64,000 bases of DNA from the IMG/VR virus record IMGVR_UViG_3300027754_000069, positions 1-64,000 of that record. The stretch is one strand, 5' to 3'. This document shows, one piece after another, positions 1 to 64,000 of this stretch. The translations under genes were made by a program, and so were the position numbers. How positions within the stretch are numbered: position 1 is the stretch's first letter; every line of letters begins with the position of its first letter. The notes beneath the pieces were generated by a model, which was not told where the DNA came from, made no database searches, and worked only from the letters and a program-made list of their open reading frames with translations. This DNA is from a virus.

Positions 1-82
1 CTAACCAACGAACTGAGCCAGCAAAGCTGGCAACTATTGTGGCAGTGGCAACAGCCAAGCCAGCCCATTCGTTGGTAGACAT
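1..82 (-). CDS. Small membrane protein, N-terminal 27 codons only (runs off window start)
   Basis: The start codon is at 80-82 and the gene runs leftwards off the window. The visible residues begin MSTNEWAGLAVATATIVASF and are identical to the N-terminus of the complete 67-aa protein at 40,426-40,629. The start overlaps the stop of the upstream holin-like gene by one base (TAATG), implying translational coupling. If genome A is circular, the missing C-terminal half is the sequence at 40,426-40,547. The hydrophobic stretch at residues 7-22 suggests one membrane helix. A role in lysis is inferred from position only. Confidence 0.75.
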   Translation of the reverse strand, partial: MSTNEWAGLAVATATIVASFAGSVRWL

Positions 83-88
83 TATTCT
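1..88. repeat. 88-bp direct repeat, copy 1 (genome junction)
   Basis: The first 88 bases of the window are identical to 40,548-40,635; the first mismatch is A at 89 against G at 40,636. The repeat covers the start of a small membrane-protein gene and its overlap with the holin-like gene. Because this copy begins at base 1, the true left end of the identity cannot be seen. It fixes an offset of 40,547 between the two genomes, which I take as the length of genome A. Confidence 0.95.
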
Positions 89-270
89 ACTCCGCGACCA
101 AAGTCTGTAGATGACTGGTCAAGCCACTTAAGTACTGGACCAAGGAAGCCTGTTAGGGCTGCCATTCCTAGTGTCTTAAGGTCCGTCTCACCAACAAGGT
201 ATAAAGCGACAGCAGCTGATGCTGCTGCGCGGAACCAAGATAGTGCTGCTGCTTGAAACTTTGCGTTCAT
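82..270 (-). CDS. Holin-like small membrane protein (62 aa)
   Basis: A 62-residue protein with an amphipathic Ala-rich N-terminus and two short hydrophobic stretches (about residues 15-27 and 34-48), ending in a charged tail. Its genome B counterpart at 40,629-40,817 has the same length and is about 85% identical. Next to it, reading across the circle closure, are another small membrane protein and an M15 endolysin, which fits a holin. No family motif is diagnostic, so the function is inferred from size, membrane character and neighbourhood. Confidence 0.6.
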   Translation of the reverse strand: MNAKFQAAALSWFRAAASAAVALYLVGETDLKTLGMAALTGFLGPVLKWLDQSSTDFGRGVE

Positions 271-283
271 TTATTTCTCCTTA

Positions 284-517
284 TTATTCTGTTGTTGTTT
301 CTTCTGGTGCAATAAATACATCTGCTGCAGAGTCATAGGTATAACCTGGACGAGCAAACACTCCACGGATACGACCAGTAAAGGATGTCTGAATCCAGTT
401 ACCACCTTCACCCCAGTACTTAGTTAGGTATTCAGTTGGGTCTGTTTCAAATTCATCTGGTACAGCAACTACAATATCTACTACATTATCTTCTTTTACT
501 TTTGCAAAATATGCCAT
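284..517 (-). CDS. Small virion-associated protein, MA(Y/H)(F/W)AKV family (77 aa)
   Basis: The protein opens MAYFAKVKEDNVVDIVVAVP, a start shared with a class of short phage proteins encoded next to fibre genes. The B counterpart (40,872-41,219) opens MAHWAKVEDGVV and is 115 aa, so A's version is shorter at its C-terminus, ending in an Ile/Ala/Pro/Glu/Thr-rich tail. It lies between the fibre genes and the holin-like gene. The function is unknown; a fibre accessory or chaperone role is a guess from position. Confidence 0.65.
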   Translation of the reverse strand: MAYFAKVKEDNVVDIVVAVPDEFETDPTEYLTKYWGEGGNWIQTSFTGRIRGVFARPGYTYDSAADVFIAPEETTTE

Positions 518-519
518 TT

Positions 520-2235
520 TTATACTCCGTTGTTTATTCCTGAGTTACCGTTTGCTGCACTTCCGATACCACCTTGCCCAGGTAAAATAGCCCCTAGGTT
601 TACAGTTGTTGCAGGTGCTGTATATACTGTAATAGGAATATATCTGGCTATTACACTGTTAGCGCCACTTTTAACATATCCTATTTCTACAAGAACAATA
701 GTATTAGCAACAACAATAACAATCTGTTTTGTCTGACTAACGTTCATACTAGAATTTATTCCACGATTACCAATTGCAAATAATGAATTATTATCATTAG
801 TTGCTATTGGTTGGTTAAGAGCAGTATTTAAGTGGTCAACAATTGAATAAGACATTGACTGCCCCGCTACCATTACACCATTTGGAAGAAATGTAGCCAT
901 TAGACCATAAGAGTTTGGTGCTCCACCGTAGTTTCCATTGTTAGTGCTACCACCGTAAACATTTCTAGATTGAAAACTTCCTACGCCAGTATAGACACCA
1001 GTCCTACTAAATCTAGCAAGGTAACCTTGCCCACTGTTATCACCAACCGCATAACTTAAACCAGTGCTTGCATTTGGAACCGCACAATACCATCCCATAT
1101 TAGTATCAGTTGTACCACCAGCGATTCTTGGGTCAACAACTCCATTAACATTTGAATATTCAACAGTATTTGTTGCAATATCCCATTGTGCCCAGTTGTG
1201 ACGCCAGCCATAATTTACATAAGTGCCGCTGTAGGTAATATCTTTGCACCCATTGTAGATAACTTTATTATTTACTCTATCATGAAAATAAGTCATAACG
1301 TTATTTAAAAGAGTACCTATGTTTGAACTGAGTGAAGCAAATGCAGTATTAGTATGACCAGGTGACATTGTTAATGTAGAACCTGTTGGAAAAGTTCCAG
1401 CACTGATGTTTCCCTTAATCCAACCCCAGCGGTAACCAGCAGCATCTGTCATTAACCCAGACTGGTCTAAATTATGCAATTCATTGCTTTTAATAAAGAA
1501 TGAGGAATGGAACTCGGTTGCATTATCACCACGAAAACCAATACCATTACCATTGTAAAATGTATTTCCTGATGATGCAATTACATTGCTCCAATATGTA
1601 GCATCCCAGGTGCCACTTGAATTAGCCCGCCATAGATAAAAATCTGATGTTCTAATTCTTCCGCTAGTTAAAGTGCCGTTTGAAGTAATTAAAAATGGAA
1701 GATTTCTATCGTAATCCCAACCAACTTGAAGGTCCTTGTGACTAAGGTCCGTAGTTGCAGTTGAAGATGCCCCACCAACTGTTGTTCTATTTCCAGTAAT
1801 GGTTCCTAAAGATTTATATGCTGAGTATGTTGGAGTAAAAGTAACATCAAACCCAACATCATTAAGTCCCGCTGCGCCATTGCTATTTCTTAGAGAGATT
1901 TGAACGTAAGCATCTCTTTGCAAGATAAGAATATTTCCTTTAGGGCTATTATCGTTTCCCATAAGAAACGGTCCTGGTCTGCCATTGTCGGCGTATTGGG
2001 TTAATACCGTCCATTCGCCACCACCTAGTGTGTAGTTTGCAGCAAAACTGCTTGACCCACCAATTGCAAAACCCATTGGCTGCGCCGAAACCGTGTACGT
2101 ACCTTTTGGAATAACATGACGAGTGGATGTTGCATTTGCTACTGTACTTGCTACAGCATTTGCCAGCATGTTTTTAATTACAATTGGAGTATAGGAAACA
2201 TTTGTTACTGAAGTACCGACAGTTGTTGCACCCAT
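520..2235 (-). CDS. Putative tail/receptor-binding protein (571 aa), genome A-specific
   Basis: A Gly/Ser/Asn/Thr-rich protein of 571 aa with many aromatic residues and repeated short beta-type segments, typical of phage tail or host-recognition proteins. No catalytic motif was recognised. It overlaps the upstream 100-aa gene at 2,235. Genome B has an unrelated Gly-rich 575-aa protein at the same place (41,439-43,166), so this slot has been replaced between otherwise collinear phages, as expected for a host-range determinant. The assignment rests on position and composition. Confidence 0.6.
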   Translation of the reverse strand: MGATTVGTSVTNVSYTPIVIKNMLANAVASTVANATSTRHVIPKGTYTVSAQPMGFAIGGSSSFAANYTLGGGEWTVLTQYADNGRPGPFLMGNDNSPKGNILILQRDAYVQISLRNSNGAAGLNDVGFDVTFTPTYSAYKSLGTITGNRTTVGGASSTATTDLSHKDLQVGWDYDRNLPFLITSNGTLTSGRIRTSDFYLWRANSSGTWDATYWSNVIASSGNTFYNGNGIGFRGDNATEFHSSFFIKSNELHNLDQSGLMTDAAGYRWGWIKGNISAGTFPTGSTLTMSPGHTNTAFASLSSNIGTLLNNVMTYFHDRVNNKVIYNGCKDITYSGTYVNYGWRHNWAQWDIATNTVEYSNVNGVVDPRIAGGTTDTNMGWYCAVPNASTGLSYAVGDNSGQGYLARFSRTGVYTGVGSFQSRNVYGGSTNNGNYGGAPNSYGLMATFLPNGVMVAGQSMSYSIVDHLNTALNQPIATNDNNSLFAIGNRGINSSMNVSQTKQIVIVVANTIVLVEIGYVKSGANSVIARYIPITVYTAPATTVNLGAILPGQGGIGSAANGNSGINNGV

Positions 2236-2537
2236 TATACTATCTCCACTCCGCTAATATGGAAGTTAACAGTTGTTGCGTTTGCCAAACCAGTAATTGT
2301 TTGAGTTGCGGCTAGCACTTGTTTTAAGTCAATAAATGTTGTTGCATTTGCAGGTACTGCACCACCCGATACTAAAGCAACTCCATTAAGGTTAATAGTA
2401 AATGTTGCATCATTGATTGATGTATTTGCTACTGCAATGTTTGTGACAACCGCAGTACTTCCTGCAGGTGTTGTATAGAGGGTTGTACTTGATGTTGCTG
2501 CTGCTGTACGAGACAGCACCTTTGATATAACAGCCAT
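2235..2537 (-). CDS. Small beta-rich virion protein (100 aa)
   Basis: A 100-aa protein rich in Thr, Ala, Val and Asn with alternating hydrophobic residues, suggesting a compact beta-sandwich. A strong ribosome-binding context (ACCGAAAGGA on the minus strand, about 2,550) precedes its start. It lies between the Ala/Ser/Thr-rich fibre gene and the 571-aa tail gene. Genome B has an unrelated 186-aa Mtd-N-like protein here, so this gene is part of the exchanged receptor-binding block. Its function is unknown. Confidence 0.6.
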   Translation of the reverse strand: MAVISKVLSRTAAATSSTTLYTTPAGSTAVVTNIAVANTSINDATFTINLNGVALVSGGAVPANATTFIDLKQVLAATQTITGLANATTVNFHISGVEIV

Positions 2538-2557
2538 TAGTTACTGTTTCCTTTCGG

Positions 2558-4327
2558 TTAGAGGTATGCACCCATGATGATTTGTTGTTGTATTTCTTCT
2601 ATCTGTACTGTTGTCGGTCCACCAGCCACAGTTGACCATAGGATTCCAGAGCCAGTTGATTGCAAATACTGACCATTGGTACCAGATGATGCTGCTGCAG
2701 TTAGTGTTCCAGTTAATGTTAAGTTAGAAATTGTAGGACTTGTTCCAAATACTAGCGAACCTGAACCAGTCTCGTCTGAAATAACTCCTGCTAATTCTGC
2801 AGAAGTAGTAGCAGCAAGTTGCGATAATTTATCTGTAGTAACTACTAGAGTCTTAGATGTAGGAATAGTTGTTGAGTTAATGGTTAAGCCAGCAATATTG
2901 GTATAAGTAGTACCAGAGGCAATTGTTGTGCTACCAAGAGTCGGTGCCGAATAAATGCTAGTTGTAGCAATCTGTACCCAAGTAGAACCTGACCACACAT
3001 ACATATTGTTAAGTGTAGAATTCCAATAGATAGCACCAACAAGAAGTGTGTTGCCATCATTGTCTACTGTAGGAGTAGTTGCCTTGCTACCAAGATAGCG
3101 GTCATCAAAATCATCGTATGTTGTTGCAGCAGAAGAAGCACTCGTTAAAGCACTTGATGCCGATGTAGCAGCAGACGATGCGCTAGTAGCTGCAGCAGAG
3201 GCAGATGATGCCGATGCGGAAGCCGATGCGGAGGCGCTTGTTGCGCTTGTTGCAGCTGCAGTTGCGCTTGTACCAGCAGATGTTGCACTGGTAGCAGCAG
3301 CGGTAGCGCTTGCAGAAGCGTTTGTAGCACTGGTTGCAGCTGCTGCTGCACTTGCAGCAGCGCTGGTTGCACTGGTTGCTGCCTGTGATGCAGAAGTTGT
3401 AGCAGTTGCTGCTGAGTTGGATGCAGTAGTTGCTGACCCTGCAGCTGCCGATGCTGATGCTGCTGCGTTGGATGCAGATGTTCCTGCACTGGTTGCACTG
3501 GTTGCAGCGCTAGATGCTGAAGTGGCTGCTGCTGTTTGAGAAGTCAATGCCGATGTTGCAGAAGTTGCAGCAGCCGTCTGTGATGTTAACGCTGAGCTAG
3601 CACTGGTTGCTGCTGCGGTTTGGCTAGCAAGTGCAGAAGATGCACTGGTTGCTGCTGCAGATGCAGAAGCAGATGCACTTGTGGCACTTGTTGCTGCAGC
3701 GGTAGCCGATGTTGCAGCTGATGCTGCAGAAGTAGATGCTGCAGTAGCAGAACCAAGAATGTTGTCTACATAGTTTTTAGGAGTAGCAGACGAGTCAACC
3801 ATGCCAGCAGATGACAATCCAGTAATAGTTGCGCTGGTAATTGTACCGCCAGTAATTGTTGCTGATGATGTGAAGGCACCAGTTAATGTTCCACCAGCAT
3901 GTGCTGCTGTTGTAATAGTACCACCAGTAATTGTCGGTGAAGTAAGCGTCTTGCTAGTAAGTGTTTGTGCTCCGCCAGTACCAACAACATCTCCAGTTAC
4001 GTTGTGTGCTGTGCTTGCCACCTCGTGTGCGCGAGACTCAGTAAAGTCTCTAGCGGACACACCATGTTCAATGATTGCACCAATGTTGTGAGCCTTTGCT
4101 GTGGTTCCGTCTTGACCACGAAGAATGGTGTAAGCAGTACCAACTAAAGTAGTGACACTAACAATTTCTTCGTTAGCCGTATCCTTTTCAAGAATAAGCG
4201 TAAATGGATATTGTGATGGTAGACCAGAAGCGGTAGCAATCTGAAGGCTAGTTGAAGCCGAATCGATAGCAACAGCTACCGTTGTCTTTGCAGCGGTTGA
4301 GCTATAATAACGTGATGGTGATGGCAT
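2558..4327 (-). CDS. Tail fibre with long Ala/Ser/Thr repeat region (589 aa)
   Basis: Residues 1-110 form a conserved N-terminal domain (YPFTLILEKDTANEE, then GVSARDFTESR) that is nearly the same in the B homologue (43,742-45,361) and probably attaches the fibre to the particle. About residues 190-400 are low-complexity repeats of the AATSATSA type, seen in trimeric phage fibres as extended stalks. The C-terminal 180 residues are a globular tip. The repeats make the DNA at about 3,120-3,760 repetitive and generate spurious open frames on the other strand. Confidence 0.8.
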   Translation of the reverse strand: MPSPSRYYSSTAAKTTVAVAIDSASTSLQIATASGLPSQYPFTLILEKDTANEEIVSVTTLVGTAYTILRGQDGTTAKAHNIGAIIEHGVSARDFTESRAHEVASTAHNVTGDVVGTGGAQTLTSKTLTSPTITGGTITTAAHAGGTLTGAFTSSATITGGTITSATITGLSSAGMVDSSATPKNYVDNILGSATAASTSAASAATSATAAATSATSASASASAAATSASSALASQTAAATSASSALTSQTAAATSATSALTSQTAAATSASSAATSATSAGTSASNAAASASAAAGSATTASNSAATATTSASQAATSATSAAASAAAAATSATNASASATAAATSATSAGTSATAAATSATSASASASASASSASAAATSASSAATSASSALTSASSAATTYDDFDDRYLGSKATTPTVDNDGNTLLVGAIYWNSTLNNMYVWSGSTWVQIATTSIYSAPTLGSTTIASGTTYTNIAGLTINSTTIPTSKTLVVTTDKLSQLAATTSAELAGVISDETGSGSLVFGTSPTISNLTLTGTLTAAASSGTNGQYLQSTGSGILWSTVAGGPTTVQIEEIQQQIIMGAYL

Positions 4328-4330
4328 TTG

Positions 4331-5230
4331 TTACCTCGTATACTGGATGATGTTTAGGAAGTTTGCCTGTTGCTTAGCAATTTCTTCTGCCAAGCGAACA
4401 GAATAAAGTTGGAAGATGTACTTTGCAGCATTAGTTGATGCACCTGGTGCTACTGGTTGGTCTAGTGCATCAGCAGATACTGATACCGCTGTAACCTTTC
4501 CTGGGTCTACTGTTGAAAGTAGTCGATACATTGCACCAAGTCGAACGACATCTTCGCAAGAAGATGGAAGACCGCTTGCTGTTAAATCCTGACCATTGGT
4601 AATTGCTGTTGGATACTTTGTATATTGAACTCGAACATCACGACCAGGCATTGGTGATTCTTTAAGAATCAAAGCCTGTCTTGTGGTTCCAGTATCTGGG
4701 TCATAGTAATTTGTATCCAAACGCCAGTTCTTAATAATCTGCCATACTCCTGTTGAATCTGGTACGTCCCATGAGATTCCAGTAATATCTACCAATGAAT
4801 CTGGCATAACGTATGAGTAGTCAGCTCCGTTAAATTCAAATGTTTCATTTGTTACAACAGGAAAAGTCATTCCCTTGATTGTTTCTAGCAACGCTCTCTT
4901 TACCTGAGAACGTGGGAACAATGGGTTGTTGCGAACAATCGAGCCAGACACGTGACTTGTTGCTGTAGTCCCACGCCATCCACGACCAGAAGGGTTTCCG
5001 CTGGTTCCGATAATCTCAATAGTTCCGCTGTCTGCAATAGATTTCTTTACGTAGAGAAGTTCTTCTTCGATTTCTACAACGCCTTTGCTGAGGGATTTAA
5101 CATCGTCTACTGCAATAGTAAGGTCATTAGCAGCAATGCTACTAGTGATGACAGTAATTGAATCTTGGTTCTTGATATAAGAACCAACCTCAGCAATAGT
5201 CTGTTCAACTAATTCCGATAATATAGTCAT
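4331..5230 (-). CDS. Virion structural protein, possibly adaptor/neck (299 aa)
   Basis: The 299-aa protein has an exact-length homologue in B (45,365-46,264), with long identical stretches such as GRGWRGTTATSHVSGSIVRN and LRLAEE-type sequence at the C-terminus. Strong conservation, size and place between fibre and capsid-proximal genes suggest a head-tail adaptor or tail hub component. No catalytic motif is present. The start follows the 80-aa gene with a one-base overlap. The specific role is inferred; a structural role is likely. Confidence 0.65.
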   Translation of the reverse strand: MTILSELVEQTIAEVGSYIKNQDSITVITSSIAANDLTIAVDDVKSLSKGVVEIEEELLYVKKSIADSGTIEIIGTSGNPSGRGWRGTTATSHVSGSIVRNNPLFPRSQVKRALLETIKGMTFPVVTNETFEFNGADYSYVMPDSLVDITGISWDVPDSTGVWQIIKNWRLDTNYYDPDTGTTRQALILKESPMPGRDVRVQYTKYPTAITNGQDLTASGLPSSCEDVVRLGAMYRLLSTVDPGKVTAVSVSADALDQPVAPGASTNAAKYIFQLYSVRLAEEIAKQQANFLNIIQYTR

Positions 5231-5472
5231 TATGCTTGTGCTGCCCTTCCTATTTTTTCAGATACTCGTACAGCTTTTTGAATATCTTTCATCTTGGTTG
5301 ATGCTGGTTGAATACCGAGTTTGCGAGCATCGCGGTAGGCGCTTAACTCTCTATCGGTTGTCTTAATAAAAGTTGCTGCGCCTTCGTGACTGACGCCAAT
5401 ATTTGCATCACGTAAACAATCACCATAACTTCCATGGTCTTGCGTACGACATCCGCTTCTACACTTCGACAA
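5230..5472 (-). CDS. Small Cys-containing protein (80 aa), probable TTG start
   Basis: The homologue in B (46,264-46,506, 80 aa) starts ATG at the codon that aligns with TTG (5,470-5,472) here; both continue with S-(K/N)-CRSGC(R/K)TQDH. Using that TTG gives exactly 80 aa and a GGGGA sequence just upstream. An ATG 12 bases further out (5,484) is the alternative, giving 84 aa. Conserved residues include three Cys near the N-terminus and GIQPASTK(M/I)KDI(Q/E)KAVR near the C-terminus. The function is unknown. Confidence 0.65.
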   Translation of the reverse strand: MSKCRSGCRTQDHGSYGDCLRDANIGVSHEGAATFIKTTDRELSAYRDARKLGIQPASTKMKDIQKAVRVSEKIGRAAQA

Positions 5473-5713
5473 CGTAATCCCCATACCCTGCAGCGGTTAG
5501 CTCCGCTGCCTCTGCGTCAGTAATTGGGTTGTCGTATCCACCACGTAATACCTTTTGGTAACTAGCAAGACTAGAGTCTTGCGGAGATACGATTGTCTTC
5601 CAGATTCCATTGTCTTTGACAACGGTCTTTCCCCATGGATATGAAACAAACCATAGGTCATTCTGCATGCCTAGCTTTATTCTCATGGTTGGTCCACGGA
5701 AAATTTTTGCCAT
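5459..5713 (-). CDS. Conserved small protein MAK(I/V)FRGP (84 aa)
   Basis: An 84-aa protein with a full-length homologue in B (46,499-46,753). Conserved features are the start MAKxFRGP, the central DLWFVSYPxGK, and VLRGGYDN(P/V)ITDAEAxEL. The MAK start is chosen because its A overlaps the TAA of the upstream gene (TAATG), the coupling seen throughout this operon; an ATG two codons earlier is possible. It sits in a run of small genes between capsid and neck genes. The function is unknown, but it is probably virion-associated or an assembly factor. Confidence 0.7.
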   Translation of the reverse strand: MAKIFRGPTMRIKLGMQNDLWFVSYPWGKTVVKDNGIWKTIVSPQDSSLASYQKVLRGGYDNPITDAEAAELTAAGYGDYVVEV

Positions 5714-5988
5714 TACCATTTCACCTTATCTGCCCAATAGGCTGCTGACATAACACCCTTATTAATGTTCTTTGCATGACGTGCTTTAAAAGATTGACGA
5801 CGTTGGCGATATGATTTTGTTTCACCAGATTTTTCTGGTGAACCAGATACACCTTGTTGACCAAAACGGATAGTCTTTATTTGAGAACCAGATTTGGCTA
5901 CAACAACATGAGACTTCTTGGGATGTGAAGGTGTAGCCTTTGGCTTATTAAAGCCAGATACACCTGCTCGTTTTAGTCTTGGGTCCAT
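5713..5988 (-). CDS. Basic DUF6321-like protein (91 aa)
   Basis: A 91-aa, very basic protein beginning MDPRLKRAGVSGFNKPKATP and ending SAAYWADKVKW. This pattern is the one I recall for DUF6321-type proteins of tailed phages, where it is usually encoded near capsid genes. B's copy (46,753-47,028) is the same length and about 93% identical, among the most conserved proteins in the comparison. Basic charge and conservation suggest a nucleic-acid-contacting or packaged protein, but that is inference. Confidence 0.75.
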   Translation of the reverse strand: MDPRLKRAGVSGFNKPKATPSHPKKSHVVVAKSGSQIKTIRFGQQGVSGSPEKSGETKSYRQRRQSFKARHAKNINKGVMSAAYWADKVKW

Positions 5989-6159
5989 TTACTTCTTCTT
6001 TGCTTTAGGCTTCTTGACCCCTGGCTTTGCTTTACCAGTCATTGACAAAGCAATAGCAATTGCCTGCTTTGGGTTCTTTACTACTTTGCCACCTTTACCA
6101 GAGTGAAGTCCTCCAGCTTTGAATTCATGCATTACTGCTTTAACTGATTTCTTTGGCAT
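5989..6159 (-). CDS. DUF6496-like small basic protein (56 aa)
   Basis: The sequence starts MPKKSVKAVMHEFKAGGLHS and continues with GKxVKNPKQAIAIALSxxGKAK and a Lys-rich tail, a pattern I recall for DUF6496. The MPKK start is chosen because it overlaps the stop of the preceding microgene by one base (TAATG). The B homologue (47,029-47,199) is also 56 aa. The function is unknown; the Lys/Gly-rich character suggests nucleic-acid binding. Confidence 0.75.
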   Translation of the reverse strand: MPKKSVKAVMHEFKAGGLHSGKGGKVVKNPKQAIAIALSMTGKAKPGVKKPKAKKK

Positions 6160-6215
6160 TAGCACTTGCACTTCGACTTAGCTTTGCCACACTTCTTGCA
6201 CATCTTTGTTGGCAT
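6159..6215 (-). CDS. 18-residue Cys-rich microprotein, genome A only
   Basis: A complete 18-codon frame reads MPTKMCKKCGKAKSKCKC. Its stop overlaps the ATG of the next gene (TAATG), and its start lies two bases after the stop of the upstream gene, exactly the packing of real genes in this operon. The Cys-x2-Cys and Cys-x-Cys pairs could bind one zinc ion. Genome B lacks it: there the upstream gene's TAA runs straight into the DUF6496-like ATG at 47,199. It is small enough for automatic gene callers to miss. Confidence 0.55.
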   Translation of the reverse strand: MPTKMCKKCGKAKSKCKC

Positions 6216-6217
6216 GA

Positions 6218-6370
6218 TTACATACCCTTCTTCTTCTTAAGGGCTGGCTTCTTGACGGCTGGCTTCATTTTAACCTTGCCATATTCCATCATCATTTCTT
6301 TTTTGCCTTCAGACTTCTCATGCTTTTTCATTGCAGTCTTTGACTTGTACTTCTCATTCTTCATTGACAT
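6218..6370 (-). CDS. Small Lys/Met-rich protein (50 aa)
   Basis: The frame starts MSMKNEKYKSKTAMKKHEKS and ends in a run of Lys with Ala-Val-Lys-Lys-Pro. The B counterpart (47,199-47,393, 64 aa) shares the start (MSAKNEKYTSMKAMKKHE) and the KKPAxKKKK end, with a longer Met/Gly-rich middle. Conservation of both ends in two phages supports a real gene. It overlaps the upstream acidic gene by 17 bases. The function is unknown. Confidence 0.65.
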   Translation of the reverse strand: MSMKNEKYKSKTAMKKHEKSEGKKEMMMEYGKVKMKPAVKKPALKKKKGM

Positions 6371-6563
6371 CGTCTAACCCTTCATCTAGAAAATCTAATC
6401 CTTCTAATTCCAAATCGGGAAGCTGGCGCATTAACAATTCCCATGCTTCACCTTCACTAAACCCTGCTTCTTTGTACTCCGTGTAAAGCTCGTGAGCTTG
6501 AACAGCATGTAATTTAAGCGGTGTTAAGAAAGTTATATCTGGTTTTTGTTTCTTCTTTGTCAT
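6354..6563 (-). CDS. Small acidic protein downstream of capsid gene (69 aa)
   Basis: A 69-aa protein with a conserved core (LTPLKLHAVQAHELYTEYKE, then AGFSEGEAWELLMRQLPD) and a strongly acidic C-terminus (many Asp/Glu). The B homologue (47,377-47,589) keeps the core and the acidic tail. It is the first gene after the capsid gene and its hairpin. The helical core plus acidic tail could suit an assembly or chaperone role, but no function is known to me. Confidence 0.7.
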   Translation of the reverse strand: MTKKKQKPDITFLTPLKLHAVQAHELYTEYKEAGFSEGEAWELLMRQLPDLELEGLDFLDEGLDDVNEE

Positions 6564-6578
6564 ATCTCCCCTAAGTAG

Positions 6579-6602
6579 AAGGGGGAGGTTGCCCTCCCCC
6601 TT
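6579..6602 (-). terminator. Perfect hairpin after the capsid gene (10-bp stem, TTGC loop)
   Basis: Bases 6,579-6,588 (AAGGGGGAGG) pair perfectly with 6,593-6,602 around a TTGC loop, 9 bases beyond the capsid stop. On the minus strand no U-run follows, so it may be a weak terminator, RNA-processing site or mRNA-end stabiliser that raises capsid mRNA over downstream genes. Genome B has a different-sequence hairpin with the same loop at the same place (47,606-47,627). Confidence 0.75.
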
Positions 6603-6611
6603 CCGTCAAAG

Positions 6612-7589
6612 TTACGCTGTTGCGATGCTTGACTTGGTCTGGATAACGTAACGTGCTTCCTTGCGGTAGACGTTCCATCCGAGTAGACCCTTCCAACCCG
6701 CTGGGCGGAAGCGCATCAACTTATCTGTAACTGGACCGATGACAGTCTTTGGCTCATATGAAACAGCCTCAACAAGAGCCTGCTTACCAAGGAGTACAGT
6801 TGCGTAAACCTTAGATGTACCTGAACCTGAGATTGACTCAGCACGTGGTGTTTCGATGTAACGAACCTGGTCGAAGATACCAATTTCACCATTCCATAGG
6901 TTGGCAACGCCAGCCTCTGTGTAGGTGTGTGGTAGCTGCCATGAAACGTTTCCAGATGATGCTGCTTCTGAACGAAGGTCATATGAAACATCTGGGTGAA
7001 TAAGTGCTGTGTAGAATCCACCATCACGTGGCTGAACAGATGCGCCACGAAGCTTTGCTACTGCCTTGCGAGCAAGTGCTGCAGACATGTATGGAGCTGT
7101 GGTTGAAGCAGATACGTTCTCACCGTTGATGGTTGATTCATCAGCAGATGATGTACCTGTGTAGCGCATTGTTGCAAGTGATGTTAGCTTTGCCCATACA
7201 AGTGAATCCAATGAATCGCGCATGTTGAATGCCAACATATCTGCGACCGCTGGGTCAATTGCTGATAGGGACTCTAGAGCTAGACGCTCTGTTGTGATGA
7301 CAGCATTACCGAATTCATCTACAACTACGTTCACCTTGTCGGTGTTTGATAGTGTAACTGCATCTGGGTCCTGTGTCTGAGTTAGTGCTGTAGTAGCACG
7401 TGATAGGTCCTTGTAGACCTGGAATACGACAGTGTTGCCTGGGTTTGTTACATCGACAGGGCGCTTGTCCGCAAACTTGCGGAACATTGGCTCTGAACGA
7501 AGGTTAAACTCAATCAGCTTGTCATACGAGGTTTGAATCAAGTTCGACAACGTTGACGTTGTCGTACTCGTTGCTGGTGTAGTAGGCAT
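6612..7589 (-). CDS. Major capsid protein, N4-gp56-like (325 aa)
   Basis: The 325-aa protein fits the N4-gp56 family of HK97-fold capsid proteins: an N-terminal MPTTPATSTTT arm, a central LALESLSAIDPAVADML segment, and the (A)LIHPDVSYDLRSE region followed by GEIGIFDQVRYIETPRA and a C-terminal GWNVYRKEARYVI strand. It builds the icosahedral shell. The B homologue (47,637-48,614) has the same length and about 85% identity. It lies directly downstream of the scaffold gene and is followed by a strong hairpin. Many Asp codons here are GAC where B has GAT before C, which removes GATC. Confidence 0.9.
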   Translation of the reverse strand: MPTTPATSTTTSTLSNLIQTSYDKLIEFNLRSEPMFRKFADKRPVDVTNPGNTVVFQVYKDLSRATTALTQTQDPDAVTLSNTDKVNVVVDEFGNAVITTERLALESLSAIDPAVADMLAFNMRDSLDSLVWAKLTSLATMRYTGTSSADESTINGENVSASTTAPYMSAALARKAVAKLRGASVQPRDGGFYTALIHPDVSYDLRSEAASSGNVSWQLPHTYTEAGVANLWNGEIGIFDQVRYIETPRAESISGSGTSKVYATVLLGKQALVEAVSYEPKTVIGPVTDKLMRFRPAGWKGLLGWNVYRKEARYVIQTKSSIATA

Positions 7590-7624
7590 GATTTCCTTCT
7601 ATTAGGGTTTTATGTGGACTTTTG

Positions 7625-8074
7625 TTAGCCCTGAATTAGTTTCATTAACTCTTCTTTGGTACCAGCATTTCCAATACGAGATTGCAAATCCTGTCCAACG
7701 TAAGGGTCAATGTTTCCATCATCCAGGCTAGACATATGCTCATATGCTTGAGCATCTGAGGAGGCTTCCCCTCCTTCTTCAACGGCTTCGATACCGAAAG
7801 CATCACCGTATTCGTTCAACCATTCAGCAATCGCATCCGCGTCGGCTTCGACTTCAGATGGTATGAACTGAGCGATTCTTGGGTTTAACCCGAATGATTC
7901 TAGGATTTCTCCGACTGACGATTCGTGACTATAAGTCGTGAACTCTTCAATAAGCGATTCTTTTTCCTTCAATGATTTTTGAAGTCCATCGATTTGCTTA
8001 CGAAGTTTCTTGACTAAGTCACTACCGCTGTAGTCTTCGTCGTCTTCGATTTCGTATTCGTAGTTATCTGCCAT
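7625..8074 (-). CDS. Capsid scaffolding protein (149 aa)
   Basis: An acidic 149-aa protein with a predicted coiled coil at about residues 20-50 (LVKKLRKQIDGLQKSLKEKE) and an acidic helical C-terminal half, immediately upstream of the capsid gene. Size, charge, coiled coil and place are typical of scaffold proteins that guide procapsid assembly. B's copy (48,648-49,106, 152 aa) conserves the coiled coil and the segment containing SFGLNPRIAxFIPS. No protease motif is present. Confidence 0.8.
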   Translation of the reverse strand: MADNYEYEIEDDEDYSGSDLVKKLRKQIDGLQKSLKEKESLIEEFTTYSHESSVGEILESFGLNPRIAQFIPSEVEADADAIAEWLNEYGDAFGIEAVEEGGEASSDAQAYEHMSSLDDGNIDPYVGQDLQSRIGNAGTKEELMKLIQG

Positions 8075-8217
8075 TGCTTTTTCTCCCTATTAGTTAGTTG
8101 AAACCCTCATCGGGTTTGCACCACACGTACTCCTCACAAGGGGTAGTGATTCATAGACGTGATGACTTCCAGACTTATACACATCACCAGGGCTGGACAA
8201 TCTGGGACGGAACTTAA
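8075..8217 (-). promoter_or_regulatory. Conserved 143-nt non-coding leader upstream of the scaffold gene
   Basis: This gap between the 652-aa gene and the scaffold gene contains no plausible frame, yet is about 90% identical to the matching gap in B (49,107-49,247). The stretch about 8,103-8,175 shows only two substitutions, less divergence than neighbouring coding DNA. Differences in the rest are not spaced in threes. Near the scaffold end, AAACCC and GGGTTT can pair (about 8,101-8,117). A capsid-operon promoter, structured 5' leader or small RNA would all fit. Confidence 0.6.
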
Positions 8218-10176
8218 TTAAACGTCTGGGTTGTTTAGACGTCTTGTGAGACTTGCTCGGTCTATAGCACTGCGGGTTGAGAACTTTGCACGTTCCTTAG
8301 AAGCAAGCTTCTTGGTTTTAAGTGCAACTTCTGTTCCGCCTTTAAGCGATAACTGCTGGCGAGTAAGGTCTTCTTCGCCAGACTTCTCATTATATAGACC
8401 CATTAAACGCGCATAGTCTTGTTGATTACGAGCTGTTGTTTGGAATGCTGCTTCAGCTTCTCCTGCTTTACCAGCAGTAGTAATCTCTTCAGCAAAGCCC
8501 TTGGTTGCTTTCATTCCTGCGCGACCTGCTGCTCCACCAACTTCAGAAGCCGTGTACATCTTTTGTGCTTCTGTCGTTGAGTAAACAAATCGTTTGTCAA
8601 TAGCTCTAAATGCTTTATCTTTATCAAGAAGATAGGCAACCATATCTGCGTCAGTAAGACCGTAGTATTCTTTCAATGCCTTCTTGGCTTCTGGGTCAGC
8701 AGTTTGCAAAACATTCTTTGCAATGTTGACACGGTCTTTTAACTCATCTGCGCTAACAGAGTTAGCGATAAGATTAGTAAAGTCATTAAGCTCGTTATAG
8801 AAATCTGTTGGCAACCCAGCTGATTCCATGTATTGCTTGAAAGTTTTTTCTGTTTCAATATACTCTCGTGGAGTTAGAACTCTATCTCCTGGTAATCCCT
8901 TGCCAGATGCCATACGGTCACGTATAGTTTTGTTTGCAGCAAACCGTGTGTTGTATGCATCGCTTGTATAGATTGCGTTAATAACTTGGTCTTCGGTTGG
9001 CATAATGTTATCTTCATATACCTTGTCAATAGCTCCAAGCATAGAATCAATTAAGTCTTTACCAAGACCAAGATTCTGAAACATCTGCATTACAGAGTCA
9101 CGAGCACCAAAGTCTTTATATGAATCAATTACTTTTCCAGCCGAACCATCGGACATAACCTCAACGGTTTCAACAATGCCACCAGCTTTACGTTGGGTAC
9201 GGACTCCAACAACTTTTGGCTTCTTTGCATCCTCAGCAGCTTTAGCTGCAGCATCTGTTTGTAGTTTTACTAATTCTGCAATCTGGTCGGCAAGTGCTTT
9301 TACTTGTGCAGTTACTGCTGCAGTTGCTGCTGCTGCTGCAGCATCAGATGCATTTGCTGGTTCAACAATTTCTATGCCGTCTTTGTAAGATTTGCCATTG
9401 TAGTTTCCAGTATAAGTTTTTCCATTCTTGGTAAAAACACCATCAATCGTTTCGTATTTATCGGCAACTGTTTTAGCTTTACCGTCTACGTATTCTTGAC
9501 CATCGTAAGTACCAGTATACGGCTTACCATTCTTGTTAAGGACGCCGTTAACAGTTTCATATTTGTCTCCGCCTGGAATTTCTACAACTTTACCGTCTTT
9601 GTATTCTTTGCCTTGATAGGTTCCAGTATATGGCTCACCGTTCTTCATGAAAACGTCACCAACGGTTTCGTACTTGTCACCGCTTGGAGCTTCTACAACT
9701 TTACCGTCTTTGTAATTCTTACCATCCCATTCGCCAGTATATGGGTTGTTATTAATGTCATAAAGAATTCCGTCTTTTGTGACAAATCCATCTACACCAG
9801 TAGCTACTGTTGATGTAGTGGTATTATCTGTTGCTTGATATGCATCATAAATTTCTTGCTCGGCATCATTGAGCTGAAGACCCTTAGCTATTTTTGCTAA
9901 AATAGCAGAAAGGTCTGATGCTGTATATGTAGGGGTAGGTGTTGGAGTAGGTGTTGGAGTAGGTGTTGGAGTAGGTGTTGGAGTAGGTGTAACGGTAGAC
10001 GTGCCTATTTCATTTGCTGCATCAAACTCCGCATCATCAAGCATTTTGCCTTGTCCTGTTTTAGCAGCTGCAACTTGATTTCCTACTGTTACAAATGTAT
10101 TTAATGCATTGACTAAATCAGGGATACTTCCCCCGTCATCAGTCATCATTAAATTTGGATTTAAATAATTTGGCAT
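8218..10176 (-). CDS. Internal virion protein with TP linker and four YTG repeats (652 aa)
   Basis: The N-terminus (about 1-60) is followed by an uninterrupted Thr-Pro dipeptide run (about 62-83), then four repeats of about 33 aa around the motif Y-T-G-x-(Y/W)-x-G-(K/Q)-x-Y-x-D-G (about 140-275), an Ala-rich coiled region, and a conserved C-terminal 320 aa. The C-terminal part aligns with B's 538-aa protein (49,248-50,864), but B has a LysM domain and no YTG repeats in its N-terminal half. I infer a virion protein whose surface module has been exchanged; the repeats resemble MORN-type strands. Confidence 0.65.
   Translation of the reverse strand: MPNYLNPNLMMTDDGGSIPDLVNALNTFVTVGNQVAAAKTGQGKMLDDAEFDAANEIGTSTVTPTPTPTPTPTPTPTPTPTPTYTASDLSAILAKIAKGLQLNDAEQEIYDAYQATDNTTTSTVATGVDGFVTKDGILYDINNNPYTGEWDGKNYKDGKVVEAPSGDKYETVGDVFMKNGEPYTGTYQGKEYKDGKVVEIPGGDKYETVNGVLNKNGKPYTGTYDGQEYVDGKAKTVADKYETIDGVFTKNGKTYTGNYNGKSYKDGIEIVEPANASDAAAAAATAAVTAQVKALADQIAELVKLQTDAAAKAAEDAKKPKVVGVRTQRKAGGIVETVEVMSDGSAGKVIDSYKDFGARDSVMQMFQNLGLGKDLIDSMLGAIDKVYEDNIMPTEDQVINAIYTSDAYNTRFAANKTIRDRMASGKGLPGDRVLTPREYIETEKTFKQYMESAGLPTDFYNELNDFTNLIANSVSADELKDRVNIAKNVLQTADPEAKKALKEYYGLTDADMVAYLLDKDKAFRAIDKRFVYSTTEAQKMYTASEVGGAAGRAGMKATKGFAEEITTAGKAGEAEAAFQTTARNQQDYARLMGLYNEKSGEEDLTRQQLSLKGGTEVALKTKKLASKERAKFSTRSAIDRASLTRRLNNPDV
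9935..9990. repeat. 12-bp tandem repeat encoding the Thr-Pro linker
   Basis: The unit GGTGTTGGAGTA is repeated about five times with almost no variation. On the minus strand it encodes Thr-Pro dipeptides. B has a different 12-bp array (about 50,395-50,465, encoding Thr-Ser-Thr-Ala) at the same place in the homologous gene. Both arrays should vary in copy number by slippage. Confidence 0.85.
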
Positions 10177-10185
10177 CTTTTACCC

Positions 10186-11550
10186 CTACTGGATGAATCC
10201 AAAGTCTTGAAGAATGCGACTTGCAATTCTTGTCTTCTCTTCTTTTGCGTTCTGGGTTAAGTCCCACTTAGAACTTCGACGCGCCATCTTCTTTGCATCA
10301 AACAGATTAACTGGAGATACATTTCCTTTTTCATCTGTATTGTTTATAGTGCGCTGTACATATTCATCGTTAAGGTCTATTGAATCCGCATCTGTTTCCC
10401 ATACATCAGCTATAGCTTGTAACCATGGGTCTGCTGCTTGACGCAGCGTTTGACCTTGGTCAATTAGGTTAGCCAATCCAGGAGCAAATGACTTTGCTCG
10501 TGTTTGTAGTTGGTCATCAACTTGCTGTGGGTTTAATTTTCCACCGACAAGACCTTTCATGCTGGTTTCAAACCAGTTAGTAAATCCAGCGTTAGACATA
10601 GTCTGTGGATATCCGTAGTCCCATGCTTGCTTGTAAAGACTCTGTGCAAGAGTCTCAAGGTTTCCGCTAAGCTTTGTATATACGACCCTATCGCCAATCT
10701 TGTCGTTCTTAGTAAAGTTAATAGCACCAGACATAAGCGTATTAATATAGTCAGCATCAAAGCGAATAACTTTGCCATCTTGAATAATAGATTGTTTCAT
10801 CATTTGTTCTGCGTATTTAACAGCGTCTTGTGCTGTAATGTTTAATCCATTGGCAGCAAACTTCTTAACAATCTCGCTTGCATTTAGTTGTAAATCTGCA
10901 GCAAACTGTCCAGGATTTGTTTCTCTAGCCCAGTCATACTGACGTTGACTGTCAGTTTGACCTTGCCACCAAGATGTTCCTTTAATAATTTGTTCTTGTA
11001 GAAAAGGGTCCGTAATCATTGGTTCACCGTTTATACCAAGAATCTTATTAAGAGCTTCTTGTAAACTTTTGTCTGCTCCGATAACAGCAGCAGCAATACT
11101 AAATCGTGACTGCAGTTGCGCCAAAGAAAAAGTATCTTTTGTTTGTGATGAAGTCGTGCTCAGTGTTGCTGGGTCTACTGTAATTGTTGACCCTGGTACA
11201 ACTGCTGGAGGTTCAACAGGTTCAACAGGTACAACAGGTGCAACAGGAATTGCGCTAGGAACAAACCCACTCTTGTTATTAAGTGCAGTAACCTTGGCTT
11301 CATTCTGAAGTTTTTGTTTTTCTAGTGCAGATAAACGAGCAACCTCAGCAGCTGCAGCTACAGATGAAGTACTTGATGAAGTACTTTTTTCTGTACCAAT
11401 AGGAATCATAATCTTTTGATTTACACGAATAAGATTAGGATTAGTAATACTTGGGTTAGCTGCAAGAATCTTTGCTACTGTGGTCTTATTAGCTTTAGCA
11501 AGTGCACTAAGTGTGTCGCCTTTTTTAACTGTAATAGTTTTGTTTGCCAT
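10186..11550 (-). CDS. LysM-containing virion protein (454 aa)
   Basis: Residues 4-50 form a LysM domain (ITVKKGDTLSALAKANKTTV, ending QKIMIP), which binds N-acetylglucosamine polymers such as peptidoglycan. A Pro/Val-rich spacer follows (about 100-130) and then a helical region of about 300 aa conserved with B's 408-aa protein (50,869-52,095), including NPGQ(F/Y)AADLQLNAS and DAKKMARRS. I infer an internal or tail-tip virion protein that contacts the cell wall during entry. It overlaps the next gene by one base. Confidence 0.7.
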   Translation of the reverse strand: MANKTITVKKGDTLSALAKANKTTVAKILAANPSITNPNLIRVNQKIMIPIGTEKSTSSSTSSVAAAAEVARLSALEKQKLQNEAKVTALNNKSGFVPSAIPVAPVVPVEPVEPPAVVPGSTITVDPATLSTTSSQTKDTFSLAQLQSRFSIAAAVIGADKSLQEALNKILGINGEPMITDPFLQEQIIKGTSWWQGQTDSQRQYDWARETNPGQFAADLQLNASEIVKKFAANGLNITAQDAVKYAEQMMKQSIIQDGKVIRFDADYINTLMSGAINFTKNDKIGDRVVYTKLSGNLETLAQSLYKQAWDYGYPQTMSNAGFTNWFETSMKGLVGGKLNPQQVDDQLQTRAKSFAPGLANLIDQGQTLRQAADPWLQAIADVWETDADSIDLNDEYVQRTINNTDEKGNVSPVNLFDAKKMARRSSKWDLTQNAKEEKTRIASRILQDFGFIQ

Positions 11551-12365
11551 TACTGAACGACCTTTCCAATTGCTGTTCTGTCAGGACCAATCAAACCTTC
11601 TATAATCTTTAACATGTTTTTTGCTGCAAAAGATTCTGCGTAGTCTGGCAAACTTCGGGCAAAGTTCTGTGCAAATATTGTTGGGTCAAATCCTGTTGAT
11701 TGAGTAGCGTTTGTGACCGTATTGCTTACGCCAGTAGCACCAGACCCTGTAACTGTGGTCTTGCTTGTGTTCTCATAGACAGATGGCTCAAGGGCTGCCT
11801 TAGCATTAACAGCTTTTAAGTAAGCAGCAGCCTCAACAGATGAGGCTGTGCGACCAAGTTCTGATTCAATAGATTTGTTGACATCGGCACCAGCGCCTGA
11901 TGCGCTGTACTTTGTTGCTGTAGTAACCTTGCTTTTATTTGTTGCTGGTGCCTTGGCAGCCGTTGTCTTGTCAGCATAATCTGCCATAGACATACCAGAA
12001 GATAGGTACAACGCTGGGTCACCTTTAGAACCAGACCCTGGTGCTTGTGTCCAAGACACAGCATCTGCCCAAACATCATTGTACTTTGACTTTGGGATAC
12101 CAGCTTTGGCAAGTAGCGCAATAAAGTTGTCGTAGTACTTTCGACTTGGACTTCCTTTTGCTGCCTTTGGTGCAGTAAATTTAAACCAGTCTTTTGCTTG
12201 TGTGGCGTCGACACCTGTCTTAAGACCAGGAAGAATAATCGGCGGAATGTCTAATGTATTTTCAGTCTTTCCAGCGTTTTCTTTATTCCATTTAGCAAGA
12301 GCTGCTGTGTACTGTTTAATACCAGTTGCTCCCTTTGGGTAATCGCTTCTTACTGGTTTAGCCAT
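11550..12365 (-). CDS. Virion-associated protein (271 aa)
   Basis: A 271-aa protein rich in Ala, Lys, Thr and Ser. Its C-terminal third (STGFDPTIFAQNFARSLPDY, then AESFAAKNML) is conserved in B's protein at 52,095-52,904 (TTGFDPTMFARNFAMSRPDY). It lies between the LysM protein and the 1,647-aa protein, in an arrangement typical of podovirus internal-protein cassettes. It overlaps the upstream giant gene by 8 bases. The N-terminal region differs from B, where a VPGTAAYxAGSKTRP module is found. No enzymatic motif was seen. Confidence 0.6.
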   Translation of the reverse strand: MAKPVRSDYPKGATGIKQYTAALAKWNKENAGKTENTLDIPPIILPGLKTGVDATQAKDWFKFTAPKAAKGSPSRKYYDNFIALLAKAGIPKSKYNDVWADAVSWTQAPGSGSKGDPALYLSSGMSMADYADKTTAAKAPATNKSKVTTATKYSASGAGADVNKSIESELGRTASSVEAAAYLKAVNAKAALEPSVYENTSKTTVTGSGATGVSNTVTNATQSTGFDPTIFAQNFARSLPDYAESFAAKNMLKIIEGLIGPDRTAIGKVVQ

Positions 12366-15300
12366 TTGTCACCGTGAATTCTGTATCTAGTTGAGGCATG
12401 TTGTTTAACCATCTATATGCAAAAGCAGCAAATTCTTCTGATGCTGTTTGCAAAAAGTCATAATGGAACTGAGCAAACTGTTGCTTTAGTTGTTTCTTTC
12501 TGGCATCAGTATTGTTCTGTGCTTCGTAAGTTTTGTTAAAGATTTTAGCTTCTTGCAGCCAGTAAGTAATCTCTTCCCACTTAGGGCTTCCTTTAGATAT
12601 GGCGTAACTTCTCCAGTTAGTGTCATCAGTAATCTTTTGAATCGCTGGAATTGTTACATCCCAATACTCTTCATTAGTATTCTTTCTGTCAACAGCCCAG
12701 CTTGGAAAGTCTTCGATTACGGAATCAACCATCTTCTGGTACTCACGTTTGATACCACTTCGTTCATACGTGGCATCATATGTAGAACCAATCCCATACT
12801 CAGCCATCTTGGCATCACGCCATTCTTGAGCTTTTTGGAATTCAAACCAACCGCGTCGAGCTTCGACGCTATCGGCTACTTCTTTCTTGGTCTTCTTCTG
12901 TGTAATTGGAGTGTCATACCCAGGGAAGCCAAGCTTCTTAAAGATTGCAGCAACCTCAGTTGAATACTCAGAACTACTTGATAAATCACCATAACCAGAT
13001 GAAAGCATTGCTGCGTACTTTGTATTTGAACGACCAAGTTTAGTAATTAACTCTGGGTTCTTACGAAGTACGGCTAGGTCTTCCATGGTTGTTGCAAGAC
13101 CTGAGATGTTCTTTTGGTTAGAACCAATCAACGCAATAGCGTCAACTCCCCAGTCTTCAGCAAACATTTTATCTGCAAGTTTGTAATCTCCGCCTGCTGC
13201 ATCAACCAAATCTGCATACCATGCAGTAGCTGCACGTGTGACAGGGTCAAAGGATGTAGCAATTGGCATAGAGAATTGGACTACTGCTCTAATGAAAGAC
13301 ATTACTCCAGCAGATTTAGCTGCTGTTGCCATTGTAGGTGGTTCACCTATACGACCGTTTCTATCCCATTGTGAATATGCAACTTTAAACTGAGCATATG
13401 TTTCATCTAGGAATCGGTCATCTCTGAATAATCCAGAAGCAGCTAACGCTGACTTCATATATCCAGGAATAATCGTATTGGCTGCAGTTTCTACAAAACC
13501 GCCACCTTCTTGTGGGTATCCACCGTAAAGTACGCTTGACTCATAGACATCATCGCCTAACGCATCACGTAATCCTTGAGCAACCTGCTCGCCATAAATC
13601 TTCCATGGACCAATTCCAATACCGTTCTTAACGATTTCAGAAACTGTGATACCGCCGAACCAAGATATGGATGGGTCAGCAACCATGAACTCTAGTTGCT
13701 TTGGGTTCCAACGAACTCCACCACCGCGTGAATCTGTGTATGGCTTTAGTGCATCTTGAGCCCATCCTGGCAACTTGTTGCCAAACGGAATTGGATACTT
13801 TATAGAAACCTGTGTTCCCTTTGGAACATCTTGAATACTCTTGTAAGTATTTCCTTCTTGGTCTTCGTATGCTTCAAAGTTATCAAACGCTTCTTGGATA
13901 CTGTTGTACCAATAAGCATTCATTGGGTTGCGAGCCAATAGGCGAAGCGCTACCGCTTGTGAGTTAAAGAATGCAAGAGGGAATGACATCGCATAACGTG
14001 CAACATACATTCCGTTAGTAAGTCTACGTGATGAGTATAGTGTTTCTTCAACACGTGTCAAAGCTTTACGGTATGCAGCTTGACGAATCTCATTGTTGAC
14101 AACCGCATCAGACAAATCAATGCCAGCACGTTCTGCTGCATCTACCATTGTCTTCATCTCTTGACGAGTGTAGGTGAGAAACAGCGGATTACGCACAAGT
14201 TTGTTTTCTGACGCAGATAGAATTCTCCATGCTGCATCGGTCATACCTTGCACCTTAGCCAAGCCACGTTCCATATTATTAAGGTCGTTTAGCTTAAGAC
14301 TTGGTCCATCAATTGTCTCTGGTAGGTCTGGCTTACCATAAAGAATTGAATCTACTTCATCTACTGACACATCACGAGCAAGGATTGTTGAACGCAATCC
14401 TTCATCTGGATACATCTGATTGAGTTTTTCTCTAGTTGTATCAATCCAAGTTGCAAATCCATCGCGGTCAACTTCTTTGCCAAAGCGACTTTGCATACGC
14501 AATCTGTACTCTTTGCCTGCTGGGCTATAAAGCCATTTAAGAATACTTCCAGTAGATTCGTTACGCAGCATCATGCCAAGAGGCAAATCAATTTCGTTGC
14601 GAATCTGACGGTTTGCAATATGAGTCAAAGCATTCATGTACTCTGCTCGGTCTGCTCGGTTAATCTTTACAAAGCGGGTACCGTCTGCGCGAAGGCGACG
14701 AGAGATTTGGCTTTGCATCGCCGTTGCAAGAAAGTTTTGTGCCGAATCAATCTCGGTCATGTAGGCACCGACACCGCGTACGTTAGGGTCTGCAAGACCC
14801 TGAATTGTATATTCTTTACCGCTTGAACTTACAATAACGTCTTCTTCTTGACCAATTTTCTTTTTACCAGTTTTAAGTTCTTGCTTACGAGTTTCGTAAT
14901 CAACCCAGTCTGTGCGGTTCTTGTCGATAAGTTTTGCATAACCATTGACTACGTCTGCTCTTAACGAAAGCTCATCACTTGCATCACCTAGCGCAACACG
15001 TGCTTCATATAAAACATCTTCTGCTGCATACAATGCAGCCTGTGCTTTAGCAGCGCTATCGCCTTTAGCTTTATTGGCACGAGCTAATGCTTTTTGTTGA
15101 GCAACCTCTGCCTTATTAAAGATTCTTGTTGCTTCATCAACGTTTGATTGAGCCTTTTCCCACAGTGCAACTTTTGGTTCCATCTCAGCGCGGTAACGTT
15201 CAATTTCAAACTTTGCTGCTTTGGCACGTTTGCGAGCGTTCGCTTGTGGACTACCAGGCTTAAACCGCTTTAAAGATTCAGCAAGTAAACTTGAGTTGTA

Positions 15301-17301
15301 TGCAACATTTTCCATTGCAGGTGCTGCATTGCGTATTAGCTCCATTGACTCAAGTGCCATAGATGCACGAGCCATAGGGTCTGCCATTGAGTTTTTTGGA
15401 ATATAAGCAAGACGAAGTAAGTTAAGGTTTGAGAAAACCATGTTAGCTAAATCAAGGAACTCTCCAGTATTCATGCCAACCTTTGAAGCTATTGCTCCAC
15501 GATATTGACCTTGAGTTACCTTGGTTCCTTTGCCTGCTGTGCGCTTTGCATTAAGAATTACTTCTATTTCAAGTCTGCGGAAGTCAAGCATCGGAATAAT
15601 GCTTGCTTCATTTGACACGGAAATAAAGTTCTGAACGTTAATTGAACCATCTGCATCAGGTATGATGCCGTTCTTAACTGCATACTGCTTAAGAGATGAA
15701 CGTGATTCGTTGGCTTGTGTACGCCAGCTTTTAATAAGGTCAATTGCGTCAGCTGATGTACGGATACCCTGAAGGTCTGTTACACCATAATGCTTAGCCA
15801 AGCGGGTCATAACGATTTCTTCAATTTGACCTAAAGCAATTGCACGTTCTGTATCATCTTGCGCCTTAAGGAATCTTGCTACCATCTTACGTTTGAAGAC
15901 AGCACCTTCGGTTCCATTTAAAAACTGAAGACGGTTAAGGTCTGATAGTAAATCGCCAGATGCTTCGAATTGACGTGGGTTAGAAATATTAATCATTCCC
16001 TGTGGGCGTCCTGAGCCAGTCCATGCAATCGTACGAATTACTCTGTCATAAGTATTTGACTGATAGACAGTTGACTTCCATCCTTCGCCACCATCGTCGC
16101 CAAACATCTTAAGGTCACCATACTGTGACTGCAGTTGAATCTTCTTCTTAGCAAGGCTAAGTGATTCAATCACAGCAAATCGTCCTGGACGATAGCTTTC
16201 AATGTTAACGCCACGTGGTGCGTTATTAGCAAATTCTTCTAATGCTCTAGCAAGTTTAGGGTCTTTTGCTTTTTTTGCATCAAGAATGCGTTGCATTCTT
16301 TCTGTCATCTTTGGTGTTAAAAATTCTTTGCCAACTTCAGACCAATTAGAGATTGGAGAATTATTATTAATACCGTAGTCATCTAAGTGGTCTGCTTCTA
16401 GTGGCTTCTTGTCAAAGAAGCGAGCAAAAGCAGCAGCATCTCCGCGTTCTGCTAGCAAGTAATCTGCTACATCGCGGTGATTATCTAACTTAGATACAAT
16501 CGTGGCAGTACGATATGGGTTTGATGTCTCACTAATTAAAGGATTGGCAGAAAGTTTAGTTAAATCTTTTTCATTTACCGCATCATCCACAAGTACAGAA
16601 AGACCGCTTCTTGTACGCTCGGCAGCTGGCAATGTTGCATCAATAACAACTTCTTCTAGTTCATTAGTGAACTTATCCATGTCATCTGTTGTGACAATAC
16701 GCTTTGGTCCAACAACTTTTTTGCCAGTGTAGCGTAATGTTCCGCCGACACCTTTAGTTCCAAGTGCTGCTAATACTAAATCGCTAGAACCAGACGCAAC
16801 AATACCCACCCATTCATCTCTGAATGCTTTGTCTCGTTGTTTATCATTGAAGATATCAAAGTCTTTATCAAGAAATGTTGTATTAGTTGCAGGACCAAGT
16901 ATTGGTGATGCAATTTTGCCTACACCGCCAGCAAGTGCTTGACCCATAGAAATCTTTTCGGATTGCTTTTTAGCAAAACGGAAAGATTCAATAACATTAC
17001 CTTTACCAGAAGCTAAAGCTTGTGGTGTAAGTAAAGCAGTAGATGCACCCTGGGTAATTGGTTTGACAATACGCTCACCAAAAGTTTCAAGTACGCGCAT
17101 TGCAGGGTTAATTACAGCACCAAGGATTGGCTTCTTTTTGCCTGCTTCAAGTGCTCCCATTACTTTTGGTATGATTGCAGCTTCTGCTTTTCCTACCTTA
17201 GTACTATCTGTTTTCTTTTTAAAATCATCTACCTTAGAGGTCTTGACCTTAGAAGGCTGCTCTGTATAACGTGGGTCATTCCACCATTCCGTCATTGACA
17301 C
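12358..17301 (-). CDS. Giant internal virion protein (1,647 aa)
   Basis: The largest gene of genome A, with a B homologue of 1,651 aa (52,904-57,859) that aligns along its length. Visible features are mixed helical segments, a long coiled region (about 690-800, Ala/Lys/Glu-rich), a conserved hydrophobic segment with MSFPLAFFNSQ(A/V)VA(L/M) (about 1,160), and the repeated theme NPYRTATIVS(K/R)LDNHRDV. No tape-measure-like periodicity and no clear transglycosylase motif. By size and place among internal-protein genes it probably helps eject DNA across the cell envelope. The start could also be Met3. Confidence 0.6.
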   Translation of the reverse strand: MSMTEWWNDPRYTEQPSKVKTSKVDDFKKKTDSTKVGKAEAAIIPKVMGALEAGKKKPILGAVINPAMRVLETFGERIVKPITQGASTALLTPQALASGKGNVIESFRFAKKQSEKISMGQALAGGVGKIASPILGPATNTTFLDKDFDIFNDKQRDKAFRDEWVGIVASGSSDLVLAALGTKGVGGTLRYTGKKVVGPKRIVTTDDMDKFTNELEEVVIDATLPAAERTRSGLSVLVDDAVNEKDLTKLSANPLISETSNPYRTATIVSKLDNHRDVADYLLAERGDAAAFARFFDKKPLEADHLDDYGINNNSPISNWSEVGKEFLTPKMTERMQRILDAKKAKDPKLARALEEFANNAPRGVNIESYRPGRFAVIESLSLAKKKIQLQSQYGDLKMFGDDGGEGWKSTVYQSNTYDRVIRTIAWTGSGRPQGMINISNPRQFEASGDLLSDLNRLQFLNGTEGAVFKRKMVARFLKAQDDTERAIALGQIEEIVMTRLAKHYGVTDLQGIRTSADAIDLIKSWRTQANESRSSLKQYAVKNGIIPDADGSINVQNFISVSNEASIIPMLDFRRLEIEVILNAKRTAGKGTKVTQGQYRGAIASKVGMNTGEFLDLANMVFSNLNLLRLAYIPKNSMADPMARASMALESMELIRNAAPAMENVAYNSSLLAESLKRFKPGSPQANARKRAKAAKFEIERYRAEMEPKVALWEKAQSNVDEATRIFNKAEVAQQKALARANKAKGDSAAKAQAALYAAEDVLYEARVALGDASDELSLRADVVNGYAKLIDKNRTDWVDYETRKQELKTGKKKIGQEEDVIVSSSGKEYTIQGLADPNVRGVGAYMTEIDSAQNFLATAMQSQISRRLRADGTRFVKINRADRAEYMNALTHIANRQIRNEIDLPLGMMLRNESTGSILKWLYSPAGKEYRLRMQSRFGKEVDRDGFATWIDTTREKLNQMYPDEGLRSTILARDVSVDEVDSILYGKPDLPETIDGPSLKLNDLNNMERGLAKVQGMTDAAWRILSASENKLVRNPLFLTYTRQEMKTMVDAAERAGIDLSDAVVNNEIRQAAYRKALTRVEETLYSSRRLTNGMYVARYAMSFPLAFFNSQAVALRLLARNPMNAYWYNSIQEAFDNFEAYEDQEGNTYKSIQDVPKGTQVSIKYPIPFGNKLPGWAQDALKPYTDSRGGGVRWNPKQLEFMVADPSISWFGGITVSEIVKNGIGIGPWKIYGEQVAQGLRDALGDDVYESSVLYGGYPQEGGGFVETAANTIIPGYMKSALAASGLFRDDRFLDETYAQFKVAYSQWDRNGRIGEPPTMATAAKSAGVMSFIRAVVQFSMPIATSFDPVTRAATAWYADLVDAAGGDYKLADKMFAEDWGVDAIALIGSNQKNISGLATTMEDLAVLRKNPELITKLGRSNTKYAAMLSSGYGDLSSSSEYSTEVAAIFKKLGFPGYDTPITQKKTKKEVADSVEARRGWFEFQKAQEWRDAKMAEYGIGSTYDATYERSGIKREYQKMVDSVIEDFPSWAVDRKNTNEEYWDVTIPAIQKITDDTNWRSYAISKGSPKWEEITYWLQEAKIFNKTYEAQNNTDARKKQLKQQFAQFHYDFLQTASEEFAAFAYRWLNNMPQLDTEFTVTNG

Positions 17302-17455
17302 CTGGTGCAGCCTCCTTCTTTACAGTCAACTCTTCTAATAAAGCAAGTCGGTCATCATCTGATGGGAATTGCATCTTTGCAATATCCCAAGCAAGAGGAG
17401 CTAAATCAAAGCCAAGGTACTCAAGGTTCTCTTCGAACTTCTTGAGTACTCTCAT
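17276..17455 (-). CDS. Small conserved virion-cassette protein (59 aa)
   Basis: A short frame beginning MRVLKKFEENLEYLGFDLAP. B's counterpart (57,810-58,016, 68 aa) begins MKVFKKFEENLEYLGFELAP, so the gene is conserved. Its ATG overlaps the TGA of the upstream 131-aa gene (ATGA), and its end overlaps the start of the giant protein by 26 bases. Helical and acidic; the function is unknown. Its place directly before the giant protein suggests an assembly partner or translational coupling role. Confidence 0.7.
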   Translation of the reverse strand: MRVLKKFEENLEYLGFDLAPLAWDIAKMQFPSDDDRLALLEELTVKKEAAPGVNDGMVE

Positions 17456-17847
17456 TCGCTTTGACTCCTTAAATATCTGACAAATGCTTTCATAGTTCCG
17501 CTTGATTCTGGTGAATCTGCATAACGAACCATTAATGGCATGAATTTTGCAATCTTGCTTAGGTCATCTAATTGAGATTCAACTGGTGACTTCATATTAA
17601 GAATGCTGCTACCTGGACCTGGACCAGCATCAACACCTGTAGTAACAGGTTCATCTGGTCTACGAGTTGGTGCTGTTAGCGGAACTACTTCCGCTAATGG
17701 ACTAGGTGACTTTGCCATAGGTGCGCCAGCTTGTTCTGCTTGAAATTGCTTTTGCTCACCATAGGCTGCATCAGGCAATCTTTTTGCTCCTTGTATATCA
17801 GTCCTTTTGGAAAACTTTCCAGGACCTGAAGGCTGCATCATTGACAT
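17452..17847 (-). CDS. Virion-cassette protein (131 aa)
   Basis: A 131-aa protein with a Pro/Gly-rich N-terminal half (GPGKFSKRxDIQGAKRLP, then AAYGEQK, later DEPVTTGVDAGPGPGS) and a helical C-terminal 45 aa ending KAFVRYLRSQSE. The B homologue (58,013-58,429, 138 aa) conserves all of these. The extended N-terminus and short helical end suggest a peptide-like virion component or adaptor. No known family was recognised. Confidence 0.65.
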   Translation of the reverse strand: MSMMQPSGPGKFSKRTDIQGAKRLPDAAYGEQKQFQAEQAGAPMAKSPSPLAEVVPLTAPTRRPDEPVTTGVDAGPGPGSSILNMKSPVESQLDDLSKIAKFMPLMVRYADSPESSGTMKAFVRYLRSQSE

Positions 17848-17855
17848 TATTTACC

Positions 17856-19355
17856 CTACTTCTTCTTAATATTAACCTTTGTTCCAGACCAAATCATTGA
17901 GCCCTTCTTATACTTAGGGTCATTCATTAGTTTTGGATTGATTGCTCGTACTTCAGATACTGTAAGCCCAGCATTCTTTGCAATACCTGATAAGGTATCA
18001 CCCTTCTTTACTGTGTATTTAGTGGTAGAACCACCACCACCAACAGATGGCTTAGAAGCTGCACCTGCTGCTGGACGTGTTTTAGAACCAGCCTTATATG
18101 CTGCAGTTCCTGGCACTAAGCTTTCTCCGCCTTTGCCATAACGTAATTTCTTGTTTTGATTTTCTGCCTTTGTAATCTTTTTGTTAAGTTCGTCCATACG
18201 TTGACGACGAGTTTTGCCAACAAGACCCATAGTTGCAAGATTAGCAAGGTTGCTTGCTTGTGTTACAGCACCTTCTTTAGCTGACATTGGCTTATCACCA
18301 AGCTTTGCCTTAAGACGGTTAATTTCTTTAAGGTCTTTGAATGTTGAACCTTTACCAGCGGAAACAACTTCTCCAGCAACCATAGCTAATGGGAATTTTT
18401 TAGCTGCAAACTTAGCTACACGAAATGTACGTGAACTCTTCTTAGCAACCTTTACTGCTTTACCTTCTGGCTTAGCAGTTGCCCTAGCTTTTTCTGCTTG
18501 AGGAGTTTGTGTCTTGCCTTTAGCAGAGTTAGCAAGTGCCTTGTTCTTTGCAGCAACACGTGCCTTTGCTTCTTCAAGACCTTTAGCCTCGTTACGCTTT
18601 AAATCAGCAAGCGTTACACGCTTAGGAGCTTTTGCTTCTGGCTTAGATGCTGCTTTAGCTGCTGGCTTTTCCTTAAATAGATTTGGATTAGCTGCTTTGG
18701 CTGCCTCTGCTGGTGTCTTACCTGCAGCACGAGCTGCTTCGTAAGTTGAAGGTTTAGCACCTGGCTTATTTGACTTCCAGTTTCTACGTTCTTCTGGTGT
18801 CATCTTTGCCCATGCTGCTTTATTGGCAGCAGATTTTGTCATCTTTGGCGCATCAGCAGTTTTTGCTGGAGCTTGTGGCTTAGGCGCTGTAGCTTTCTTT
18901 GAAGTTGGCTTCTTAGCAGCTGGCTTCTTTGTGTCTGACATAATTTCTTCAGCACGAGCTTTAGATACAACCTTGCCATTTTCTACAAAAGACTTACCTT
19001 TAGCTGAAACGGTTGACTTCTTAGTCGTTGGCTTCTTAGGCGCTTCTGCTTCTGCAGGAGTAGCCTTCTTGCCACCGTACTCACCAAATTCATCCCGCAT
19101 GCTAGAACGAAACTTTTCACGTGCTGTTTTTTGAGTAGCTTCGTAATCAGATTTCTTGAGATATGCGTTTTTGCCAAGGTCTGTCTTAGCAGATTCTGAA
19201 ACTTCTTTAGCAACAATTCTATCTTCGGCACTAATTTTTAACTTAGGGTCACGTTTTGCTGCTTGTTTCTTACCAGGAAATGCTGCCTTAGCAGCAGGTT
19301 TGGCAGCCTGCTTTGCCTGCCGATACTTTCGTGTGGTTGCCTTTTTGGCTGCCAT
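17856..19355 (-). CDS. Lys/Ala-rich virion protein with C-terminal LysM (499 aa)
   Basis: Residues 1-330 are extremely rich in Lys, Ala and Pro (repeats such as KKPTTKKSTVSAKGK), resembling histone-like tails, and could bind packaged DNA. Around 400-425 is a VPGTAAYKAGSKTRP module, and residues about 450-497 form a LysM domain (YTVKKGDTLSGIAKNAGLTV). B's homologue (58,436-59,914, 492 aa) has the same architecture, but its LysM is of a different subtype and its VPGTAAY module sits instead in another protein (52,095-52,904). I infer a DNA-associated ejection protein with cell-wall affinity. Confidence 0.65.
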   Translation of the reverse strand: MAAKKATTRKYRQAKQAAKPAAKAAFPGKKQAAKRDPKLKISAEDRIVAKEVSESAKTDLGKNAYLKKSDYEATQKTAREKFRSSMRDEFGEYGGKKATPAEAEAPKKPTTKKSTVSAKGKSFVENGKVVSKARAEEIMSDTKKPAAKKPTSKKATAPKPQAPAKTADAPKMTKSAANKAAWAKMTPEERRNWKSNKPGAKPSTYEAARAAGKTPAEAAKAANPNLFKEKPAAKAASKPEAKAPKRVTLADLKRNEAKGLEEAKARVAAKNKALANSAKGKTQTPQAEKARATAKPEGKAVKVAKKSSRTFRVAKFAAKKFPLAMVAGEVVSAGKGSTFKDLKEINRLKAKLGDKPMSAKEGAVTQASNLANLATMGLVGKTRRQRMDELNKKITKAENQNKKLRYGKGGESLVPGTAAYKAGSKTRPAAGAASKPSVGGGGSTTKYTVKKGDTLSGIAKNAGLTVSEVRAINPKLMNDPKYKKGSMIWSGTKVNIKKK

Positions 19356-19373
19356 GATTATCCTTTACTTAAA

Positions 19374-19697
19374 TTACTTAGTGCGACGAATGATTGATTC
19401 AGCTCGCGATAATGTACGTTTGCGGTCTGCGATTCGACGTGCCTGCATTTGCTTTGTTTCTTTATCAGATAAACTTGTTGCACCTTTAGGGATAGTAAAA
19501 AGTGTATCTGCAGTTTTAGGGCTTTGTGCTAATTTACCAAATGCTATTCCTTGGCTAGGTGTCATTGGAAATTTATATGAAGTATTTGGATTATAATTAT
19601 TTGGTCCTTCTACCTTAACTTTTTTAGCCATTGTCTTTTTCTTAGCGGTAGATGATGCAACTACCTTTTTAGGTGCTGGCTTTTTTGCTTTTGCCAT
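19374..19697 (-). CDS. Small basic protein (107 aa)
   Basis: A 107-aa protein with a Lys/Ala/Pro-rich start (MAKAKKPAPKKVVASSTAKK), the segment containing NYNPNTSYKFPMTPSQG, and an Arg-rich C-terminal helix. It occupies the place of B's 180-aa Pro/Lys/Thr-repeat protein (59,917-60,459), but the two show little similarity beyond base composition. It may be a second DNA-binding packaged protein. The function is unknown. Confidence 0.55.
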   Translation of the reverse strand: MAKAKKPAPKKVVASSTAKKKTMAKKVKVEGPNNYNPNTSYKFPMTPSQGIAFGKLAQSPKTADTLFTIPKGATSLSDKETKQMQARRIADRKRTLSRAESIIRRTK

Positions 19698-19705
19698 TGT
19701 TATCC

Positions 19706-19855
19706 TTACTTAAGTTTGTTTTTGCTACCCTTGATTGTCTTAGGTGCCTTTGCTACGTCAACTTGACCTAGACCAATGCCTTTTCCTGCTGGCTTCTTGC
19801 CCATGATTGCTGAGCTTGTTGGTGCTTTTGTCATCTTTCCTTGCTTTCCGAACAT
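19706..19855 (-). CDS. Small basic protein MFGKQGK family (49 aa)
   Basis: A 49-codon frame starting MFGKQGKMTKAPTSSAIMGK and ending KGSKNKLK. B has a matching 49-aa frame (60,490-60,639) starting MFGKQGKSAKAPTSTAIMGK and ending KGNNNKLK. Equal length, conserved ends and an upstream GGAGAAAA ribosome site support a real gene. It lies right after the portal gene. The basic Gly/Lys composition suggests a packaged or nucleic-acid-binding peptide; the function is unknown. Confidence 0.7.
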   Translation of the reverse strand: MFGKQGKMTKAPTSSAIMGKKPAGKGIGLGQVDVAKAPKTIKGSKNKLK

Positions 19856-19868
19856 TTTTTCTCCTTGT

Positions 19869-21626
19869 TTATGCTGGTATTTGACGAGTTACTCTTGCTG
19901 CAAGATTTGGGTTTCCACCGCCAGTTAGACCTGCAAGAAGTTCTTGCATTGCTGGACGTTGTTGTTGGAATTCTGGCGCACCCGCGCCACCCATACCCTG
20001 TTCTGGACCTGCGCCCATTCCAGATGCTTCTGGCATCTGAGGTTGTGCTGGTTCTGGCTTGAACGCTTTGGCAACCGCGTCTTCTAACGAGGTACCCTTT
20101 TTACGTTCGGCAATAACTGCAGCCATTTTTTCAACAATCTTCATTGGGTCTTGACCTTGCATTACCATTTGTGGAATTGCTTGAGCCATTGATGCAACTG
20201 ACGCCTTGAGGGAGTCACGCATCTCTTCAATATCAATTGCTCGCTCTTCTTCTCCAGCATTGAGCGAAATCGGTAGATTGCGACGTAGCATCCCACGAGA
20301 GATTAGCTTGTCACCACGAGCTTGTAGACCCCAGACAAGTGCTCGGTTAGGGTCTAGACCTGCCATTAATCCGTATTCAACAGTAACTCCATAGTTACCT
20401 ATGATGTCAGATGATGGCTTGTACTTTAACTTGTATGGAACTCCATTTGCTGTAGCAGATACTTCACGTGTTATGTTCTCGAAGAATGCTTCGTCTGTAG
20501 CAAATGCTAGTGAAATTGCTTGACCAATTGCTTCGCCAAGTACTGATTGAATAACTTTAATCTGTGAATCAAATCCAGCCATAAGTGCCTTGACACCTTG
20601 ACCAGTAACGATAGAACCTTCAGCTTGACCTGCACGTGCCTGTGGGAAACGAGTTCCCAACTTCATTTCATCGGCTAGGACATTGTTTTCCGCAAACGCG
20701 AACTGAGGTACATCCAGATTAATACGACGAATTTTCTCAGGGGAGTTAGAACGAATAACTGAATCAGGACCAACGGAAAGCTGAGTAACGTCATTAGGCA
20801 AAGCAAGAGGAGCTTCAACAGATTTTTGGACAGCTTCCATAGTAAGGAGAGCCAAACGTGCTTTCGCCGCGTAGACTGGTAGTACGTCGTCGAATGACCC
20901 TCGGACTTCGCCATCAAGCGAAGGACGCTGAGCAATTGCAACTGGGACTTTACCGATTTTGTTTTCTGTTTGTGCAAGTACTATTCCTCCACGTTCTGGA
21001 ATAAACATGACTGTTTGCTTCTTGTCTGACCAACGTACAACTTCAAGTAGCTGGTTGCTATCTCCACGAGAGAATGCACCTGTTTGTAGAATTTGATTAG
21101 CGTACTCAGGGAACTGAGCTGCTAAATCTCCCGCCTTACGATAGTAAGAACGAGCATAAACTTGGACATCGCCAAATCTATCAACGTCATAGTATGCACC
21201 CATGGAATTTTCAACATGGATGTGAGGACGTTTTTCTTTAAAGTTAGGTTCTACACGGAATACAACAAATCCGTATGTTGCCAACTGGTCTGCGCCACGC
21301 AGTAGTTCCGTTCCAAGACGAGATGATGCTACGTAGTAATTAGCAATCTTAGTTCTCTTGTCAGCCTTGGTACGCTGGTTATCATCGAGAGATGAATCGC
21401 CAGCAGCAGTAATGGTAGGTAGAACACCAGCTTGCTCAGATACATCACGAGCTACAACGTCGATAAGGTTAGCAATAATTGGTCGTGACCAATTTCCTTC
21501 TGGAAGCAACCCTTTGAATACTTGGTCTGCTTGTCCAGCACGAACTAAGGCAACATCGCGCATGCGCCTGTCGCGCTCGGAGTTTCTAGCTTTTAACTGT
21601 TCAAAAGCTTGTACAAGTTCTTTCAT
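19869..21626 (-). CDS. Portal protein (585 aa)
   Basis: Directly downstream of the large terminase, 585 aa, with features of podovirus portals: N-terminal VQAFEQLKARNSERDRRMRD, the WSRPIIANLIDVVARDVSEQ segment, a wing/stem region with KYKPSSDI(I/N)GNYGVTVEYGL and GMLRRNLPISLNAGEEERAI, and a Gln/Gly/Pro-rich C-terminal tail ending NLAARVTRQIPA. It forms the ring through which DNA enters and leaves the head. The B homologue (60,654-62,429) is about 90% identical; only the Pro/Gly-rich tail diverges. Confidence 0.85.
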   Translation of the reverse strand: MKELVQAFEQLKARNSERDRRMRDVALVRAGQADQVFKGLLPEGNWSRPIIANLIDVVARDVSEQAGVLPTITAAGDSSLDDNQRTKADKRTKIANYYVASSRLGTELLRGADQLATYGFVVFRVEPNFKEKRPHIHVENSMGAYYDVDRFGDVQVYARSYYRKAGDLAAQFPEYANQILQTGAFSRGDSNQLLEVVRWSDKKQTVMFIPERGGIVLAQTENKIGKVPVAIAQRPSLDGEVRGSFDDVLPVYAAKARLALLTMEAVQKSVEAPLALPNDVTQLSVGPDSVIRSNSPEKIRRINLDVPQFAFAENNVLADEMKLGTRFPQARAGQAEGSIVTGQGVKALMAGFDSQIKVIQSVLGEAIGQAISLAFATDEAFFENITREVSATANGVPYKLKYKPSSDIIGNYGVTVEYGLMAGLDPNRALVWGLQARGDKLISRGMLRRNLPISLNAGEEERAIDIEEMRDSLKASVASMAQAIPQMVMQGQDPMKIVEKMAAVIAERKKGTSLEDAVAKAFKPEPAQPQMPEASGMGAGPEQGMGGAGAPEFQQQRPAMQELLAGLTGGGNPNLAARVTRQIPA

Positions 21627-21630
21627 GGAA

Positions 21631-23520
21631 TCACAATCTCGCTATTCGCTGCGCTGCAGCTAAGTCATCTAAGTTGACAATGTACCTAGATTCAATCTCA
21701 TGACGAGGTGTGAATTCGTTTTTGAGGAAGTTGGGTACATTCGCTGAAGTAAGTAAAACATCACGGGCTACGATTTCACAGAACCATAACGCCATTACGG
21801 CGTCCATCTTTAATCGCTTGCCCTGTACTCCTGGTTGCCAGGTTACAAGTTGTTCTATTAACTTTTTAATATGTTCATTTCTTGAAGAATCAGGCAACTC
21901 AATTATGTTGTCACCTGCATGCTTCAAGTTGTTATTGGTACCGTCTCGCTTAACTACGGTTCCAAATAACGGAGCCAGAGAGGCTACGCCAAACTCTGGG
22001 TCTTGCTTATTATTACCAGTATAATGTGGTCGGTAATTAATACCACGTGTAGCGAGGAAGTTTCTAATTTCCTCGTCTTGTGTTAAGAAAAGCTGAAAAG
22101 CATTTGATTCCACAATGACAGTATGCGGTTTGTAAGCATCTGTCCATTCTTTTATCAAAGAGCGAATTGCTGCAGGTGTTGGGGCTGTCATGACGTGAAC
22201 GTCCATGACGTAGCGTTTGTGTGTTCTGCGGTCAACTGCGTAAGCTACAGCTGCGGTGTCGCCAGACATCGCTGGGTCGATACCAATAACGCGATAGAAG
22301 TTCTGTGCATTATCAGGATGACCCGCTGCGCCTGCAATCAAAGCACCCGATTTTCTCATTCCATTGACTGCGCCTCTGACGCATGTCGGGTCGAAGATTG
22401 CATTCTCCGCGATATCGAGATTTTGGTAAACCAAGGACCACTTGGAAGGACCAGCCTCGTTGCGAACCGCCGTTAAGCGTTCGCCTGTCCATCGGTCAAA
22501 GTTCCCATTTTCGTCAGGCACATCAGTGTCTGTGAGGGGTTGCTCTGATTTTGCCCAAAGAGTTTTCCAATCCTTTGGATTGTCAGCGTACTGAAGTACT
22601 GCTGGCATGGACAAATATGACCACGGAAGGACACCGTCCGTGTAATGCGTTGAGTTGCGAAGTTCTTTATATAAGTCAACTGCTGATACGCGAGTACCAA
22701 CAACAAGAAGCTGACCACCACCTGGTGGAAGGCGGGAGGCAACTTCTTGTCTAATCCATTCTTGTTGCTTAGCCCATTCATTGGCGTTAGACAACGTCAC
22801 AACGTCGTCTAGCACAATTAAATCTGCACGTGCTCCATAGACCTGACCGCCCATACCGATAGCTTCAACGGTTGGGTCTTTAGCGTCATTGTCGCGGATA
22901 TCTCCGCCAAGGTAAATCTTGTTAGCCGACCACTGGTCGGCGGTTGCTTTGTAACCATCTGCTGGTCCAAAAGCTGCCTGTAGGTCAGCGTACCGAGGAT
23001 GTGTCAGTCGCTGCTTAATAGCGTAAAGAAACTTCTTAGCCTGCTCCTGGGTTTTCGAAATAACGATAACCGAGATATTAGGGTTCTTGACGATACGGTA
23101 GGTCACGTAGTTAATCGTAATGGTCATAGTCTTGGCGTGGTTTGGTGGTATGTTTACCAACAAACGAGCTAGACCAGCCGAGCCTTTTTCGTAGGTCATA
23201 GCTGGGTCAATCCAGCGGGGCTCTCGACCTTCTAGCATATCGACCACGTTAAGCATGTGGTCCCAGACTTTGGCACCAAGATATTTCTCGGAGAACTCGG
23301 CGAAATCTGAAAGATTCGTCCGAGCATCTTCTGCCAAATCGGCTGTTCTAAACCGAGCATTATCTATAAAGGCAGCGAAGCCTTGAGCTTCGCGCCGTTG
23401 GGTGTCATACCAAGAACGACTTCTACCAATAACTTTTAGAGAATCGGCGATGGTGCGCCCTTGGCGTACCAAGTCGATAAGTTCTTTACGTGCCTCTTCT
23501 GGGGTTAAGTTTCTTTCCAA
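21631..23520 (-). CDS. terL: Terminase large subunit with N-terminal helix-turn-helix (629 aa)
   Basis: This is the DNA-packaging motor. Residues about 5-45 look like a helix-turn-helix recognition segment (GRTIADSLKVIGRSRSWYDT), suggesting a fused small-subunit-like domain; no separate small terminase gene was found. The ATPase part has a Walker A-like IPPNHAKTMT (about 124-133) and Walker B LIVLDD (234-239). The RNase H-like nuclease begins RVIGIDPAMSGDTAA, with Asp415 as the likely first metal ligand. It is the first gene of the late operon and is followed four bases later by the portal start. Confidence 0.9.
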   Translation of the reverse strand: MERNLTPEEARKELIDLVRQGRTIADSLKVIGRSRSWYDTQRREAQGFAAFIDNARFRTADLAEDARTNLSDFAEFSEKYLGAKVWDHMLNVVDMLEGREPRWIDPAMTYEKGSAGLARLLVNIPPNHAKTMTITINYVTYRIVKNPNISVIVISKTQEQAKKFLYAIKQRLTHPRYADLQAAFGPADGYKATADQWSANKIYLGGDIRDNDAKDPTVEAIGMGGQVYGARADLIVLDDVVTLSNANEWAKQQEWIRQEVASRLPPGGGQLLVVGTRVSAVDLYKELRNSTHYTDGVLPWSYLSMPAVLQYADNPKDWKTLWAKSEQPLTDTDVPDENGNFDRWTGERLTAVRNEAGPSKWSLVYQNLDIAENAIFDPTCVRGAVNGMRKSGALIAGAAGHPDNAQNFYRVIGIDPAMSGDTAAVAYAVDRRTHKRYVMDVHVMTAPTPAAIRSLIKEWTDAYKPHTVIVESNAFQLFLTQDEEIRNFLATRGINYRPHYTGNNKQDPEFGVASLAPLFGTVVKRDGTNNNLKHAGDNIIELPDSSRNEHIKKLIEQLVTWQPGVQGKRLKMDAVMALWFCEIVARDVLLTSANVPNFLKNEFTPRHEIESRYIVNLDDLAAAQRIARL

Positions 23521-23817
23521 GTCATCTCCAGTACCTGTAGGGGTCTACAAGAGGATAGACAGAGGTATCCCCACATAAGCATATTTACCAAACTAAGCAG
23601 GCGTTAAGCCTGCGTCTAAGGCTCAGTGGAACTTCGCCTTTATACTTATATAGGGGTCTAGAGAGTCGGCGTGTCTCAATAGCATTTGGAAATTATTTTT
23701 AGTTATTTTATATAACCGCAGGTCAGCAGCTGTTTCTGGTGAAAATATTTTAGGTGATAGTGGGGGGCGGGTGGGGGGTGGGGTTAAAAACCCTAGGGGT
23801 CGGCAGGGGCGGACGCA
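23521..23817 (-). promoter_or_regulatory. Non-coding region upstream of terminase: likely late promoter, G-rich tract
   Basis: No supported gene lies between the terminase start and the terminator at 23,818. On the minus strand an AT-rich block reading TATATAAGTATAAAGG (about 23,638-23,654) is a candidate late promoter element. Further out is a G-rich tract (23,762-23,783). A frame of 76 codons at 23,623-23,853 is Pro/Arg-rich, crosses the terminator and has no homologue visible here, so I reject it. The region beside the terminase is also where a packaging site would be expected. Confidence 0.45.
23762..23783 (+). other. Potential G-quadruplex (four G-runs)
   Basis: The plus strand carries runs of 6, 3, 6 and 4 G separated by single bases, meeting the usual sequence rule for an intramolecular G-quadruplex. 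It stands out in a genome of moderate G+C. It lies about 240 bases upstream of the terminase start in non-coding DNA. Confidence 0.6.
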
Positions 23818-23842
23818 CAAAAAAAGGGGCAAGGGTTGCCCC
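23818..23842 (-). terminator. Rho-independent terminator of the two-gene minus unit
   Basis: GGGGCAA (23,826-23,832) pairs with TTGCCCC (23,836-23,842) around a 3-base loop; the adjacent A-run at about 23,819-23,825 becomes a U-run on the minus transcript. It would end transcription of the genes at 24,317-23,932 and insulate the late promoter region. Confidence 0.8.
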
Positions 23843-23931
23843 CTGCCCCGCATGAATTACGCCTGCGTAGGTGAGCCCCTCCCCCACTCCATGGTGTGGA
23901 GCGAGAGAGAGGCTTGACTATCTGTAGAGGG

Positions 23932-24048
23932 TTAACCCTCGTCTATCCATCCGTCCCGTTCAATGTCGGGCTCGCATACGCATCTACTTGGTTGGACGTT
24001 GATGCGCCCACACGTTGGACACGTTCTGAATTGTCCCTTGTCACTCAT
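23932..24048 (-). CDS. 38-aa zinc-ribbon-like miniprotein
   Basis: A 38-codon frame beginning MSDKGQFRTCPTCGRINVQP with two Cys pairs (C-P-T-C at 10-13 and C-V-C at 23-25) and an acidic C-terminus. Its ATG overlaps the TGA of the upstream 90-aa gene (ATGA), indicating translational coupling. A terminator follows 90 bases downstream. The Cys arrangement suggests a single zinc site; the function is unknown. I found no B counterpart because this region of B lies outside the window. Confidence 0.6.
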   Translation of the reverse strand: MSDKGQFRTCPTCGRINVQPSRCVCEPDIERDGWIDEG

Positions 24049-24317
24049 GCGCTCACCCGCTTGAGAACTACGCGAAGGTTACTCGCGACGATACTTAACT
24101 CACGCACTCCGAAGCTTTCGACTACGTCGAACACGATACCGACCTTGCCTTTACCTAGTGGAACTAGGTCACCTAGTTGAGCATACTTGAGCGAGGTTAA
24201 TTCGAAATCTGGTACATGGTCGAGCGAAGGTACGTTATAGAAACTCTTAACTTCGTTAACTTCATCCTTGAGATTTACTAGTAAATCATCGTGTGTCCAT
24301 GCTGTAATCATCTTCAT
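24045..24317 (-). CDS. Hypothetical protein in isolated minus-strand unit (90 aa)
   Basis: A 90-aa frame starting MKMITAWTHDDLLVNLKDEV, preceded on the minus strand by the ACCGAAAGG ribosome-binding context used by several genes of this phage. The middle has a Gly/Lys/Val-rich beta-type segment (GDLVPLGKGKVGIVFDVV), which could be a small SH3-like barrel. It is transcribed away from the early operon, so it may be a separately regulated early gene. No family was recognised. Confidence 0.65.
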   Translation of the reverse strand: MKMITAWTHDDLLVNLKDEVNEVKSFYNVPSLDHVPDFELTSLKYAQLGDLVPLGKGKVGIVFDVVESFGVRELSIVASNLRVVLKRVSA

Positions 24318-24653
24318 GCCTTTCGGTTAATTCAACCAACCCAGCGCTGATTGAATGACACCAGAATACACGACCAGCCCCAGCATGTCAAATTCAGACG
24401 GACAGGAGGCGTGTCTTGAGCCTATCGTCATGTCATACATACATGAACACCCATCCACATACACATCGGCACATACACACACGCGCAGGGACATGCCTGC
24501 ATGCATACGGATGGATGACAGTTCACGCGGATTGGTTACTAACAGGCGGGCGCCGTGATGCAGGCGCTACGCGCATCTCAAGATAGCAAAGCAAAGCTTT
24601 GCATTATTAAGGAGTGACCAGCCAAAATTTGGTTGGCAGATTGGAGAAAAGTT
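24318..24653. promoter_or_regulatory. Divergent control region between minus unit and early operon
   Basis: 336 bases with no credible gene. It separates a minus-strand unit from the plus-strand early operon, so it should hold divergent promoters. Visible structure: a CA/TA-rich stretch with repeated CATACA/ACACA words (about 24,435-24,485), the palindromic segment GCATGCAT with an adjacent copy of CATGCCTG (about 24,490-24,508), and the first copy of a covarying hairpin (24,586-24,602). I cannot assign a -10/-35 pair with confidence. Confidence 0.45.
24586..24602 (+). promoter_or_regulatory. Covarying hairpin element, copy 1
   Basis: GCAAAGC-AAA-GCTTTGC forms a perfect 7-bp stem with an AAA loop, preceded by AGATA and followed by an AT-rich stretch then AAGGAG. 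It lies about 50 bases before the first early gene. Two more copies (25,631 and 27,086) differ only at stem position 4 and its partner, with pairing maintained. Confidence 0.75.
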
Positions 24654-24827
24654 ATGAACGGTTATGGACTCTATTGGGGAGACTTCCTTGCAATTGGGAT
24701 TCTCTTCAGCGTGATTGGCATCCTACTCGTGGCTCTTGCATGGGACTACGTGGACATCAAGATAGCAGACCGTAGGTCTGCAGATATAGAGAAGCACTGG
24801 GCAACAACGATTCGAGAGGAACGATAA
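24654..24827 (+). CDS. Small membrane protein, first early gene (57 aa)
   Basis: The ATG at 24,654 is preceded by GGAGAAAA, so I prefer it to a TTG 21 bases upstream. The protein begins MNGYGLYWGDFLAIGILFSV, with one strong transmembrane helix (about residues 11-31) and a charged cytoplasmic tail ending in TTIREER. The stop overlaps the next start (TAATG). As first gene of the early operon it may act on the host membrane or superinfection, but this is speculation. Confidence 0.65.
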   Translation: MNGYGLYWGDFLAIGILFSVIGILLVALAWDYVDIKIADRRSADIEKHWATTIREER

Positions 24828-25003
24828 TGGATTACAAAGTAAAACTCAACTGGCAAGAAGACGAGTTCGCATCTCGCGGAACAACCTACTTCGTAGAGTT
24901 CCTGAAGATGGATGACACTTCTCTAGGAGAAGTGGATGGCAACTCATGGCAAGAAGTATTCACCAAAGCGGTGAATTACCTACAAGAGATAGGAGAAATC
25001 TAA
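24827..25003 (+). CDS. Hypothetical early protein (58 aa)
   Basis: A 58-codon frame beginning MDYKVKLNWQEDEFASRGTT, ending YLQEIGEI. It overlaps both neighbours by one base (TAATG at each end), the coupling pattern of real genes here. The protein is acidic with an alternating beta pattern. No family was recognised. Confidence 0.65.
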   Translation: MDYKVKLNWQEDEFASRGTTYFVEFLKMDDTSLGEVDGNSWQEVFTKAVNYLQEIGEI

Positions 25004-25362
25004 TGGGAGCACGTATCAATTTCGTACTGAAGGTATACCCGACAGAGCAAGCACACGTCACGCTCTACTCACATTGGGGCGAGACTACTTGGCGTTACGA
25101 TTTAGCAATGGCATTGCTACATGCCAAGCCTCGATGGGATGACCAGAACTACGGAGCACGAATAGTTGTTTCACAACTAATCGGTGACAACTGGAACAAT
25201 GAGACAGGCTACGGCTTGTTCACAAGCGTTGACGGCGAGGACTTAGGGGACACCACTGTAGTGGTGGACTTTACAAATCAAACAGTCAATGATACAGGCA
25301 ACGAACATTCGTTCGGTGCTTTCATCGAATACCAAACGGAAATGGTGGAATATCATGGGTAA
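25003..25362 (+). CDS. Conserved-type early protein (119 aa)
   Basis: The start MGARINFVLKVYPTEQAHVT at 25,003 is fixed by its overlap with the upstream TAA. The 119-aa protein contains two Trp-rich segments (SHWGETTWRYDLAMALLHAK) and an acidic beta region (DGEDLGDTTVVVDF). It resembles uncharacterised early proteins of actinobacterial phages in general character, but I cannot name a family. It is followed by a gene overlapping 8 bases. Confidence 0.65.
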   Translation: MGARINFVLKVYPTEQAHVTLYSHWGETTWRYDLAMALLHAKPRWDDQNYGARIVVSQLIGDNWNNETGYGLFTSVDGEDLGDTTVVVDFTNQTVNDTGNEHSFGAFIEYQTEMVEYHG

Positions 25363-25627
25363 CGCAACAGCGCAAGACTTAGCAGAGAATGTCATAGACA
25401 TTCGTCAATCAGTGGCGATTCAATTGCGAAGCAATCACTATCCGCCAGTACCTCTCAGCATGGTGGAACCATGTATCGAAGCCATCTATGCAGTATCGGA
25501 TGGTGATACTCATAAGAGTATCCAACTACCAGACGGTGTCGAGTGGCGTGGCTACCCGACAGCCCCTGCATATGCCATCGTCGAGGGGCATCATCTCGAA
25601 CCATGGTGTGACTTCGACCATCAATAG
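25355..25627 (+). CDS. Hypothetical early protein (90 aa)
   Basis: The MGNATAQDLAENVIDIRQSV start at 25,355 is preceded by a GGTGGAATATC ribosome site inside the preceding gene and gives an 8-base overlap; a longer frame upstream lacks such a site. The 90-aa protein ends in an acidic His-rich tail (EGHHLEPWCDFDHQ). It is the last gene before the second covarying hairpin. No function was recognised. Confidence 0.6.
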   Translation: MGNATAQDLAENVIDIRQSVAIQLRSNHYPPVPLSMVEPCIEAIYAVSDGDTHKSIQLPDGVEWRGYPTAPAYAIVEGHHLEPWCDFDHQ

Positions 25628-25630
25628 ATA

Positions 25631-25647
25631 GCACAGCAAAGCTGTGC
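25631..25647 (+). promoter_or_regulatory. Covarying hairpin element, copy 2
   Basis: GCACAGC-AAA-GCTGTGC, a perfect 7-bp stem, preceded by AGATA and followed by ATATATATAAGG. It lies 43 bases before the GP88-like gene in a short gap that also contains the CCAACCGAAAGGAG translation-start context. The C-G pair at stem position 4 replaces the A-T of copy 1. Confidence 0.8.
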
Positions 25648-25689
25648 ATATATATAAGGGCTAACCAACCAACCGAAAGGAGCAACACA

Positions 25690-26415
25690 ATGGCAGGACT
25701 AAAGCGTTCCAATGACCGTAAGGTCACCAACTTACCAACACCAAACGGCAAACGCTCAGCAATCATGAACACGTTCGGCTTACCTAGTGGTAAGCAGTAC
25801 TCATGTCCCAACGCCACCAGTATATGCGAGAAGATTTGCTACGCTGGAAAGTTAGAACGTATCTATCCCTCTGTGAGGGATGTGCTACTTCATAACTGGA
25901 ATCTCTTGAAGGATGCAGAGTACGACACTATGGTGTCGCTGATTGATGACATGGTGACGGCATTCGAATACGATTGCAAAGCAAAAGATGCAGAACAAAT
26001 GTTCCGCATCCATTGGGATGGGGATTTCTTCTCCGATACCTATGCCAGAGCATGGCGTGACGTAATCGAAAAGCATACTGATACCCAGTTCTGGGTATAT
26101 ACCAGAGTTCCATCTGCTGCTCGTTGGTTAGATGGGATAGCAAACTTGTCGCTGTACTTTAGTACAGATGATGAGAACAAAGACAGCGCTGTCTATCTAC
26201 GAGAGACAGGACAAAAGATAAAGGTTGCCTATCTGTCTGAGACTTTTGCTGATGCAAAAGAGATAATGCTTAGCATGACTGGCAAGGTGGGTGCGAAATG
26301 TCCAGAGAATCTGGGTTCAATCCCGCTAATCAGTACCGAAGGTAGTGCTTGTGCTACATGCCGTCTATGTATCGACGGTAAATCCGATATCCGATTTGCA
26401 ATAGCAAAGAAATGA
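25690..26415 (+). CDS. GP88-like early protein with Cys clusters (241 aa)
   Basis: The 241-aa protein matches my recollection of the gene product 88 family of actinobacterial phages: a conserved N-terminal Cys motif (Cys39, Cys46, Cys50 in YSCPNATSICEKICYAGKL) and a C-terminal cluster C-x2-C-x2-C (SACATCRLC), together suggesting bound metal, possibly an iron-sulfur cluster. The central region has HWDGDFFSDTYARAW. The biochemical role of the family is not established to my knowledge. It starts a block headed by hairpin copy 2 and a strong GAAAGGAG site. Confidence 0.75.
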   Translation: MAGLKRSNDRKVTNLPTPNGKRSAIMNTFGLPSGKQYSCPNATSICEKICYAGKLERIYPSVRDVLLHNWNLLKDAEYDTMVSLIDDMVTAFEYDCKAKDAEQMFRIHWDGDFFSDTYARAWRDVIEKHTDTQFWVYTRVPSAARWLDGIANLSLYFSTDDENKDSAVYLRETGQKIKVAYLSETFADAKEIMLSMTGKVGAKCPENLGSIPLISTEGSACATCRLCIDGKSDIRFAIAKK

Positions 26416-26423
26416 GGGCAGAC

Positions 26424-26759
26424 ATGAACACAGTAGAAGATAGTGTGGCTTTACTTAGTAAAGCTGCCGAATCATTAACAACTTATCGCACATCACTAGA
26501 GGTATGGCGTTCCGCCATGACTGACCTAGCAATCTGGCATTCACTAGAAGCCATGCTTGCAGACCAAGAAGAGTACGACATCGCAACCGTATTCACACGA
26601 GATGTACTGATGGCGTGGATTATCCGCGACCATTGGCAACCAGTATCTATCGATGAGGATGGATACGAAGGTATCGACATCGCAGTCAGAGCCTATCTAA
26701 TAGATAGCAAACTGGCACTAGACCCACACCACATGGAGGAGGATGAAGATGACGAATGA
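26424..26759 (+). CDS. Hypothetical early protein (111 aa)
   Basis: The ATG at 26,424 follows GAGGGC at close spacing; an ATG at 26,412 overlapping the upstream stop (ATGA) is the alternative, adding four residues. The protein is mostly helical (VALLSKAAESLTTYRTSLEV) and ends in an acidic Glu/Asp run (EEDEDDE). It overlaps the next gene by 11 bases. No family was recognised. Confidence 0.65.
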   Translation: MNTVEDSVALLSKAAESLTTYRTSLEVWRSAMTDLAIWHSLEAMLADQEEYDIATVFTRDVLMAWIIRDHWQPVSIDEDGYEGIDIAVRAYLIDSKLALDPHHMEEDEDDE

Positions 26760-26895
26760 CAGCATAAGTTGGGGTGAGTTAGCAGAACTAACTCATCAGA
26801 TACAGGTAGAACGCTTTCAATTCTGCATGTGTGAAGACAATGAAGGTAATGAGAATCCATACGCAGACTGCCCGAAAGGGGAAGGCAATGAGTAA
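26749..26895 (+). CDS. Small acidic Cys-containing early protein (48 aa)
   Basis: A 48-codon frame starting MTNDSISWGELAELTHQIQV, preceded by GGAGGAGG. It contains C-M-C and one more Cys (at 26, 28 and 41) in an acidic context and overlaps the next gene by 8 bases. The coupling and strong ribosome site support translation. The function is unknown. Confidence 0.6.
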   Translation: MTNDSISWGELAELTHQIQVERFQFCMCEDNEGNENPYADCPKGEGNE

Positions 26896-27070
26896 ACATA
26901 TCTATGATATGAACGCTGAAGAACTGGCTCAACTTGTGTGCTTCGGATACGAGGGACACCCATGTACCAACACGATGGATGAATATGGCTGTCGGAATAG
27001 CATGAAGGACAACGAACCATTCTGTTCAGAATGCTGTGCCGATACGAATGACGGCGCATGCTGTGGATAA
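26888..27070 (+). CDS. Cys-rich early protein (60 aa)
   Basis: The frame starts MSKHIYDMNAEELAQLVCFG and contains eight Cys in 60 residues, the last five clustered as CSECCADTNDGACCG. Such density in a cytoplasmic phage protein suggests zinc or Fe-S binding. The start is chosen from its overlap with the preceding gene and an upstream AAGGGGAAGG site. It ends just before hairpin copy 3. Confidence 0.6.
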   Translation: MSKHIYDMNAEELAQLVCFGYEGHPCTNTMDEYGCRNSMKDNEPFCSECCADTNDGACCG

Positions 27071-27085
27071 CAGGCGTCAAAGATA

Positions 27086-27102
27086 GCATAGCAAAGCTAT
27101 GC
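27086..27102 (+). promoter_or_regulatory. Covarying hairpin element, copy 3
   Basis: GCATAGC-AAA-GCTATGC, a perfect 7-bp stem, preceded by AGATA and followed by ATATATATAGGAGG. It lies 46 bases before the 155-aa gene. Stem position 4 is T-A here, A-T in copy 1 and C-G in copy 2. Confidence 0.8.
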
Positions 27103-27147
27103 ATATATATAGGAGGCAAGACCAAACCCAACCGAAAGGAAACGATA

Positions 27148-27615
27148 ATGACAGCAATAGAACAAGCAGTACAAGAAGCAGTAGGCATAGCATCACTCAG
27201 CGAAGCAGATAAACTGCGAGTTGACCTTGAAAGCGCAAGCACCACAGTCAACGCACTCCGCGTCGCCGTCAACAATCATCGCAATCAAGTACGTGATTTA
27301 TACACAGCACTCAACGACACCATCCAAGATGGTGGATGTGAAGAGACAAGCAACATCACCTTCGGTGAGTTGTCCGAGATACTCAAAGATGTATTCGGTA
27401 GTGAACTGGTGTTCACTAAAGAGTACGAAGTGCAGGTTCGATACACCATGTATGCAACGTTCAAGATAACAGCAGCATCTGAAGATGATGCTCGTTCAAT
27501 CGCCGAAGAGATTGGTATCAGCACAGACCCAGAGTGGGATATCGATACCGATAACACAGAGCCAGACTCATGGCATATCGATGACACACGTATCGACTAC
27601 ATACAGGAGGCATAA
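27148..27615 (+). CDS. Hypothetical acidic early protein (155 aa)
   Basis: The MTAIEQAVQEAVGIASLSEA start at 27,148 follows the CCAACCGAAAGGAAACGATA context, which is why I discard the longer frame upstream. The N-terminal 60 residues are predicted coiled coil; the C-terminal half holds a ferredoxin-like beta-alpha pattern (VQVRYTMYATFKITAASEDD, then ARSIAEEIG) and an acidic Asp/Trp-rich end. No family was recognised. Confidence 0.65.
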   Translation: MTAIEQAVQEAVGIASLSEADKLRVDLESASTTVNALRVAVNNHRNQVRDLYTALNDTIQDGGCEETSNITFGELSEILKDVFGSELVFTKEYEVQVRYTMYATFKITAASEDDARSIAEEIGISTDPEWDIDTDNTEPDSWHIDDTRIDYIQEA

Positions 27616-27617
27616 CG

Positions 27618-27881
27618 ATGGCAACAATCAGACGAGGTGCGACCTGCCCCAATGGGGCAGTCATCGTCGACGCTAAAAACTCATGGGTAGATGGTGAGAA
27701 AATCATCCTCTGCCTATGGCTGAAAGACATACAAGGTAGCGAACCAATGCTACGAAACGCTGACCCTTACGTAACTTGGAGGGCATACCTCCACCCAGAT
27801 ACAGGGGAAATCGTATGTAACACTGGTCATTACCATGACAAACTCTCCGATGCAGTTGTTGACTTTGCCAGCCGTATCTGA
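27618..27881 (+). CDS. Hypothetical early protein (87 aa)
   Basis: An 87-aa frame two bases after the preceding stop, beginning MATIRRGATCPNGAVIVDAK. It has three Cys and a compact beta-rich pattern ending in an amphipathic helix (YHDKLSDAVVDFASRI). It lies immediately before a perfect palindrome and the DUF932-like gene. The function is unknown. Confidence 0.65.
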   Translation: MATIRRGATCPNGAVIVDAKNSWVDGEKIILCLWLKDIQGSEPMLRNADPYVTWRAYLHPDTGEIVCNTGHYHDKLSDAVVDFASRI

Positions 27882-27893
27882 GAATATATTCTC
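27880..27893. promoter_or_regulatory. 14-bp perfect palindrome GAGAATATATTCTC
   Basis: The palindrome begins on the last codons of the 87-aa gene and ends 30 bases before the DUF932-like start, followed by CCAACCCGACCCGAAAGGA. Perfect dyad symmetry at the head of a gene suggests an operator or RNA hairpin. It is unrelated to the three GCAnAGC hairpins. Confidence 0.5.
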
Positions 27894-27922
27894 ACAACCA
27901 ACCCGACCCGAAAGGAAATGAT

Positions 27923-28897
27923 ATGACAACAAGAACAGAACGACGCCAAGCAATGAGCGTGGCAGGTTACGAAGTAACAGCAACATCAGCACATGATGCA
28001 GCAGTACAAGCAGGACTTGACTGGCAAGTTTCACTTGCTGAGGTTGAAGCCATCGCATTAAACAACGACGGCGTTAGCCGTCTGCCAGTACCGAATACAT
28101 TCGCCACTGTACGTACCGATAAGGATGGCGGACAGTCTGTACTAGGTACAGTTGGTAGCCGATACAAAGTATTCCAGAATGATGAGATGTTCTCAGCGTT
28201 GGATGCACTGGTTGACTCTGGTGAAGCCAGATATGCAGCAGCTGGTGCATTACGTGACGGTGCTCAAGTCTGGATGACACTTGCACTTCCAAAGGAAGTG
28301 AAGATTGCAGGTGACCCACATGCAGGGTACTTACTAGCACGAACATCACACGATGGTTCATGTTCACTTGGTATCCAGCCAATCGTTAACCGATTGTTCT
28401 GCACCAATCAAATCTCTGGCATCTTCCGTAAGGATACGAAGTATTCCTTGCACCACACAACCAACGCTAACCTCAAGGTCAATGACCTTCGCAAGATGTT
28501 AGATGTAATCTATACTGGCATCGAGACATATGAATCTGTGGCTGACCAGTTGTTGAATACAACTGTAAGTGACAATCAAGTTGAAGCCATCTTCAAGAAG
28601 ATGTGGTCATTACCTAGTACAACAGAGTCAGCACCATACTTCCGTCTCTCCACAGGGGAGAAGCGCCAGTTCAACAAAGCAACTGAGGCTCGTACTCAAG
28701 CAATGAATATCTACCAAGGTAGCACTGGTACACAGGAAAACATTAAAGGCACAGCCTTCGGTGCTTTCCAAGCCATCGTTGAGTACGTCGACTGGTTCAG
28801 CCACAAATCAGGAGCAGTACGTGCTGAACGTGTGGTGTCTGGTTCATTCGACCGAACTAAGAGCAAGGCTCTTGAACTAATCACGAGAGGGGTATAA
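27923..28897 (+). CDS. DUF932 / TIGR03299-like phage-plasmid protein (324 aa)
   Basis: The 324-aa protein has the layout I associate with DUF932: an N-terminal segment with VPNTFATVRTDKDGGQSVLG and VGSRYKVFQNDEMFSALDAL, a central beta-rich core (DGAQVWMTLALPKEVKIAGD), SCSLGIQPIVNRLFCTNQIS, and a helical C-terminal half. Such proteins are common in phages and plasmids with no established activity; a role in DNA metabolism or anti-host function has been suggested. It is the longest early gene and has a strong GAAAGGAAATG start context. Confidence 0.75.
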   Translation: MTTRTERRQAMSVAGYEVTATSAHDAAVQAGLDWQVSLAEVEAIALNNDGVSRLPVPNTFATVRTDKDGGQSVLGTVGSRYKVFQNDEMFSALDALVDSGEARYAAAGALRDGAQVWMTLALPKEVKIAGDPHAGYLLARTSHDGSCSLGIQPIVNRLFCTNQISGIFRKDTKYSLHHTTNANLKVNDLRKMLDVIYTGIETYESVADQLLNTTVSDNQVEAIFKKMWSLPSTTESAPYFRLSTGEKRQFNKATEARTQAMNIYQGSTGTQENIKGTAFGAFQAIVEYVDWFSHKSGAVRAERVVSGSFDRTKSKALELITRGV

Positions 28898-28899
28898 CT

Positions 28900-29130
28900 A
28901 TGACGGAGAATCCGTTACAAAAATATGTAGATGAGTTTGACCAAGAGGTTGCTCAGCCTCCGCTATCAGCGGAGGATGGGCAGTACCTACTCAAAGCTTT
29001 GGATTATCTAGCCATCTACTCAGAAAAAAATAATCAACCAGAATTGGTTGAGCAGCCACGTCATGATGAACTAGAAGTAACCATGACTGCCGTCACCCTG
29101 TATTCACGACAGGAGAATACCGATGGGTAA
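28900..29130 (+). CDS. Hypothetical acidic early protein (76 aa)
   Basis: A 76-aa acidic, helical protein starting MTENPLQKYVDEFDQEVAQP two bases after the DUF932-like gene and overlapping the next gene by 8 bases. No Cys cluster or known domain. The tight spacing makes it co-translated with its neighbours. Confidence 0.6.
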   Translation: MTENPLQKYVDEFDQEVAQPPLSAEDGQYLLKALDYLAIYSEKNNQPELVEQPRHDELEVTMTAVTLYSRQENTDG

Positions 29131-29350
29131 ACTTGAGAACAACACCACGTTAGTGGTGCGTGAACCATCGCTAGTAATTAGACCTGTCGCTGGATGGTCA
29201 TGGTATTGTGGATATCATGATACCTATGGTATCGGTGACGATGAGGACGAAGTTCTCTGGATGGCTGGTGCTCACATGTACTACAAAGAAGCAGACGGTG
29301 ATGTCTGTGAAATCTATACACGAGAATGGGAAGTGAGGAAAGAAGCATGA
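29123..29350 (+). CDS. Hypothetical early protein (75 aa)
   Basis: The 75-aa protein starts MGKLENNTTLVVREPSLVIR, is Trp/Tyr-rich in its centre (GWSWYCGYHDTYGIGDDEDE) and ends in a mixed-charge helix. It overlaps both neighbours (8 and 4 bases). The aromatic, acidic centre is unusual, but I cannot tie it to a family. Confidence 0.6.
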   Translation: MGKLENNTTLVVREPSLVIRPVAGWSWYCGYHDTYGIGDDEDEVLWMAGAHMYYKEADGDVCEIYTREWEVRKEA

Positions 29351-29478
29351 TACATATAGCAAGTGTGGTTCTTATCTGTGCTTACTGCAATGCAGAGATT
29401 GAACGACGCACAGAACTAGAAGCAACCGAAGCACTGGCTCACCATCAGCAGTACGTCCAGTGTATTAAGAACTACTAA
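29347..29478 (+). CDS. 43-aa zinc-finger-like early protein
   Basis: The frame reads MIHIASVVLICAYCNAEIER at its start and carries C-x2-C (11, 14) with a downstream His pair and Cys (AHHQQYVQCIKNY), a C2HC-type arrangement that could bind zinc. The ATG overlaps the previous stop (ATGA) and its own stop overlaps the next start (TAATG). A small DNA- or protein-binding factor is plausible. Confidence 0.65.
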   Translation: MIHIASVVLICAYCNAEIERRTELEATEALAHHQQYVQCIKNY

Positions 29479-29810
29479 TGGCACGACCACGTCCAACTGA
29501 AATCAAGTTAGTTGCTAACTTGTTAGACCCAGACAACACAAACTCCGAAAGTGCTAGCGAGTTAGCGTTAGAGATTATCGAAGCTCTTGATGTATCAAGA
29601 GGTAAGCGTGACTCTTATGTACTCGTAGCACAGCTTGCAAGGTGGGCTCCAGTTCAAGCGTGGGGTGAGTTCAACACACAACTACAAGCAGAGAAGTTTG
29701 TTAAGCATCTGACTGCCGTAGATATAGAAGGCGATGGGGGCAGAGCCCTCATCGTCCACCTCGAACAACCAGAAAAACTATTAGAACGGATTGGAGAATC
29801 GAAGAAATGA
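29478..29810 (+). CDS. Hypothetical early protein (110 aa)
   Basis: A 110-aa protein starting MARPRPTEIKLVANLLDPDN with a helical N-terminal half and a beta-alpha C-terminal half (QAEKFVKHLTAVDIEGDGGR). It overlaps both neighbours by 1 and 4 bases. No recognised family. Confidence 0.6.
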   Translation: MARPRPTEIKLVANLLDPDNTNSESASELALEIIEALDVSRGKRDSYVLVAQLARWAPVQAWGEFNTQLQAEKFVKHLTAVDIEGDGGRALIVHLEQPEKLLERIGESKK

Positions 29811-29950
29811 TTACATTTATTATCGCATCAGCAGTAGGTTTCTTTGCCTATCGGTTGGGTAAGAAGAAAGGCGAAGCCGATATGTATCGGCTTTGCTATG
29901 ACGCCGAACAAACCAAGAGAGAATTCTTCTCAGGCATAAGTCGGTGGTAA
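29807..29950 (+). CDS. Small membrane-anchored protein, last early gene (47 aa)
   Basis: A 47-codon frame starting MITFIIASAVGFFAYRLGKK: one N-terminal transmembrane helix (residues 2-15) followed by a Lys-rich stop-transfer and a soluble tail. The ATG overlaps the previous TGA (ATGA). It is the last gene before the bidirectional terminator. A membrane-located early function is inferred. Confidence 0.65.
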   Translation: MITFIIASAVGFFAYRLGKKKGEADMYRLCYDAEQTKREFFSGISRW

Positions 29951-29956
29951 AGGGAG

Positions 29957-29990
29957 AGGCGGGGGATTATTCCTCCGCCTTTTCTTTTTC
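29957..29990 (+). terminator. Terminator between convergent early and replication operons
   Basis: AGGCGGGGGA (29,957-29,966) pairs with TCCTCCGCCT (29,971-29,980), with one G-U pair and a TTAT loop, followed by a T-rich run. This is a good rho-independent terminator for the plus-strand early operon. The loop contains the stop codon of the convergent minus-strand glycosyltransferase gene. Confidence 0.85.
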
Positions 29991-30746
29991 ACGCGCCTGT
30001 GCCTTCATGCTATTCATCATCGTAATCCAATAGAGTTTATAGAACTCTTCATCATATGCAAACCGTTTCATATGCTTAACCCCAGCACCAGTATGACCAT
30101 ACAATGGGACGCCTGCTTCCTTCATGTTCATGAAGAACTGGATATCCTCACCAATAAATCTATCCTTGCCATCAGCGCTGCCACCATCTGTCTCTAAGAA
30201 CAGTGGCTTATCGCCATGGAATTCTCGTATCTTGTCAGCTGCATTGCGATGCATAAGTAAGAAGCCAAACCCAGCGTAATCAATCTTAAGTAATTCATTC
30301 GGTGGCAAGGGATGGATGTATGACATGCTGTACTTATCATCCTCCGATGCATGAAACAGCGCAGCATACGGCTGCATGATAGAGCTTTCCATCTGCTTAC
30401 TAATGTAATAGGTTCCGCTAACAACAGGTCGGTTGACTGGGTCAGCTGAATCCCATACCAACTTAAGCGCCTCGTTCGTAAGAACGATGTCGCTATCTAC
30501 CCAGAGTATCCAATCAAAGTTAGTCTTCTTATGCCAAGTATCGAACGCTGTCTCACGTTGCCTGCCTATCTGATTGCCTTGCACACGCTGAGCTGATGTG
30601 ATTGGTAGACCCGCAGTTAACAGGGAATACACCACACCTTCCATGAACTTGCCATCAACAGTTCCATTGTCACACCAAGTCAACATGATTTGATTGTTAA
30701 CTACCTTTGGTGTTACCTGCTTAGAAGGATTGCCTGACTTACCCAA
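29967..30746 (-). CDS. GT-A-fold glycosyltransferase-like protein (about 259 aa, TTG start)
   Basis: The protein has a GT-A pattern: a first strand near NQIMLTWCDNGTVDGKFMEG, a VDSD metal-binding DxD motif (NFDWILWVDSDIVLT) and an ED pair near GEDIQFF that may supply acidic residues. The start I prefer is TTG at 30,746 with GGAGG eight bases upstream; an upstream TTG (30,800) would overlap the previous gene by 62 bases. The acceptor is unknown: candidates are phage DNA bases, virion proteins or host cell-wall polymers. It is the last gene of the replication operon. Confidence 0.7.
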   Translation of the reverse strand: MGKSGNPSKQVTPKVVNNQIMLTWCDNGTVDGKFMEGVVYSLLTAGLPITSAQRVQGNQIGRQRETAFDTWHKKTNFDWILWVDSDIVLTNEALKLVWDSADPVNRPVVSGTYYISKQMESSIMQPYAALFHASEDDKYSMSYIHPLPPNELLKIDYAGFGFLLMHRNAADKIREFHGDKPLFLETDGGSADGKDRFIGEDIQFFMNMKEAGVPLYGHTGAGVKHMKRFAYDEEFYKLYWITMMNSMKAQAREKEKAEE

Positions 30747-30915
30747 TGCTACTACCTCCTGCCCATCCTCCACCTTTAAAGTGGATAGGTGCTGCGACAA
30801 ACAGCTTAGTTAATGTGACGTTGCAGTCTTCACATTTAGGAAACTCTTCCCCATCTTTGATATTAATCTCTGTAACTTTCTCACAGGTTACGCATTTGAA
30901 ATCCCATGTTGCCAT
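30739..30915 (-). CDS. Zinc-ribbon protein, FmdB-like (58 aa)
   Basis: The 58-aa protein starts MATWDFKCVTCEKVTEINIK and has two Cys pairs, C-V-T-C and C-E-D-C, spaced as in FmdB-type regulatory zinc ribbons. It ends in a Gly-rich tail (HFKGGGWAGGSSIG). The ATG overlaps the stop of the upstream sigma-like gene by one base, so I discard a longer upstream frame. A transcription or DNA-binding accessory role is plausible. Confidence 0.7.
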   Translation of the reverse strand: MATWDFKCVTCEKVTEINIKDGEEFPKCEDCNVTLTKLFVAAPIHFKGGGWAGGSSIG

Positions 30916-31553
30916 TAGTATGGTGCTCCCCCTCCAAGTAGTTCTGATATGTCTCGTATCCCTCGTGCTGATATCTGTTCTACTCGCTGAGGTGAGATGT
31001 CCCAAGCTGTTGCTATCTCCGTTAATGGCTGGTCGTGAGCGAAGCGACTGTTAAGTATCCCTTGTGTACGTGGGTCCAGCTTCTTCATAGCTCTGTCAAC
31101 ATCAGCCAGCATAGCCAGCAAGTTGTTACCTTCGCTTGCTTGCTTCTTAGCTTTGATGCCATGTACATCTGGGTCTAACACTTGGTTGGTTAGATGTGCA
31201 TCTTCGGAACCAAGAACTTTAATTAAACCTTCAATCATTTCAATACGATAGTAGTACTCATCACCAAGCTCATAGCCAAGAGCTCTTGCCTTTTCTTTGC
31301 GAGCGTATCGCTCGCCTGCTCTACGCATGAAAGTAGAGAAAGCTTTGTAACCCATTCGTCTTTCGTTCTCTTCTTCACGCATGAGATACTCTTTGACTTT
31401 GTCTTTACGTTTCCAAGCGTACTCATTCATAGCTTGCTTGATGTCTGCCTGCTCGGCAAACCTGTGGTATTTCTTTGAAATATTATATGAAAGTACAGAT
31501 GTAATATCGTTTACTTGTTCCCAAATAGAATGGTCGCGGTTCAGCTCAGCCAT
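30915..31553 (-). CDS. Sigma-70-like factor (region 4 visible) (212 aa)
   Basis: Residues about 150-205 match sigma region 4: an LDPRTQGIL-type helix, then a helix-turn-helix LTEIATAWDISPQRVEQISA and the closing RGIRDI. This segment recognises the -35 element. The N-terminal 140 residues are helical and do not show a clear region 2, so it may be a divergent or minimal sigma, or a region-4-only regulator. Its presence with WhiB, whose known partners contact region 4 of the principal sigma factor, suggests the phage redirects host RNA polymerase. Confidence 0.75.
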   Translation of the reverse strand: MAELNRDHSIWEQVNDITSVLSYNISKKYHRFAEQADIKQAMNEYAWKRKDKVKEYLMREEENERRMGYKAFSTFMRRAGERYARKEKARALGYELGDEYYYRIEMIEGLIKVLGSEDAHLTNQVLDPDVHGIKAKKQASEGNNLLAMLADVDRAMKKLDPRTQGILNSRFAHDQPLTEIATAWDISPQRVEQISARGIRDISELLGGGAPY

Positions 31554-31833
31554 GTGCCTTCACCAGATATTCAATTGACTTAAGCAGTAGAGCAGGGTCA
31601 TCACCTAATAAACCAAGGGCGCGATTATGGTTACTGCAAAGTAATCCTCGCACCTTGCCACTCTTATGACAATGGTCGATGTCGAGCGCTCTGCCTTGGG
31701 GAGGTTCACCACAAATGTAGCAAGTCCCACCTTGGTCTTCGAGCATTTGGTCGTACTCTTCCACGCTAATACCGTAAGACCGTATGCGAGAACCACGTGC
31801 TTCTTCGTAGGTTTTATTTCTTTTGCGTGGCAT
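31546..31833 (-). CDS. HNH endonuclease, endonuclease VII-like (95 aa)
   Basis: A compact 95-aa HNH nuclease: zinc-binding C-x2-C (Cys38, Cys41), the DIDHCH motif (Asp53-His54 and His56) and LLCSNHN (Cys66, Asn70). This is the pattern of recombination endonuclease VII-like HNH proteins, which cut branched DNA, and of free-standing phage HNH genes. It overlaps the sigma-like gene (8 bases) and the DUF1599 gene (20 bases). It could be a junction resolver or a homing-type enzyme; full operon integration favours the former. Confidence 0.8.
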   Translation of the reverse strand: MPRKRNKTYEEARGSRIRSYGISVEEYDQMLEDQGGTCYICGEPPQGRALDIDHCHKSGKVRGLLCSNHNRALGLLGDDPALLLKSIEYLVKAHG

Positions 31834-32131
31834 ACTTCTCCCAGATGCCTCGCTCTACCATTAACGCAATGATTGCGTAGTTGGCTATGTCAACGAAGCT
31901 ATCTTCAAGTGCCTCGTTGTTTGGTTCAATATTGTTATAGATTAAATTCTTTAATCGTTCCAGCTTATCTGACATACGAACCATCAACCCATTGGTTGCA
32001 CCACCAGGTGCATTCCATATATTAAGGGGACCGTAATCAATTTGCTTCATTACTAAAATAGATAGAAGCTCATCGTAAATTCCTTGAGCGTCTTCCTGGA
32101 AATTATCGATGGTTAGTTTGTTCGTTGCCAA
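31814..32131 (-). CDS. DUF1599 / nucleotide-modification-associated-type protein (105 aa)
   Basis: The 105-aa protein has the features I recall for DUF1599: an N-terminal helix pair, the MKQIDYGPLNIWNAPGGATN motif, and a helical VRMSDKLERLKNLI segment followed by ALEDSFVDIANYAIIALMVE, reminiscent of all-alpha nucleotide pyrophosphohydrolases. Members are found in phages and some are linked with nucleotide modification. Here it is co-transcribed with primase and glycosyltransferase genes. Confidence 0.7.
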   Translation of the reverse strand: MATNKLTIDNFQEDAQGIYDELLSILVMKQIDYGPLNIWNAPGGATNGLMVRMSDKLERLKNLIYNNIEPNNEALEDSFVDIANYAIIALMVERGIWEKYATQKK

Positions 32132-32142
32132 CGGAGCCCTTT

Positions 32143-32790
32143 CTAATCGTCTAGTGCATTAATCAATGCTGTTAATGCTTGAGCTCCTTGGTCAGCAATT
32201 ATACTATTGATATCAGAATCAGGCGGTAACGACACGCGCATGGCTTGAGGTATTGCATCTACTAATCTGCGAGCCAAGTCCTGTCCTGGATTAGAACCAT
32301 CTTCTTTAACATCGTTATCTGTGGCTACAATTACTCTACCTATGCCATCAAAACAACGTGAGAAATAAGGCTTCCAAGCGTTAACGCCAGCAACAGCGAC
32401 AGCAGGATGCCCAGCAAGAGTAGCAGATATCGCATCAATCTCTCCTTCAACTATTAATACCTCCCTTACAGCATGAATGATTGCGTTGACATTATATAGA
32501 TGGTGCTTCTGACCAGTAGGTATCATGTACTTAGGGTCACCATCATCAATCCGACGGAACTTGAACCCGACAACACCAGCATTAGTAATATACGGAATAG
32601 ATAAATGCTTTTTAATTCTGTCTTCATGACCAGCAGCAGGTTCTTCCACGTAGCCCAACAGGAATTGTTGGGCGCCAGCAAGGATGCCACGCTTCTCAAG
32701 GTACGCCTCAGCTGGTGAACCAGCCAAAGAATTATGATAGGTGTGTGCTGCCTTTGTCCAGAGTTCAATGAGCTTAGGATTGGTTCTCAC
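32143..32790 (-). CDS. Primase catalytic half: TOPRIM protein (215 aa)
   Basis: The C-terminal half of a DnaG-type primase. Residues about 18-100 resemble the primase N-lobe (SPAEAYLEKRGI, then VVGFKFRRIDDGDPKYMIPT); the TOPRIM fold follows with EGE (Glu115, Glu117; IVEGEIDAISA) and DxD (Asp158, Asp160; VIVATDND). The zinc-binding half is encoded separately at 33,314-33,646, with the HslV-like gene between. It overlaps the HslV-like gene by four bases. It should make RNA primers for phage replication together with the separate zinc finger protein. Confidence 0.8.
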   Translation of the reverse strand: MRTNPKLIELWTKAAHTYHNSLAGSPAEAYLEKRGILAGAQQFLLGYVEEPAAGHEDRIKKHLSIPYITNAGVVGFKFRRIDDGDPKYMIPTGQKHHLYNVNAIIHAVREVLIVEGEIDAISATLAGHPAVAVAGVNAWKPYFSRCFDGIGRVIVATDNDVKEDGSNPGQDLARRLVDAIPQAMRVSLPPDSDINSIIADQGAQALTALINALDD

Positions 32791-33347
32791 TTCTTCTCCT
32801 GTCTATGTGTAATGAATGGAGGCGCAGTATACACATCATTACGAGCAGCAATCTGCATTGCTTGCTTCCATGTTGCCCCGCCTGCCAGTGCGCCAAGAGC
32901 CCATGATGAGCCAGACCCTATCCCATACAGACCATCGTCACGCAGGTATACAGAATAGTTATCATCTACTTGGTAGATGGTGCCGTTGATTGCTAATAAA
33001 AATTCAAACCCAGCATCCTCGTCATCCTTACTTGGGGTATAGCCAGAATCTTTGATGCACTCTCTCATGCTAGGTACAACTGTTGTAATCATAAAATGAT
33101 ATTCATCTTTAATGTTAGCTGGGATAGTTGGTGGTTTCCACACGTGCTGCATCACATCGCATGGTTGTACGTCACCAGCACCAGCAACCAACCACTTGCC
33201 ACGTTTAGTTATCTTAGTAACTATCGGATGCGAGAATGGTCTACCGCCTGCGGTAGTACGTGAGTCGGCTGCAAATATGCAGCCGTTGTCTTGTTGGATA
33301 CCAATGATAGTTGTCACAGTGAAGCCCTCAATCTTGGTGGCGTCCAA
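32787..33347 (-). CDS. HslV/proteasome beta-like Ntn hydrolase (186 aa)
   Basis: Residues 12-60 align with HslV and proteasome beta subunits: T-T-I-I-G-I (candidate catalytic Thr12), AADSRTTAGG (Asp28, equivalent to Asp17 of the family), Lys45 near the position of Lys33, and LVAGAGD (53-59) in the usual turn. A later GIGSGSSWALGA matches the conserved Gly-Ser-Gly region. An 11-residue propeptide would be removed to expose Thr12. It is encoded between the two halves of the primase and overlaps both. No ATPase partner (HslU-like) was found, so it would act alone or with a host unfoldase. Confidence 0.8.
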   Translation of the reverse strand: MDATKIEGFTVTTIIGIQQDNGCIFAADSRTTAGGRPFSHPIVTKITKRGKWLVAGAGDVQPCDVMQHVWKPPTIPANIKDEYHFMITTVVPSMRECIKDSGYTPSKDDEDAGFEFLLAINGTIYQVDDNYSVYLRDDGLYGIGSGSSWALGALAGGATWKQAMQIAARNDVYTAPPFITHRQEKK

Positions 33348-33646
33348 CGCCCACTTGACTTCTTACGTCCACGAGTTGGAGCAGACTGCTGTGATTCCTT
33401 GCCAATGTTTTTCTCTGCCCACTTACGAGCTTCTGGGTATGTTAGCTTCTCACGAGCCATGATTATCTGTATACCAGAACCACTTCCGCTACATGCATAA
33501 CATACCCAGACGCCCTTGTCTGAGTTTACTGAAGCAGACTTACGTGAGTCGTCATGTACAGGACACAAGATTGATTTCTCCCCGCCAAGTGGCAAGGTCA
33601 ATCCGTAATGACTGAAGACTGCTTCTAAAAACTCAGACTGATTCAT
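33314..33646 (-). CDS. Primase zinc-binding half: CHC2 protein (110 aa)
   Basis: An N-terminal primase fragment with a CHC2 zinc finger: C-x2-H (Cys28, His31; ILCPVHDD) and C-x2-C (Cys49, Cys52; WVCYACSGSG), followed by a helix with YPEARKWAEKN. This domain recognises the template start site. Normally it is fused to the TOPRIM core; here it is a separate gene, first in a three-gene block, with the HslV-like gene separating it from the TOPRIM gene. The C-terminus is Arg/Lys-rich. Confidence 0.8.
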   Translation of the reverse strand: MNQSEFLEAVFSHYGLTLPLGGEKSILCPVHDDSRKSASVNSDKGVWVCYACSGSGSGIQIIMAREKLTYPEARKWAEKNIGKESQQSAPTRGRKKSSGRWTPPRLRASL

Positions 33647-33649
33647 TTG

Positions 33650-34027
33650 TTAATACCAATTCCTTTCCTGGTGGAACCTGTACGCCCCGCACCAAGTGTC
33701 ATAACGATGAAGCACATACTTGTGTGCCTCCTGAGTCTGTTTGAGTATAGACCAATGAGGTTTCCCCCATAGTAGCTGCCATACTCCACGTGCTCCACTC
33801 GATTTGTTGAATGAATCCGTGTTGTAGCGACTCTCTTTGTACGCAATACGTTTTGCACATAGTCGCTGCTCTTTCTCGGTTACGAACTGAGCAATTGCAT
33901 ACTCCACCTTCTGCTCTTTTGTCATTACTGACATACGAACTTCTTGTGTGAGTATGGGTGACAACGCTTGTGCTGGTGAAACCAGCGCCATCGCTGTTGC
34001 TATGCCCATCGTTATCGCTAACCGCAT
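33650..34027 (-). CDS. Secreted lytic transglycosylase-like protein (125 aa)
   Basis: The start MRLAITMGIATAMALVSPAQ is a good signal peptide (cleavage likely near residue 21). The mature part has the SLT signature: catalytic Glu65 (IAYKESRYNTDSFN), then SSGARGVWQLL as the G-x-x-G-x-x-Q motif. It should cleave peptidoglycan outside the membrane. It is not in the lysis cassette but in the replication operon, directly upstream of the primase block. It may open the wall at late infection, help exclude other phages or be a virion component. Confidence 0.75.
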   Translation of the reverse strand: MRLAITMGIATAMALVSPAQALSPILTQEVRMSVMTKEQKVEYAIAQFVTEKEQRLCAKRIAYKESRYNTDSFNKSSGARGVWQLLWGKPHWSILKQTQEAHKYVLHRYDTWCGAYRFHQERNWY

Positions 34028-34065
34028 AGTTACCTCTTTTCATTTTGTGAGTAGCCGTAACTTGC

Positions 34066-34419
34066 TCACTGATGTCCATTGTAACCTGCCTGTTTAAGCA
34101 GATTCACCCAGAGTTCCGCAGGCATTACTGCATACGACTCTGAGATATTAGAAGTGCCACGCTTCTTGATTAACACAACGCCTGTCTCTGCATCGGCATG
34201 TGTCATCTCATTCTCCAGTTCCCGAAGATACTGAGGAATTCTAATTGCTTTCTCATTCTTACATTCTATAACCACACCATTGATACCGTCAATATCTCCG
34301 ACATCATCGTGTCTGCCTGCACCATATGCGCGTTCAGCGCATGGATAGCCCATGGTTACTAACCACTTAACTACATCACGTTCGTACTGTGAGCCTTTAC
34401 GTTTAGCTGCTGATGTCAT
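34066..34419 (-). CDS. Holliday junction resolvase, archaeal Hjc/PD-(D/E)XK type (117 aa)
   Basis: A 117-aa nuclease with Glu13 in a basic N-terminal helix (KGSQYERDVVKWL), GDIDGINGVVIECKNE carrying the PD-(D/E)XK-type acidic residues (Asp42/Asp44, Glu52) and Lys54, and QYLRELENEMTHADA. This is the Hjc-like fold used by phages to resolve branched replication DNA. It overlaps the WhiB gene by 4 bases. Confidence 0.8.
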   Translation of the reverse strand: MTSAAKRKGSQYERDVVKWLVTMGYPCAERAYGAGRHDDVGDIDGINGVVIECKNEKAIRIPQYLRELENEMTHADAETGVVLIKKRGTSNISESYAVMPAELWVNLLKQAGYNGHQ

Positions 34420-34685
34420 ACGTAATCTCCTGGTATCAATGAGTCTAGTTTTATATTTAACTTACGACGTATCTTCATTCTTTCACGTGGTGTCAATCCA
34501 CCCCATAGACCATACCCTTCATGGAGTACTGCCCAGTCAAGACATTCTTTCTTTACTTGACAACCAGAACATATTTTTTTACCAAAGGAATACATTGATG
34601 TATCACCTTCGTTCTCAGAATCTGGGTAAAAAAAATCGCTACCAACTTCTCTGCACTGACCACGTGATAGGTCTGGCATACGCAT
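34416..34685 (-). CDS. WhiB-family transcription regulator (89 aa)
   Basis: The four Cys of the 4Fe-4S cluster are present (Cys11, Cys39, Cys42, Cys48), followed by the diagnostic GLWGG (59-63) and an Arg/Lys-rich C-terminal segment (TPRERMKIRRKL). WhiB proteins occur only in Actinobacteria and their phages, so this gene gives the host phylum. Phage WhiB proteins are thought to bind host sigma factor or act against host WhiB regulators. Co-transcription with a sigma-like gene fits transcription takeover. Confidence 0.9.
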   Translation of the reverse strand: MRMPDLSRGQCREVGSDFFYPDSENEGDTSMYSFGKKICSGCQVKKECLDWAVLHEGYGLWGGLTPRERMKIRRKLNIKLDSLIPGDYV

Positions 34686-34695
34686 CTGTAACTCC

Positions 34696-34857
34696 TTAAG
34701 GTCGGCGGTTTAATCTATAAAGATTTTCCCAGTACTTTAACGCAACTTCATCCGTAACTGCAAGATATTGTAACCTTTTTCTTTTTTGCACACCAAGGTA
34801 GGCAAGTACATGCCACTTAATCCAAGCACCACGTATATAGATGGTTGGCTTAATCAT
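34696..34857 (-). CDS. Hypothetical basic protein (53 aa)
   Basis: A 53-codon frame filling the gap between WhiB and the 130-aa gene: it starts MIKPTIYIRGAWIKWHVLAY, contains a Lys/Arg-rich stretch (VQKRKRLQYLAV) and ends NRRP. It overlaps the upstream gene by 8 bases. Its length, coupling and the absence of another explanation for the gap support it, but there is no homologue in the window. Confidence 0.5.
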   Translation of the reverse strand: MIKPTIYIRGAWIKWHVLAYLGVQKRKRLQYLAVTDEVALKYWENLYRLNRRP

Positions 34858-35242
34858 TCTTTAATTCTTTCATCACATCTAATAGGTTCTCTACCGTAAT
34901 CAGATAGCCCTTGCTTCTATTCGGTGGTATCTCACAAGTAATCTCTCGACCAAACTTTTTAATTGCATACAACACATGACCAGTTGGAACCATGAGCACA
35001 CCACGTTCAAGTACGAACGCCCAGTATGCAGCTTTAGTTACCATCACACCTGACGGTTCCCAATTCTGGGAACGTCGATACCAGCATTCAACTTCTATAT
35101 ATAGGTTATTGGTTGACCACCATTTGCGGTCACGTTTAACTTCTACTGTGCCACCTTCGGTCAGTAGTTGATTTACTAGTGACTCGCCTTCTTGACCAAA
35201 TCTAAAATCTAAATCAAATGACGATAGATTTTCTACTGCCAT
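34850..35242 (-). CDS. PD-(D/E)XK nuclease-like protein (130 aa)
   Basis: A 130-aa protein with a nuclease-like core: FGQEGESLVNQLLTEGG, then VEVKRDRKWWSTNNLYIEVE, where Glu-x-Lys and a following Glu are spaced as in PD-(D/E)XK folds. A C-terminal helix (VENLLDVMKELKND) follows. It lies between the ATPase and the small 53-aa gene. It is probably a DNA-processing enzyme of the replication operon; a degenerate non-catalytic version cannot be excluded. Confidence 0.55.
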   Translation of the reverse strand: MAVENLSSFDLDFRFGQEGESLVNQLLTEGGTVEVKRDRKWWSTNNLYIEVECWYRRSQNWEPSGVMVTKAAYWAFVLERGVLMVPTGHVLYAIKKFGREITCEIPPNRSKGYLITVENLLDVMKELKND

Positions 35243-36066
35243 TGCGATAACGTTCTTGCTCTATGTAAATCAGATGGAGAGTTGTAAAGAACCATCTTGC
35301 TTGCTTCCGCCGATAAAGTTACATAGCTTTCTGCAGTTGGGTCTGCCTTGCCATGTCTGTTCTTTACAACAGCAACTCGATAATTAGAGGAAGCACTATC
35401 CAGAGCCACCGAAAGGACCAACTCTGGTAGTGCTGCCACCTTACCCATCAATGCTTTACGTGGTGCTGGGTAGTTCGGCTTAGACATCTTCTCATTCTCG
35501 GAAACGTGGTGCAGGACGATGAATGCCGATTCATACTCACGAGCCATGTAGTGAAACGCTGACATGGCATCGCGTAGTGCAGTCCACTCGTTATCACTTG
35601 CGGATGCTACGTTCATTAAGTTGTCTACATATACAGCAGTAGGTGCCGAACCATGCAATTCAATCCACGCTTCTATCTCCTCTTCAATGTCTTGAAGAGA
35701 AGGTGCTGGGTCGAACGCGAATCGTACATGGTCGGCACCTTCCGCTAGCGCATCCTCAAGGAGAACGCTTGCTTCGGTATCCATCAATCTTTCTACATCA
35801 GCAACATCTTTATTCATAAGTATTGCACCAGCGCGAGTAGCGATGGTACGTGAATCAGAGTCAGCTGATATATATAACGACGGAACCTTAGATGTAATTG
35901 CGTACCATAATGCAAGTAGTGTCTTACCTCCGCCTGGTTGACCAGCGACCAAATGCAATTGCGCTTGGCGAAAGACAACTTGACTGGCTGTGAGTTGAGG
36001 CAGGATTTCTGGTAGTTGATGACCAACTGGTGACTCGACACCCACTACTTGCAAGAGGCTACGCAC
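35233..36066 (-). CDS. DnaB/RecA-type ATPase, replicative helicase-like (277 aa)
   Basis: Walker A at 41-49 (AGQPGGGKT), an acidic turn at SADSDSRT, Walker B near 144-148 (AVYVD), a Gln/His-type sensor region (FIVLHHVSENEK) and a C-terminal beta segment (YRVAVVKNRHG). This is the RecA-like core of DnaB/KaiC-type helicases, without the usual N-terminal primase-binding domain. With the separate primase proteins downstream it should form the phage replisome. It overlaps the 158-aa gene by one base. Confidence 0.8.
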   Translation of the reverse strand: MRSLLQVVGVESPVGHQLPEILPQLTASQVVFRQAQLHLVAGQPGGGKTLLALWYAITSKVPSLYISADSDSRTIATRAGAILMNKDVADVERLMDTEASVLLEDALAEGADHVRFAFDPAPSLQDIEEEIEAWIELHGSAPTAVYVDNLMNVASASDNEWTALRDAMSAFHYMAREYESAFIVLHHVSENEKMSKPNYPAPRKALMGKVAALPELVLSVALDSASSNYRVAVVKNRHGKADPTAESYVTLSAEASKMVLYNSPSDLHRARTLSQWQ

Positions 36067-36542
36067 TACTTAGCCCAGATTGTTTCTGCTTCTACGGCAC
36101 CTGGTGAGAAAGGCTTCGGTCCCTTGGCTGGGTCAAACCAACCAACATAAGCCTTGCCTGCTTTTGATACGCCCTTCTTCTTGGCGTACTTACCGCGTCC
36201 GTCTGGTAGGTCTGGTGCATCTGGATGCCCATATGTCCATTCATTACCGTACCTATCTTTGACAACCTCGATTGATTGTACTGTTGTTCCTGATGTTACT
36301 GGCTGTGGGTTTAGCCCAGCATCCTGCAACATTTGGATTGCTTGTTCAGCATTAGGTGTGTATGCGTTGCCTGTTGGTATAGGCAGTGGTCGACCAAGAC
36401 GTGCTTGGAGTTGTACAGCCTCAGCGATTGCTTCGACTGCTGCTTCTAGGTTAGTTCTAAATTCACTAACGCTATTACCTCGGACGGTAAATAGGTCAGT
36501 TGAATTTAACTTACCTGTATACGAGAACATAGATTCAGTCAT
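36066..36542 (-). CDS. Hypothetical replication-operon protein (158 aa)
   Basis: A 158-aa protein: beta-rich N-terminal 30 residues (MFSYTGKLNSTDLFTVRGNS), a helical middle (EAAVEAIAEAVQLQARLGRP), and a Lys/Gly/Pro-rich C-terminal half with two conserved-looking loops (DRYGNEWTYGHPDAPDLPDG). It lies between the nuclease and the helicase, where single-strand binding or recombination mediator proteins are often found, but I cannot recognise an OB fold. Confidence 0.55.
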   Translation of the reverse strand: MTESMFSYTGKLNSTDLFTVRGNSVSEFRTNLEAAVEAIAEAVQLQARLGRPLPIPTGNAYTPNAEQAIQMLQDAGLNPQPVTSGTTVQSIEVVKDRYGNEWTYGHPDAPDLPDGRGKYAKKKGVSKAGKAYVGWFDPAKGPKPFSPGAVEAETIWAK

Positions 36543-37211
36543 CTACTTTCTCTCCTTTTCTTTCCCTGTTGTTGGTAGTTGTAGTGGGAAATCTTTTGAG
36601 CCCCATGCGGGGCACTTCGCCATGAACGAACACATCTTACAGTTTTCACCAACGAATGTTGGGAAGTAACCTTGCAATACTGAGTGGTTCATAGATGTAA
36701 ACGCATGTTCATAGTATTCAATACTGAGGTGGGTTAAGTCAATCAATTCATCAAGCTCGCCTTTGCGAGTCATAAAAAATGCGCCCCACTTGGGGCGAAT
36801 ACCAAAAATCTTTTCAACACCACTGGCATACAATCCATTTTGGATTACACCGAACGGTGTCCTGGAACCAGTCTTATAGTCAACGATAACCAAGTCTTCC
36901 CCTACTTGGTATATCGCATCAATAATAAATCGAACAGGTGTACCCCCGAAATGCACATCTGCTGACCATTCGATTCCAGGACGACCATCAGGCATGGTAG
37001 CGATTTGCCAACCAGATTGCAACATCCATTGATGGTATGCCTCAACCTGCTTTAGCCCATCGCTTTGCCAGAAGGAGAGGTCCTCACCGTCAGGACGAGC
37101 AGCGGTCTTACGACCAGCTACCTTCCATTCTGATGGGGGTAACCCCGACTTCTCCTCGACATCTCTTACTTCGGCATTGAATATCTCAAGCCATTTCTCA
37201 GTTAAACTCAT
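36543..37211 (-). CDS. RecB/Cas4-like nuclease, C-terminal part (222 aa)
   Basis: This carries the catalytic residues Asp98 (RFIIDAIYQV) and the motif VIVDYKTG (Asp111, Lys113), followed by QNGLYASG and a C-terminal Cys set C-x2-C-x5-C (Cys191, 194, 200). These match the RecB/AddB/Cas4 class, in which one further Cys and the motif I His lie N-terminally. Those are missing here and are found in the separate 67-aa gene (37,409-37,612). The two parts probably assemble into one Fe-S exonuclease. Confidence 0.75.
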   Translation of the reverse strand: MSLTEKWLEIFNAEVRDVEEKSGLPPSEWKVAGRKTAARPDGEDLSFWQSDGLKQVEAYHQWMLQSGWQIATMPDGRPGIEWSADVHFGGTPVRFIIDAIYQVGEDLVIVDYKTGSRTPFGVIQNGLYASGVEKIFGIRPKWGAFFMTRKGELDELIDLTHLSIEYYEHAFTSMNHSVLQGYFPTFVGENCKMCSFMAKCPAWGSKDFPLQLPTTGKEKERK

Positions 37212-37440
37212 CGTACTCTTCCTCTGGTCGGTCAGGTTTCACATAGTCTGGATGGTCAACTGGTGTGGGGGTTGTCATAGGTGAACCGCAATCAGCACAG
37301 AAAGAATCCGTGAACCACATGACCAAGTCGTAGTCTTGGAAGATAGCCCTGATAACCTGAATGTTTGAACCGCAGTTCACACATTCATTACTAGGGATAC
37401 CTCGCTGGTCAATCAAGTTGTTGTTGTTTGTAGAGCTCAT
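37198..37440 (-). CDS. Zinc-ribbon protein between the two nuclease parts (80 aa)
   Basis: An 80-aa protein with two Cys pairs, CVNC (about 20-23) and CADC (about 48-51), giving a rubredoxin-type zinc ribbon, and an acidic C-terminus (DRPEEEYDEFN). It overlaps the upstream nuclease fragment by 32 bases and the downstream part by 14 bases, so it is embedded in the nuclease locus. It could bridge the two nuclease parts, or be an inserted regulatory gene. Confidence 0.65.
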   Translation of the reverse strand: MSSTNNNNLIDQRGIPSNECVNCGSNIQVIRAIFQDYDLVMWFTDSFCADCGSPMTTPTPVDHPDYVKPDRPEEEYDEFN

Positions 37441-37612
37441 GGTTTAACCATTCCAACATAGAGTGGACGGCAGAGCCAGCAGCAAGATACACTGCAGGCT
37501 TCTCTGGGACCATGGCTATCTTGCTCAGATAGTATTTCTGAGGACAGGATTGCCAAGTGGATAACTGACTATACGACCGATGAGGAGGAAGTTGATTCAT
37601 ACCGTAAATCAT
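37409..37612 (-). CDS. RecB/Cas4-like nuclease, N-terminal part (67 aa)
   Basis: A 67-aa fragment reading HRSYSQLSTWQSCPQKYYLS then AAGSAVHSMLEWLNHEL. This is the N-terminal signature of PD-(D/E)XK RecB-family nucleases: the SxSxL...C motif with the first Fe-S Cys (Cys23) and motif I G-x3-H (Gly46-His50). The rest of the enzyme is encoded at 36,543-37,211. It is the first gene of the replication operon. ATGs at 37,612 and 37,600 are both possible starts. Confidence 0.7.
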   Translation of the reverse strand: MIYGMNQLPPHRSYSQLSTWQSCPQKYYLSKIAMVPEKPAVYLAAGSAVHSMLEWLNHELYKQQQLD

Positions 37613-37780
37613 ACCAATGAATTACCAATCTGTGTCATAGACACGCCAAATGTTATTACCAATAATCTGATAGGGTTGAGGGGTGGTGGGAGGGAAAGGC
37701 TTGCCCGATGGCAAGCCGTGGTAAGAAAAAGAGAAATAAAAAAAGAGGGGGACCATTAAGTCCCCCTCCTCTTCTATCTC
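37613..37780 (-). promoter_or_regulatory. Control region at head of replication operon
   Basis: A 168-base gap contains the start region of the replication operon and the end of the late operon. A perfect 8-bp hairpin (GGCTTGCC-CGAT-GGCAAGCC, 37,698-37,717) lies between the late terminator and the first replication gene and could be an operator, processing site or second terminator. A purine-rich strand follows. No gene is supported here. Confidence 0.5.
37738..37768 (-). terminator. Rho-independent terminator of the late operon
   Basis: GAGGGGGAC (37,745-37,753) and GTCCCCCTC (37,760-37,768) form a perfect 9-bp stem with a CATTAA loop; on the minus transcript it is followed by a seven-base U-run. 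It ends the late transcript after the peptidoglycan-binding-like gene. Confidence 0.9.
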
Positions 37781-37999
37781 CTACCATTCTGGTGGAGCAA
37801 CTGCGAGCGCATCCAGCGTGGCTATATTGATGCACCCGACTGCTGGGATGGAAAGCCGATGCTGCAAACCTCTTAGCAATTCAGCAAGGGGCGCATCTAG
37901 CACATCATCGCCAGCAACATTAAGAGCTAGCCTGACTTGATTGACTAACTCATTTCGTTCGCCTAGTGATACCAGTGGTATTAACTTGTTATCTTCCAC
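37781..37999 (-). CDS. Peptidoglycan-binding-domain-like protein (72 aa)
   Basis: The sequence LVNQVRLALNVAGDDVLDAP, then LRGLQHRLSIPAVGCINIAT, then LDAL resembles the three-helix PG_binding_1 fold (pattern of V-x2-L-Q, G-x-I-x3-T-x2-A-L). It is a free-standing domain, the last gene of the late operon. It could bind cell wall for the endolysin or be a virion accessory. The match is by eye and the domain is short. Confidence 0.55.
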   Translation of the reverse strand: MEDNKLIPLVSLGERNELVNQVRLALNVAGDDVLDAPLAELLRGLQHRLSIPAVGCINIATLDALAVAPPEW

Positions 38000-39912
38000 T
38001 ACTGGATTGCTTGTTCGTAATCGATTGTCTGCAACTGGATGGTGACTATCCCACCAAATCCTTTAGCAAACGTTGGAGGAGATTGTTGTTCGAACTGAAT
38101 AGCTCGGATGACACAGACTCTTTCCTCACCAGAGGAGAAGTCTTGAAACAGTACGGCTCCACCGTTTTGTTCGATACGTTCTAAATATCTAATACGTTCC
38201 CAAGGAGTGCTTACGTTAGTGACGCCGTTAGAGTCACGTTCTTCCTCGTAACACAGCAATGGAATTGTTATTGTTCTTGACCGAAGTGGCGCAGGCAATG
38301 CTCGACATTGCCACTCTTCAATCGTTGGACCAGAGGTTGCACTTGACGTACTACGGTTAAGGGTCAAGGTTATATTGAAATGGTCAGCTGGTTGCAGTCC
38401 AGCTGAAAGTTGAATCTCGCTAGACATATTAACTGCAATGGAGTCAACAGATGTTTCATTACCTTCTTGGTCTTCAACTTTAAATCCAACTGTTCCAGTA
38501 CCAGATGAACGGACAGATAGTGAAACTGGTTGCTTGCGTTCTGCTGTGCCCCAGCGAACCCAACCAGAACTAATTGTTCCGCTTGTTGCAAGCTCGGTTG
38601 CATGTTCAAGATAAATGCCAGCTGTAGTTGTTATGAATTTTCTACTACTAGTTCCAATAAAAGCAACACCAGTTGGCGCAGCTGCGCCAATAACTAAATC
38701 AGAAGCGTAAGCATAACCAACATTAAGGGGTACGCCTAAGTCAATTCGCCATAATCCATAGTTAAGTTCAGAGTTTGTCGAACTTTTGGTTGCATATAAA
38801 TAGTTGCTATCAAAACTTACATCTTTGATTTCATCTTCAATAACCAATGCACCTAAAATAAAGGTCGTTCCATCGGTTGATTGATTGCCAATACGTAGAC
38901 CTCGGTTAGTGCATAGGGCAACATACTCATTGAGATACATTCTCATTTGATTGAGAGTCTCACCACGTGGTAGTTCAGCAATAACATTTGCTTCATTGAT
39001 GGCAGCTAGTGGATTAGCTAGGTCAATTGAAAAAGAAATTACACGTGATATAGCACCCTGTGTGTAACCAGCAACAATTGCACTGTTTAGTTCCGTAATA
39101 GAATTAACTACAGTGGATGTATTGGTAGTTTCCCATCGTTCGTTGGATGCATTAATAGTTGGAGTAGGTGTTGTGTAGGCTCTAGCTACTTCATAGATTC
39201 CAACCTCAACTGTGCCTTCCAAAGCTGCTACAACAATACGTTCTTTGATATAAGCAATTGTTTGTGGGAACCATGCAGCTGCTACATATGTAGGATGGTT
39301 CCATAATTTCCGAACAACACCTGCAGTTGTTACATCATAGATTCCTTCAGTTGCTGCAACAATACAATAGGTTCCATCTGATGTAATGCAATATGGAATA
39401 TTGCCTGCACCAAGGGTTATGGCTGTATGTGTATTAGCTGATTGACTATAAAACTTTAACGTTGAGCCTTCAATATAAAAAGTTCCACCAGATACGGTTA
39501 CTGGATTTATTACAGATGCAGTAGTTGCCTGGGTTGTTTTCTTAAGAAGGGACATATTTCCTAAATCCCAAACATCTACGTTATTAGATTCCCAAAATTT
39601 AAATAAGTCACTTGAGTCTGCATCGTAATACTCTTCTCCAGCACCATGGTGCCATGATGTAGCAGTACGTAACCACCAGTTAGATAAGGAGTTCTCACCA
39701 GCAGATGCACCCTGGTCAATACGTTCCTTCTGGTATGTTGTAGTTACACGAGTGATACGGTTCTGGTCTGTTGCAGCAGATAGCCATGGCGTATTGCCGA
39801 TAGCATAACTTGCAGCAAAGTCTTCACGTTTGTATTTAACTAAGGCAGTCGGAATCGACTGGCTTAATATAATCGGTAGGTCACCAACAAGTTCTTTGTT
39901 ATTTGTTGCCAC
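37999..39912 (-). CDS. Large beta-rich tail protein (637 aa)
   Basis: A 637-aa protein with alternating strands and repeated short motifs (for example GTFYIEGSTLKFYSQSANTH, GDTPxPYCITSDGTYCIVAA-like segments, IVAATEGIYDVTTAGVV), consistent with a beta-propeller or tail tubular/needle protein. The N-terminus (LPIILSQSIPTALVKYKRED) and the C-terminal 150 residues look globular. It is transcribed after the endolysin gene, an uncommon place, and is part of A's late operon. No B copy lies in the window. A tail spike or tubular tail component is likely. Confidence 0.6.
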   Translation of the reverse strand: MATNNKELVGDLPIILSQSIPTALVKYKREDFAASYAIGNTPWLSAATDQNRITRVTTTYQKERIDQGASAGENSLSNWWLRTATSWHHGAGEEYYDADSSDLFKFWESNNVDVWDLGNMSLLKKTTQATTASVINPVTVSGGTFYIEGSTLKFYSQSANTHTAITLGAGNIPYCITSDGTYCIVAATEGIYDVTTAGVVRKLWNHPTYVAAAWFPQTIAYIKERIVVAALEGTVEVGIYEVARAYTTPTPTINASNERWETTNTSTVVNSITELNSAIVAGYTQGAISRVISFSIDLANPLAAINEANVIAELPRGETLNQMRMYLNEYVALCTNRGLRIGNQSTDGTTFILGALVIEDEIKDVSFDSNYLYATKSSTNSELNYGLWRIDLGVPLNVGYAYASDLVIGAAAPTGVAFIGTSSRKFITTTAGIYLEHATELATSGTISSGWVRWGTAERKQPVSLSVRSSGTGTVGFKVEDQEGNETSVDSIAVNMSSEIQLSAGLQPADHFNITLTLNRSTSSATSGPTIEEWQCRALPAPLRSRTITIPLLCYEEERDSNGVTNVSTPWERIRYLERIEQNGGAVLFQDFSSGEERVCVIRAIQFEQQSPPTFAKGFGGIVTIQLQTIDYEQAIQ

Positions 39913-39922
39913 GAGTTATCTC

Positions 39923-40429
39923 CTACTTCTTGGATGGACAGTGCTTACAGCAGTTAGATGTATCTTCTGCTGGGTATGCTTTCTTAGTCGGTACAGCAGC
40001 AATTGCTGCTTTAACCTGATTAATTATCTTAGGTTGATTCATCCACCAGAACCACGGAGAAGTATCGGTACCCATAGTGGACTCAATAGAAACATGTAGA
40101 TGCTTATTATGAGGATTACTCCCAGTGTACCGTCTGTTTCCCAGCTTGGATTTTTCTTTAGACCAAATCTTTCCCTGAAAGATAAGGTACTTAACTCTTT
40201 TATCTTCTTTAAGTTTCTCAAATATTTCCTTACAGTCAATACCATTATCTGGGTCATGGGTAAGGTCTGCTGCTAGCCCAGTATTGTGGTCCGAGTTCGG
40301 ACTTTGACTGACATGTGCTGCAGATGGTAGAAGACCATCGCTTGCTTTCTTCCGCTTTGGTTGCAGTGCCGTCGCTTGGCGCAGCACAGCAAGTGCAGCA
40401 GGTGTGGCTTTCTTGACTACAGTTGTCAT
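39923..40429 (-). CDS. Endolysin: M15-type peptidoglycan peptidase (168 aa)
   Basis: Zinc peptidase features of the M15/VanY type: the SDHNTGLAADLTHD motif (His48 and Asp55 as zinc ligands) and NKHLHVSI (His110, His112). The enzyme would cut peptide cross-links in the host cell wall. An Ala/Lys/Pro-rich C-terminal tail with three Cys (NCCKHCPSKK) could be a zinc-binding or attachment segment. There is no signal peptide, so it needs a holin; the two holin-like genes lie next to it. Confidence 0.8.
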   Translation of the reverse strand: MTTVVKKATPAALAVLRQATALQPKRKKASDGLLPSAAHVSQSPNSDHNTGLAADLTHDPDNGIDCKEIFEKLKEDKRVKYLIFQGKIWSKEKSKLGNRRYTGSNPHNKHLHVSIESTMGTDTSPWFWWMNQPKIINQVKAAIAAVPTKKAYPAEDTSNCCKHCPSKK

Positions 40430-40629
40430 TCACGATTCTTTCCAGCTACTAGTTCATACAGGCTGTCAACACGAAGTTCTAATCTATCGAGTGAGTCACG
40501 CATCGAGCTGCCTGAATTTGGTTTCAATTCTGTGAGGTAGTGTTTTACTAACCAACGAACTGAGCCAGCAAAGCTGGCAACTATTGTGGCAGTGGCAACA
40601 GCCAAGCCAGCCCATTCGTTGGTAGACAT
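40426..40629 (-). CDS. Small membrane protein with coiled coil, holin-like (67 aa); spans the A/B join
   Basis: An N-terminal transmembrane helix (residues 7-22, LAVATATIVASF) followed by a coiled-coil tail (SMRDSLDRLELRVDSLYELV). This layout is typical of class II/III holins or Rz-like accessory proteins. It overlaps the endolysin by 4 bases. The N-terminal 27 codons lie in the 88-bp repeat and are the same as in the partial gene at 1-82; the rest belongs to genome A. The gene is intact, so if the join is natural it recombined within this gene. Confidence 0.65.
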   Translation of the reverse strand: MSTNEWAGLAVATATIVASFAGSVRWLVKHYLTELKPNSGSSMRDSLDRLELRVDSLYELVAGKNRE

Positions 40630-40635
40630 TATTCT
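40548..40635. repeat. 88-bp direct repeat, copy 2 (A/B junction)
   Basis: Identical to 1-88. To the left the sequence belongs to the GATC-free genome A; to the right B-type sequence with many GATC sites starts within 25 bases (first at 40,660). The repeat lies in the start of the small membrane protein and is a place where A and B are identical by homology, so an assembler or recombination could switch here. Confidence 0.9.
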
Positions 40636-40817
40636 GCTCCGCGTCCGAAGTCTGTTGAAGATCCGTCAAGCCACTTAAGAACTGGACCAAGGAACCCTGT
40701 TAGAGCTGCTGTTCCCAGAACCTTAAGGTCCGTCTGACCAGCAAGATAAAGTGCGACAGCAGCAGATGCTGCTGCACGGAACCAAGATAATGCTATTGCT
40801 TGAAACTTTGCGTTCAT
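40629..40817 (-). CDS. Holin-like small membrane protein, genome B copy (62 aa)
   Basis: The genome B counterpart of 82-270: same length, with differences such as Ala9 to Ile, Val27 to Ala and Gln52 to Gly. Two hydrophobic segments and a charged C-terminus. It contains the first GATC of the window (40,660-40,663), where A has GGTC. A terminator-like hairpin lies just upstream (40,838-40,860), so its expression may be partly insulated from the fibre genes. Confidence 0.6.
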   Translation of the reverse strand: MNAKFQAIALSWFRAAASAAVALYLAGQTDLKVLGTAALTGFLGPVLKWLDGSSTDFGRGAE

Positions 40818-40837
40818 TGTTTTCTCCTTAAATAAAA

Positions 40838-40860
40838 AACCCCGCCGAAGCGGGGTTTTT
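40838..40860. terminator. Bidirectional terminator upstream of B holin-like gene
   Basis: ACCCCGC (40,839-40,845) pairs with GCGGGGT (40,850-40,856) around CGAA, with an A-run on one side and a T-run on the other, so it could act on both strands. Genome A has no such hairpin at the same place (270-284). In B it would reduce read-through from fibre genes into the lysis genes. Confidence 0.85.
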
Positions 40861-40871
40861 AATAGTTGTTA

Positions 40872-41219
40872 TTATTCGGTTGGTAATTCAATCCAAGAGG
40901 TTGTGTCTTCATCCCATGAATAAAACTTGCCGTCAGTAGGCATTGGGGTTGGTGCTTCCCATAGGTAAGATTCTGTATTAAGAGTCCATGATTGGTATGG
41001 TTGTGGGGCTGCAAAGCCTATGCCATCCCATGTATATCCAATACCTGCATAGTTCTTATTTAACGGTGTTCCACCTAGAGAGTGAACTCCACCATATGTA
41101 TTGTATGAGGTCTTAATCCAAGTGCCTGTGTATCGATCAGGGTTTGCTTGTAGGAAATTATCTTCAACTACATTAACTTGAGTGACTACGCCATCTTCTA
41201 CTTTAGCCCAATGTGCCAT
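40872..41219 (-). CDS. Small virion-associated protein MAHWAKV family (115 aa)
   Basis: A 115-aa protein starting MAHWAKVEDGVVTQVNVVED with Trp/Tyr/Gly-rich repeats (YTGTWIKTSYNTYGGVHSLG, then KNYAGIGYTWD). This start and the aromatic pattern are common in phage proteins beside tail genes. A's homologue (284-517) is shorter at 77 aa. One-base overlap with the upstream gene. The function is unknown. Confidence 0.7.
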   Translation of the reverse strand: MAHWAKVEDGVVTQVNVVEDNFLQANPDRYTGTWIKTSYNTYGGVHSLGGTPLNKNYAGIGYTWDGIGFAAPQPYQSWTLNTESYLWEAPTPMPTDGKFYSWDEDTTSWIELPTE

Positions 41220-41425
41220 TATTTATTATCCTTATCTTCTCCGTAAATAGCTACTGTATTTAGCAACTTAACATCACGCTTGGTGACAATGCCACCCTTT
41301 TCATCTAATTGAGCCTTTGCTGTAGCTTCATCATCTGCGATGATGTGTACCAACATGGTGACTTCGTATGAAAAACATTGTGTTGGTTTTGTTTCTTTAA
41401 TCTTAGTTACATTATCTTTAGTCAT
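41219..41425 (-). CDS. Hypothetical protein, B only (68 aa)
   Basis: A 68-aa protein starting MTKDNVTKIKETKPTQCFSY with a beta-alpha-beta pattern and acidic C-terminus (AIYGEDKDNK). A has no counterpart at this place (517-520 is only a two-base gap). It lies between the Gly-rich tail gene and the MAHWAKV gene. The function is unknown; it belongs to the variable receptor-binding block. Confidence 0.6.
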   Translation of the reverse strand: MTKDNVTKIKETKPTQCFSYEVTMLVHIIADDEATAKAQLDEKGGIVTKRDVKLLNTVAIYGEDKDNK

Positions 41426-41438
41426 TTAGTATCCTTTG

Positions 41439-43166
41439 TTAGACTGCATAACGAACTATAACAATACCAGAACCACCAGCACCAGAAGGGAGAGATGAAT
41501 TATTAGATGCTTGTCCACCACCGCCGCCACCTGTGTTTGCAGTTCCGCTAAGAGGCTGCAAGACATCTTGGAAACATCCACCACGACCACCGCCACCTGA
41601 ACCACCTGAACCATTACCAGATGCCTGAAGAATAGAACCTCCACCGCCACCTGCGTAATAACCACTTACACCAGTTCCTGTTGCACTTGCTATAGCAGAA
41701 TAAGTATTTACACCAACTCCACCGTTGCCACCAACACTTGTTGTTCCTGTTGCACCTACTGCACCAGCACCACCACCACCACCAGAGCCGTAGTTTGCAT
41801 TGTTGTTTGCTCCACCACCAGCGTAACCTTCTACTGGAGAATATGAGCCAGCGTTACCTGCTGAGCCTGTTCCATCTTCACCAGCACCTCCGCCTGAACC
41901 ACCAGTTTTACCAGCCTTCCAAGTTCCACCATTACCACCACCACCACCTCCGCCTGTTGCACTATTACCTGCAAAAGATGAGTTAGTGCCGTTAGGGGCT
42001 TCTGTTGATGTTCCATTAATGCCAGCACCGCCACCGCCAACTACTGCATTGTATGTAGTTCCAGAAGCAAAAGATTGTGAAGAGAAATATCGTAGACCGC
42101 CCGCTCCACCGCCTCCGCCAATTTGACCACCACCTGCACCACCACCTGCAACTATTAAGTAGTCACAAGTTAATGCAGTTGATGGAACAAATGCTCCGTC
42201 TGATAAAAATGTGTGATAGAAATATCCACCAGAAAATACAATAGTTCCGCCAGTTGCTTTTGCAGTACCTGTATAAAATGTTTCGTCTGATAAGAATGTA
42301 TGGTAGTAATAACCACCAGATGAAACTACAGTTCCACCGTATGCTTTTTGTGTAGCAGATTGATATCGGGCAATAACAATCCCAGAACCACCGCCACCAC
42401 CAATGCCACTTGCATTATTACCTGCACCGCCACCGCCACCGCCTCCTGTGTTTACGGTTCCGTTTGTTCCATTACCCCCTGCAACACCTGCACCACCGCC
42501 ACCAGATCCACCAGCACCAACATTTGCAACATACGCAAATACACCGCCACCGCCACCAGCATAATAACCGCTGTTAGCACCAGTTGATGTAGCACTAGCA
42601 AAAGTTGAATATTGTTTTCCTATGCCACCAATTCCAGCAGTAGTAGCACCACTTGCGTTAGTACCAGCACCACCAGCACCACCACCACCGCCACCGCCAT
42701 AACTAGGTGCAGTAACCATATTTCCGCCAATGTTACCAAAACCTTTTCCGCCGTAAGATGTTTGTGTTGATGTTCCAGCAGAAAGTGACGAACCCTCTGC
42801 TTGACCACCACCTGAACCACCATTAAGAGTTCCCGAGTTAAATCCTTGTGATCCACCTCTACCACCACCATTAGCAGTATACAAAGAACCAAATACTGAA
42901 TTTCCACCAAGACCACCACCAACACCATAAGTACCAGTAGCAGCACCGCCTGCACCAACTGTTACGGCATATGAAGTAGATAGATTGAGAGTATCGTTTT
43001 CTGAATAAACAAGACCTCCACCACCACCACCACCAGCAGTATAATAACCACCTCCGCCACCACCAGCAACAACTAACATATCAACAGTCAAAGTTGAGGG
43101 TGCAAAAGTTCTCATACCGCCCAAGCCTCTGGCTGAGCCTCCTGCTAATGTACCGATAACTGGCAT
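41439..43166 (-). CDS. Gly-rich tail/receptor-binding protein (575 aa), B-specific
   Basis: The protein has two copies of a Gly-rich module, one in the N-terminal and one in the C-terminal half, each opening with a strand like LTVDMLVVAGGGGGGYYTAG or LTCDYLIVAGGGAGGGQIGG, followed by long Gly runs and ending in GSGIVI(A/V)RY. The linker between them contains two 25-residue repeats (YYYHTFLSDETFYTG and YFYHTFLSDGAFVPS). Such domains (Gly_rich_2 type) occur in phage tail tips. A has an unrelated 571-aa protein here, indicating exchange of the host-recognition gene. Confidence 0.7.
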   Translation of the reverse strand: MPVIGTLAGGSARGLGGMRTFAPSTLTVDMLVVAGGGGGGYYTAGGGGGGGLVYSENDTLNLSTSYAVTVGAGGAATGTYGVGGGLGGNSVFGSLYTANGGGRGGSQGFNSGTLNGGSGGGQAEGSSLSAGTSTQTSYGGKGFGNIGGNMVTAPSYGGGGGGGAGGAGTNASGATTAGIGGIGKQYSTFASATSTGANSGYYAGGGGGVFAYVANVGAGGSGGGGAGVAGGNGTNGTVNTGGGGGGGAGNNASGIGGGGGSGIVIARYQSATQKAYGGTVVSSGGYYYHTFLSDETFYTGTAKATGGTIVFSGGYFYHTFLSDGAFVPSTALTCDYLIVAGGGAGGGQIGGGGGAGGLRYFSSQSFASGTTYNAVVGGGGAGINGTSTEAPNGTNSSFAGNSATGGGGGGGNGGTWKAGKTGGSGGGAGEDGTGSAGNAGSYSPVEGYAGGGANNNANYGSGGGGGAGAVGATGTTSVGGNGGVGVNTYSAIASATGTGVSGYYAGGGGGSILQASGNGSGGSGGGGRGGCFQDVLQPLSGTANTGGGGGGQASNNSSLPSGAGGSGIVIVRYAV

Positions 43167-43181
43167 TTTTAGATCTCCTTA

Positions 43182-43742
43182 TTAGGCAAACTTGGTTTGT
43201 GTCTCAAGAACTGTAAATGTTGCTGATGCTGTCTTAATAATTGTAAATGAATATGCATCGATAGACGATGCGTTGCCAGCCGAAATTGTTGCTGGAACCT
43301 TTGGGGTTACAGTAGTTCCATCGATCTGGATTGTGTTTGGATAATAAGCACTAGCACCGTTAGTGTTAAGCCATACTACAGTTATTGCATCACCAACCGC
43401 TAGTGCAGTATTAAGGGATACGCTAGAACTGTATCGAATGTTAAGAGTATGGTTTGCTGTTGCGTTAGATGTGTAATACCAGATAGAAGCAGTCTCAACA
43501 TTTAAGTTGATTGTGCCAGTTGCAGCAGAAGCTACAACATTGACATCTTCTTCTAACCCTCGAACTACTGTGTCTTCAAGGGTTCCACCCTTTGCACGAG
43601 CTAGAGGGAATCCACCTGCTGTGGATCCATCATGTACTACTACAACATCCTTATCAGTATCTACTGTCAATTCGCCCAGTAGTCCTGTAAAGGATGCGTG
43701 TTGTGCCGTAGTTCCTCTACGGCGTTGGAATGCGAATGGCAT
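43182..43742 (-). CDS. Mtd-N-like fibre/tropism protein (186 aa), B-specific
   Basis: The start MPFAFQRRRGTTAQHASFTG with GLLGELTVDTDKDVVVVHDG is the N-terminal domain pattern of major-tropism-determinant and related fibre proteins, which anchor the receptor-binding protein to the particle. The start at 43,742 is chosen from its one-base overlap with the stop of the fibre gene (TAATG). The C-terminal 120 aa are beta-rich. A has an unrelated 100-aa protein instead. Confidence 0.7.
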   Translation of the reverse strand: MPFAFQRRRGTTAQHASFTGLLGELTVDTDKDVVVVHDGSTAGGFPLARAKGGTLEDTVVRGLEEDVNVVASAATGTINLNVETASIWYYTSNATANHTLNIRYSSSVSLNTALAVGDAITVVWLNTNGASAYYPNTIQIDGTTVTPKVPATISAGNASSIDAYSFTIIKTASATFTVLETQTKFA

Positions 43743-45361
43743 TAGATCGTTCCCCAATCTGCTAAGGAAGCCCAGTTAGCTGAGGTTCCGTTGTTAGTCA
43801 TGAAATAACCACTTACACCAGAAGTTATAGTTGGTATATAACCTGCTGCCGTAGTGGCACTTGCTGCAGCAGATGATGCTGATGTAGCTGCAGAAGACGC
43901 TGATGTCGCAGCCGAAGTCTGCGATGTTAAAGCACTCGAAGCAGAGGTCGCTGCCGAGGTAGAACTAGTTAATGCATTGCTTGCATATACACCAGCAGAT
44001 CCTGCTGATGTTGCAGCCGATGAGGCTGAGGTAGCAGCAGCTGACTGTGATGCAGCAGAACTTGTTGCACTTGTCTGTGCAGCAGTGGCTGATACACCAG
44101 CAGATCCTGCACTGGTTGCTGCGCTTGATGCGCTTGTTGCAGCGGATGCTTGTGATGTTGCTGCGCTAGAAGCTGAAGTAGAAGCTTGTCCTGCAGATGT
44201 TACCGCAGTAGCTGCTGATGTAGTAGCCGTTGCTGCAGATGCTGAAGCAGCAGACGCTGACGCAGATGCAGAATTAGCTGATGTTAAAGAACTTGATGCT
44301 GAAGTAGCAGCACTTGCTGCTGATGTATTTGTATTTGCTTCAACAGATGATAATGAAATCCATGTTCCAGTGGAAGTATCAGCGGTTGTGATATCACCCA
44401 TGTCTCTAACGAGACCAGATGCAACTTGACCAGCAACTGTTGATGCTGAACCAGCAGCAGAAGATGCTGATGTTCCAGAAGATGTTGCGCTGGTAGCTGC
44501 AGAGTTGGCTGATGTTACTGCTGCCGATGCTGAAGCTGCTGCGCTAGTAGCACTAGTAGCAGCAGATGTAGCAGAAGTTAAAGCAGACGATGCAAATGTA
44601 GATGCGCTTGACTGTGATGTGCTGGCTGCGGTAGCAGAAGCTGCTGCTGAAGAAGCACTTGTTGCAGCGGAGGTAGCACTAGTGGCTGCCGATGTGGCAG
44701 ATGTAGCTGCTGCAGATGATGCTGTACCAGCATTAGTTGCTGCAGTGGTTGCACTAGATGCAGAGGTTGCTGCCGAGGTTGCTGATGTAGCAGCACTGGA
44801 TGCGCTAGTTGCTGCAGCAGTTGCACTGCTTGCAGCAGCGGTAGCAGAACCTGCAATAGTAGTTACGTATGCTAAGTTAGCTGCATCACCAGATGTTGTT
44901 GGTGTTGCTACGTTTGTAATCTTGTAGCTATTAGCATTGATGACACCAGCAGCGGTAATAATTGCTGCAGATAAAGTCTTTGTTCCAGTAAGGGTTTGTG
45001 TCCCACCAGTGCCGACAACGTCGCCTGTAATGCCATGGATATCAGTAGTTGCTACTTCGTGTTGGCGAGACTCGGTAAAGTCTCGAGCCGATACGCCGTG
45101 TTCAACGTTAGCACCAAAGGCGTGTGCCTTAGCACCTGATGAGTCAATGTTACGAGTGATCTGATAGGCAGTACCTACCAGACTGGTAACTTCGACTACT
45201 TCTTCATTAGCTGTATCCTTCTCAAGAATGAGTGTGTATGGATATTGCGCTGGAAGATTGCTTGCAGCAGCAAGCGTAAGGCTTACTGCTGAAGAACTTA
45301 TCGATGCAGCAAGAGTTGTCTTAGCTGCATTCGAACTATAGTAACGTGCTTGTGTTGGCAT
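43742..45361 (-). CDS. Tail fibre with Ala/Ser/Thr repeat stalk (539 aa)
   Basis: Homologue of A's 589-aa fibre (2,558-4,327). The N-terminal 110 residues are conserved (YPYTLILEKDTANEE, GVSARDFTESR). The repeat stalk covers about residues 170-510 and is interrupted by a non-repeat insert near 310-340 (VRDMGDITTADTSTGTWISL) that A lacks. The C-terminal tip is very short and unlike A's, so the two phages differ in fibre end. Confidence 0.75.
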   Translation of the reverse strand: MPTQARYYSSNAAKTTLAASISSSAVSLTLAAASNLPAQYPYTLILEKDTANEEVVEVTSLVGTAYQITRNIDSSGAKAHAFGANVEHGVSARDFTESRQHEVATTDIHGITGDVVGTGGTQTLTGTKTLSAAIITAAGVINANSYKITNVATPTTSGDAANLAYVTTIAGSATAAASSATAAATSASSAATSATSAATSASSATTAATNAGTASSAAATSATSAATSATSAATSASSAAASATAASTSQSSASTFASSALTSATSAATSATSAAASASAAVTSANSAATSATSSGTSASSAAGSASTVAGQVASGLVRDMGDITTADTSTGTWISLSSVEANTNTSAASAATSASSSLTSANSASASASAASASAATATTSAATAVTSAGQASTSASSAATSQASAATSASSAATSAGSAGVSATAAQTSATSSAASQSAAATSASSAATSAGSAGVYASNALTSSTSAATSASSALTSQTSAATSASSAATSASSAAASATTAAGYIPTITSGVSGYFMTNNGTSANWASLADWGTI

Positions 45362-45364
45362 TCA

Positions 45365-46264
45365 TCACCTCTGGTACTGGATTATGTTGAGGAAGTTGGC
45401 TTGCTGCTTTGCCACCTCTTCCGCAAGGCGGACGGAGTAAAGCTGGAATAGATATTTAGCAGCAGTAGTAGATGCGCCAGCAGATACTGGTTGATCTAAT
45501 GCGTCTGCAGAAACTGATGTGGCAATTACCTTGCCTGGGTCTACTGTTGAAAGTAGGCGATACATAGCACCAAGACGAACAACATCTTCACATGATGCGG
45601 GAAGACCACTTACTGTCAACTCTTGGCTATCTGTAATGGTTGTCGGATAGGCTGTGTACTGAACGTTAATACGAGCACCAGCCATAGGTGCTTCATTAAG
45701 CACAATAGCCTGACCATATGTATCTGTATCTTCGTCATAATAATTGGTATCAATACGCCATCTTTTAATAAGAGCCCATACTCCAGTAGCGTCTGGCAGT
45801 TCCCATGAAACACCAGTGATATCTACAACTGTGCTTGGGATTGAGTATGCGTATTGTGAGCCAGTAAAATCAAAGTTTGTTTCTTTAATAACTGGAAAGT
45901 TCATTCCTTTTATAGTCTCGAGCAATGCTCGTTTAACTTGTGTCCTTGGAAATAAAGGATTGTTTCTTACTATAGATCCAGACACATGGCTAGTTGCTGT
46001 AGTCCCACGCCATCCTCGACCAACAGGATTAGCTGATGTTCCAAGAATAGAAAGGTTACCGCTTGCTGCAATAGATTTCTTTACATATAAGAGTTCATCA
46101 TCAATCTCAATGATGCCTTTGCTTATAGCTGATGCATCGTCAACTGCAATAGACAAGTCGTCACCATCAACGGTATTAAGTGCAATCGTTACCGATTCCT
46201 GGTTGCGGACATAGCCATTAATCTCACCAAGCGTTTGTTCTGTTAATTGATTTAACGTAGCCAT
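45365..46264 (-). CDS. Virion structural protein, possibly adaptor/neck (299 aa)
   Basis: Homologue of 4,331-5,230, same length. Conserved segments include GRGWRGTTATSHVSGSIVRN, DVVRLGAMYRLLSTVDPGKV and the C-terminal FQLYSVRLAEEVAKQQANFL. It contains GATC sites (45,494, 45,985) where A reads GGTC or other sequence. A structural role at the head-tail junction is inferred from position. Confidence 0.65.
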   Translation of the reverse strand: MATLNQLTEQTLGEINGYVRNQESVTIALNTVDGDDLSIAVDDASAISKGIIEIDDELLYVKKSIAASGNLSILGTSANPVGRGWRGTTATSHVSGSIVRNNPLFPRTQVKRALLETIKGMNFPVIKETNFDFTGSQYAYSIPSTVVDITGVSWELPDATGVWALIKRWRIDTNYYDEDTDTYGQAIVLNEAPMAGARINVQYTAYPTTITDSQELTVSGLPASCEDVVRLGAMYRLLSTVDPGKVIATSVSADALDQPVSAGASTTAAKYLFQLYSVRLAEEVAKQQANFLNIIQYQR

Positions 46265-46506
46265 TATGCTTGTAACGCCTTTCCTGCTTTATCAGACATA
46301 CGGACAGCTTTTTCAATGTCCTTTATCTTGGTTGATGCTGGCTGAATGCCATCTTTCCTTGCGTTTCTATACGCATTAAGTTCTTTATTTGTAAGTTTGT
46401 TTGCTGCACTAGACAGAGGGTCTGTAATACTAAAGTTAGCTGCCTTGGCACACTCACCCCAGTTAGCATGGTCTTGGGTCTTACAGCCTGATCTACAATT
46501 AGACAT
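46264..46506 (-). CDS. Small Cys-containing protein (80 aa)
   Basis: Homologue of 5,230-5,472. It starts MSNCRSGCKTQDHANWGECA with three Cys near the N-terminus and GIQPASTKIKDIEKAVRMSD in the C-terminal helix. This ATG start supports the TTG start proposed for the A copy. It overlaps the upstream gene by 8 bases. The function is unknown. Confidence 0.7.
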   Translation of the reverse strand: MSNCRSGCKTQDHANWGECAKAANFSITDPLSSAANKLTNKELNAYRNARKDGIQPASTKIKDIEKAVRMSDKAGKALQA

Positions 46507-46753
46507 TGAAAACGTAATCTCCGTATCCCGCTGCTGCTAGTTCTACTGCTTCTGCATCTGTTATGACGTTGTCATAACCACCACGTAATACGCGTTGGTA
46601 TGTTGCTAGATCTGAATCCTGTGGGACGACTATTGTTTTCCAAACGCCACCAGTTTTAACAACGCTCTTACCAATAGGATAAGAAACAAACCATAGGTCA
46701 TACTCACGACCAGGTCTGTATTTGTATGTTGGTCCACGAAATACCTTTGCCAT
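46499..46753 (-). CDS. Conserved small protein MAKVFRGP (84 aa)
   Basis: Homologue of 5,459-5,713. I start it at MAKVFRGPTYKYRPGREYDL (46,753), which overlaps the upstream stop (TAATG) and matches the A gene, rather than at an ATG 24 bases further upstream. Conserved core DLWFVSYPIGKSVVK and C-terminal VELAAAGYGDYVFNV. The function is unknown. Confidence 0.7.
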   Translation of the reverse strand: MAKVFRGPTYKYRPGREYDLWFVSYPIGKSVVKTGGVWKTIVVPQDSDLATYQRVLRGGYDNVITDAEAVELAAAGYGDYVFNV

Positions 46754-47028
46754 TACCACTTCACCTTGTCTGCCCAATAGGCTGCTGACATAACACCCTT
46801 GCTAATATTCTTTGCATGACGTGCCTTAAACGATTGGCGACGTTGGCGGTACTTTTTAGTCTCGCCAGCTTTTTCAGGTGAACCTGATACACCCTGCTGA
46901 CCAAAACGAATAGTCTTAATTTGTGAGCCAGATTTGGCTACAACAATGTGAGACTTTTTTAGATGCGTTGGTGTAGCTTTTGGTTTATTAAAACCAGATA
47001 CACCTGCTCGTTTTAGCCTTGGGTCCAT
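46753..47028 (-). CDS. Basic DUF6321-like protein (91 aa)
   Basis: Nearly identical to the A copy (5,713-5,988) apart from a few changes such as PSHPK to PTHLK and NINKG to NISKG. Its strong conservation between genomes that differ elsewhere suggests a tightly constrained role, perhaps DNA or capsid binding. Confidence 0.75.
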   Translation of the reverse strand: MDPRLKRAGVSGFNKPKATPTHLKKSHIVVAKSGSQIKTIRFGQQGVSGSPEKAGETKKYRQRRQSFKARHAKNISKGVMSAAYWADKVKW

Positions 47029-47199
47029 TTACTTCTTCTTTACTTTAGGTTTTCTAATTCCCGACTTGGCTTTACCAGATGCTGATAAAGCAATTGCAAT
47101 TGCTTGCTTTGGGTTCTTAACTACCTTGCCACCTTTACCTGAATGTAAAGTGCCAGTTTTGAACTCATGCATAATTCCTTGAACTGATTTCTTTGGCAT
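47029..47199 (-). CDS. DUF6496-like small basic protein (56 aa)
   Basis: A 56-codon frame starting MPKKSVQGIMHEFKTGTLHS, then GKGGKVVKNPKQAIAIALSA and a Lys-rich end. Homologue of A's 5,989-6,159. Its ATG overlaps the stop of the upstream 64-aa gene directly; the 18-residue microprotein found in A between these genes is absent here. Confidence 0.75.
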   Translation of the reverse strand: MPKKSVQGIMHEFKTGTLHSGKGGKVVKNPKQAIAIALSASGKAKSGIRKPKVKKK

Positions 47200-47393
47200 T
47201 ATTTCTTCTTTTTAATCGCTGGCTTTTTAACGCCAGGCTTCTTCATATCAGAATTCTTCATCATCTTGCCATTCATCATATGCATGCCACCTTTTGTAGA
47301 ACCATATTCTTTCTTACGTGCAGATGAACCTTCAGTTGTTTCGTGCTTCTTCATTGCTTTCATTGAAGTATACTTTTCATTCTTCGCTGACAT
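47199..47393 (-). CDS. Small Lys/Met-rich protein (64 aa)
   Basis: The frame starts MSAKNEKYTSMKAMKKHETT and ends MKKPGVKKPAIKKKK, with a Met/Gly/Asn-rich middle (GGMHMMNGKMMKNSDM). I choose this ATG (47,393) over a longer upstream frame because it matches A's start (MSMKNEKYK). It overlaps the upstream acidic gene by 17 bases, as in A. The function is unknown. Confidence 0.65.
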   Translation of the reverse strand: MSAKNEKYTSMKAMKKHETTEGSSARKKEYGSTKGGMHMMNGKMMKNSDMKKPGVKKPAIKKKK

Positions 47394-47589
47394 CTTCTTC
47401 TTCTTCCTCAAAATCATCCATGTCATTCTCTGACATTGGTGCGGGAAATTCCCAGTCTGGCAATTGGCGAGTTAATAGATCCCAAGCTTCAGCATCACTA
47501 AAGCCAGCATCCATAAATGCTTTATACATTTCATGCGCTTCGTAGGCGTAAGCCTGGAGCGGTGTAATTAGATCTAACTCTTCGCTCAT
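47377..47589 (-). CDS. Small acidic protein downstream of capsid gene (70 aa)
   Basis: Homologue of 6,354-6,563: core LITPLQAYAYEAHEMYKAFM, AGFSDAEAWDLLTRQLPDWE, followed by a very acidic C-terminus (Asp/Glu run EEEEEDVSEE). First gene after the capsid gene and its hairpin. The function is unknown. Confidence 0.7.
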   Translation of the reverse strand: MSEELDLITPLQAYAYEAHEMYKAFMDAGFSDAEAWDLLTRQLPDWEFPAPMSENDMDDFEEEEEDVSEE

Positions 47590-47605
47590 AATTTCCTTAA
47601 GTAGA

Positions 47606-47627
47606 GAGGGGCAGTTGCCTGCCCCTC
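47606..47627 (-). terminator. Hairpin after B capsid gene (9-bp stem, TTGC loop)
   Basis: GAGGGGCAG (47,606-47,614) pairs with CTGCCCCTC (47,619-47,627) around TTGC. It has the same place and loop as A's hairpin at 6,579-6,602, but stem bases differ with pairing kept, which supports function. No U-run follows on the minus strand. Confidence 0.75.
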
Positions 47628-47636
47628 CCCATCAAA

Positions 47637-48614
47637 TTAAGCAGACGCGATAGATGACTTGCTCTTGATAACGTAACGTGCTTCTGTACGGAAGACGTTC
47701 CATCCAAGAAGACCCTTCCAGCCCGCTGGGCGGAAGCGCATCAACTTATCTGTAACTGGACCGATAACAGTCTTTGGCTCGTATGAGACAGCCTCAAGAA
47801 GAGCCTGCTTTCCAAGTAGAACTGTTGCGTATACCTTTGATGTACCAGAACCTGAAACAGATTCAGCACGAGGTGTTTCGATATAGCGAACCTGATCGAA
47901 GATTCCGATCTCGCCAGACCATAGGTTACCTACACCTGCTTCGGTGTATGTGTGAGGAAGCTGCCATACAGCAGATCCTGATGTTTGTGCTTCAGAACGA
48001 AGATCGTATGAAACATCTGGGTGGATTAGTGCAGTGTAGAGACCGCCTTCGCGTGTCTGAACATTTGCTCCACGTAGCTTTGCTACACCACGGCGAGCAA
48101 GTGCTGCTGTGAAGTTAGCTGCTGAAGTTGAAGCTGAAACATCTTGTCCATTGAGTGTTGACTCATCGGCAGAAGTTGTTCCTGTGTAGCGACCTGTTGC
48201 TAAGGCAGTTAACTTAGTCCATACAAGTGAGTCCAGTGAGTCACGCATGTTGAAAGACAACATGTCTGCAACTGCTGGATCGATTGCTGATAGAGACTCA
48301 AGAGCAAGACGCTCAGTTGTTAGAACAGCATTACCGTATTCGTTCACTGTTACGTGGACGCGGTTGGTATTGCTTAGCTCTACTGCATCTGGATCAGCTG
48401 TTTGAGTTAGTGCTGAAGTAGCACGAGATAGATCTGTGTAGACCTGAAATACGACAGTGTTACCTGGGTTTGTTACATCGACAGGACGCTTGTCCGCAAA
48501 CTTGCGGAACATTGGTTCTGAACGAAGGTTAAACTCAATGTACTTGTCATACGCAGTCTGGATCAAGTTCGACATCGTTGATGTCGTTGTTGACGTGGCT
48601 GGTGTTGTTGGCAC
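47637..48614 (-). CDS. Major capsid protein, N4-gp56-like (325 aa)
   Basis: Homologue of 6,612-7,589, same length. The start codon is GTG (48,612-48,614), where A uses ATG. Conserved regions include FRKFADKRPVDVTNPGNTVV, ALIHPDVSYDLRSE and GEIGIFDQVRYIETPRAES. Differences are concentrated in the middle (GTTSADESTLNGQDVSASTS). GATC sites are frequent here (for example 47,894, 47,908, 48,431), unlike in the A gene. Confidence 0.9.
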   Translation of the reverse strand: MPTTPATSTTTSTMSNLIQTAYDKYIEFNLRSEPMFRKFADKRPVDVTNPGNTVVFQVYTDLSRATSALTQTADPDAVELSNTNRVHVTVNEYGNAVLTTERLALESLSAIDPAVADMLSFNMRDSLDSLVWTKLTALATGRYTGTTSADESTLNGQDVSASTSAANFTAALARRGVAKLRGANVQTREGGLYTALIHPDVSYDLRSEAQTSGSAVWQLPHTYTEAGVGNLWSGEIGIFDQVRYIETPRAESVSGSGTSKVYATVLLGKQALLEAVSYEPKTVIGPVTDKLMRFRPAGWKGLLGWNVFRTEARYVIKSKSSIASA

Positions 48615-48647
48615 GTTTAATTCCTTCTATTAGGGTTGATTGTATTG

Positions 48648-49106
48648 TTACCGTTTTAAGAAGTTGGTGAGCTCTTCCACTGAAGTAGCGTTGCTAATCA
48701 ATGAATGAATGTCACGACCCACTGATGGGTCGACATCACCATCTTCAAAATTCGACATTTGCTCAAATGCTTGAGCATCAGGGTCTTCTTCTGAAGACTC
48801 TGATTCATCAACGGCAGTAATGCCAAAGGCATCGCCGTATTCATTTAACCATTCAGCTACTGCTTCCTCGTCGGCTTCAATATCCGATGGAATAAATGCT
48901 GCGATTCTTGGATTGAGACCAAAACTTTCTAGTACTTCCCCGATAGCTGCTTCGTGACTATATGTCTGATACTCCTCAAGCTGTGAATCTCTCTCCTTGA
49001 TTTGCTTGGAAAGTTGATCTACTTGCTTGCGTAGTTTCTTTACTAAGTCAGTACCGTAGTCTTCGGTATCGTCTTCGAACGTTTCGTACTCGTTATATTC
49101 TGCCAT
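48648..49106 (-). CDS. Capsid scaffolding protein (152 aa)
   Basis: Homologue of 7,625-8,074: acidic, with a coiled coil LVKKLRKQVDQLSKQIKERD at about 20-45 and the segment SFGLNPRIAAFIPSDIEADE. The C-terminal 40 residues diverge. It lies directly upstream of the capsid gene and downstream of the conserved leader. Confidence 0.8.
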   Translation of the reverse strand: MAEYNEYETFEDDTEDYGTDLVKKLRKQVDQLSKQIKERDSQLEEYQTYSHEAAIGEVLESFGLNPRIAAFIPSDIEADEEAVAEWLNEYGDAFGITAVDESESSEEDPDAQAFEQMSNFEDGDVDPSVGRDIHSLISNATSVEELTNFLKR

Positions 49107-49247
49107 TGCTTTTTCTCCCTATTAGTTGTTGGACCCTCATCGGGTTTGCACCACACGTACTCCTCACAAGGGGAAGTGATTCATAGACGTGATGACTACC
49201 AGACTGATACTCGTTACCTGGGCTGGTCGATCAGGAACGGAACTTAG
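49107..49247 (-). promoter_or_regulatory. Conserved non-coding leader upstream of scaffold, B copy
   Basis: This matches A's 8,075-8,217. The block about 49,133-49,205 differs from A at only two positions, whereas the next 50 bases differ at about eleven, with no triplet spacing. No plausible frame. Probable promoter/leader of the scaffold-capsid operon or a small structured RNA. Confidence 0.6.
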
Positions 49248-50864
49248 TTATACGTCAGCTTTTTTACTACGACGTCCAAGAGAGGACGCATCAATTGCTG
49301 ATTTCTGTGCAAACATTGCACGTTCTTTAGAAGCTAATCGCTTCTTCTTCATTGTTACATCTGCGCCACCTGCAAGAGCAAGCTCTTCACGAGCTAGATC
49401 TTGAGTGCCACCTTGTTCACCATAGAGACCTGTAAGTCTTTGGTAATCGGCTTGGCTTGCAGCTGCAGACTGGAAGGCTGACTCTGCTTGAGCACCTTTA
49501 CCAGATGTGTAAATTTCTTCTGCGAAAGCTTTGTCAGATAGTTGACCAGCACGTGCAGCAGCACCACCGATTTCGGCTGCGCCGTACATCTTCTTAGCTT
49601 CTTCGGTTGTGTACTTAAACTTAGAGTTAACTAAGTCAAAAGCCTTTTCGCTGTCAAGCATATATGCAGCAAGTTCGCCTTCTGTCCAACCGTAATATTC
49701 TTTAAGAGCATTCTTAGTGCTGTAATCAGCATTTTGCAAAGCATTCTTTGCAATATTAACACGGTCTGTAAGTTCGCTTACGCTGACTGAGTTTTCAATA
49801 AGACGACGGAAGTCGTCTTGTGTATCATAGAAACCAGTTGGTAATCCAGCCTCACGAAGAATTGATTCGTATCCTTTTTCTGCTTGGATGTATTCGTATG
49901 GTGTAAGAAGCTTATCGCCAGGTCGACCCTTGCCATCCTTCATACGTGCAGCAATTGTTTCATTTGCAGCAAAACGAGTCTTATATGCCTCACTGTCATA
50001 AATACTATTAAGGATCTGAGCATCGGTTGGCATAATGTTTTCTTCATATACCTTATCGATTGCCTTATTTAATGAATCAATAAATCCAGCACCAAGACCT
50101 GTGTTCTGAAACATCTTTAATACGGAATCTTTAGCACCAAAATCTGTGTATGTATCAACCATGTTGCCCATGGTTCCATCTGACATAACCTGCCAGACTT
50201 CTACAACTCCACCAGTTTTACGAATAGTCTTTTCGTATGCAACAGTCTTTGCTACTGGCTTATTAAATGTAGCCTGCATTGCTGCAATTTGATTAAGCAA
50301 ATCTGCAATCTGTGTATCAACTGCACCAGTTGCTGCAGTTACTGGATTAACAAATGTTGTAGATCCGCCATAGGTAGCAGTCGAAGTGCTTGTTGCTGTA
50401 CTTGTCGCAGTGCTGGTCGCAGTGCTGGTCGCAGTGCTAGTCGCAGTAGAGGTCGCGGTGCTGGTTGATGTTGCTGTTCCAGTATCGCTTGGTGTATATG
50501 GTAAATTTTCAATTGGTGCAGATGGTGCAGCAGGAGCTGCTGGTGCTTTTGGCAGTGGTGGCTCTGTATAAATCTTAGTGCCAGACCAAATCATAGAACC
50601 ATTGTTATACTTTGGATTGTTATCAATTGTTGGGTTGATAGCAAGAAGTTCTTTAACTGTCATGCCATTGTCTTTAGCAATTTGCCAGAATGTATCTCCT
50701 GGTTTTACTGTAACAAATTCACGTGGTGCTGGTGCTGAAGCAGCAACTGTACCTGACTTAGATGCAGCGGAAGCATTCTTCTCACTAGCCGTCATTCCAT
50801 AATCAGCTACTGCTGACGCAAGCGGTGAATAATCTCCGCCATCTGACATATAATCTCTTGGCAT
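49248..50864 (-). CDS. LysM-containing internal virion protein (538 aa)
   Basis: Residues about 48-101 form a LysM domain (FVTVKPGDTFWQIAKDNGMT, then GSMIWSGTKIY), followed by Pro/Ala-rich and Thr-Ser-Thr-Ala repeat linkers (about 103-165) and a C-terminal 320 aa conserved with A's 652-aa protein (8,218-10,176), including NTGLGAGFIDSLNKAIDKVY and LREAGLPTGFYDTQDDF. A lacks the LysM and has YTG repeats instead. I infer a cell-wall-contacting ejection protein. Confidence 0.7.
   Translation of the reverse strand: MPRDYMSDGGDYSPLASAVADYGMTASEKNASAASKSGTVAASAPAPREFVTVKPGDTFWQIAKDNGMTVKELLAINPTIDNNPKYNNGSMIWSGTKIYTEPPLPKAPAAPAAPSAPIENLPYTPSDTGTATSTSTATSTATSTATSTATSTATSTATSTSTATYGGSTTFVNPVTAATGAVDTQIADLLNQIAAMQATFNKPVAKTVAYEKTIRKTGGVVEVWQVMSDGTMGNMVDTYTDFGAKDSVLKMFQNTGLGAGFIDSLNKAIDKVYEENIMPTDAQILNSIYDSEAYKTRFAANETIAARMKDGKGRPGDKLLTPYEYIQAEKGYESILREAGLPTGFYDTQDDFRRLIENSVSVSELTDRVNIAKNALQNADYSTKNALKEYYGWTEGELAAYMLDSEKAFDLVNSKFKYTTEEAKKMYGAAEIGGAAARAGQLSDKAFAEEIYTSGKGAQAESAFQSAAASQADYQRLTGLYGEQGGTQDLAREELALAGGADVTMKKKRLASKERAMFAQKSAIDASSLGRRSKKADV
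50395..50465. repeat. 12-bp tandem repeat encoding a Thr-Ser-Thr-Ala linker
   Basis: A unit near GCAGTGCTGGTC repeated about six times with small changes. It encodes a flexible linker in the homologue of the A gene that has a different 12-bp array at the same place, showing independent expansion. Confidence 0.8.
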
Positions 50865-50868
50865 TTAC

Positions 50869-52095
50869 TTACCCCAGGAATCCGAAGTCGCGGAGAATCG
50901 TTGATGCAATCTTGGTCTTCTCCTCTTTTGCTGTGCTTGTGTAATCCCAGTTGCCAGAACGACGAGCCATTTTCTTGGCATCGTAAAGGTTCATGGTTCC
51001 AACATTTCCTTTTTCATCTGTGTAGTTAAGGGCTCGTTGTACATAATCATTGTTAAGATCTAGTGAGTTAACATCCTGTTCCCATGTATCAGCAATTGCT
51101 GTTAACCATGGATCGGCTGCGTCGCGTAGCGTCTTGCCTTGAGATAATTGTGTTGTAAGACCAGGAAACATTGACATTGCTCGCTTTTGAAGTTCATTAT
51201 CTAGATCTTCTGCGTTAAGAGTTCCAGCAATAAGACCTTTCATGCTGTTCTCAAACCAGCCTTCGAATCGTGTATTAGACATGCTGTTAGGGAAACCATA
51301 TTCCCATGCTCGCTTGTAAAGCTCGTTGGCTACAGTCTCTAATTTGCCAGTTAGGTTATAGATTGTTTTGTCGCCAATAACACTCTTTTTGCTAAAGTCA
51401 ATTGCCTTAGACATAATCTTATTAAGAAATTCTTGGTCGTAGCGAACAACCTTTCCATCTTTAATAATAGCTGACTGCATCATTTGCTGTGCATAATCAA
51501 TAGCTTGTGCTGCTGTAATGTTTATACCATTACCCATAAATTGCTTAACAATGTTGCTTGCATTAAGTTGCAAGTCTGCAGCGTATTGACCTGGGTTAGT
51601 TTCTTTATAATAAGCGTATTGACGCTGAGTATCAGTTTGGTTCTTGTACCAAGTAGTACCCTGAATCATCTGAGTCATCAATGCCTCAGATGTAATTCCT
51701 TGTTCAAGGATTGAATTTAAGATATTCTTGAGGCTGTCATCAGCACCAATAACACCAGCAGCAATACCAAACTTGGCTTGTAATGTAGCCATGTCTAGCT
51801 TATCTACGTTTGTTGCAGCCTGTGTTGATGTACTTGTAGATGTTGCAGTAGAAGTTCCAGTACTAGTTCCTGTATTATTGCCACTGGTTGCATTGTTAAC
51901 TGCTGTGTTTAAGCCAGTTGATGCACCAGACTGTGTTGGCATCTGAAGGACAGTACCACTAAAGATTGTGCTTCCGCCGTTATATTTTGGATTAGTCTTT
52001 AAGAATGGATTGGCTGCAATAATCTTTGCGGTTGTTGTTCCGTTAGCAGCTGCAATTTTACTAAGCGTATCGCCAGTTTTAACTGTATATGCCAT
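50869..52095 (-). CDS. LysM-containing virion protein (408 aa)
   Basis: An N-terminal LysM (AYTVKTGDTLSKIAAANGTT, then STIFSGTVLQMP) is followed by a Thr/Ser-rich linker and a C-terminal helical region homologous to A's 454-aa protein (10,186-11,550). Conserved blocks: NPGQYAADLQLNAS, SMKGLIAGTLNAEDLDNELQ, DAKKMARRSGNWD. The LysM subtype is closer to that of B's 538-aa protein than to A's homologue. Confidence 0.7.
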   Translation of the reverse strand: MAYTVKTGDTLSKIAAANGTTTAKIIAANPFLKTNPKYNGGSTIFSGTVLQMPTQSGASTGLNTAVNNATSGNNTGTSTGTSTATSTSTSTQAATNVDKLDMATLQAKFGIAAGVIGADDSLKNILNSILEQGITSEALMTQMIQGTTWYKNQTDTQRQYAYYKETNPGQYAADLQLNASNIVKQFMGNGINITAAQAIDYAQQMMQSAIIKDGKVVRYDQEFLNKIMSKAIDFSKKSVIGDKTIYNLTGKLETVANELYKRAWEYGFPNSMSNTRFEGWFENSMKGLIAGTLNAEDLDNELQKRAMSMFPGLTTQLSQGKTLRDAADPWLTAIADTWEQDVNSLDLNNDYVQRALNYTDEKGNVGTMNLYDAKKMARRSGNWDYTSTAKEEKTKIASTILRDFGFLG

Positions 52096-52904
52096 TAGCC
52101 ACCCACCACATTTCCAATTGCATTAGGATCTTTAAGAAGTTTTTCAACTAAACCTAAGAATGTATTTGCTGCAAATGACTCGGCATAGTCTGGACGAGAC
52201 ATTGCAAAGTTACGAGCAAACATTGTTGGATCAAATCCAGTAGTCTGTGTTCCAGTTGTTGCAGTTGAACCTAATGTATTCTTACCTTTAGGAGCAGTAG
52301 TTGTAGTTGAACCAGTAAATACTGAAGGTTCTTTTTTAGCTGCTGCATTAACACCTGCAGTGTATGCATCAATTTCAGACTGTGTCGCTCTGCGACCAAG
52401 TCTGCGCTCCATCTCATCGCTGATTTGTTGAGCAGCAGATGAACCACTGTACTGTGTAACACGTGAATCTTTCTGAGCCTGTGTTCCATACTTAGGACCA
52501 GAACTTTCAGTTCGATATAAAGATGGGTCCATTACATTAAGATATTCAAATGGATTACCACTGGTACTACCTAGTGATTGTGTCCAACCAACTGCATCAT
52601 TCCAAACAACCTGTGCATATTTTTTAGCTATACCTTTACGTGCAAGATCTGCAATAAAGTCATTATATAAAGATTTGTTCTTAGTAGGTAGATACTTAAA
52701 CCAGTCTTTAGCTTCATCTGGTGAGGCAAAACGTGCAGGTGGTAGACCTGGCAATTGAATGCCAGGAACGTTAGGAGCAAATGATGGGTATGATGAACTT
52801 GTTCCAGTGTTTGTTACAACTGGTCTTGTTTTAGAACCTGCTGCATACGCAGCAGTTCCTGGTACAAGGCTTTCACCATTGGGACCGTATCTTAGTTCAG
52901 CCAT
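52095..52904 (-). CDS. Virion-associated protein with VPGTAAY module (269 aa)
   Basis: I start it at MAELRYGPNGESLVPGTAAY (52,904), overlapping the giant gene's TAA by one base; an upstream ATG would add 16 residues and overlap more. The N-terminal module containing VPGTAAYAAGSKTRPVV is close to residues about 400-425 of A's non-homologous 499-aa protein. The C-terminal part (TTGFDPTMFARNFAMSRPDY) matches A's 271-aa protein. The gene is a natural hybrid of two virion gene families. Confidence 0.65.
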   Translation of the reverse strand: MAELRYGPNGESLVPGTAAYAAGSKTRPVVTNTGTSSSYPSFAPNVPGIQLPGLPPARFASPDEAKDWFKYLPTKNKSLYNDFIADLARKGIAKKYAQVVWNDAVGWTQSLGSTSGNPFEYLNVMDPSLYRTESSGPKYGTQAQKDSRVTQYSGSSAAQQISDEMERRLGRRATQSEIDAYTAGVNAAAKKEPSVFTGSTTTTAPKGKNTLGSTATTGTQTTGFDPTMFARNFAMSRPDYAESFAANTFLGLVEKLLKDPNAIGNVVGG

Positions 52905-55900
52905 TATGAAGCCACCAATTCTGTACTTAGTTCGGGCATGTTCTCTAACCACCTTGCTGCAAATGTTGAAAAGTCATCGCTTGCAACTTGCATAAAGTTA
53001 TAATGAAATTGCGAGAACTGTGCTTTAAGATCTGCTTTACGAGCATCGCTGCTCATTGCTTGGGCATACTGTTGTTTGAATGCGTTAGCTTGGGTTAACC
53101 AGTAGGCAATTTCTGTCCACTTGTCACCTTTACCATCGGCATATTGTCTCCACTTAGGATCATTAGCAATCTCCTGGATTGCTGGAACTGTTACGCCCCA
53201 GAAATCTCTTTGGCTTGCTGAACGATTATCAGCCCAACCTGGAAAGTCTGTTTGGATTGCTTTAACCATTCGGTCATACTCTGCTTTAATACCAAGTGAT
53301 TGGTATCTAACTTGATATGACGAAGTAACTCCATATTGAGCCATAACTGAATCACGCCACTCTGTGGCTTTCTGATATTCAGCCCACCCACGGCGTGATT
53401 CAATGTCAACTCTTAGTTCTTCTGCACTCTTCTTTTGAGTAAGAGGAGAGTTATATCCGCCAGGGAAATTTAATCTCTTGTAGATTGCAGCGATCTCAGT
53501 TGAATATTCATCTGTTAACTCACCATATCCAGCAGATAACATTGATGCGTATTTAGTATCCCAACGACCAATCTTTTCAAGAAGGGCTGGGTTATTACGA
53601 ATCATTTTAATATCTGAGTAGTTTGCAGCTACACCAGCAATGTTCTTTTGGTTTGAACCAATCAAAGCAATGGAGTCAATGCCCCATTCTTCTTCCATCT
53701 TCTTCTGCGCTAGGTCGTAGTCGCCACCAAACTGAGTAAGTAGGTCGCTGTAATACTGTGTAGCAGCACGAGTTACTGGATCAAAAGTTGTTGAGATAGG
53801 AGCAAAGAATTGAACCACAGAACGGATGAAAGACATATTACCTGCTGCTTTAGCAGCAACCGCCATGCTAGGAGGTTCGCCTGTACGTCCATTGCGATCC
53901 CATTCTGAATAAAGAACGCGATAGTTAGTAAACACTTCATCGACGAATCGATCACTACGCAGTATGCCAATCTTATCCAGTGCTGAACGTAAATAGCCTG
54001 GAGCAATTGTATTAACTGCTGTGCTTACTAGGTTGCCACCTTCTTGTGGGTAACCACCATAAAGAATACTGTTTTCATAAAAGTCATCACCAAATGTGGA
54101 ACGTATGTTCTTTGCAATGTCTTCACCATGAATTGTCCATAAACCAAAAGGTGCTGTAAATCCATCTTTAACAAGTTGTGAAATTCCAACGGTTCCAAAC
54201 CAAGACACGCTTGGATCTGCAATCATGAATTCCATTTGCTTTGGATTCCATTTAAGCCCACCACCACGTGAGTCTGTATATGGCTTAAGCGCATCCTTTG
54301 CCCACTGAGGGAGCTTGTCTCCCAATGGAAGCGGATACTTAACGTTTACCTGAGTCCCTGGTGGAACATCTGACATCTTTGCATATGTGTTTCCATCTTG
54401 GTCTTCGTATGCTTCAAAGTTATCAAAAGCATTAGCAATACCGTTATACCAATATGCATTCATTGGGTTCTTAGCCATCAATTTCATGGCAACTACCTGG
54501 CTATTAAAGAACGCTAGAGGGAATGACATTGCAAAACGAGCAGCGTACATACCATTGGTAAGGCGACGTGATGAATACAGTGTTTGTTCCACACGTGCTA
54601 GTGCATTACGATAGGCAACCTGACGCATCTGGTTATTAACCACTGCATCTGATGGGTCAATGCCAGCACGTTGTGCTGCATTGATAAGTGTTCGCATTTC
54701 ATCTCTTGTGTAATTCAAGAAGAGTGGATTACGAACCATTCTATTTTCAGATAACGCAAGAACGCGCCATGCTGCATCAGTAACTCCAGCTAAATTAGCA
54801 AATCTCTTTTCAGCCCAGTTCAAATCATTAAGATTAATGTTTGGACCTTCAATAGACTCAAGTAGATCTGGTCTATTGCGAAGAAGGATTTCTGTTTCCT
54901 TGATTGAAACATCTCGTTCTAGGATAAGTTTACGTAGTTCTTCGCTTGGATACATCTTACGAAGCTTGTCGCTTGTTGTGCTAATCCATGATGCAAATTC
55001 ATCTTGAGTCATTTGATGACCAGCACGTGATGACATACGACGTCGGTATTCTTTACCAGCATCACCTGTATAAAGCCATTTAAGAATCTGTCCGTCTGAT
55101 TCACCACGCATCATCATGCCTAAAGGCATCTCAAGTTCGTTACGAATCTGACGATTAGCAATATGTGCTAACGCATTCCAATAAGGCTTACCCTCGTTAC
55201 GCTTGATTGTGACAAATCGTGAGCCTTCTGCACGTAGACGACGGCTATATTCAGCCTGCATAGATGTACTATAAAAGTTTTGTGTTGAATCGATCTCAGA
55301 CATGTAGGCTTTAGCACCACGAATGTTGGGATCTGCAAGACCTGCAATTGCATATTCTTTACCATTAACAATAATGACTTCTGCTTCTTGACCTAGCAGT
55401 TTACGATTGCGTAAAGCACCTTGTGCTTTAGCCTCGTCTGAAATAAGAGCACGTTTCTTTTCAATAAGAACTGAAAGACCATTAACAGCCTGTCCAGTGC
55501 GATCTAATTCATCGGTTGCCTTGTAGAAAGCATCTTGTGCTTTCCAAAGTTCGTAATCTGCTGCATGTTTTGCAGCATCTGCTTGTGCTTGTGTAGCTTT
55601 AGTAGCCTTTTTGGCTAGTGCTTCAGCTTTTGCTTGCGCTGTACGTGCTGCTTGCCATGCCATTTCGGCTGCATCAAAATTCTTTTGTGCTACTTCCCAT
55701 GGTTCAACAGCAATTTTAAGATCACCAGCAAGGATATCCATCTCTTTGAGGACGGCTTTCTCTTGACGTCGTGATGCTGCGCTATTAGTTCCAGGAATCC
55801 AACGCTTTGCTTGTTCTGCACGTAGGCTTGTATTGTGAACAATGTTCTGTACACCAGGCATTCCGTTTTTTACAAGTTCCATTGATTCAAGTGCCATACT

Positions 55901-57859
55901 TCCACGAGCAAATGGATCAACCATTGAGTTCTTTGGGATGTATGCAAAGCGAAGTAGGTTTAAGTTGTTAAATACCATATTGGCTGTGTCAAGAACTTGA
56001 CCTACAGCCATTCCAACCTTAGAGGCAAATGCTCCAAGCTCTTGACCTTTAGTAATTGGTGCTCTTGCACCAAGTGAACGCTTAGTATTTACAATAACTT
56101 CAATTTCTAACTTACGGAAATCAAGCATTGGTACAGTCTGAGCTTCATTTGATACAGCAAAGAAGTTGGTTACGTTAAGGTTTCCATCTTCATCTGGTAT
56201 AAATCCATGCTTAGTTGCATATTGGGTTAATGTTTGGCGACGCTCACTAACTCCAGCATGCCATTTAGTAATTTGGTCTACTGCATCTTTGTTAGTTTTG
56301 ATATCATCGATACCACGAACACCGTAATTATTAGCAAGTCTAATCATGACTTGTTGTTCTACTTGCGCAAGAGCCATTGCTCGTTGAGTATCATCCTGTG
56401 CTGCAAGGAACTTCTCAACCATATCGCGCTTAAACTTTGCACCTTCTGAACCGCGCAGCATTTGCAAACGGTTAAGGTCTGATAGTAAATCATTGGCTGC
56501 TTCAAACCTACGTGGGTTAGAAACATTGATGTGACCTTGTGGTCGACCTGAACCCACCCATGCAATAGCACGTACGGCACGATCGTAAACATCTGTTTGA
56601 TATACAGTTGAACGCCAGCCTTCGCCACCGTCTCGACCAAATAGTTTGATGTCACCATACTTAGCTTGCAAAGCAAGCTTTTGCTTACCGAGGTTTAGCT
56701 TTTCTAATACGCCATACTTACCTGGTTGATAACTTTCAAGTACGCCACTAGTTGCTTTAGACATAAAGTCATCAAGTGCATCAGAAAATTTAGGATCAGA
56801 TGCTCGCTTGGCGTCAATGATAGCCTGATAGCGAGTTGTCAACTTAGGACTGATTGCATCTAATCCAATTTTAGAAAAATCTGAAATTGGTTCAAATCGG
56901 TTAATGCCATAATTGTCAATATGGTCAGCAAGTACTGGCTTGCTTTGCATTAAACGCATGAATGCTGCAGTATCACCACGTTCGGCAAGCAAGTAATCTC
57001 CAACATCTCGATGATTATCAAGACGAGAGACGATTGTTGCTGTGCGATATGGGTTTGCAGTTTCTGAAATCAAAGGATTCGCAGCAAGACGAGTTAGATT
57101 TGTCTCTTTAACTGCGTCATCAATAAGAACACCAAGACCAGATGTAGGTGCTTCGCCAGTTTTGGCAGCAGCCCAAGCAACAGTATCCTCAACTTTAGCG
57201 CGGAATGTATTCATATCTGCAGTTGTAAGAATCTTTTTTGATCCAACTGCAGTCTTTACACCTGCACGAGTTATTGCTCCAGCACCTTTAGTACCAAGCA
57301 ATGCGAGAGTTAAATCTGTTCCACCTGATGCAACAATTCCAAGCCATTCATCTCTGAATGCATTGTCTCGTTGTTTGTCATCAAAGACGTTAAAGTTGCT
57401 GTCCATGAATGTAGGAGTAATTGCATCTGGTAATACAGATCCAACAACTCCTCCTACAGATGTGGCAAGAGCCTGACCCATTGAGATCTTCTTGGCTTGC
57501 TGGGATGCGTATCTAAAACTAGATACGCCCTTGCCTTGACCAAGAGCTTGTGGAACAAGAAGAGCAGTAGAGACACCCTGTGTAATAGGTTGAACTACGT
57601 ATTTGCCTACTGTCTCCATAACCTTCATGGCTGGATTTACAATAAAACCAAATGGACTATTCTTTGCCTTTTCAATTCCAGAAGCAATCTTAGGAACAAT
57701 AGCTTTTTCAATTCCACCGACTTTAGTATTATCAAACTGTTGTTTCTTAAAAGAATCTACAGGTGAATACGTTGGTCCAGGGGCGGTTGCTGGTGTTTCA
57801 GCGTAGTACTTATCCCACCAGTTGGGAGTTGGTGTTGGCTGTGGTTGCATCTGCGACAT
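52904..57859 (-). CDS. Giant internal virion protein (1,651 aa)
   Basis: Homologue of A's 1,647-aa protein, collinear over its length, including NPYRTATIVSRLDNHRDVGD, RYAAR-type MSFPLAFFNSQVVAMKLMAK and the C-terminal FAARWLENMPELSTELVAS. The N-terminal 60 residues have a Pro/Thr-rich tail absent from A. Probably a DNA-ejection protein; no enzyme motif visible. It overlaps the 68-aa gene by 50 bases. Confidence 0.6.
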   Translation of the reverse strand: MSQMQPQPTPTPNWWDKYYAETPATAPGPTYSPVDSFKKQQFDNTKVGGIEKAIVPKIASGIEKAKNSPFGFIVNPAMKVMETVGKYVVQPITQGVSTALLVPQALGQGKGVSSFRYASQQAKKISMGQALATSVGGVVGSVLPDAITPTFMDSNFNVFDDKQRDNAFRDEWLGIVASGGTDLTLALLGTKGAGAITRAGVKTAVGSKKILTTADMNTFRAKVEDTVAWAAAKTGEAPTSGLGVLIDDAVKETNLTRLAANPLISETANPYRTATIVSRLDNHRDVGDYLLAERGDTAAFMRLMQSKPVLADHIDNYGINRFEPISDFSKIGLDAISPKLTTRYQAIIDAKRASDPKFSDALDDFMSKATSGVLESYQPGKYGVLEKLNLGKQKLALQAKYGDIKLFGRDGGEGWRSTVYQTDVYDRAVRAIAWVGSGRPQGHINVSNPRRFEAANDLLSDLNRLQMLRGSEGAKFKRDMVEKFLAAQDDTQRAMALAQVEQQVMIRLANNYGVRGIDDIKTNKDAVDQITKWHAGVSERRQTLTQYATKHGFIPDEDGNLNVTNFFAVSNEAQTVPMLDFRKLEIEVIVNTKRSLGARAPITKGQELGAFASKVGMAVGQVLDTANMVFNNLNLLRFAYIPKNSMVDPFARGSMALESMELVKNGMPGVQNIVHNTSLRAEQAKRWIPGTNSAASRRQEKAVLKEMDILAGDLKIAVEPWEVAQKNFDAAEMAWQAARTAQAKAEALAKKATKATQAQADAAKHAADYELWKAQDAFYKATDELDRTGQAVNGLSVLIEKKRALISDEAKAQGALRNRKLLGQEAEVIIVNGKEYAIAGLADPNIRGAKAYMSEIDSTQNFYSTSMQAEYSRRLRAEGSRFVTIKRNEGKPYWNALAHIANRQIRNELEMPLGMMMRGESDGQILKWLYTGDAGKEYRRRMSSRAGHQMTQDEFASWISTTSDKLRKMYPSEELRKLILERDVSIKETEILLRNRPDLLESIEGPNINLNDLNWAEKRFANLAGVTDAAWRVLALSENRMVRNPLFLNYTRDEMRTLINAAQRAGIDPSDAVVNNQMRQVAYRNALARVEQTLYSSRRLTNGMYAARFAMSFPLAFFNSQVVAMKLMAKNPMNAYWYNGIANAFDNFEAYEDQDGNTYAKMSDVPPGTQVNVKYPLPLGDKLPQWAKDALKPYTDSRGGGLKWNPKQMEFMIADPSVSWFGTVGISQLVKDGFTAPFGLWTIHGEDIAKNIRSTFGDDFYENSILYGGYPQEGGNLVSTAVNTIAPGYLRSALDKIGILRSDRFVDEVFTNYRVLYSEWDRNGRTGEPPSMAVAAKAAGNMSFIRSVVQFFAPISTTFDPVTRAATQYYSDLLTQFGGDYDLAQKKMEEEWGIDSIALIGSNQKNIAGVAANYSDIKMIRNNPALLEKIGRWDTKYASMLSAGYGELTDEYSTEIAAIYKRLNFPGGYNSPLTQKKSAEELRVDIESRRGWAEYQKATEWRDSVMAQYGVTSSYQVRYQSLGIKAEYDRMVKAIQTDFPGWADNRSASQRDFWGVTVPAIQEIANDPKWRQYADGKGDKWTEIAYWLTQANAFKQQYAQAMSSDARKADLKAQFSQFHYNFMQVASDDFSTFAARWLENMPELSTELVAS

Positions 57860-58016
57860 TAGTCATTCCCCCTTCTGGAGCTGTAGTTAATTCATTAAGT
57901 AAATCAATGCGATCACTATCAGACTCAAAAGGAAAACGAGCTAAATCCCATGCTACTGGAGCCAACTCAAACCCAAGATACTCGAGGTTCTCCTCGAACT
58001 TCTTGAATACTTTCAT
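57810..58016 (-). CDS. Small conserved virion-cassette protein (68 aa)
   Basis: It starts MKVFKKFEENLEYLGFELAP; homologue of A's 59-aa gene (17,276-17,455) with a longer C-terminus (NVADATTANTNSQLVG). It overlaps the upstream gene's stop (ATGA) and the giant gene's start. Function unknown. Confidence 0.7.
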   Translation of the reverse strand: MKVFKKFEENLEYLGFELAPVAWDLARFPFESDSDRIDLLNELTTAPEGGMTNVADATTANTNSQLVG

Positions 58017-58429
58017 TCAGTTTGACTCCGTAGATATTTAACAAATGCTTTCATTGTTCCAGTTGAATTAGGTGAATCTGCAAACTGCATCATTAGAGGT
58101 AGATACTTTTGTAACGCAGTTAAGTCTCCTACTTGTACATCACTGGGTGCTTTAAGTCCTAGTACTTCACTGCCTGGACCTGGACCAGCATCAACACCTG
58201 CAGTAACAGGTTCGTTTGGTCGGTTAGTTTGCGCAGATAACGGAATAACACTGCCTAATGGATTAGCAGATTTTGCCATTGGTGCGCCCGCCTGTTGTGC
58301 AAGAAAATCCTTTTGCTCGCCATAGGCTGCATTAGGTAATCTTTTAGCACCCTGCGCTGGGATATCTGGTCGCTTGGAAAACTTTCCAGGACCAGATACC
58401 GCGCCAGGATTGGGTTGCAACATAGACAT
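58013..58429 (-). CDS. Virion-cassette protein (138 aa)
   Basis: Homologue of 17,452-17,847: GPGKFSKRPDIPAQGAKRLP, AAYGEQKDF, NEPVTAGVDAGPGPGSEVLG, and a C-terminal helix ending KAFVKYLRSQTE. Pro/Gly-rich and probably extended in its N-terminal half. No recognised family. Confidence 0.65.
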   Translation of the reverse strand: MSMLQPNPGAVSGPGKFSKRPDIPAQGAKRLPNAAYGEQKDFLAQQAGAPMAKSANPLGSVIPLSAQTNRPNEPVTAGVDAGPGPGSEVLGLKAPSDVQVGDLTALQKYLPLMMQFADSPNSTGTMKAFVKYLRSQTE

Positions 58430-58435
58430 GAATTA

Positions 58436-59914
58436 CTACTTTCTTGAAGCTTCGTATGCTTTCGCTGCTTTAGATCCTGGTACATATGGAACTGGACCTG
58501 TATACATTGGCTTAGGAGCTGGCTTGTTATTAGGGATCTTCACTGTTGTGTTTCGATAAATCTTGCGAGGATCTTTAATTTTCTTATTAGCTGCTAGTAA
58601 CTCTGAAAGAGTTACGCCAGCCTTCTTAGCAATACCTGAAAGTGTGTCACCGTGTTCAACTTTGTAATCAGTAGTTGTTCCACCAGGACCGATCTTAAGA
58701 CCTTTACCGCCACCCTTTGGATACGCACCTGCTGGACGCTTAGGCAATGCTGTTAGACCTGCAGCTGCTGCTGCAGTTGTCTTTCCTTTTAATCCACCTG
58801 GAACTGCACGACCATAAGATGCGTTAGTCATCTTATCTTCACGACCGCGACCAAATGGCTTTCCTGAATTGATCATGTCCCAAGTTGTGCGATCCTTGGT
58901 ATCTTTGCTTAATGCTTTATGAATAGGACCTGCAGCAAGAGATGCTGCTGTAATTGCAAGACCGACTTTACCGCCAGTTGCTTTCCATGCGCCTTTACCA
59001 ATTGCACGTGCAACTGTGCCTGCAGTAACTTTCTTAGCTGCTGACTTAGCACCAGTTGTAGCAACTGTGCCTGCGCCCTTCTTTGCAACTACTGCAGGAA
59101 GGTTAGGTGTTCCGCCTTTAGCAATACGAACCGCTTCGCCCTTTGACTTACCTGACGCAACCGCTGCCTTGTACCTATCAACTTCTGCTGCTGTCTTAAG
59201 TTCACCTGCTGCTGCAACACCTGTTTTAATTTTTGGTGTTGTTACTGTTGGCTTAGTTGTTGTTGGCTTAGCTGTTGTTGTGCCTCTTGTTGCTGCCCAG
59301 TTCTTACGTTCTGCTGGTGTCATCTTTGCCCATGCTGCTTTATTAGCAGCAGACTTTTCTGCACGAGTTACGCCAGGCTTCTTAACGCCAGGCTTTGGCG
59401 AGAATCCCTTGTTAACCTTTGGAGGTTTATTTGGCGGTGTTTGACCACCACCTGCAGCAGCAACCTTTGGTTTAGGTTTTGATATTGTTTCAGCGGTTCC
59501 AGAAACTGGACGAGTTGTCAACTTCTTCTTTGATTTTGGTTTTGGCTTCTCTGGTTTAGCTGCAGCAGGTGCTGTTGCTTTAGCAGGAGCAGATTTAGCT
59601 GCTGCTGCATCTTCTTTTGCATACATGCGATCAACTGCAGCTCTAGCCTCACGGCGATCACGAGCAATTCGCTCTTGTGCTGTTTCAGTTGGCTTACTAA
59701 ATACTTTATTTCCGCGATCATCGGTAATGTAACCTGCCTTGGCTTCTTTCTTTACTTCTGAAAGAACTGCCTTATCTTCTGCAGATACTTTTGCCATAGG
59801 GTCACGGCGTACCGCCTTGGTCTTTCTACTTGTGAAAGCTCCCTTGGCATCGGCTACAGCAGCTTTACGCGCCTGCTTAAACTTCTTCGGAGCTTTTGGT
59901 TTCTTTGCTGCCAT
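58436..59914 (-). CDS. Lys/Ala-rich virion protein with LysM (492 aa)
   Basis: Residues 1-300 are Lys/Ala/Pro-rich with histone-like repeats. A LysM domain lies at about 415-462 (YKVEHGDTLSGIAKKAGVTL, then TTVKIP), and the C-terminus has VPGSKAAKAYEASRK. Homologue of A's 499-aa protein, but the LysM resembles that of A's 454-aa protein more than that of A's 499-aa protein. Probable packaged DNA-binding protein with wall affinity. Confidence 0.65.
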   Translation of the reverse strand: MAAKKPKAPKKFKQARKAAVADAKGAFTSRKTKAVRRDPMAKVSAEDKAVLSEVKKEAKAGYITDDRGNKVFSKPTETAQERIARDRREARAAVDRMYAKEDAAAAKSAPAKATAPAAAKPEKPKPKSKKKLTTRPVSGTAETISKPKPKVAAAGGGQTPPNKPPKVNKGFSPKPGVKKPGVTRAEKSAANKAAWAKMTPAERKNWAATRGTTTAKPTTTKPTVTTPKIKTGVAAAGELKTAAEVDRYKAAVASGKSKGEAVRIAKGGTPNLPAVVAKKGAGTVATTGAKSAAKKVTAGTVARAIGKGAWKATGGKVGLAITAASLAAGPIHKALSKDTKDRTTWDMINSGKPFGRGREDKMTNASYGRAVPGGLKGKTTAAAAAGLTALPKRPAGAYPKGGGKGLKIGPGGTTTDYKVEHGDTLSGIAKKAGVTLSELLAANKKIKDPRKIYRNTTVKIPNNKPAPKPMYTGPVPYVPGSKAAKAYEASRK

Positions 59915-59916
59915 GG

Positions 59917-60459
59917 TTATCCTCTTCCGATGTAGCCGAATTGACCATTTTTTGTATTTTTAGGCGTCGGCTTTTTAGTTATTTTTGGTGTTGGTTTAGC
60001 CGTTACTTTAGGTGTTGGCGTAGGTGTTGGTTTAATTGTTATTTTAGGTTTTGGTTTTGCTGTTACCTTAGGCGTTGGCGTTACCTTGGGTTTTACCACT
60101 CTTGGCTTAGGCTTAACAGTTACTGTTGAAGTATCCACTGGTGTAATCACTGTTGAAGTATCCACTGGTGTAGTTACCGTTGAGGTATCTTCTGGTGGAA
60201 TAATTACTTTTGGTGGGACTGTTGCTTTAGGCGTAAGGGTTGGCTTAACTACCTTTGGCTTAGGTTTTGGTGTAGCAGTTGGCTTGGGTGTTGGCTTTAC
60301 TACCTTAGGTTTAGGCGTTGGCGTAGCTGATGGTTTAGGTTTTGGTGGAGGATTATCTCTAACCATGCCTTTTTCAAATCGATAAATACCCTTGGGGAGC
60401 GAACTCATCGGTTTCCAAGTTTTTGATTTGCTATCGTAATACCATCTACTGTCAGCCAT
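59917..60459 (-). CDS. Pro/Lys/Thr-repeat protein (180 aa)
   Basis: A WYYDSKSKTWKPMSSLPKGI N-terminal domain is followed by about 120 residues of Pro/Lys/Thr/Val repeats (for example PTPKPKVVKPTPKPTATPKP) with three DTSTV(T/I) inserts, ending KITKKPTPKNTKNGQFGYIG. It occupies the place of A's 107-aa gene but is not clearly homologous. Such extended repeats are typical of wall-spanning linkers. Function unknown. Confidence 0.6.
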   Translation of the reverse strand: MADSRWYYDSKSKTWKPMSSLPKGIYRFEKGMVRDNPPPKPKPSATPTPKPKVVKPTPKPTATPKPKPKVVKPTLTPKATVPPKVIIPPEDTSTVTTPVDTSTVITPVDTSTVTVKPKPRVVKPKVTPTPKVTAKPKPKITIKPTPTPTPKVTAKPTPKITKKPTPKNTKNGQFGYIGRG

Positions 60460-60489
60460 AAATGTCCTTTACTTAAAAGTTATTAAGCT

Positions 60490-60639
60490 TTACTTAAGCT
60501 TGTTGTTGTTGCCCTTTGTGCCTTTTGACAAAGTACCTTGCTTCACCATTCCACCACCAACGACTTTTCCGCCGTTTTTCTTGCCCATGATTGCTGTTGA
60601 AGTTGGAGCCTTTGCTGATTTTCCTTGCTTTCCGAACAT
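60490..60639 (-). CDS. Small basic protein MFGKQGK family (49 aa)
   Basis: A 49-codon frame starting MFGKQGKSAKAPTSTAIMGK, with a Gly/Lys-rich middle and KGNNNKLK at the end; homologue of A's 19,706-19,855. It follows the portal gene with a strong GGAGAAACA ribosome site. Function unknown. Confidence 0.7.
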   Translation of the reverse strand: MFGKQGKSAKAPTSTAIMGKKNGGKVVGGGMVKQGTLSKGTKGNNNKLK

Positions 60640-60653
60640 TTGTTTCTCCTTAG

Positions 60654-62429
60654 TTATGCTGGGATCTGACGAGTTACTCTCGCTGCTAGATTTGGATTTC
60701 CTCCACCTGTTAGACCTGCAAGCAGTTCTTGCATTGCTGGTCTACCTTGAGGAAGTTGTGGTGCTTGTCCTCCGCCCATTCCAGGTTCAGGAACTGCTGG
60801 TTGTTCTTGCATTCCTGGTTGTCCTGCTGGGGCTTCTGGTGCTGGTTCTGGCTTAAAAGCATTTGCTACTGCATCTTCAAGAGGGATACCCTTCTTGCGA
60901 TCTGTAATAACGCTTGCCATTTTTTCTACAATCTTCATTGGGTCTTGACCTTGCATTACCATTTGTGGAATTGCTGCAGCCATTTGTGATACGGACGCTT
61001 TAAGGGAATCACGCATCTCTTCAATGTCGATTGCTCGCTCTTCTTCACCAGCATTAAGCGAGATAGGAAGGTTGCGACGCAACATTCCACGAGAGATTAA
61101 CTTATCTCCACGAGCTTGTAGACCCCATACCAATGCACGGTTAGGGTCTAAACCTGCCATAAGACCGTACTCAACGGTCACGCCATAATTTCCATTAATG
61201 TCGGAAGATGGCTTGTACTTTAACTTGTAAGGAACTCCGTTAGCAGTTGCGGATACTTCACGAGTAATCTCTGGGAAATATGCTTCATCAGTTGCAAATG
61301 CAAATGAGATTGCCTGTCCAATTGCCTCACCAAGAATTGATTGGTAAATCTTAACTTGTGAATCGTATCCTGCCATCAAAGCCTTTACGCCTTGACCAGT
61401 AACTACTGATCCTTCTGCTTGTCCTGCACGTGCTTGAGGGAAACGTGTTCCCAATTTCATTTCATCCGCTAGGACATTGTTCTCCGCAAACGCGAACTGA
61501 GGTACATCCAGGTTGATACGACGAATTTTCTCAGGAGAGTTAGAACGAATGACTGAATCAGGACCAATGGATAAAGAAGTAACATCATTAGGAAGAGCAA
61601 GTGGAGCTTCAACAGACTTCTGAACAGCTTCCATAGTAAGGAGAGCAAGTCGCGCTTTCGCTGCGTAAACAGGTAGTACATCGTCGAACTGACCCCTGGT
61701 CTCGCCATCCAAAGAAGGACGTTGAGCAATTGCAATTGGGACGATACCCGCCTTGTTTGGTGTCGTTGCAAGTACTAACCCTCCACGATCTGGTAAAAAT
61801 AAAACAGTCTTTTGTCTGTCTGTCCAACGTACAACCTGTAACAAACTGTTACCGTCGCCACGTGTATAAGTATTTGTTTGAAGAATTGCATCGGCATGCT
61901 CGGGGAAGTGAGCAGCCAAGTCTCCAGCTTTACGGTGATATAGACGAGCGTAGGTGTTTACAACACCGAAGCGATCCATATCGTAATAAGCACCCATTGA
62001 ATTTTCCACATGGATGTGTGGTCGCTTGTCCTTAAAGTTTGGTTCAACTCGTAAAGGAACAAAGCCATAGGTTGCTAACTGATCTGCGCCACGCAGTAGT
62101 TCCGTTCCAAGCCGAGATGATGCAACATAATAGTTTGCAATCTTGGTACGCTTGTCAGCCTTGGAACGCTGGTTATCATCGAGAGATGAATCACCAGCAG
62201 CAGTAATGGTAGGTAGAACACCGACTTGTTCAGCAACATCTCTTGCGACAACGTCAATGAGGTTGGCAATAATAGGACGTGACCAAATGCCTTCTGGGAA
62301 TAAACCACGGAAGACCTGATCGGCATTGCCAGCTCTAACAAGAGCAACCTCGCGCATGCGCTTATCGCGCTCGGAGTTACGAGCTTTTAATTGCTCGAAT
62401 GCATTTACAAGTTCTTTCATTGATGTCAC
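60654..62429 (-). CDS. Portal protein (591 aa)
   Basis: Homologue of 19,869-21,626, about 90% identical. A start at 62,429 overlaps the terminase stop (ATGA); Met4 (62,420) matches A's start. The C-terminal tail (EAPAGQPGMQEQPAVPEPGM) differs from A. Forms the DNA channel of the head. Confidence 0.85.
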   Translation of the reverse strand: MTSMKELVNAFEQLKARNSERDKRMREVALVRAGNADQVFRGLFPEGIWSRPIIANLIDVVARDVAEQVGVLPTITAAGDSSLDDNQRSKADKRTKIANYYVASSRLGTELLRGADQLATYGFVPLRVEPNFKDKRPHIHVENSMGAYYDMDRFGVVNTYARLYHRKAGDLAAHFPEHADAILQTNTYTRGDGNSLLQVVRWTDRQKTVLFLPDRGGLVLATTPNKAGIVPIAIAQRPSLDGETRGQFDDVLPVYAAKARLALLTMEAVQKSVEAPLALPNDVTSLSIGPDSVIRSNSPEKIRRINLDVPQFAFAENNVLADEMKLGTRFPQARAGQAEGSVVTGQGVKALMAGYDSQVKIYQSILGEAIGQAISFAFATDEAYFPEITREVSATANGVPYKLKYKPSSDINGNYGVTVEYGLMAGLDPNRALVWGLQARGDKLISRGMLRRNLPISLNAGEEERAIDIEEMRDSLKASVSQMAAAIPQMVMQGQDPMKIVEKMASVITDRKKGIPLEDAVANAFKPEPAPEAPAGQPGMQEQPAVPEPGMGGGQAPQLPQGRPAMQELLAGLTGGGNPNLAARVTRQIPA

Positions 62430-64000
62430 AATCTCACAGCTCGCTGTTGTGCAGCGAGGTCATCTAAGTTGATGATGTATCTTGATTCAATCTCACCACG
62501 AGGTGTATATTGATTGTTGATAAAGTTTGGTACGTTAGTCGAAGTTAACAAAGTTTCTCTGGCTACGATCTCACAGAACCATAATGCCATCACGGCATCC
62601 ATCTTGAGTTTCTTGCCTTGTACTCCTGGTTGCCAGGTTACTAATTGTTCTATTAACTTTTTGACGTGTTCATTCTTCGAGCTGTCTGGTAATTCAATTA
62701 AGTTATCATCAGCATGCTTGAAGTTGTTCATGACTCCATCTCGCTTAGTGAGGGAGCCGAACAGTGGAGCCAGAGAGGCAACGCCAAACTCTGGATCCTG
62801 TTTATTATTTCCTGTGTAGTGAGGTCTATAACTAATACCTCGGGTCGACAGGAAGTTACGAATCTCTTCGTCTTGTGTAAGGAAAAGCTGAAAAGCATTT
62901 GATTCCACAATGACCGTATGCGGTTTATACGCATCGGTCCATTCCCTGATAAGAGAACGAATTGCTGCAGGTGTAGGAGCTGTCATGATGTGAACATCTA
63001 AGACGTAGCGTTTATGTGACCTGCGGTCAACCGCATAGGCGATAGCAGCGGTATCACCAGACATTGCTGGGTCGATACCTATGACCCTGTAAAAGTTCTC
63101 AGGGTTGTTGGGATGTCCTGCTGCGCCTGCAACCAATGCACCCGATTTTCTCATTCCGTTGACTGCGCCTCTGACGCATGTCGGGTCGAAGATTGCATTC
63201 TCCGCAATATCGAGGTTCTGGTATACCAGCGACCACTTAGATGGTCCTGCCTCATTACGGACCGCCGTTAGACGCGGTCCTGTCCATCGATCAAACAAAC
63301 CATTCTCGTCGGGTACGTCAGTATCCGTAAGAGGTTGTTCGGTCTTTTCCCAAAGACATTTCCAGTCTTCAGGCTTGTCTGCATATTCTAAGACTGCAGG
63401 CATGGACAAATATGACCAAGGCAATGTGCCATCGGTGTAATGCTGTGGGTTGCGGAGTTCCTTATATAAGTCAACTGCTGATACTCGTGTGCCTACAACA
63501 AGAAGCTGCCCACCTCCTGGTGGTAGGCGTGAAGCAACTTCTTGTCGAATCCACTCTTGTTGCTTAGCCCACTCTGAAGCATTACTCAGAGTGACTACGT
63601 CGTCAAGAACGATTAAGTCTGCACGGTTTCCGTAAACCTGCCCGCCCATACCGATAGCTTCGACTGAAGGGTCTTTAGCATCGTTATCGCGGATGTCGCC
63701 ACCAAGATAGATCTTGGTTGCTGACCACTGGTCTGCAGTAGCTTTGTATCCATCTGCTGGACCAAAAGCTGCCTGAAGGTCAGCGTACCTCGGATGCGTC
63801 AAGCGTTGCTTGATCGCATACAAAAACTTCTTTGCCTGCTCCTGGGTCTTGGAGATAACCATGACCGAGATGTTAGGATTCTTAACCAGACGGTAGGTGA
63901 CGTAGTTAATTGTGATCGTCATTGTCTTGGCGTGGTTAGGGGGTACGTTTACAAGAAGGCGGGATAAGCCCGCCGACCCCTTTTCGTAGACCATGCTTTC
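62426..64000 (-). CDS. terL: Terminase large subunit, N-terminus beyond window (partial)
   Basis: The visible part corresponds to residues about 106-629 of A's terminase: Walker A-like VPPNHAKTMT, DLIVLDDVVT, and the nuclease start RVIGIDPAMSGDTAA. The frame is open to the window end (ESMVYEKG... upstream), so an internal Met at 63,994 is not the real start. It has the same order as A: terminase then portal with four-base overlap. Confidence 0.9.
   Translation of the reverse strand, partial: ESMVYEKGSAGLSRLLVNVPPNHAKTMTITINYVTYRLVKNPNISVMVISKTQEQAKKFLYAIKQRLTHPRYADLQAAFGPADGYKATADQWSATKIYLGGDIRDNDAKDPSVEAIGMGGQVYGNRADLIVLDDVVTLSNASEWAKQQEWIRQEVASRLPPGGGQLLVVGTRVSAVDLYKELRNPQHYTDGTLPWSYLSMPAVLEYADKPEDWKCLWEKTEQPLTDTDVPDENGLFDRWTGPRLTAVRNEAGPSKWSLVYQNLDIAENAIFDPTCVRGAVNGMRKSGALVAGAAGHPNNPENFYRVIGIDPAMSGDTAAIAYAVDRRSHKRYVLDVHIMTAPTPAAIRSLIREWTDAYKPHTVIVESNAFQLFLTQDEEIRNFLSTRGISYRPHYTGNNKQDPEFGVASLAPLFGSLTKRDGVMNNFKHADDNLIELPDSSKNEHVKKLIEQLVTWQPGVQGKKLKMDAVMALWFCEIVARETLLTSTNVPNFINNQYTPRGEIESRYIINLDDLAAQQRAVRL

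Follow-up and report, generated by a model that had tools for sequence, protein, structure and literature searches.

A nuclease-like gene that accompanies the absence of GATC from phage genomes of freshwater and marine bacteria

Introduction

Why should one phage genome contain no GATC at all when a close relative, joined to it in the same sequence record, carries the word freely? Phage genomes that have lost restriction sites are usually taken to bear the mark of host restriction. Rusinov et al. 2018 (PMC6286503) report that Type II palindromes are wholly or nearly eliminated in about one-tenth of viral genomes, so site avoidance as such is already known. Here we describe the missing words in this record, their inheritance among related phages, and a small gene whose presence tracks the absence of GATC.

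Results

Two phage populations joined in one record

The IMG/VR record is 82,688 bp long, and its first 64 kb form the stretch analysed here (hereafter, the window). Two freshwater phages, A and B, are joined in it:

1-40,547: phage A, complete 40,547-bp genome; zero GATC, GGCC and CCGG.
40,548-64,000 in the window, continuing to 82,688 of the record: phage B (23.5 kb in the window); GATC present, zero GGCC and CCGG.
1-88: repeat at the joint, 88 bp, exact copy at 40,548-40,635.
40,437-40,535: repeat at the joint, 99 bp, exact copy at the record end, 82,590-82,688.

The DNA of A and B is mostly 65-79% alike and their gene content is nearly equal. Because A and a near twin of B exist as separate records, the most likely reading of the fusion is an assembly chimera of two relatives, joined where about 200 bp are nearly identical, a stretch that includes the 88- and 99-bp exact repeats. 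The standalone copy of A (L002, IMGVR_UViG_3300010885_007256) has 40,624 bp including a 77-bp end repeat, which gives 40,547 bp; the near twin of B (L042) is a 39,061-bp record in which the helicase and a 173-aa gene are 100% identical to those of B. A and B are thus two coexisting phage populations. The first-pass annotation had already split the window into two genomes, correctly, but at 40,659/40,660; the length of L002 and the repeats place the boundary at 40,547/40,548. Short internal repeats were seen in a tail-region gene and a tail-fibre gene of A (9,377-9,990 and 3,158-3,754), with counterparts in B.

GATC was removed from A by synonymous change

A string count found no GATC in 1-40,659, against 154 expected from base composition and 146 from a Markov model, so the earlier claim that this stretch is free of the word was, if anything, understated. 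The first GATC lies at 40,660. From there the word is frequent, as had been noted, with 77 occurrences up to 64,000 (Markov expectation, 100) and 126 in the whole of B (40,548-82,688).

When synonymous codons were shuffled in 28 genes of A, 92.7 +/- 7.2 GATC were expected and the lowest of 100 shuffles had 74, compared with the 0 observed; the B homologues of these genes have 89 against 109 expected. At 55 GATC sites in B genes where the amino acids are unchanged, the most common counterpart in A is GACC (28 sites), that is, Asp GAT changed to GAC, which bears out the synonymous removal proposed in the first-pass annotation. An origin in composition, codon usage or mutation bias, of either phage or host, therefore has practically no probability: the shuffles expect 93 +/- 7 sites in A, host genomes are normal or high in GATC, B has its 126 at equal GC content, and nothing was found in favour of such a bias. 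The absence goes far past what composition and codon usage predict, and the data support a loss of GATC from A that is extreme, specific and achieved through synonymous change.

Depletion is not shared equally by all palindromes, since the remaining 13 four-base palindromes all occur in A. The first-pass annotation overlooked that GGCC and CCGG are absent from the entire 82.7-kb record, in A and B alike.

Absent words are inherited by clade and can be lost rapidly

Relatives were collected with one gene of A as query, which was also used for the tree:

21,631-23,520, minus strand: terminase large subunit of A.

We fetched 80 contigs with related terminases and took 25 of the larger records whole. 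In these phages, a four-base palindrome is either present or missing altogether, and its absence follows clades. On the terminase tree, GATC is absent at 35 of 85 tips, a pattern that requires 2 changes versus 27 when the labels are shuffled, and the absences of GGCC, CCGG, AGCT, CATG and CGCG are likewise clade-wise.

The sets of absent words differ between close lineages: CGCG is gone in one B-side clade, and AGCT and ACGT in a third lineage. GTAC is fully lost in several small groups (L374, L425, L353-L362) that share 85-88% DNA identity with relatives bearing GTAC, which indicates that a word can be purged quickly and in recent times. The losses extend to degenerate sites, among them CYCGRG (0/119 in A-type phages) and CGWCG (0/104 in lineage C). 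Lineage C, a freshwater group comprising L253, L256, L271, L274 and related contigs, lacks AGCT, GATC, GGCC, CCGG, CGWCG, RTCGAY, GRCGYC and GTGCAC, and ACGT is nearly gone from it. Residual sites are clustered in L016 (four GGCC within 1.2 kb) and scattered in L031, L046 and L407, so neither import nor drift alone suffices to explain them.

Two genes or gene sets were considered as partners of particular words and rejected. The lysin/holin genes, 70-85% identical between lineages, had appeared to be linked to GGCC; they are a shared lysis cassette, and one carrier (L075) has normal GGCC. The 173-aa gene of B has no homologue in the phage collection, and no word was found to be missing from B-type phages only.

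A 130-aa gene marks GATC-free phages

A comparison of complete genomes grouped by GATC status singled out one gene of A, which lies in the following neighbourhood:

34,850-35,242, minus strand: 130-aa PD-(D/E)XK-like protein (phrog_13596), candidate GATC endonuclease; presence tracks GATC absence.
35,233-36,066, minus strand: DnaB-like helicase, adjoining the 130-aa gene; the B copy is 87% identical.
36,543-37,211, minus strand: RecB/Cas4-like PD-(D/E)XK exonuclease (phrog_1870), in the same gene block.
76,693-77,214 of the record (beyond the window): 173-aa PD-(D/E)XK-like protein of B, unrelated to that of A, after the B helicase at the locus of the 130-aa gene of A.

The 130-aa gene is present in 7 of 7 complete GATC-free members examined and in 0 of 4 with GATC, which have the unrelated 173-aa gene at the same place. 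Across 80 freshwater contigs carrying the gene, only 5 GATC were counted against 3,083 expected, with none in 76 of the 80; contigs within a lineage are non-independent. Among pieces of 10 kb or longer, 76 have the gene, and every one of them belongs to the GATC-absent class. Contigs that have the gene of A at the helicase locus contain 0-2 GATC, whereas those with the gene of B and a B-type helicase have normal GATC. One contig (L378) contains a shortened copy of 96 aa at 6,267-6,557 and a single GATC.

The gene also occurs in a distant lineage whose terminase is 45% and helicase 36-38% identical to those of A. There the 130-aa gene is 77-79% identical and lies at a different position, which points to horizontal transfer, and GATC is absent in both lineages. 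GATC can be absent without the gene. It was not found in the Planktophila phages E7 and F5, which are GATC-free nonetheless, and five A-like contigs that have the gene of B instead (L340, L354, L363, L364, L365) are also GATC-free. Some of the gene-negative loci are fragments, and the gene could lie outside them.

The product has no Pfam match and no PDB sequence match, and its family, phrog_13596, has no assigned function. E34 and K36 are invariant in 25 freshwater sequences and kept in the cross-family alignment, and E34-x-K36 plus E50 are conserved across homologues, in agreement with the conserved E-x-K catalytic motif of PD-(D/E)XK enzymes. An alignment-based AlphaFold2 model (pLDDT 76) replaced a poor single-sequence fold. 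Its best PDB match is I-Ssp6803I (2ost), with a Foldseek probability of 1.00 but a weak E of 0.04 and a TM of 0.37 over 59 residues. Motif and model together suggest a PD-(D/E)XK-like nuclease. In A, the gene is free-standing, beside the helicase and near the exonuclease. A search with the D12 (Dam-like) methyltransferase family found no member in 27 phage relatives, including A's own record L002.

Homologues in marine phages and a jumbo phage

The association was first found by looking within one data set; the distant homologues and the jumbo phage were checked later, on other phages. The 130-aa protein matches proteins in phages of SAR11, SAR116 and Roseobacter hosts at 28-45% identity, and the homologue in CRP-143 links the family further to the Xanthomonas jumbo phage XacN1. 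In the Autographiviridae pelagiphages that were read, the position of the homologue coincides with or adjoins the DNA polymerase and exonuclease genes, and these phages have an annotated endonuclease I as well.

Ten records with homologues at 28-51% identity (HTVC120P, HTVC011P, HTVC019P, HMO-2011, CRP-143, XacN1, C72C1, HTVC104P, Gjalp and Eistla) were read in part, and their 359,420 bases contain 0 GATC versus 1,217 expected. Every other four-base palindrome occurs in these records, none being missing from more than 4 of 11 stretches, and in the 90 kb of XacN1 that were read GATC is the sole missing palindrome. The co-occurrence of gene and GATC absence thus spans many unrelated phages, with at least seven independent lineages.

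Gene-positive loci in viral contigs akin to HTVC019P and CRP-143 number 81; 80 of them are GATC-free and the remaining one has 1 GATC, while all eight CRP-143 relatives without a detected gene contain GATC. Six marine loci with neither the gene nor GATC stop at the polymerase, where the gene would begin. The SAR11 phages permit a comparison on one host, HTCC1062, which HTVC010P has in common with HTVC011P, HTVC019P, Gjalp and Eistla: HTVC010P has 110 GATC against 88 expected, and the gene was not found in the 30 kb of it that were searched. HTVC008M, also a phage of HTCC1062, has 22 GATC versus 140 in the 45 of 147 kb that were read, a stretch in which the gene was not found, so other pressures on this word exist.

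Two side observations concern the same phages. In C72C1 (L572), which is GATC-free, the nuclease homologue lies near an annotated DNA methyltransferase (10,968-11,795 and 13,058-13,564). ACGT is nearly or fully absent from HTVC010P (L569; 1/88) and HTVC104P (L573; 0/63), and of the two the GATC-linked gene was found only in HTVC104P.

Host restriction systems match the missing words

Two genes of A bear on its host:

34,416-34,685, minus strand: WhiB-like protein with a Cys motif and GLWGG, a marker of actinobacterial hosts according to PMC10202952.
39,923-40,429, minus strand: M15/VanY-like lysin, identified by eye; 78% identical to the lysin of Planktophila phage E7.

WhiB-like proteins, which point to actinobacterial hosts, are encoded in both A and B, so the host of A is presumably actinobacterial; a genome scan with the terminase gave no host for A. 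Among the nearest relatives are the cultured phages LanE43AprE7 (E7) and LanE43AprF5 (F5) of Planktophila, a member of the Nanopelagicales (terminase 46% and lysin 78% identical; PMC10202952). Their genomes (L082 and L083; OX376640 and OX376641) have zero AGCT, CATG, CCGG, GATC and GGCC, each expected about 97-149 times. The host group was located with the acI 16S probe from PMC3699509.

Host genomes have no gaps of this kind and are not depleted in GATC: strain LanE-43 (G001) has 1,323 in 200 kb against 773 expected, or about one per 150 bp. In LanE-43, the host of E7 and F5 and the one cultured host in the group, no C5, D12 or N6/N4 methyltransferase was found, though its phages lack five palindromes. 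The hgcI bins of Lake Biwa showed neither a methylated motif nor a methyltransferase.

Across 296 Nanopelagicales genomes, a C5 methyltransferase match was found in 53 (46 above the family cut-off) and a D12 match in at most 11. With specificities assigned by family membership, a Sau3AI-like enzyme (GATC; PDB 4pxg, E=1e-50) lies beside a C5 methyltransferase in 4 of the 296 and a BglII-family enzyme (GATC core) does so in 5; the adjoining C5 methyltransferases are 77-83% identical to one another and of one type. NgoPII-like (GGCC) and HpaII-like (CCGG) enzymes adjoin C5 methyltransferases as well, so each of the three words missing from A has a plausible host enzyme. The first-pass annotation had advised a search of host genomes for GATC-specific (MboI/DpnII-like) genes; Sau3AI-like and BglII-family enzymes were found, and the DpnII family, with 0 of 296 genomes, was dropped as a candidate. 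The suggestion that B protects its DNA found no support in the D12 family search, which gave no Dam-like methyltransferase in the 27 relatives, L042 included.

For GGCC and CCGG, absent from A and B alike, host restriction of those specificities would be the best and simpler explanation. Besides GATC, the words lost by lineage are GGCC, CCGG, AGCT, CATG, ACGT, CGCG, GTAC and degenerate sites, for which no matching phage nuclease was found; a general exposure to host restriction is therefore needed in any case. One phage nuclease per missing palindrome was rejected as a general explanation, because there are too many sites, degenerate ones included.

Avoidance of GATC as a way to escape or tune Dam/MutH mismatch repair has a precedent in the GATC-free phage phiX174, for which it was suggested (PMC5014478). 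For A it is very improbable, given that Dam-like D12 methyltransferases are limited to at most 11 of the 296 genomes and that the MutH matches in Nanopelagicales are the Sau3AI-like enzymes beside C5 methyltransferases. Another reading is that the 130-aa protein does not cut at GATC and that its gene is tolerated or useful only in GATC-free genomes, for example if it targets methylated or hemimethylated GATC or binds GATC. This would draw on the same association between gene and GATC absence. It is improbable, since fold and motif point to a nuclease and hosts without GATC methylation would offer no modified target.

Discussion

What emptied A of GATC, and what keeps it empty? Host restriction, named as the cause in the first-pass annotation, finds support in the GATC systems of the likely host order and falls short as the whole story, because the GATC-free state follows a phage gene over at least seven lineages. 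The strict form, in which host restriction alone emptied the lineage of A and the 130-aa protein is an ordinary replication or recombination nuclease common in such phages, is a doubtful but serious alternative. It agrees with the matching Sau3AI-like, BglII-family, NgoPII-like and HpaII-like systems in Nanopelagicales, with the resemblance of all other purged words to Type II sites, and with E7 and F5, which are GATC-free without the gene. However, it fails to predict the gene each time in GATC-free phages of Nanopelagicales, SAR11, SAR116, Roseobacter and Xanthomonas. It also does not account for GATC being the sole missing palindrome in XacN1, for the lack of DpnII in 296 genomes, or for LanE-43 having no methyltransferase of the three families searched. 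The 130-aa gene predicts GATC absence better than host restriction systems do.

That one gene family marks GATC-free genomes in at least seven lineages, with hosts of different phyla, is most simply explained if its product acts on GATC. From this co-occurrence we infer DNA cutting, GATC specificity and the direction of cause. The 130-aa gene of A probably encodes a phage GATC endonuclease, which would be safe to carry because its own sites have been purged. More broadly, we lean towards viewing this widespread family of small nucleases as solitary GATC restriction enzymes without a partner methyltransferase, their carriers being immune through GATC-free genomes. As part of that joint claim, we likewise favour the idea that host or rival DNA would be attacked by sequence, with the absent word distinguishing self from non-self. 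GATC is plentiful in host genomes, so the enzyme would break the host chromosome and might also cut the DNA of competing phages, B among them; the DNA of A would be spared, as it contains no GATC. Site purging would then stand in for the methyltransferase of an ordinary restriction-modification system.

The history likely had two steps. Host GATC restriction would have emptied the genome of sites, and a GATC nuclease could then have been safely gained, locking the genome in the GATC-free state. Such an order leaves room for E7, F5 and the five A-like contigs, which are GATC-free but lack the gene.

If self-protection of this kind is true in some cases, an absent word predicts the specificity of an enzyme, and the specificities of uncharacterised phage nucleases could be found from genome sequence alone. 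A phage's own enzyme would also explain why hundreds of sites were purged and kept purged. The question concerns Nanopelagicales and SAR11, the most abundant bacteria of fresh and marine waters, and cultured carriers such as HTVC019P exist. We found no account in the open-access literature of a phage nuclease whose carrier is protected by the absence of its own site.

Several known systems offer comparisons. The Sau3AI, MboI and DpnII restriction-modification systems would have the GATC target in common with the phage protein, which differs from them in being 130 aa long, in having no Pfam or PDB sequence match, and in having no D12 partner in the relatives searched. Phage T4 breaks host DNA with EndoII and EndoIV, nucleases that prefer certain sequences or bases, and its own DNA is spared by hydroxymethylcytosine. 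The proposed attack on host DNA would be alike, whereas A would be protected by having no site. The target of I-Ssp6803I, a PD-(D/E)XK homing endonuclease, is long. This enzyme is the best fold match (PDB 2ost), and the phage gene is likewise mobile between lineages, but here a four-base site is implied. With E7 and F5 (PMC10202952), A has in common actinophage kinship, WhiB, a sigma factor, a glycosyltransferase and zero GATC, GGCC and CCGG; unlike A, these phages are devoid of AGCT and CATG too and have no copy of the 130-aa gene. Finally, Type II palindromes are wholly or almost wholly gone here, as in the cases covered by Rusinov et al. (PMC6286503). Unlike those cases, up to five four-base palindromes are lost together (E7 and F5), the set switches among close relatives, and the loss of GATC follows a phage gene and not host enzymes only.

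Follow-up and report, generated by a model that had tools for sequence, protein, structure and literature searches.

The window analysed here, a stretch of 64,000 nucleotides of viral DNA, encodes a phage peptidase of the proteasome type, with an active site that is complete judging from conserved residues and a predicted four-layer Ntn hydrolase fold, in a gene lodged between the two halves of a split DnaG-type primase. Comparison with related phages indicates that this peptidase probably serves as an accessory tool in its own right rather than as a component of the primase. With modest confidence, we favor the view that it is a trans-acting accessory enzyme akin to HslV and to BPH (beta-proteobacterial proteasome homologue), both of group I, in a phage of freshwater actinobacteria.

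The phage, its split primase and the peptidase gene

The record that contains the window (G000; 82,688 bp) is made up of two phages, related at 65-90% identity, placed end to end, head to tail. A separate contig of 40,624 bp matches positions 1-40597 at 100% identity, and another of 39,061 bp matches positions 43652-82688 at 99.98-99.995%, with the junction near 40.5-40.8 kb. This structure is likely a joined assembly, and with the two halves joined, the window comprises the first phage in full and the second in part; the arrangement of primase and peptidase genes is found again in the second half of the record, near 74.2-75.7 kb. The window phage is largely colinear with the cultured Planktophila phage E7, which is described along with phage F5 in PMC10202952, and the two share homologous genes for TerL (46% identity), portal (43%), head, primase and other proteins. 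The homology to E7 and F5, together with a WhiB-like gene, points to freshwater, Nanopelagicales-like actinobacteria as the hosts. The relevant features are as follows, in window coordinates:

33314..33646, minus strand: CHC2 zinc-finger half of the split DnaG-type primase, 110 aa (Pfam PF01807, Zn_ribbon_DnaG, 2.1e-11; phrog_360 "DNA primase", 3.1e-24)
32787..33317, minus strand: proteasome-like peptidase, 176 aa, mature N terminus TTIIG (phrog_1040, start-codon analysis, structure model and dN/dS, all detailed below)
33315..33317, minus strand: corrected peptidase start codon GTG (position conserved in 274 homologues)
33318..33347, minus strand: rejected N-terminal extension from TTG 33347, over the last CHC2 codons (in-frame TAG in several homologues; needed by none)
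32787..32790, minus strand: 4-bp GTGA overlap of the peptidase stop and the TOPRIM GTG start (sequence reading)
32143..32790, minus strand: TOPRIM half of the split primase, 215 aa (Toprim_3, 1.9e-8; phrog_47 "DNA primase", 3.8e-31)
34416..34685, minus strand: WhiB-like gene, marker of an actinobacterial host (PF02467, 4.6e-14)
35233..36066, minus strand: RecA/DnaB-like ATPase of the replication module, not HslU/ClpX-like (PF13481, 4.1e-11)
19869..21626, minus strand: portal protein of the first phage copy (phrog_104, 3.3e-33; 43% identity to the E7 portal)

The three central genes, all of them real, follow each other on the minus strand in the order CHC2, protease, TOPRIM. The Pfam and PHROG matches and the organization of the relatives bear out the original prediction of a DnaG-type primase divided into two genes, and place the window primase in the split actinophage class in which the CHC2 zinc finger and TOPRIM are encoded by separate, neighboring genes. 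By the evidence of a tblastn search with the TOPRIM half, which matched 1453 phage records, nearly all of them from actinophages and 935 from Mycobacterium phages, the split primase is standard in actinophages, where the uninterrupted form is common. Thus, genes 59/58 of Mycobacterium phage IronMan encode CHC2 and TOPRIM separately, the latter being about 42% identical to that of the window, but these two genes overlap directly, with none between them, whereas in the window they are parted by the protease. Just upstream of CHC2, a 125-aa ORF (33650-34027) appears by eye to be lytic transglycosylase/lysozyme-like (ESR...GVWQLLW); a Pfam search with it yielded no match, and it is a possible lysis gene within the replication module.

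The peptidase had originally been read as a 186-aa protein that starts at TTG 33347 (ORF 32787-33347) and processes itself at Thr12, which implies an 11-residue propeptide. This start has to be discarded. Apart from it, the sole start in the vicinity is the GTG of codon 11 (33317), with the product MTTIIG..., and three observations rule out the TTG: the GTG overlaps the CHC2 stop codon by 4 bp (GTGA 33314-33317, with the A of TGA at 33314); in several close relatives the reading frame is closed by a TAG six codons ahead of the start adjacent to Thr1; and in 274 of 274 related genes the codon preceding Thr1 is a start codon (ATG in 222, GTG in 47, TTG in 5). With translation starting immediately ahead of Thr1, the protein has no propeptide and does not need to cleave itself. 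As a general rule, the initiator methionine is removed from Met-Thr N termini, and a host methionine aminopeptidase would expose Thr1 in this way. The location of the gene between CHC2 and TOPRIM stands, as do its overlaps with both, although with the corrected start these are ordinary stop/start overlaps of just 4 bp each.

Family, active site and predicted fold

The best match in profile searches is PHROG 1040, "peptidase HslV family" (1.1e-26 over residues 9-185 of the 186-aa ORF). The Pfam Proteasome model PF00227 (E 7e-4; 19.2-19.7 bits, just under its gathering score of 22.4 bits) matches 75 of the 80 members of our set A5 at E<=0.01, and it was the sole Pfam match of the window protease, with none to S78, S14/ClpP or S49. 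With the curated NCBIfam HslV models the window protein scores 14.8-15.2 bits against cut-offs of 157.75 and 137, so that it is proteasome-like and yet is not filed as HslV. A phage-only profile matches BPH (8.7e-13) and HslV (1.3e-12) nearly equally well. The PADLOC profiles of anti-phage defence did not match the window protease. A first scan of bacterial genomes found no relatives of the protease, and a second detected only proteins with Ser1, 25-28% identical, in Planctomycetota and one gammaproteobacterium; a recent host origin of the gene is thus without support here.

All elements of the proteasome-type active site, that is, the N-terminal Thr1 with Asp17, Lys33 and the oxyanion Gly47, are present in the window protein. 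Across 76 clusters, Thr1, Thr2, Asp17, Lys34 (the equivalent of Lys33, with a one-residue shift), Gly47, Gly133 and Gly135 are invariant. The catalytic residues of the original prediction, Thr12, Asp28 and Lys45, are indeed there and correspond to Thr1, Asp17 and Lys34 in mature numbering; none of the clusters lacks the catalytic threonine. The AlphaFold2 model built with an 80-row alignment (pLDDT 92.1, pTM 0.88), which we used in place of one from a shallow alignment of 23 close relatives (pLDDT 47), has 891 matches in the PDB at E<=0.001 in a Foldseek search, the best being BPH (5ovs, TMq 0.78), followed by HslV, Anbu and 20S beta subunits; Foldseek also matches many phage HslV-like predictions. 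In this model, helices 49-57 and 71-89 occupy the H1/H2 place, and the protease alone is predicted to adopt the proteasome-type four-layer Ntn fold, which, together with the profile matches and the catalytic residues, upholds the earlier identification of an HslV/proteasome-like Ntn hydrolase. Among six relatives, the mean dN/dS of the protease is 0.071 (TOPRIM 0.076, CHC2 0.126), a value that indicates maintenance of the gene by purifying selection.

Variable genomic position and history

The original prediction took the layout as a sign that the protease is made in fixed ratio with the primase and may process it, and called for a survey of related phages for the same gene order. The result of this survey is mixed. 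The order CHC2-protease-TOPRIM is found at 102 loci on about 80 different contigs, some of which are counted twice, and with such recurrence the arrangement is not due to chance. Other relatives differ in order or lack the protease. In a sister group, the order is CHC2-TOPRIM-protease; on one contig (L392) the protease follows TOPRIM at a distance of about 370 bp; and in two others (G013 and L393) it lies upstream of the primase, flanked by the RecA/DnaB-like gene and a nuclease gene. In E7 and F5, and at 71 further loci, the protease is located directly downstream of the portal gene (in F5 by synteny with E7), and in both cultured phages there is an uninterrupted split primase, with overlapping matches to CHC2 and TOPRIM, 27 kb away from the protease in the case of E7. 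In a sample selected on the head protein rather than the protease, the gene is present in 9 of the 13 records of at least 30 kb. A close relative, G010 (TerL 71% and portal 68% identical), has no protease, and its CHC2 and TOPRIM genes are adjacent with a 3-bp gap, which represents an empty site; G016 likewise combines a split primase with the absence of the protease. Both are near-full-length as judged from the length of the contigs and, for G010, also by a gene running across both ends, and therefore the function of the protease is dispensable for some phages. These context assignments come from profiles built from few sequences and from viral contigs that are mostly fragments.

Given that the protease varies in position or is absent in relatives, the layout lends no support to primase processing, and a fixed ratio is at odds with split primases that lack the protease (in G010 and the mycobacteriophages) and with proteases located after the primase, upstream of it or 27 kb away. 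We also dropped the idea of strict linkage between the two, on account of the portal position in E7 and F5, the empty site in G010 and the absence of the gene from G016. The more distant members of the family have mixed neighbors (subtilase, DpdA, phosphoesterase, methyltransferase), so that the wider family offers no clue from context. Related genes are present in other actinophages, namely, Microbacterium phage Pumpernickel and Actinomycetia phage DSL-LC01.

Several side observations concern these loci. Contigs L044 and L094 contain an extra 71-aa ORF between the protease and TOPRIM (6528-6743 in L044), which is a further sign that this junction accepts genes. Another viral contig, L178, carries two divergent HslV-like genes on opposite strands (670-1209, plus; 2264-2809, minus) and, between them, an ORF that, as read from its translation, is small-heat-shock-protein-like. 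In the window phage, the slot after the portal, which holds the orthologous protease in E7-type phages, is taken by ORFs of 107 and 499 aa; the 499-aa product (17856-19355) is a Lys/Ala-rich protein with a C-terminal match to an endolysin/transglycosylase profile.

In the phylogenetic tree, the protease copies from replication modules form one clade (100/99) that neighbors copies located next to the portal gene, and another portal-adjacent group branches outside. The simplest explanation of this topology is a single transfer from the head into the replication module with later rearrangements nearby; as the tree has no fixed root, a move the other way is a less simple alternative. The window CHC2 and TOPRIM are closest to those of L013-type phages (96-97%), and the window protease is closer to that of L010-type (96%) than of L013-type phages (90%), which suggests allele exchange of the protease gene.

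A second proteasome-like gene (MTIIVGIAHDGK...), whose product matches the window protein at 29 of 162 positions (about 18% identity), was detected in G012 (L385:2335-2853) and 15 other contigs (L398-L413 range), within replication modules with the same split primase. In these 16 contigs it mostly follows TOPRIM directly, lying once upstream of a nuclease gene and once after a MazG-like gene. Between G012 on the one hand and E7 and the window on the other, the TerL, portal and head proteins share 43-62% identity; the protease being far more divergent than these shared genes, the second lineage is probably a separate acquisition, with an extremely diverged orthologue as the less probable alternative. 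Its placement at the same site would fit selection for an early-expressed peptidase there.

Function and comparison with known systems

The empty site, the mobility of the protease and the uninterrupted split primases of E7, F5 and the mycobacteriophages all speak for independence from the primase, and an accessory peptidase is the reading best supported. In the mechanism we envisage, the subunits would form a self-compartmentalized ring, by analogy with BPH or HslV, that acts in trans early in infection, either clearing and recycling unfolded host and phage proteins or removing a specific host factor. The peptidase might work unaided, as seems to be the case for BPH, or together with a host ATPase. 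The site in the primase operon would provide early co-expression through 4-bp translational coupling, and this, rather than processing of the primase, would be the reason for the location. Several observations go against the accessory role. The placement of two lineages next to the primase could equally mean a functional tie to the primase or replisome, the late head-module location in E7-type phages is at odds with an exclusively early role, and some phages, as the two near-full-length relatives show, can do without the gene.

Such a tie, in the specific form of processing or regulation of the split primase or replisome by the peptidase at a dosage set by the operon layout, was the original proposal, and the direct overlaps at the 102 loci and the arrival of the 18%-identical lineage beside the same primase are in its favor. 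We nevertheless regard it as quite improbable because more than 900 Mycobacterium phage records, as well as G010 and G016, have a split primase without the protease, because the E7 protease resides 27 kb off, beside the portal, and because the position relative to the primase varies even inside the replication clade. The portal-adjacent location itself invites another interpretation, namely, that the enzyme represents a new structural type of head-maturation (prohead) protease that in window-type phages has been relocated and acts in trans on scaffold or ejection proteins. The terL-portal-HslV order at about 70 loci, with the gene right after the portal in E7-type phages, is what this would entail, and portal-adjacent genes branch on both sides of the primase clade in the tree. 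No S78, ClpP-type or S49 protease was found in 10 related records (G000-G007, E7 and F5), and DSL-LC01, in which the gene is elsewhere, does have S78. We still consider this unlikely, given that alignments of the major head proteins begin at residue 1 and show no delta domain at the N terminus, that the near-full-length G010 and G016 share the head genes yet lack the protease, and that a move to the replication module breaks late co-expression. We know of no head-maturation protease with a proteasome fold.

The two locations could be reconciled if a head-maturation protease with this fold operates in E7-type phages and the window-type copy, after moving to the primase operon, acquired an early function, at a site also used by the second lineage; we give this scenario only a slim chance. 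If true, the two separate recruitments to a place next to this primase would point to a genuine, as yet unrecognized requirement for proteasome-like proteolysis in phage replication. Finally, the protease might assemble with or disrupt a host system, pairing with an unfoldase (Mpa/ARC, ClpX or ClpC) or acting as a decoy or poison of the actinobacterial 20S proteasome, and so redirect degradation during takeover. The related genes in Pumpernickel and DSL-LC01 are compatible with this possibility, as is the lack of a match to a phage-encoded unfoldase. In line with the original prediction, no unfoldase gene was found: PF07724 (AAA_2) was absent from the 82.7-kb record and from 7 related phage records, 8 in total. 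The conservation of the active site argues against a pure decoy, a literature search for a Nanopelagicales proteasome found no paper, and we rate this explanation as improbable.

The accessory peptidase is of interest beyond this phage. The genes analysed here form a large clade of stand-alone proteasome homologues in phages of a highly abundant order of freshwater bacteria, and the relocation between head and replication modules, combined with the second lineage at the same site, provides positional clues that were previously missing for phage proteasome homologues, known so far essentially from sequence. With orthologues in the cultured phages E7 and F5 and a cultured host strain, LanE-43, the function is experimentally testable.

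Among characterized enzymes, BPH (PDB 5ovs, 5ovt, 5ovu) gives the best full-length profile match, nearly equalled by HslV, and the best fold match; it has a proteasome-type active site and, like the window protein, has no dedicated unfoldase known; the two differ in that they share only about 21% identity and that the window protein is phage-encoded and known here from its gene and a predicted monomer. With HslV (ClpQ) of HslVU it has in common a compact subunit starting with MTTI, the same catalytic residues and the GSG motif, but it falls far short of the curated HslV cut-offs (about 15 bits against 137-158), and HslU was not found in the phage, although the host may supply one. Fuchs, Alva and Lupas (2021) have described the phage-carried homologues PPH and AAH and reported that propeptides are confined to proteasome beta and HslV, that AAA+ partners are lacking, that gene contexts are uninformative and that no AAH was found in Actinobacteria-specific phages (PMC8665760). 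The window protein resembles PPH, AAH and CPH as a group I proteasome-like phage gene product without AAA+ partner or propeptide; however, PPH has about 140 residues and lacks helix H2, whereas the window protein, at 175 mature residues, possesses both helices of the first pair, and unlike AAH, the window clade resides in phages of actinobacteria (PMC8665760). The part of the report on Salmonella jumbo phage pSal-SNUABM-04 available to us describes two HslV genes without HslU, a further phage HslV that lacks its partner, albeit in a jumbo phage with another host and two copies, and mentions no link to a primase (PMC7823757). The lack of an unfoldase, which had been called unusual, is therefore precedented (PMC8665760; PMC7823757). 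Phage proteasome-like enzymes as such are already known; what is new is the actinophage clade, the shift of its gene between modules and the presence of a second lineage at that site.
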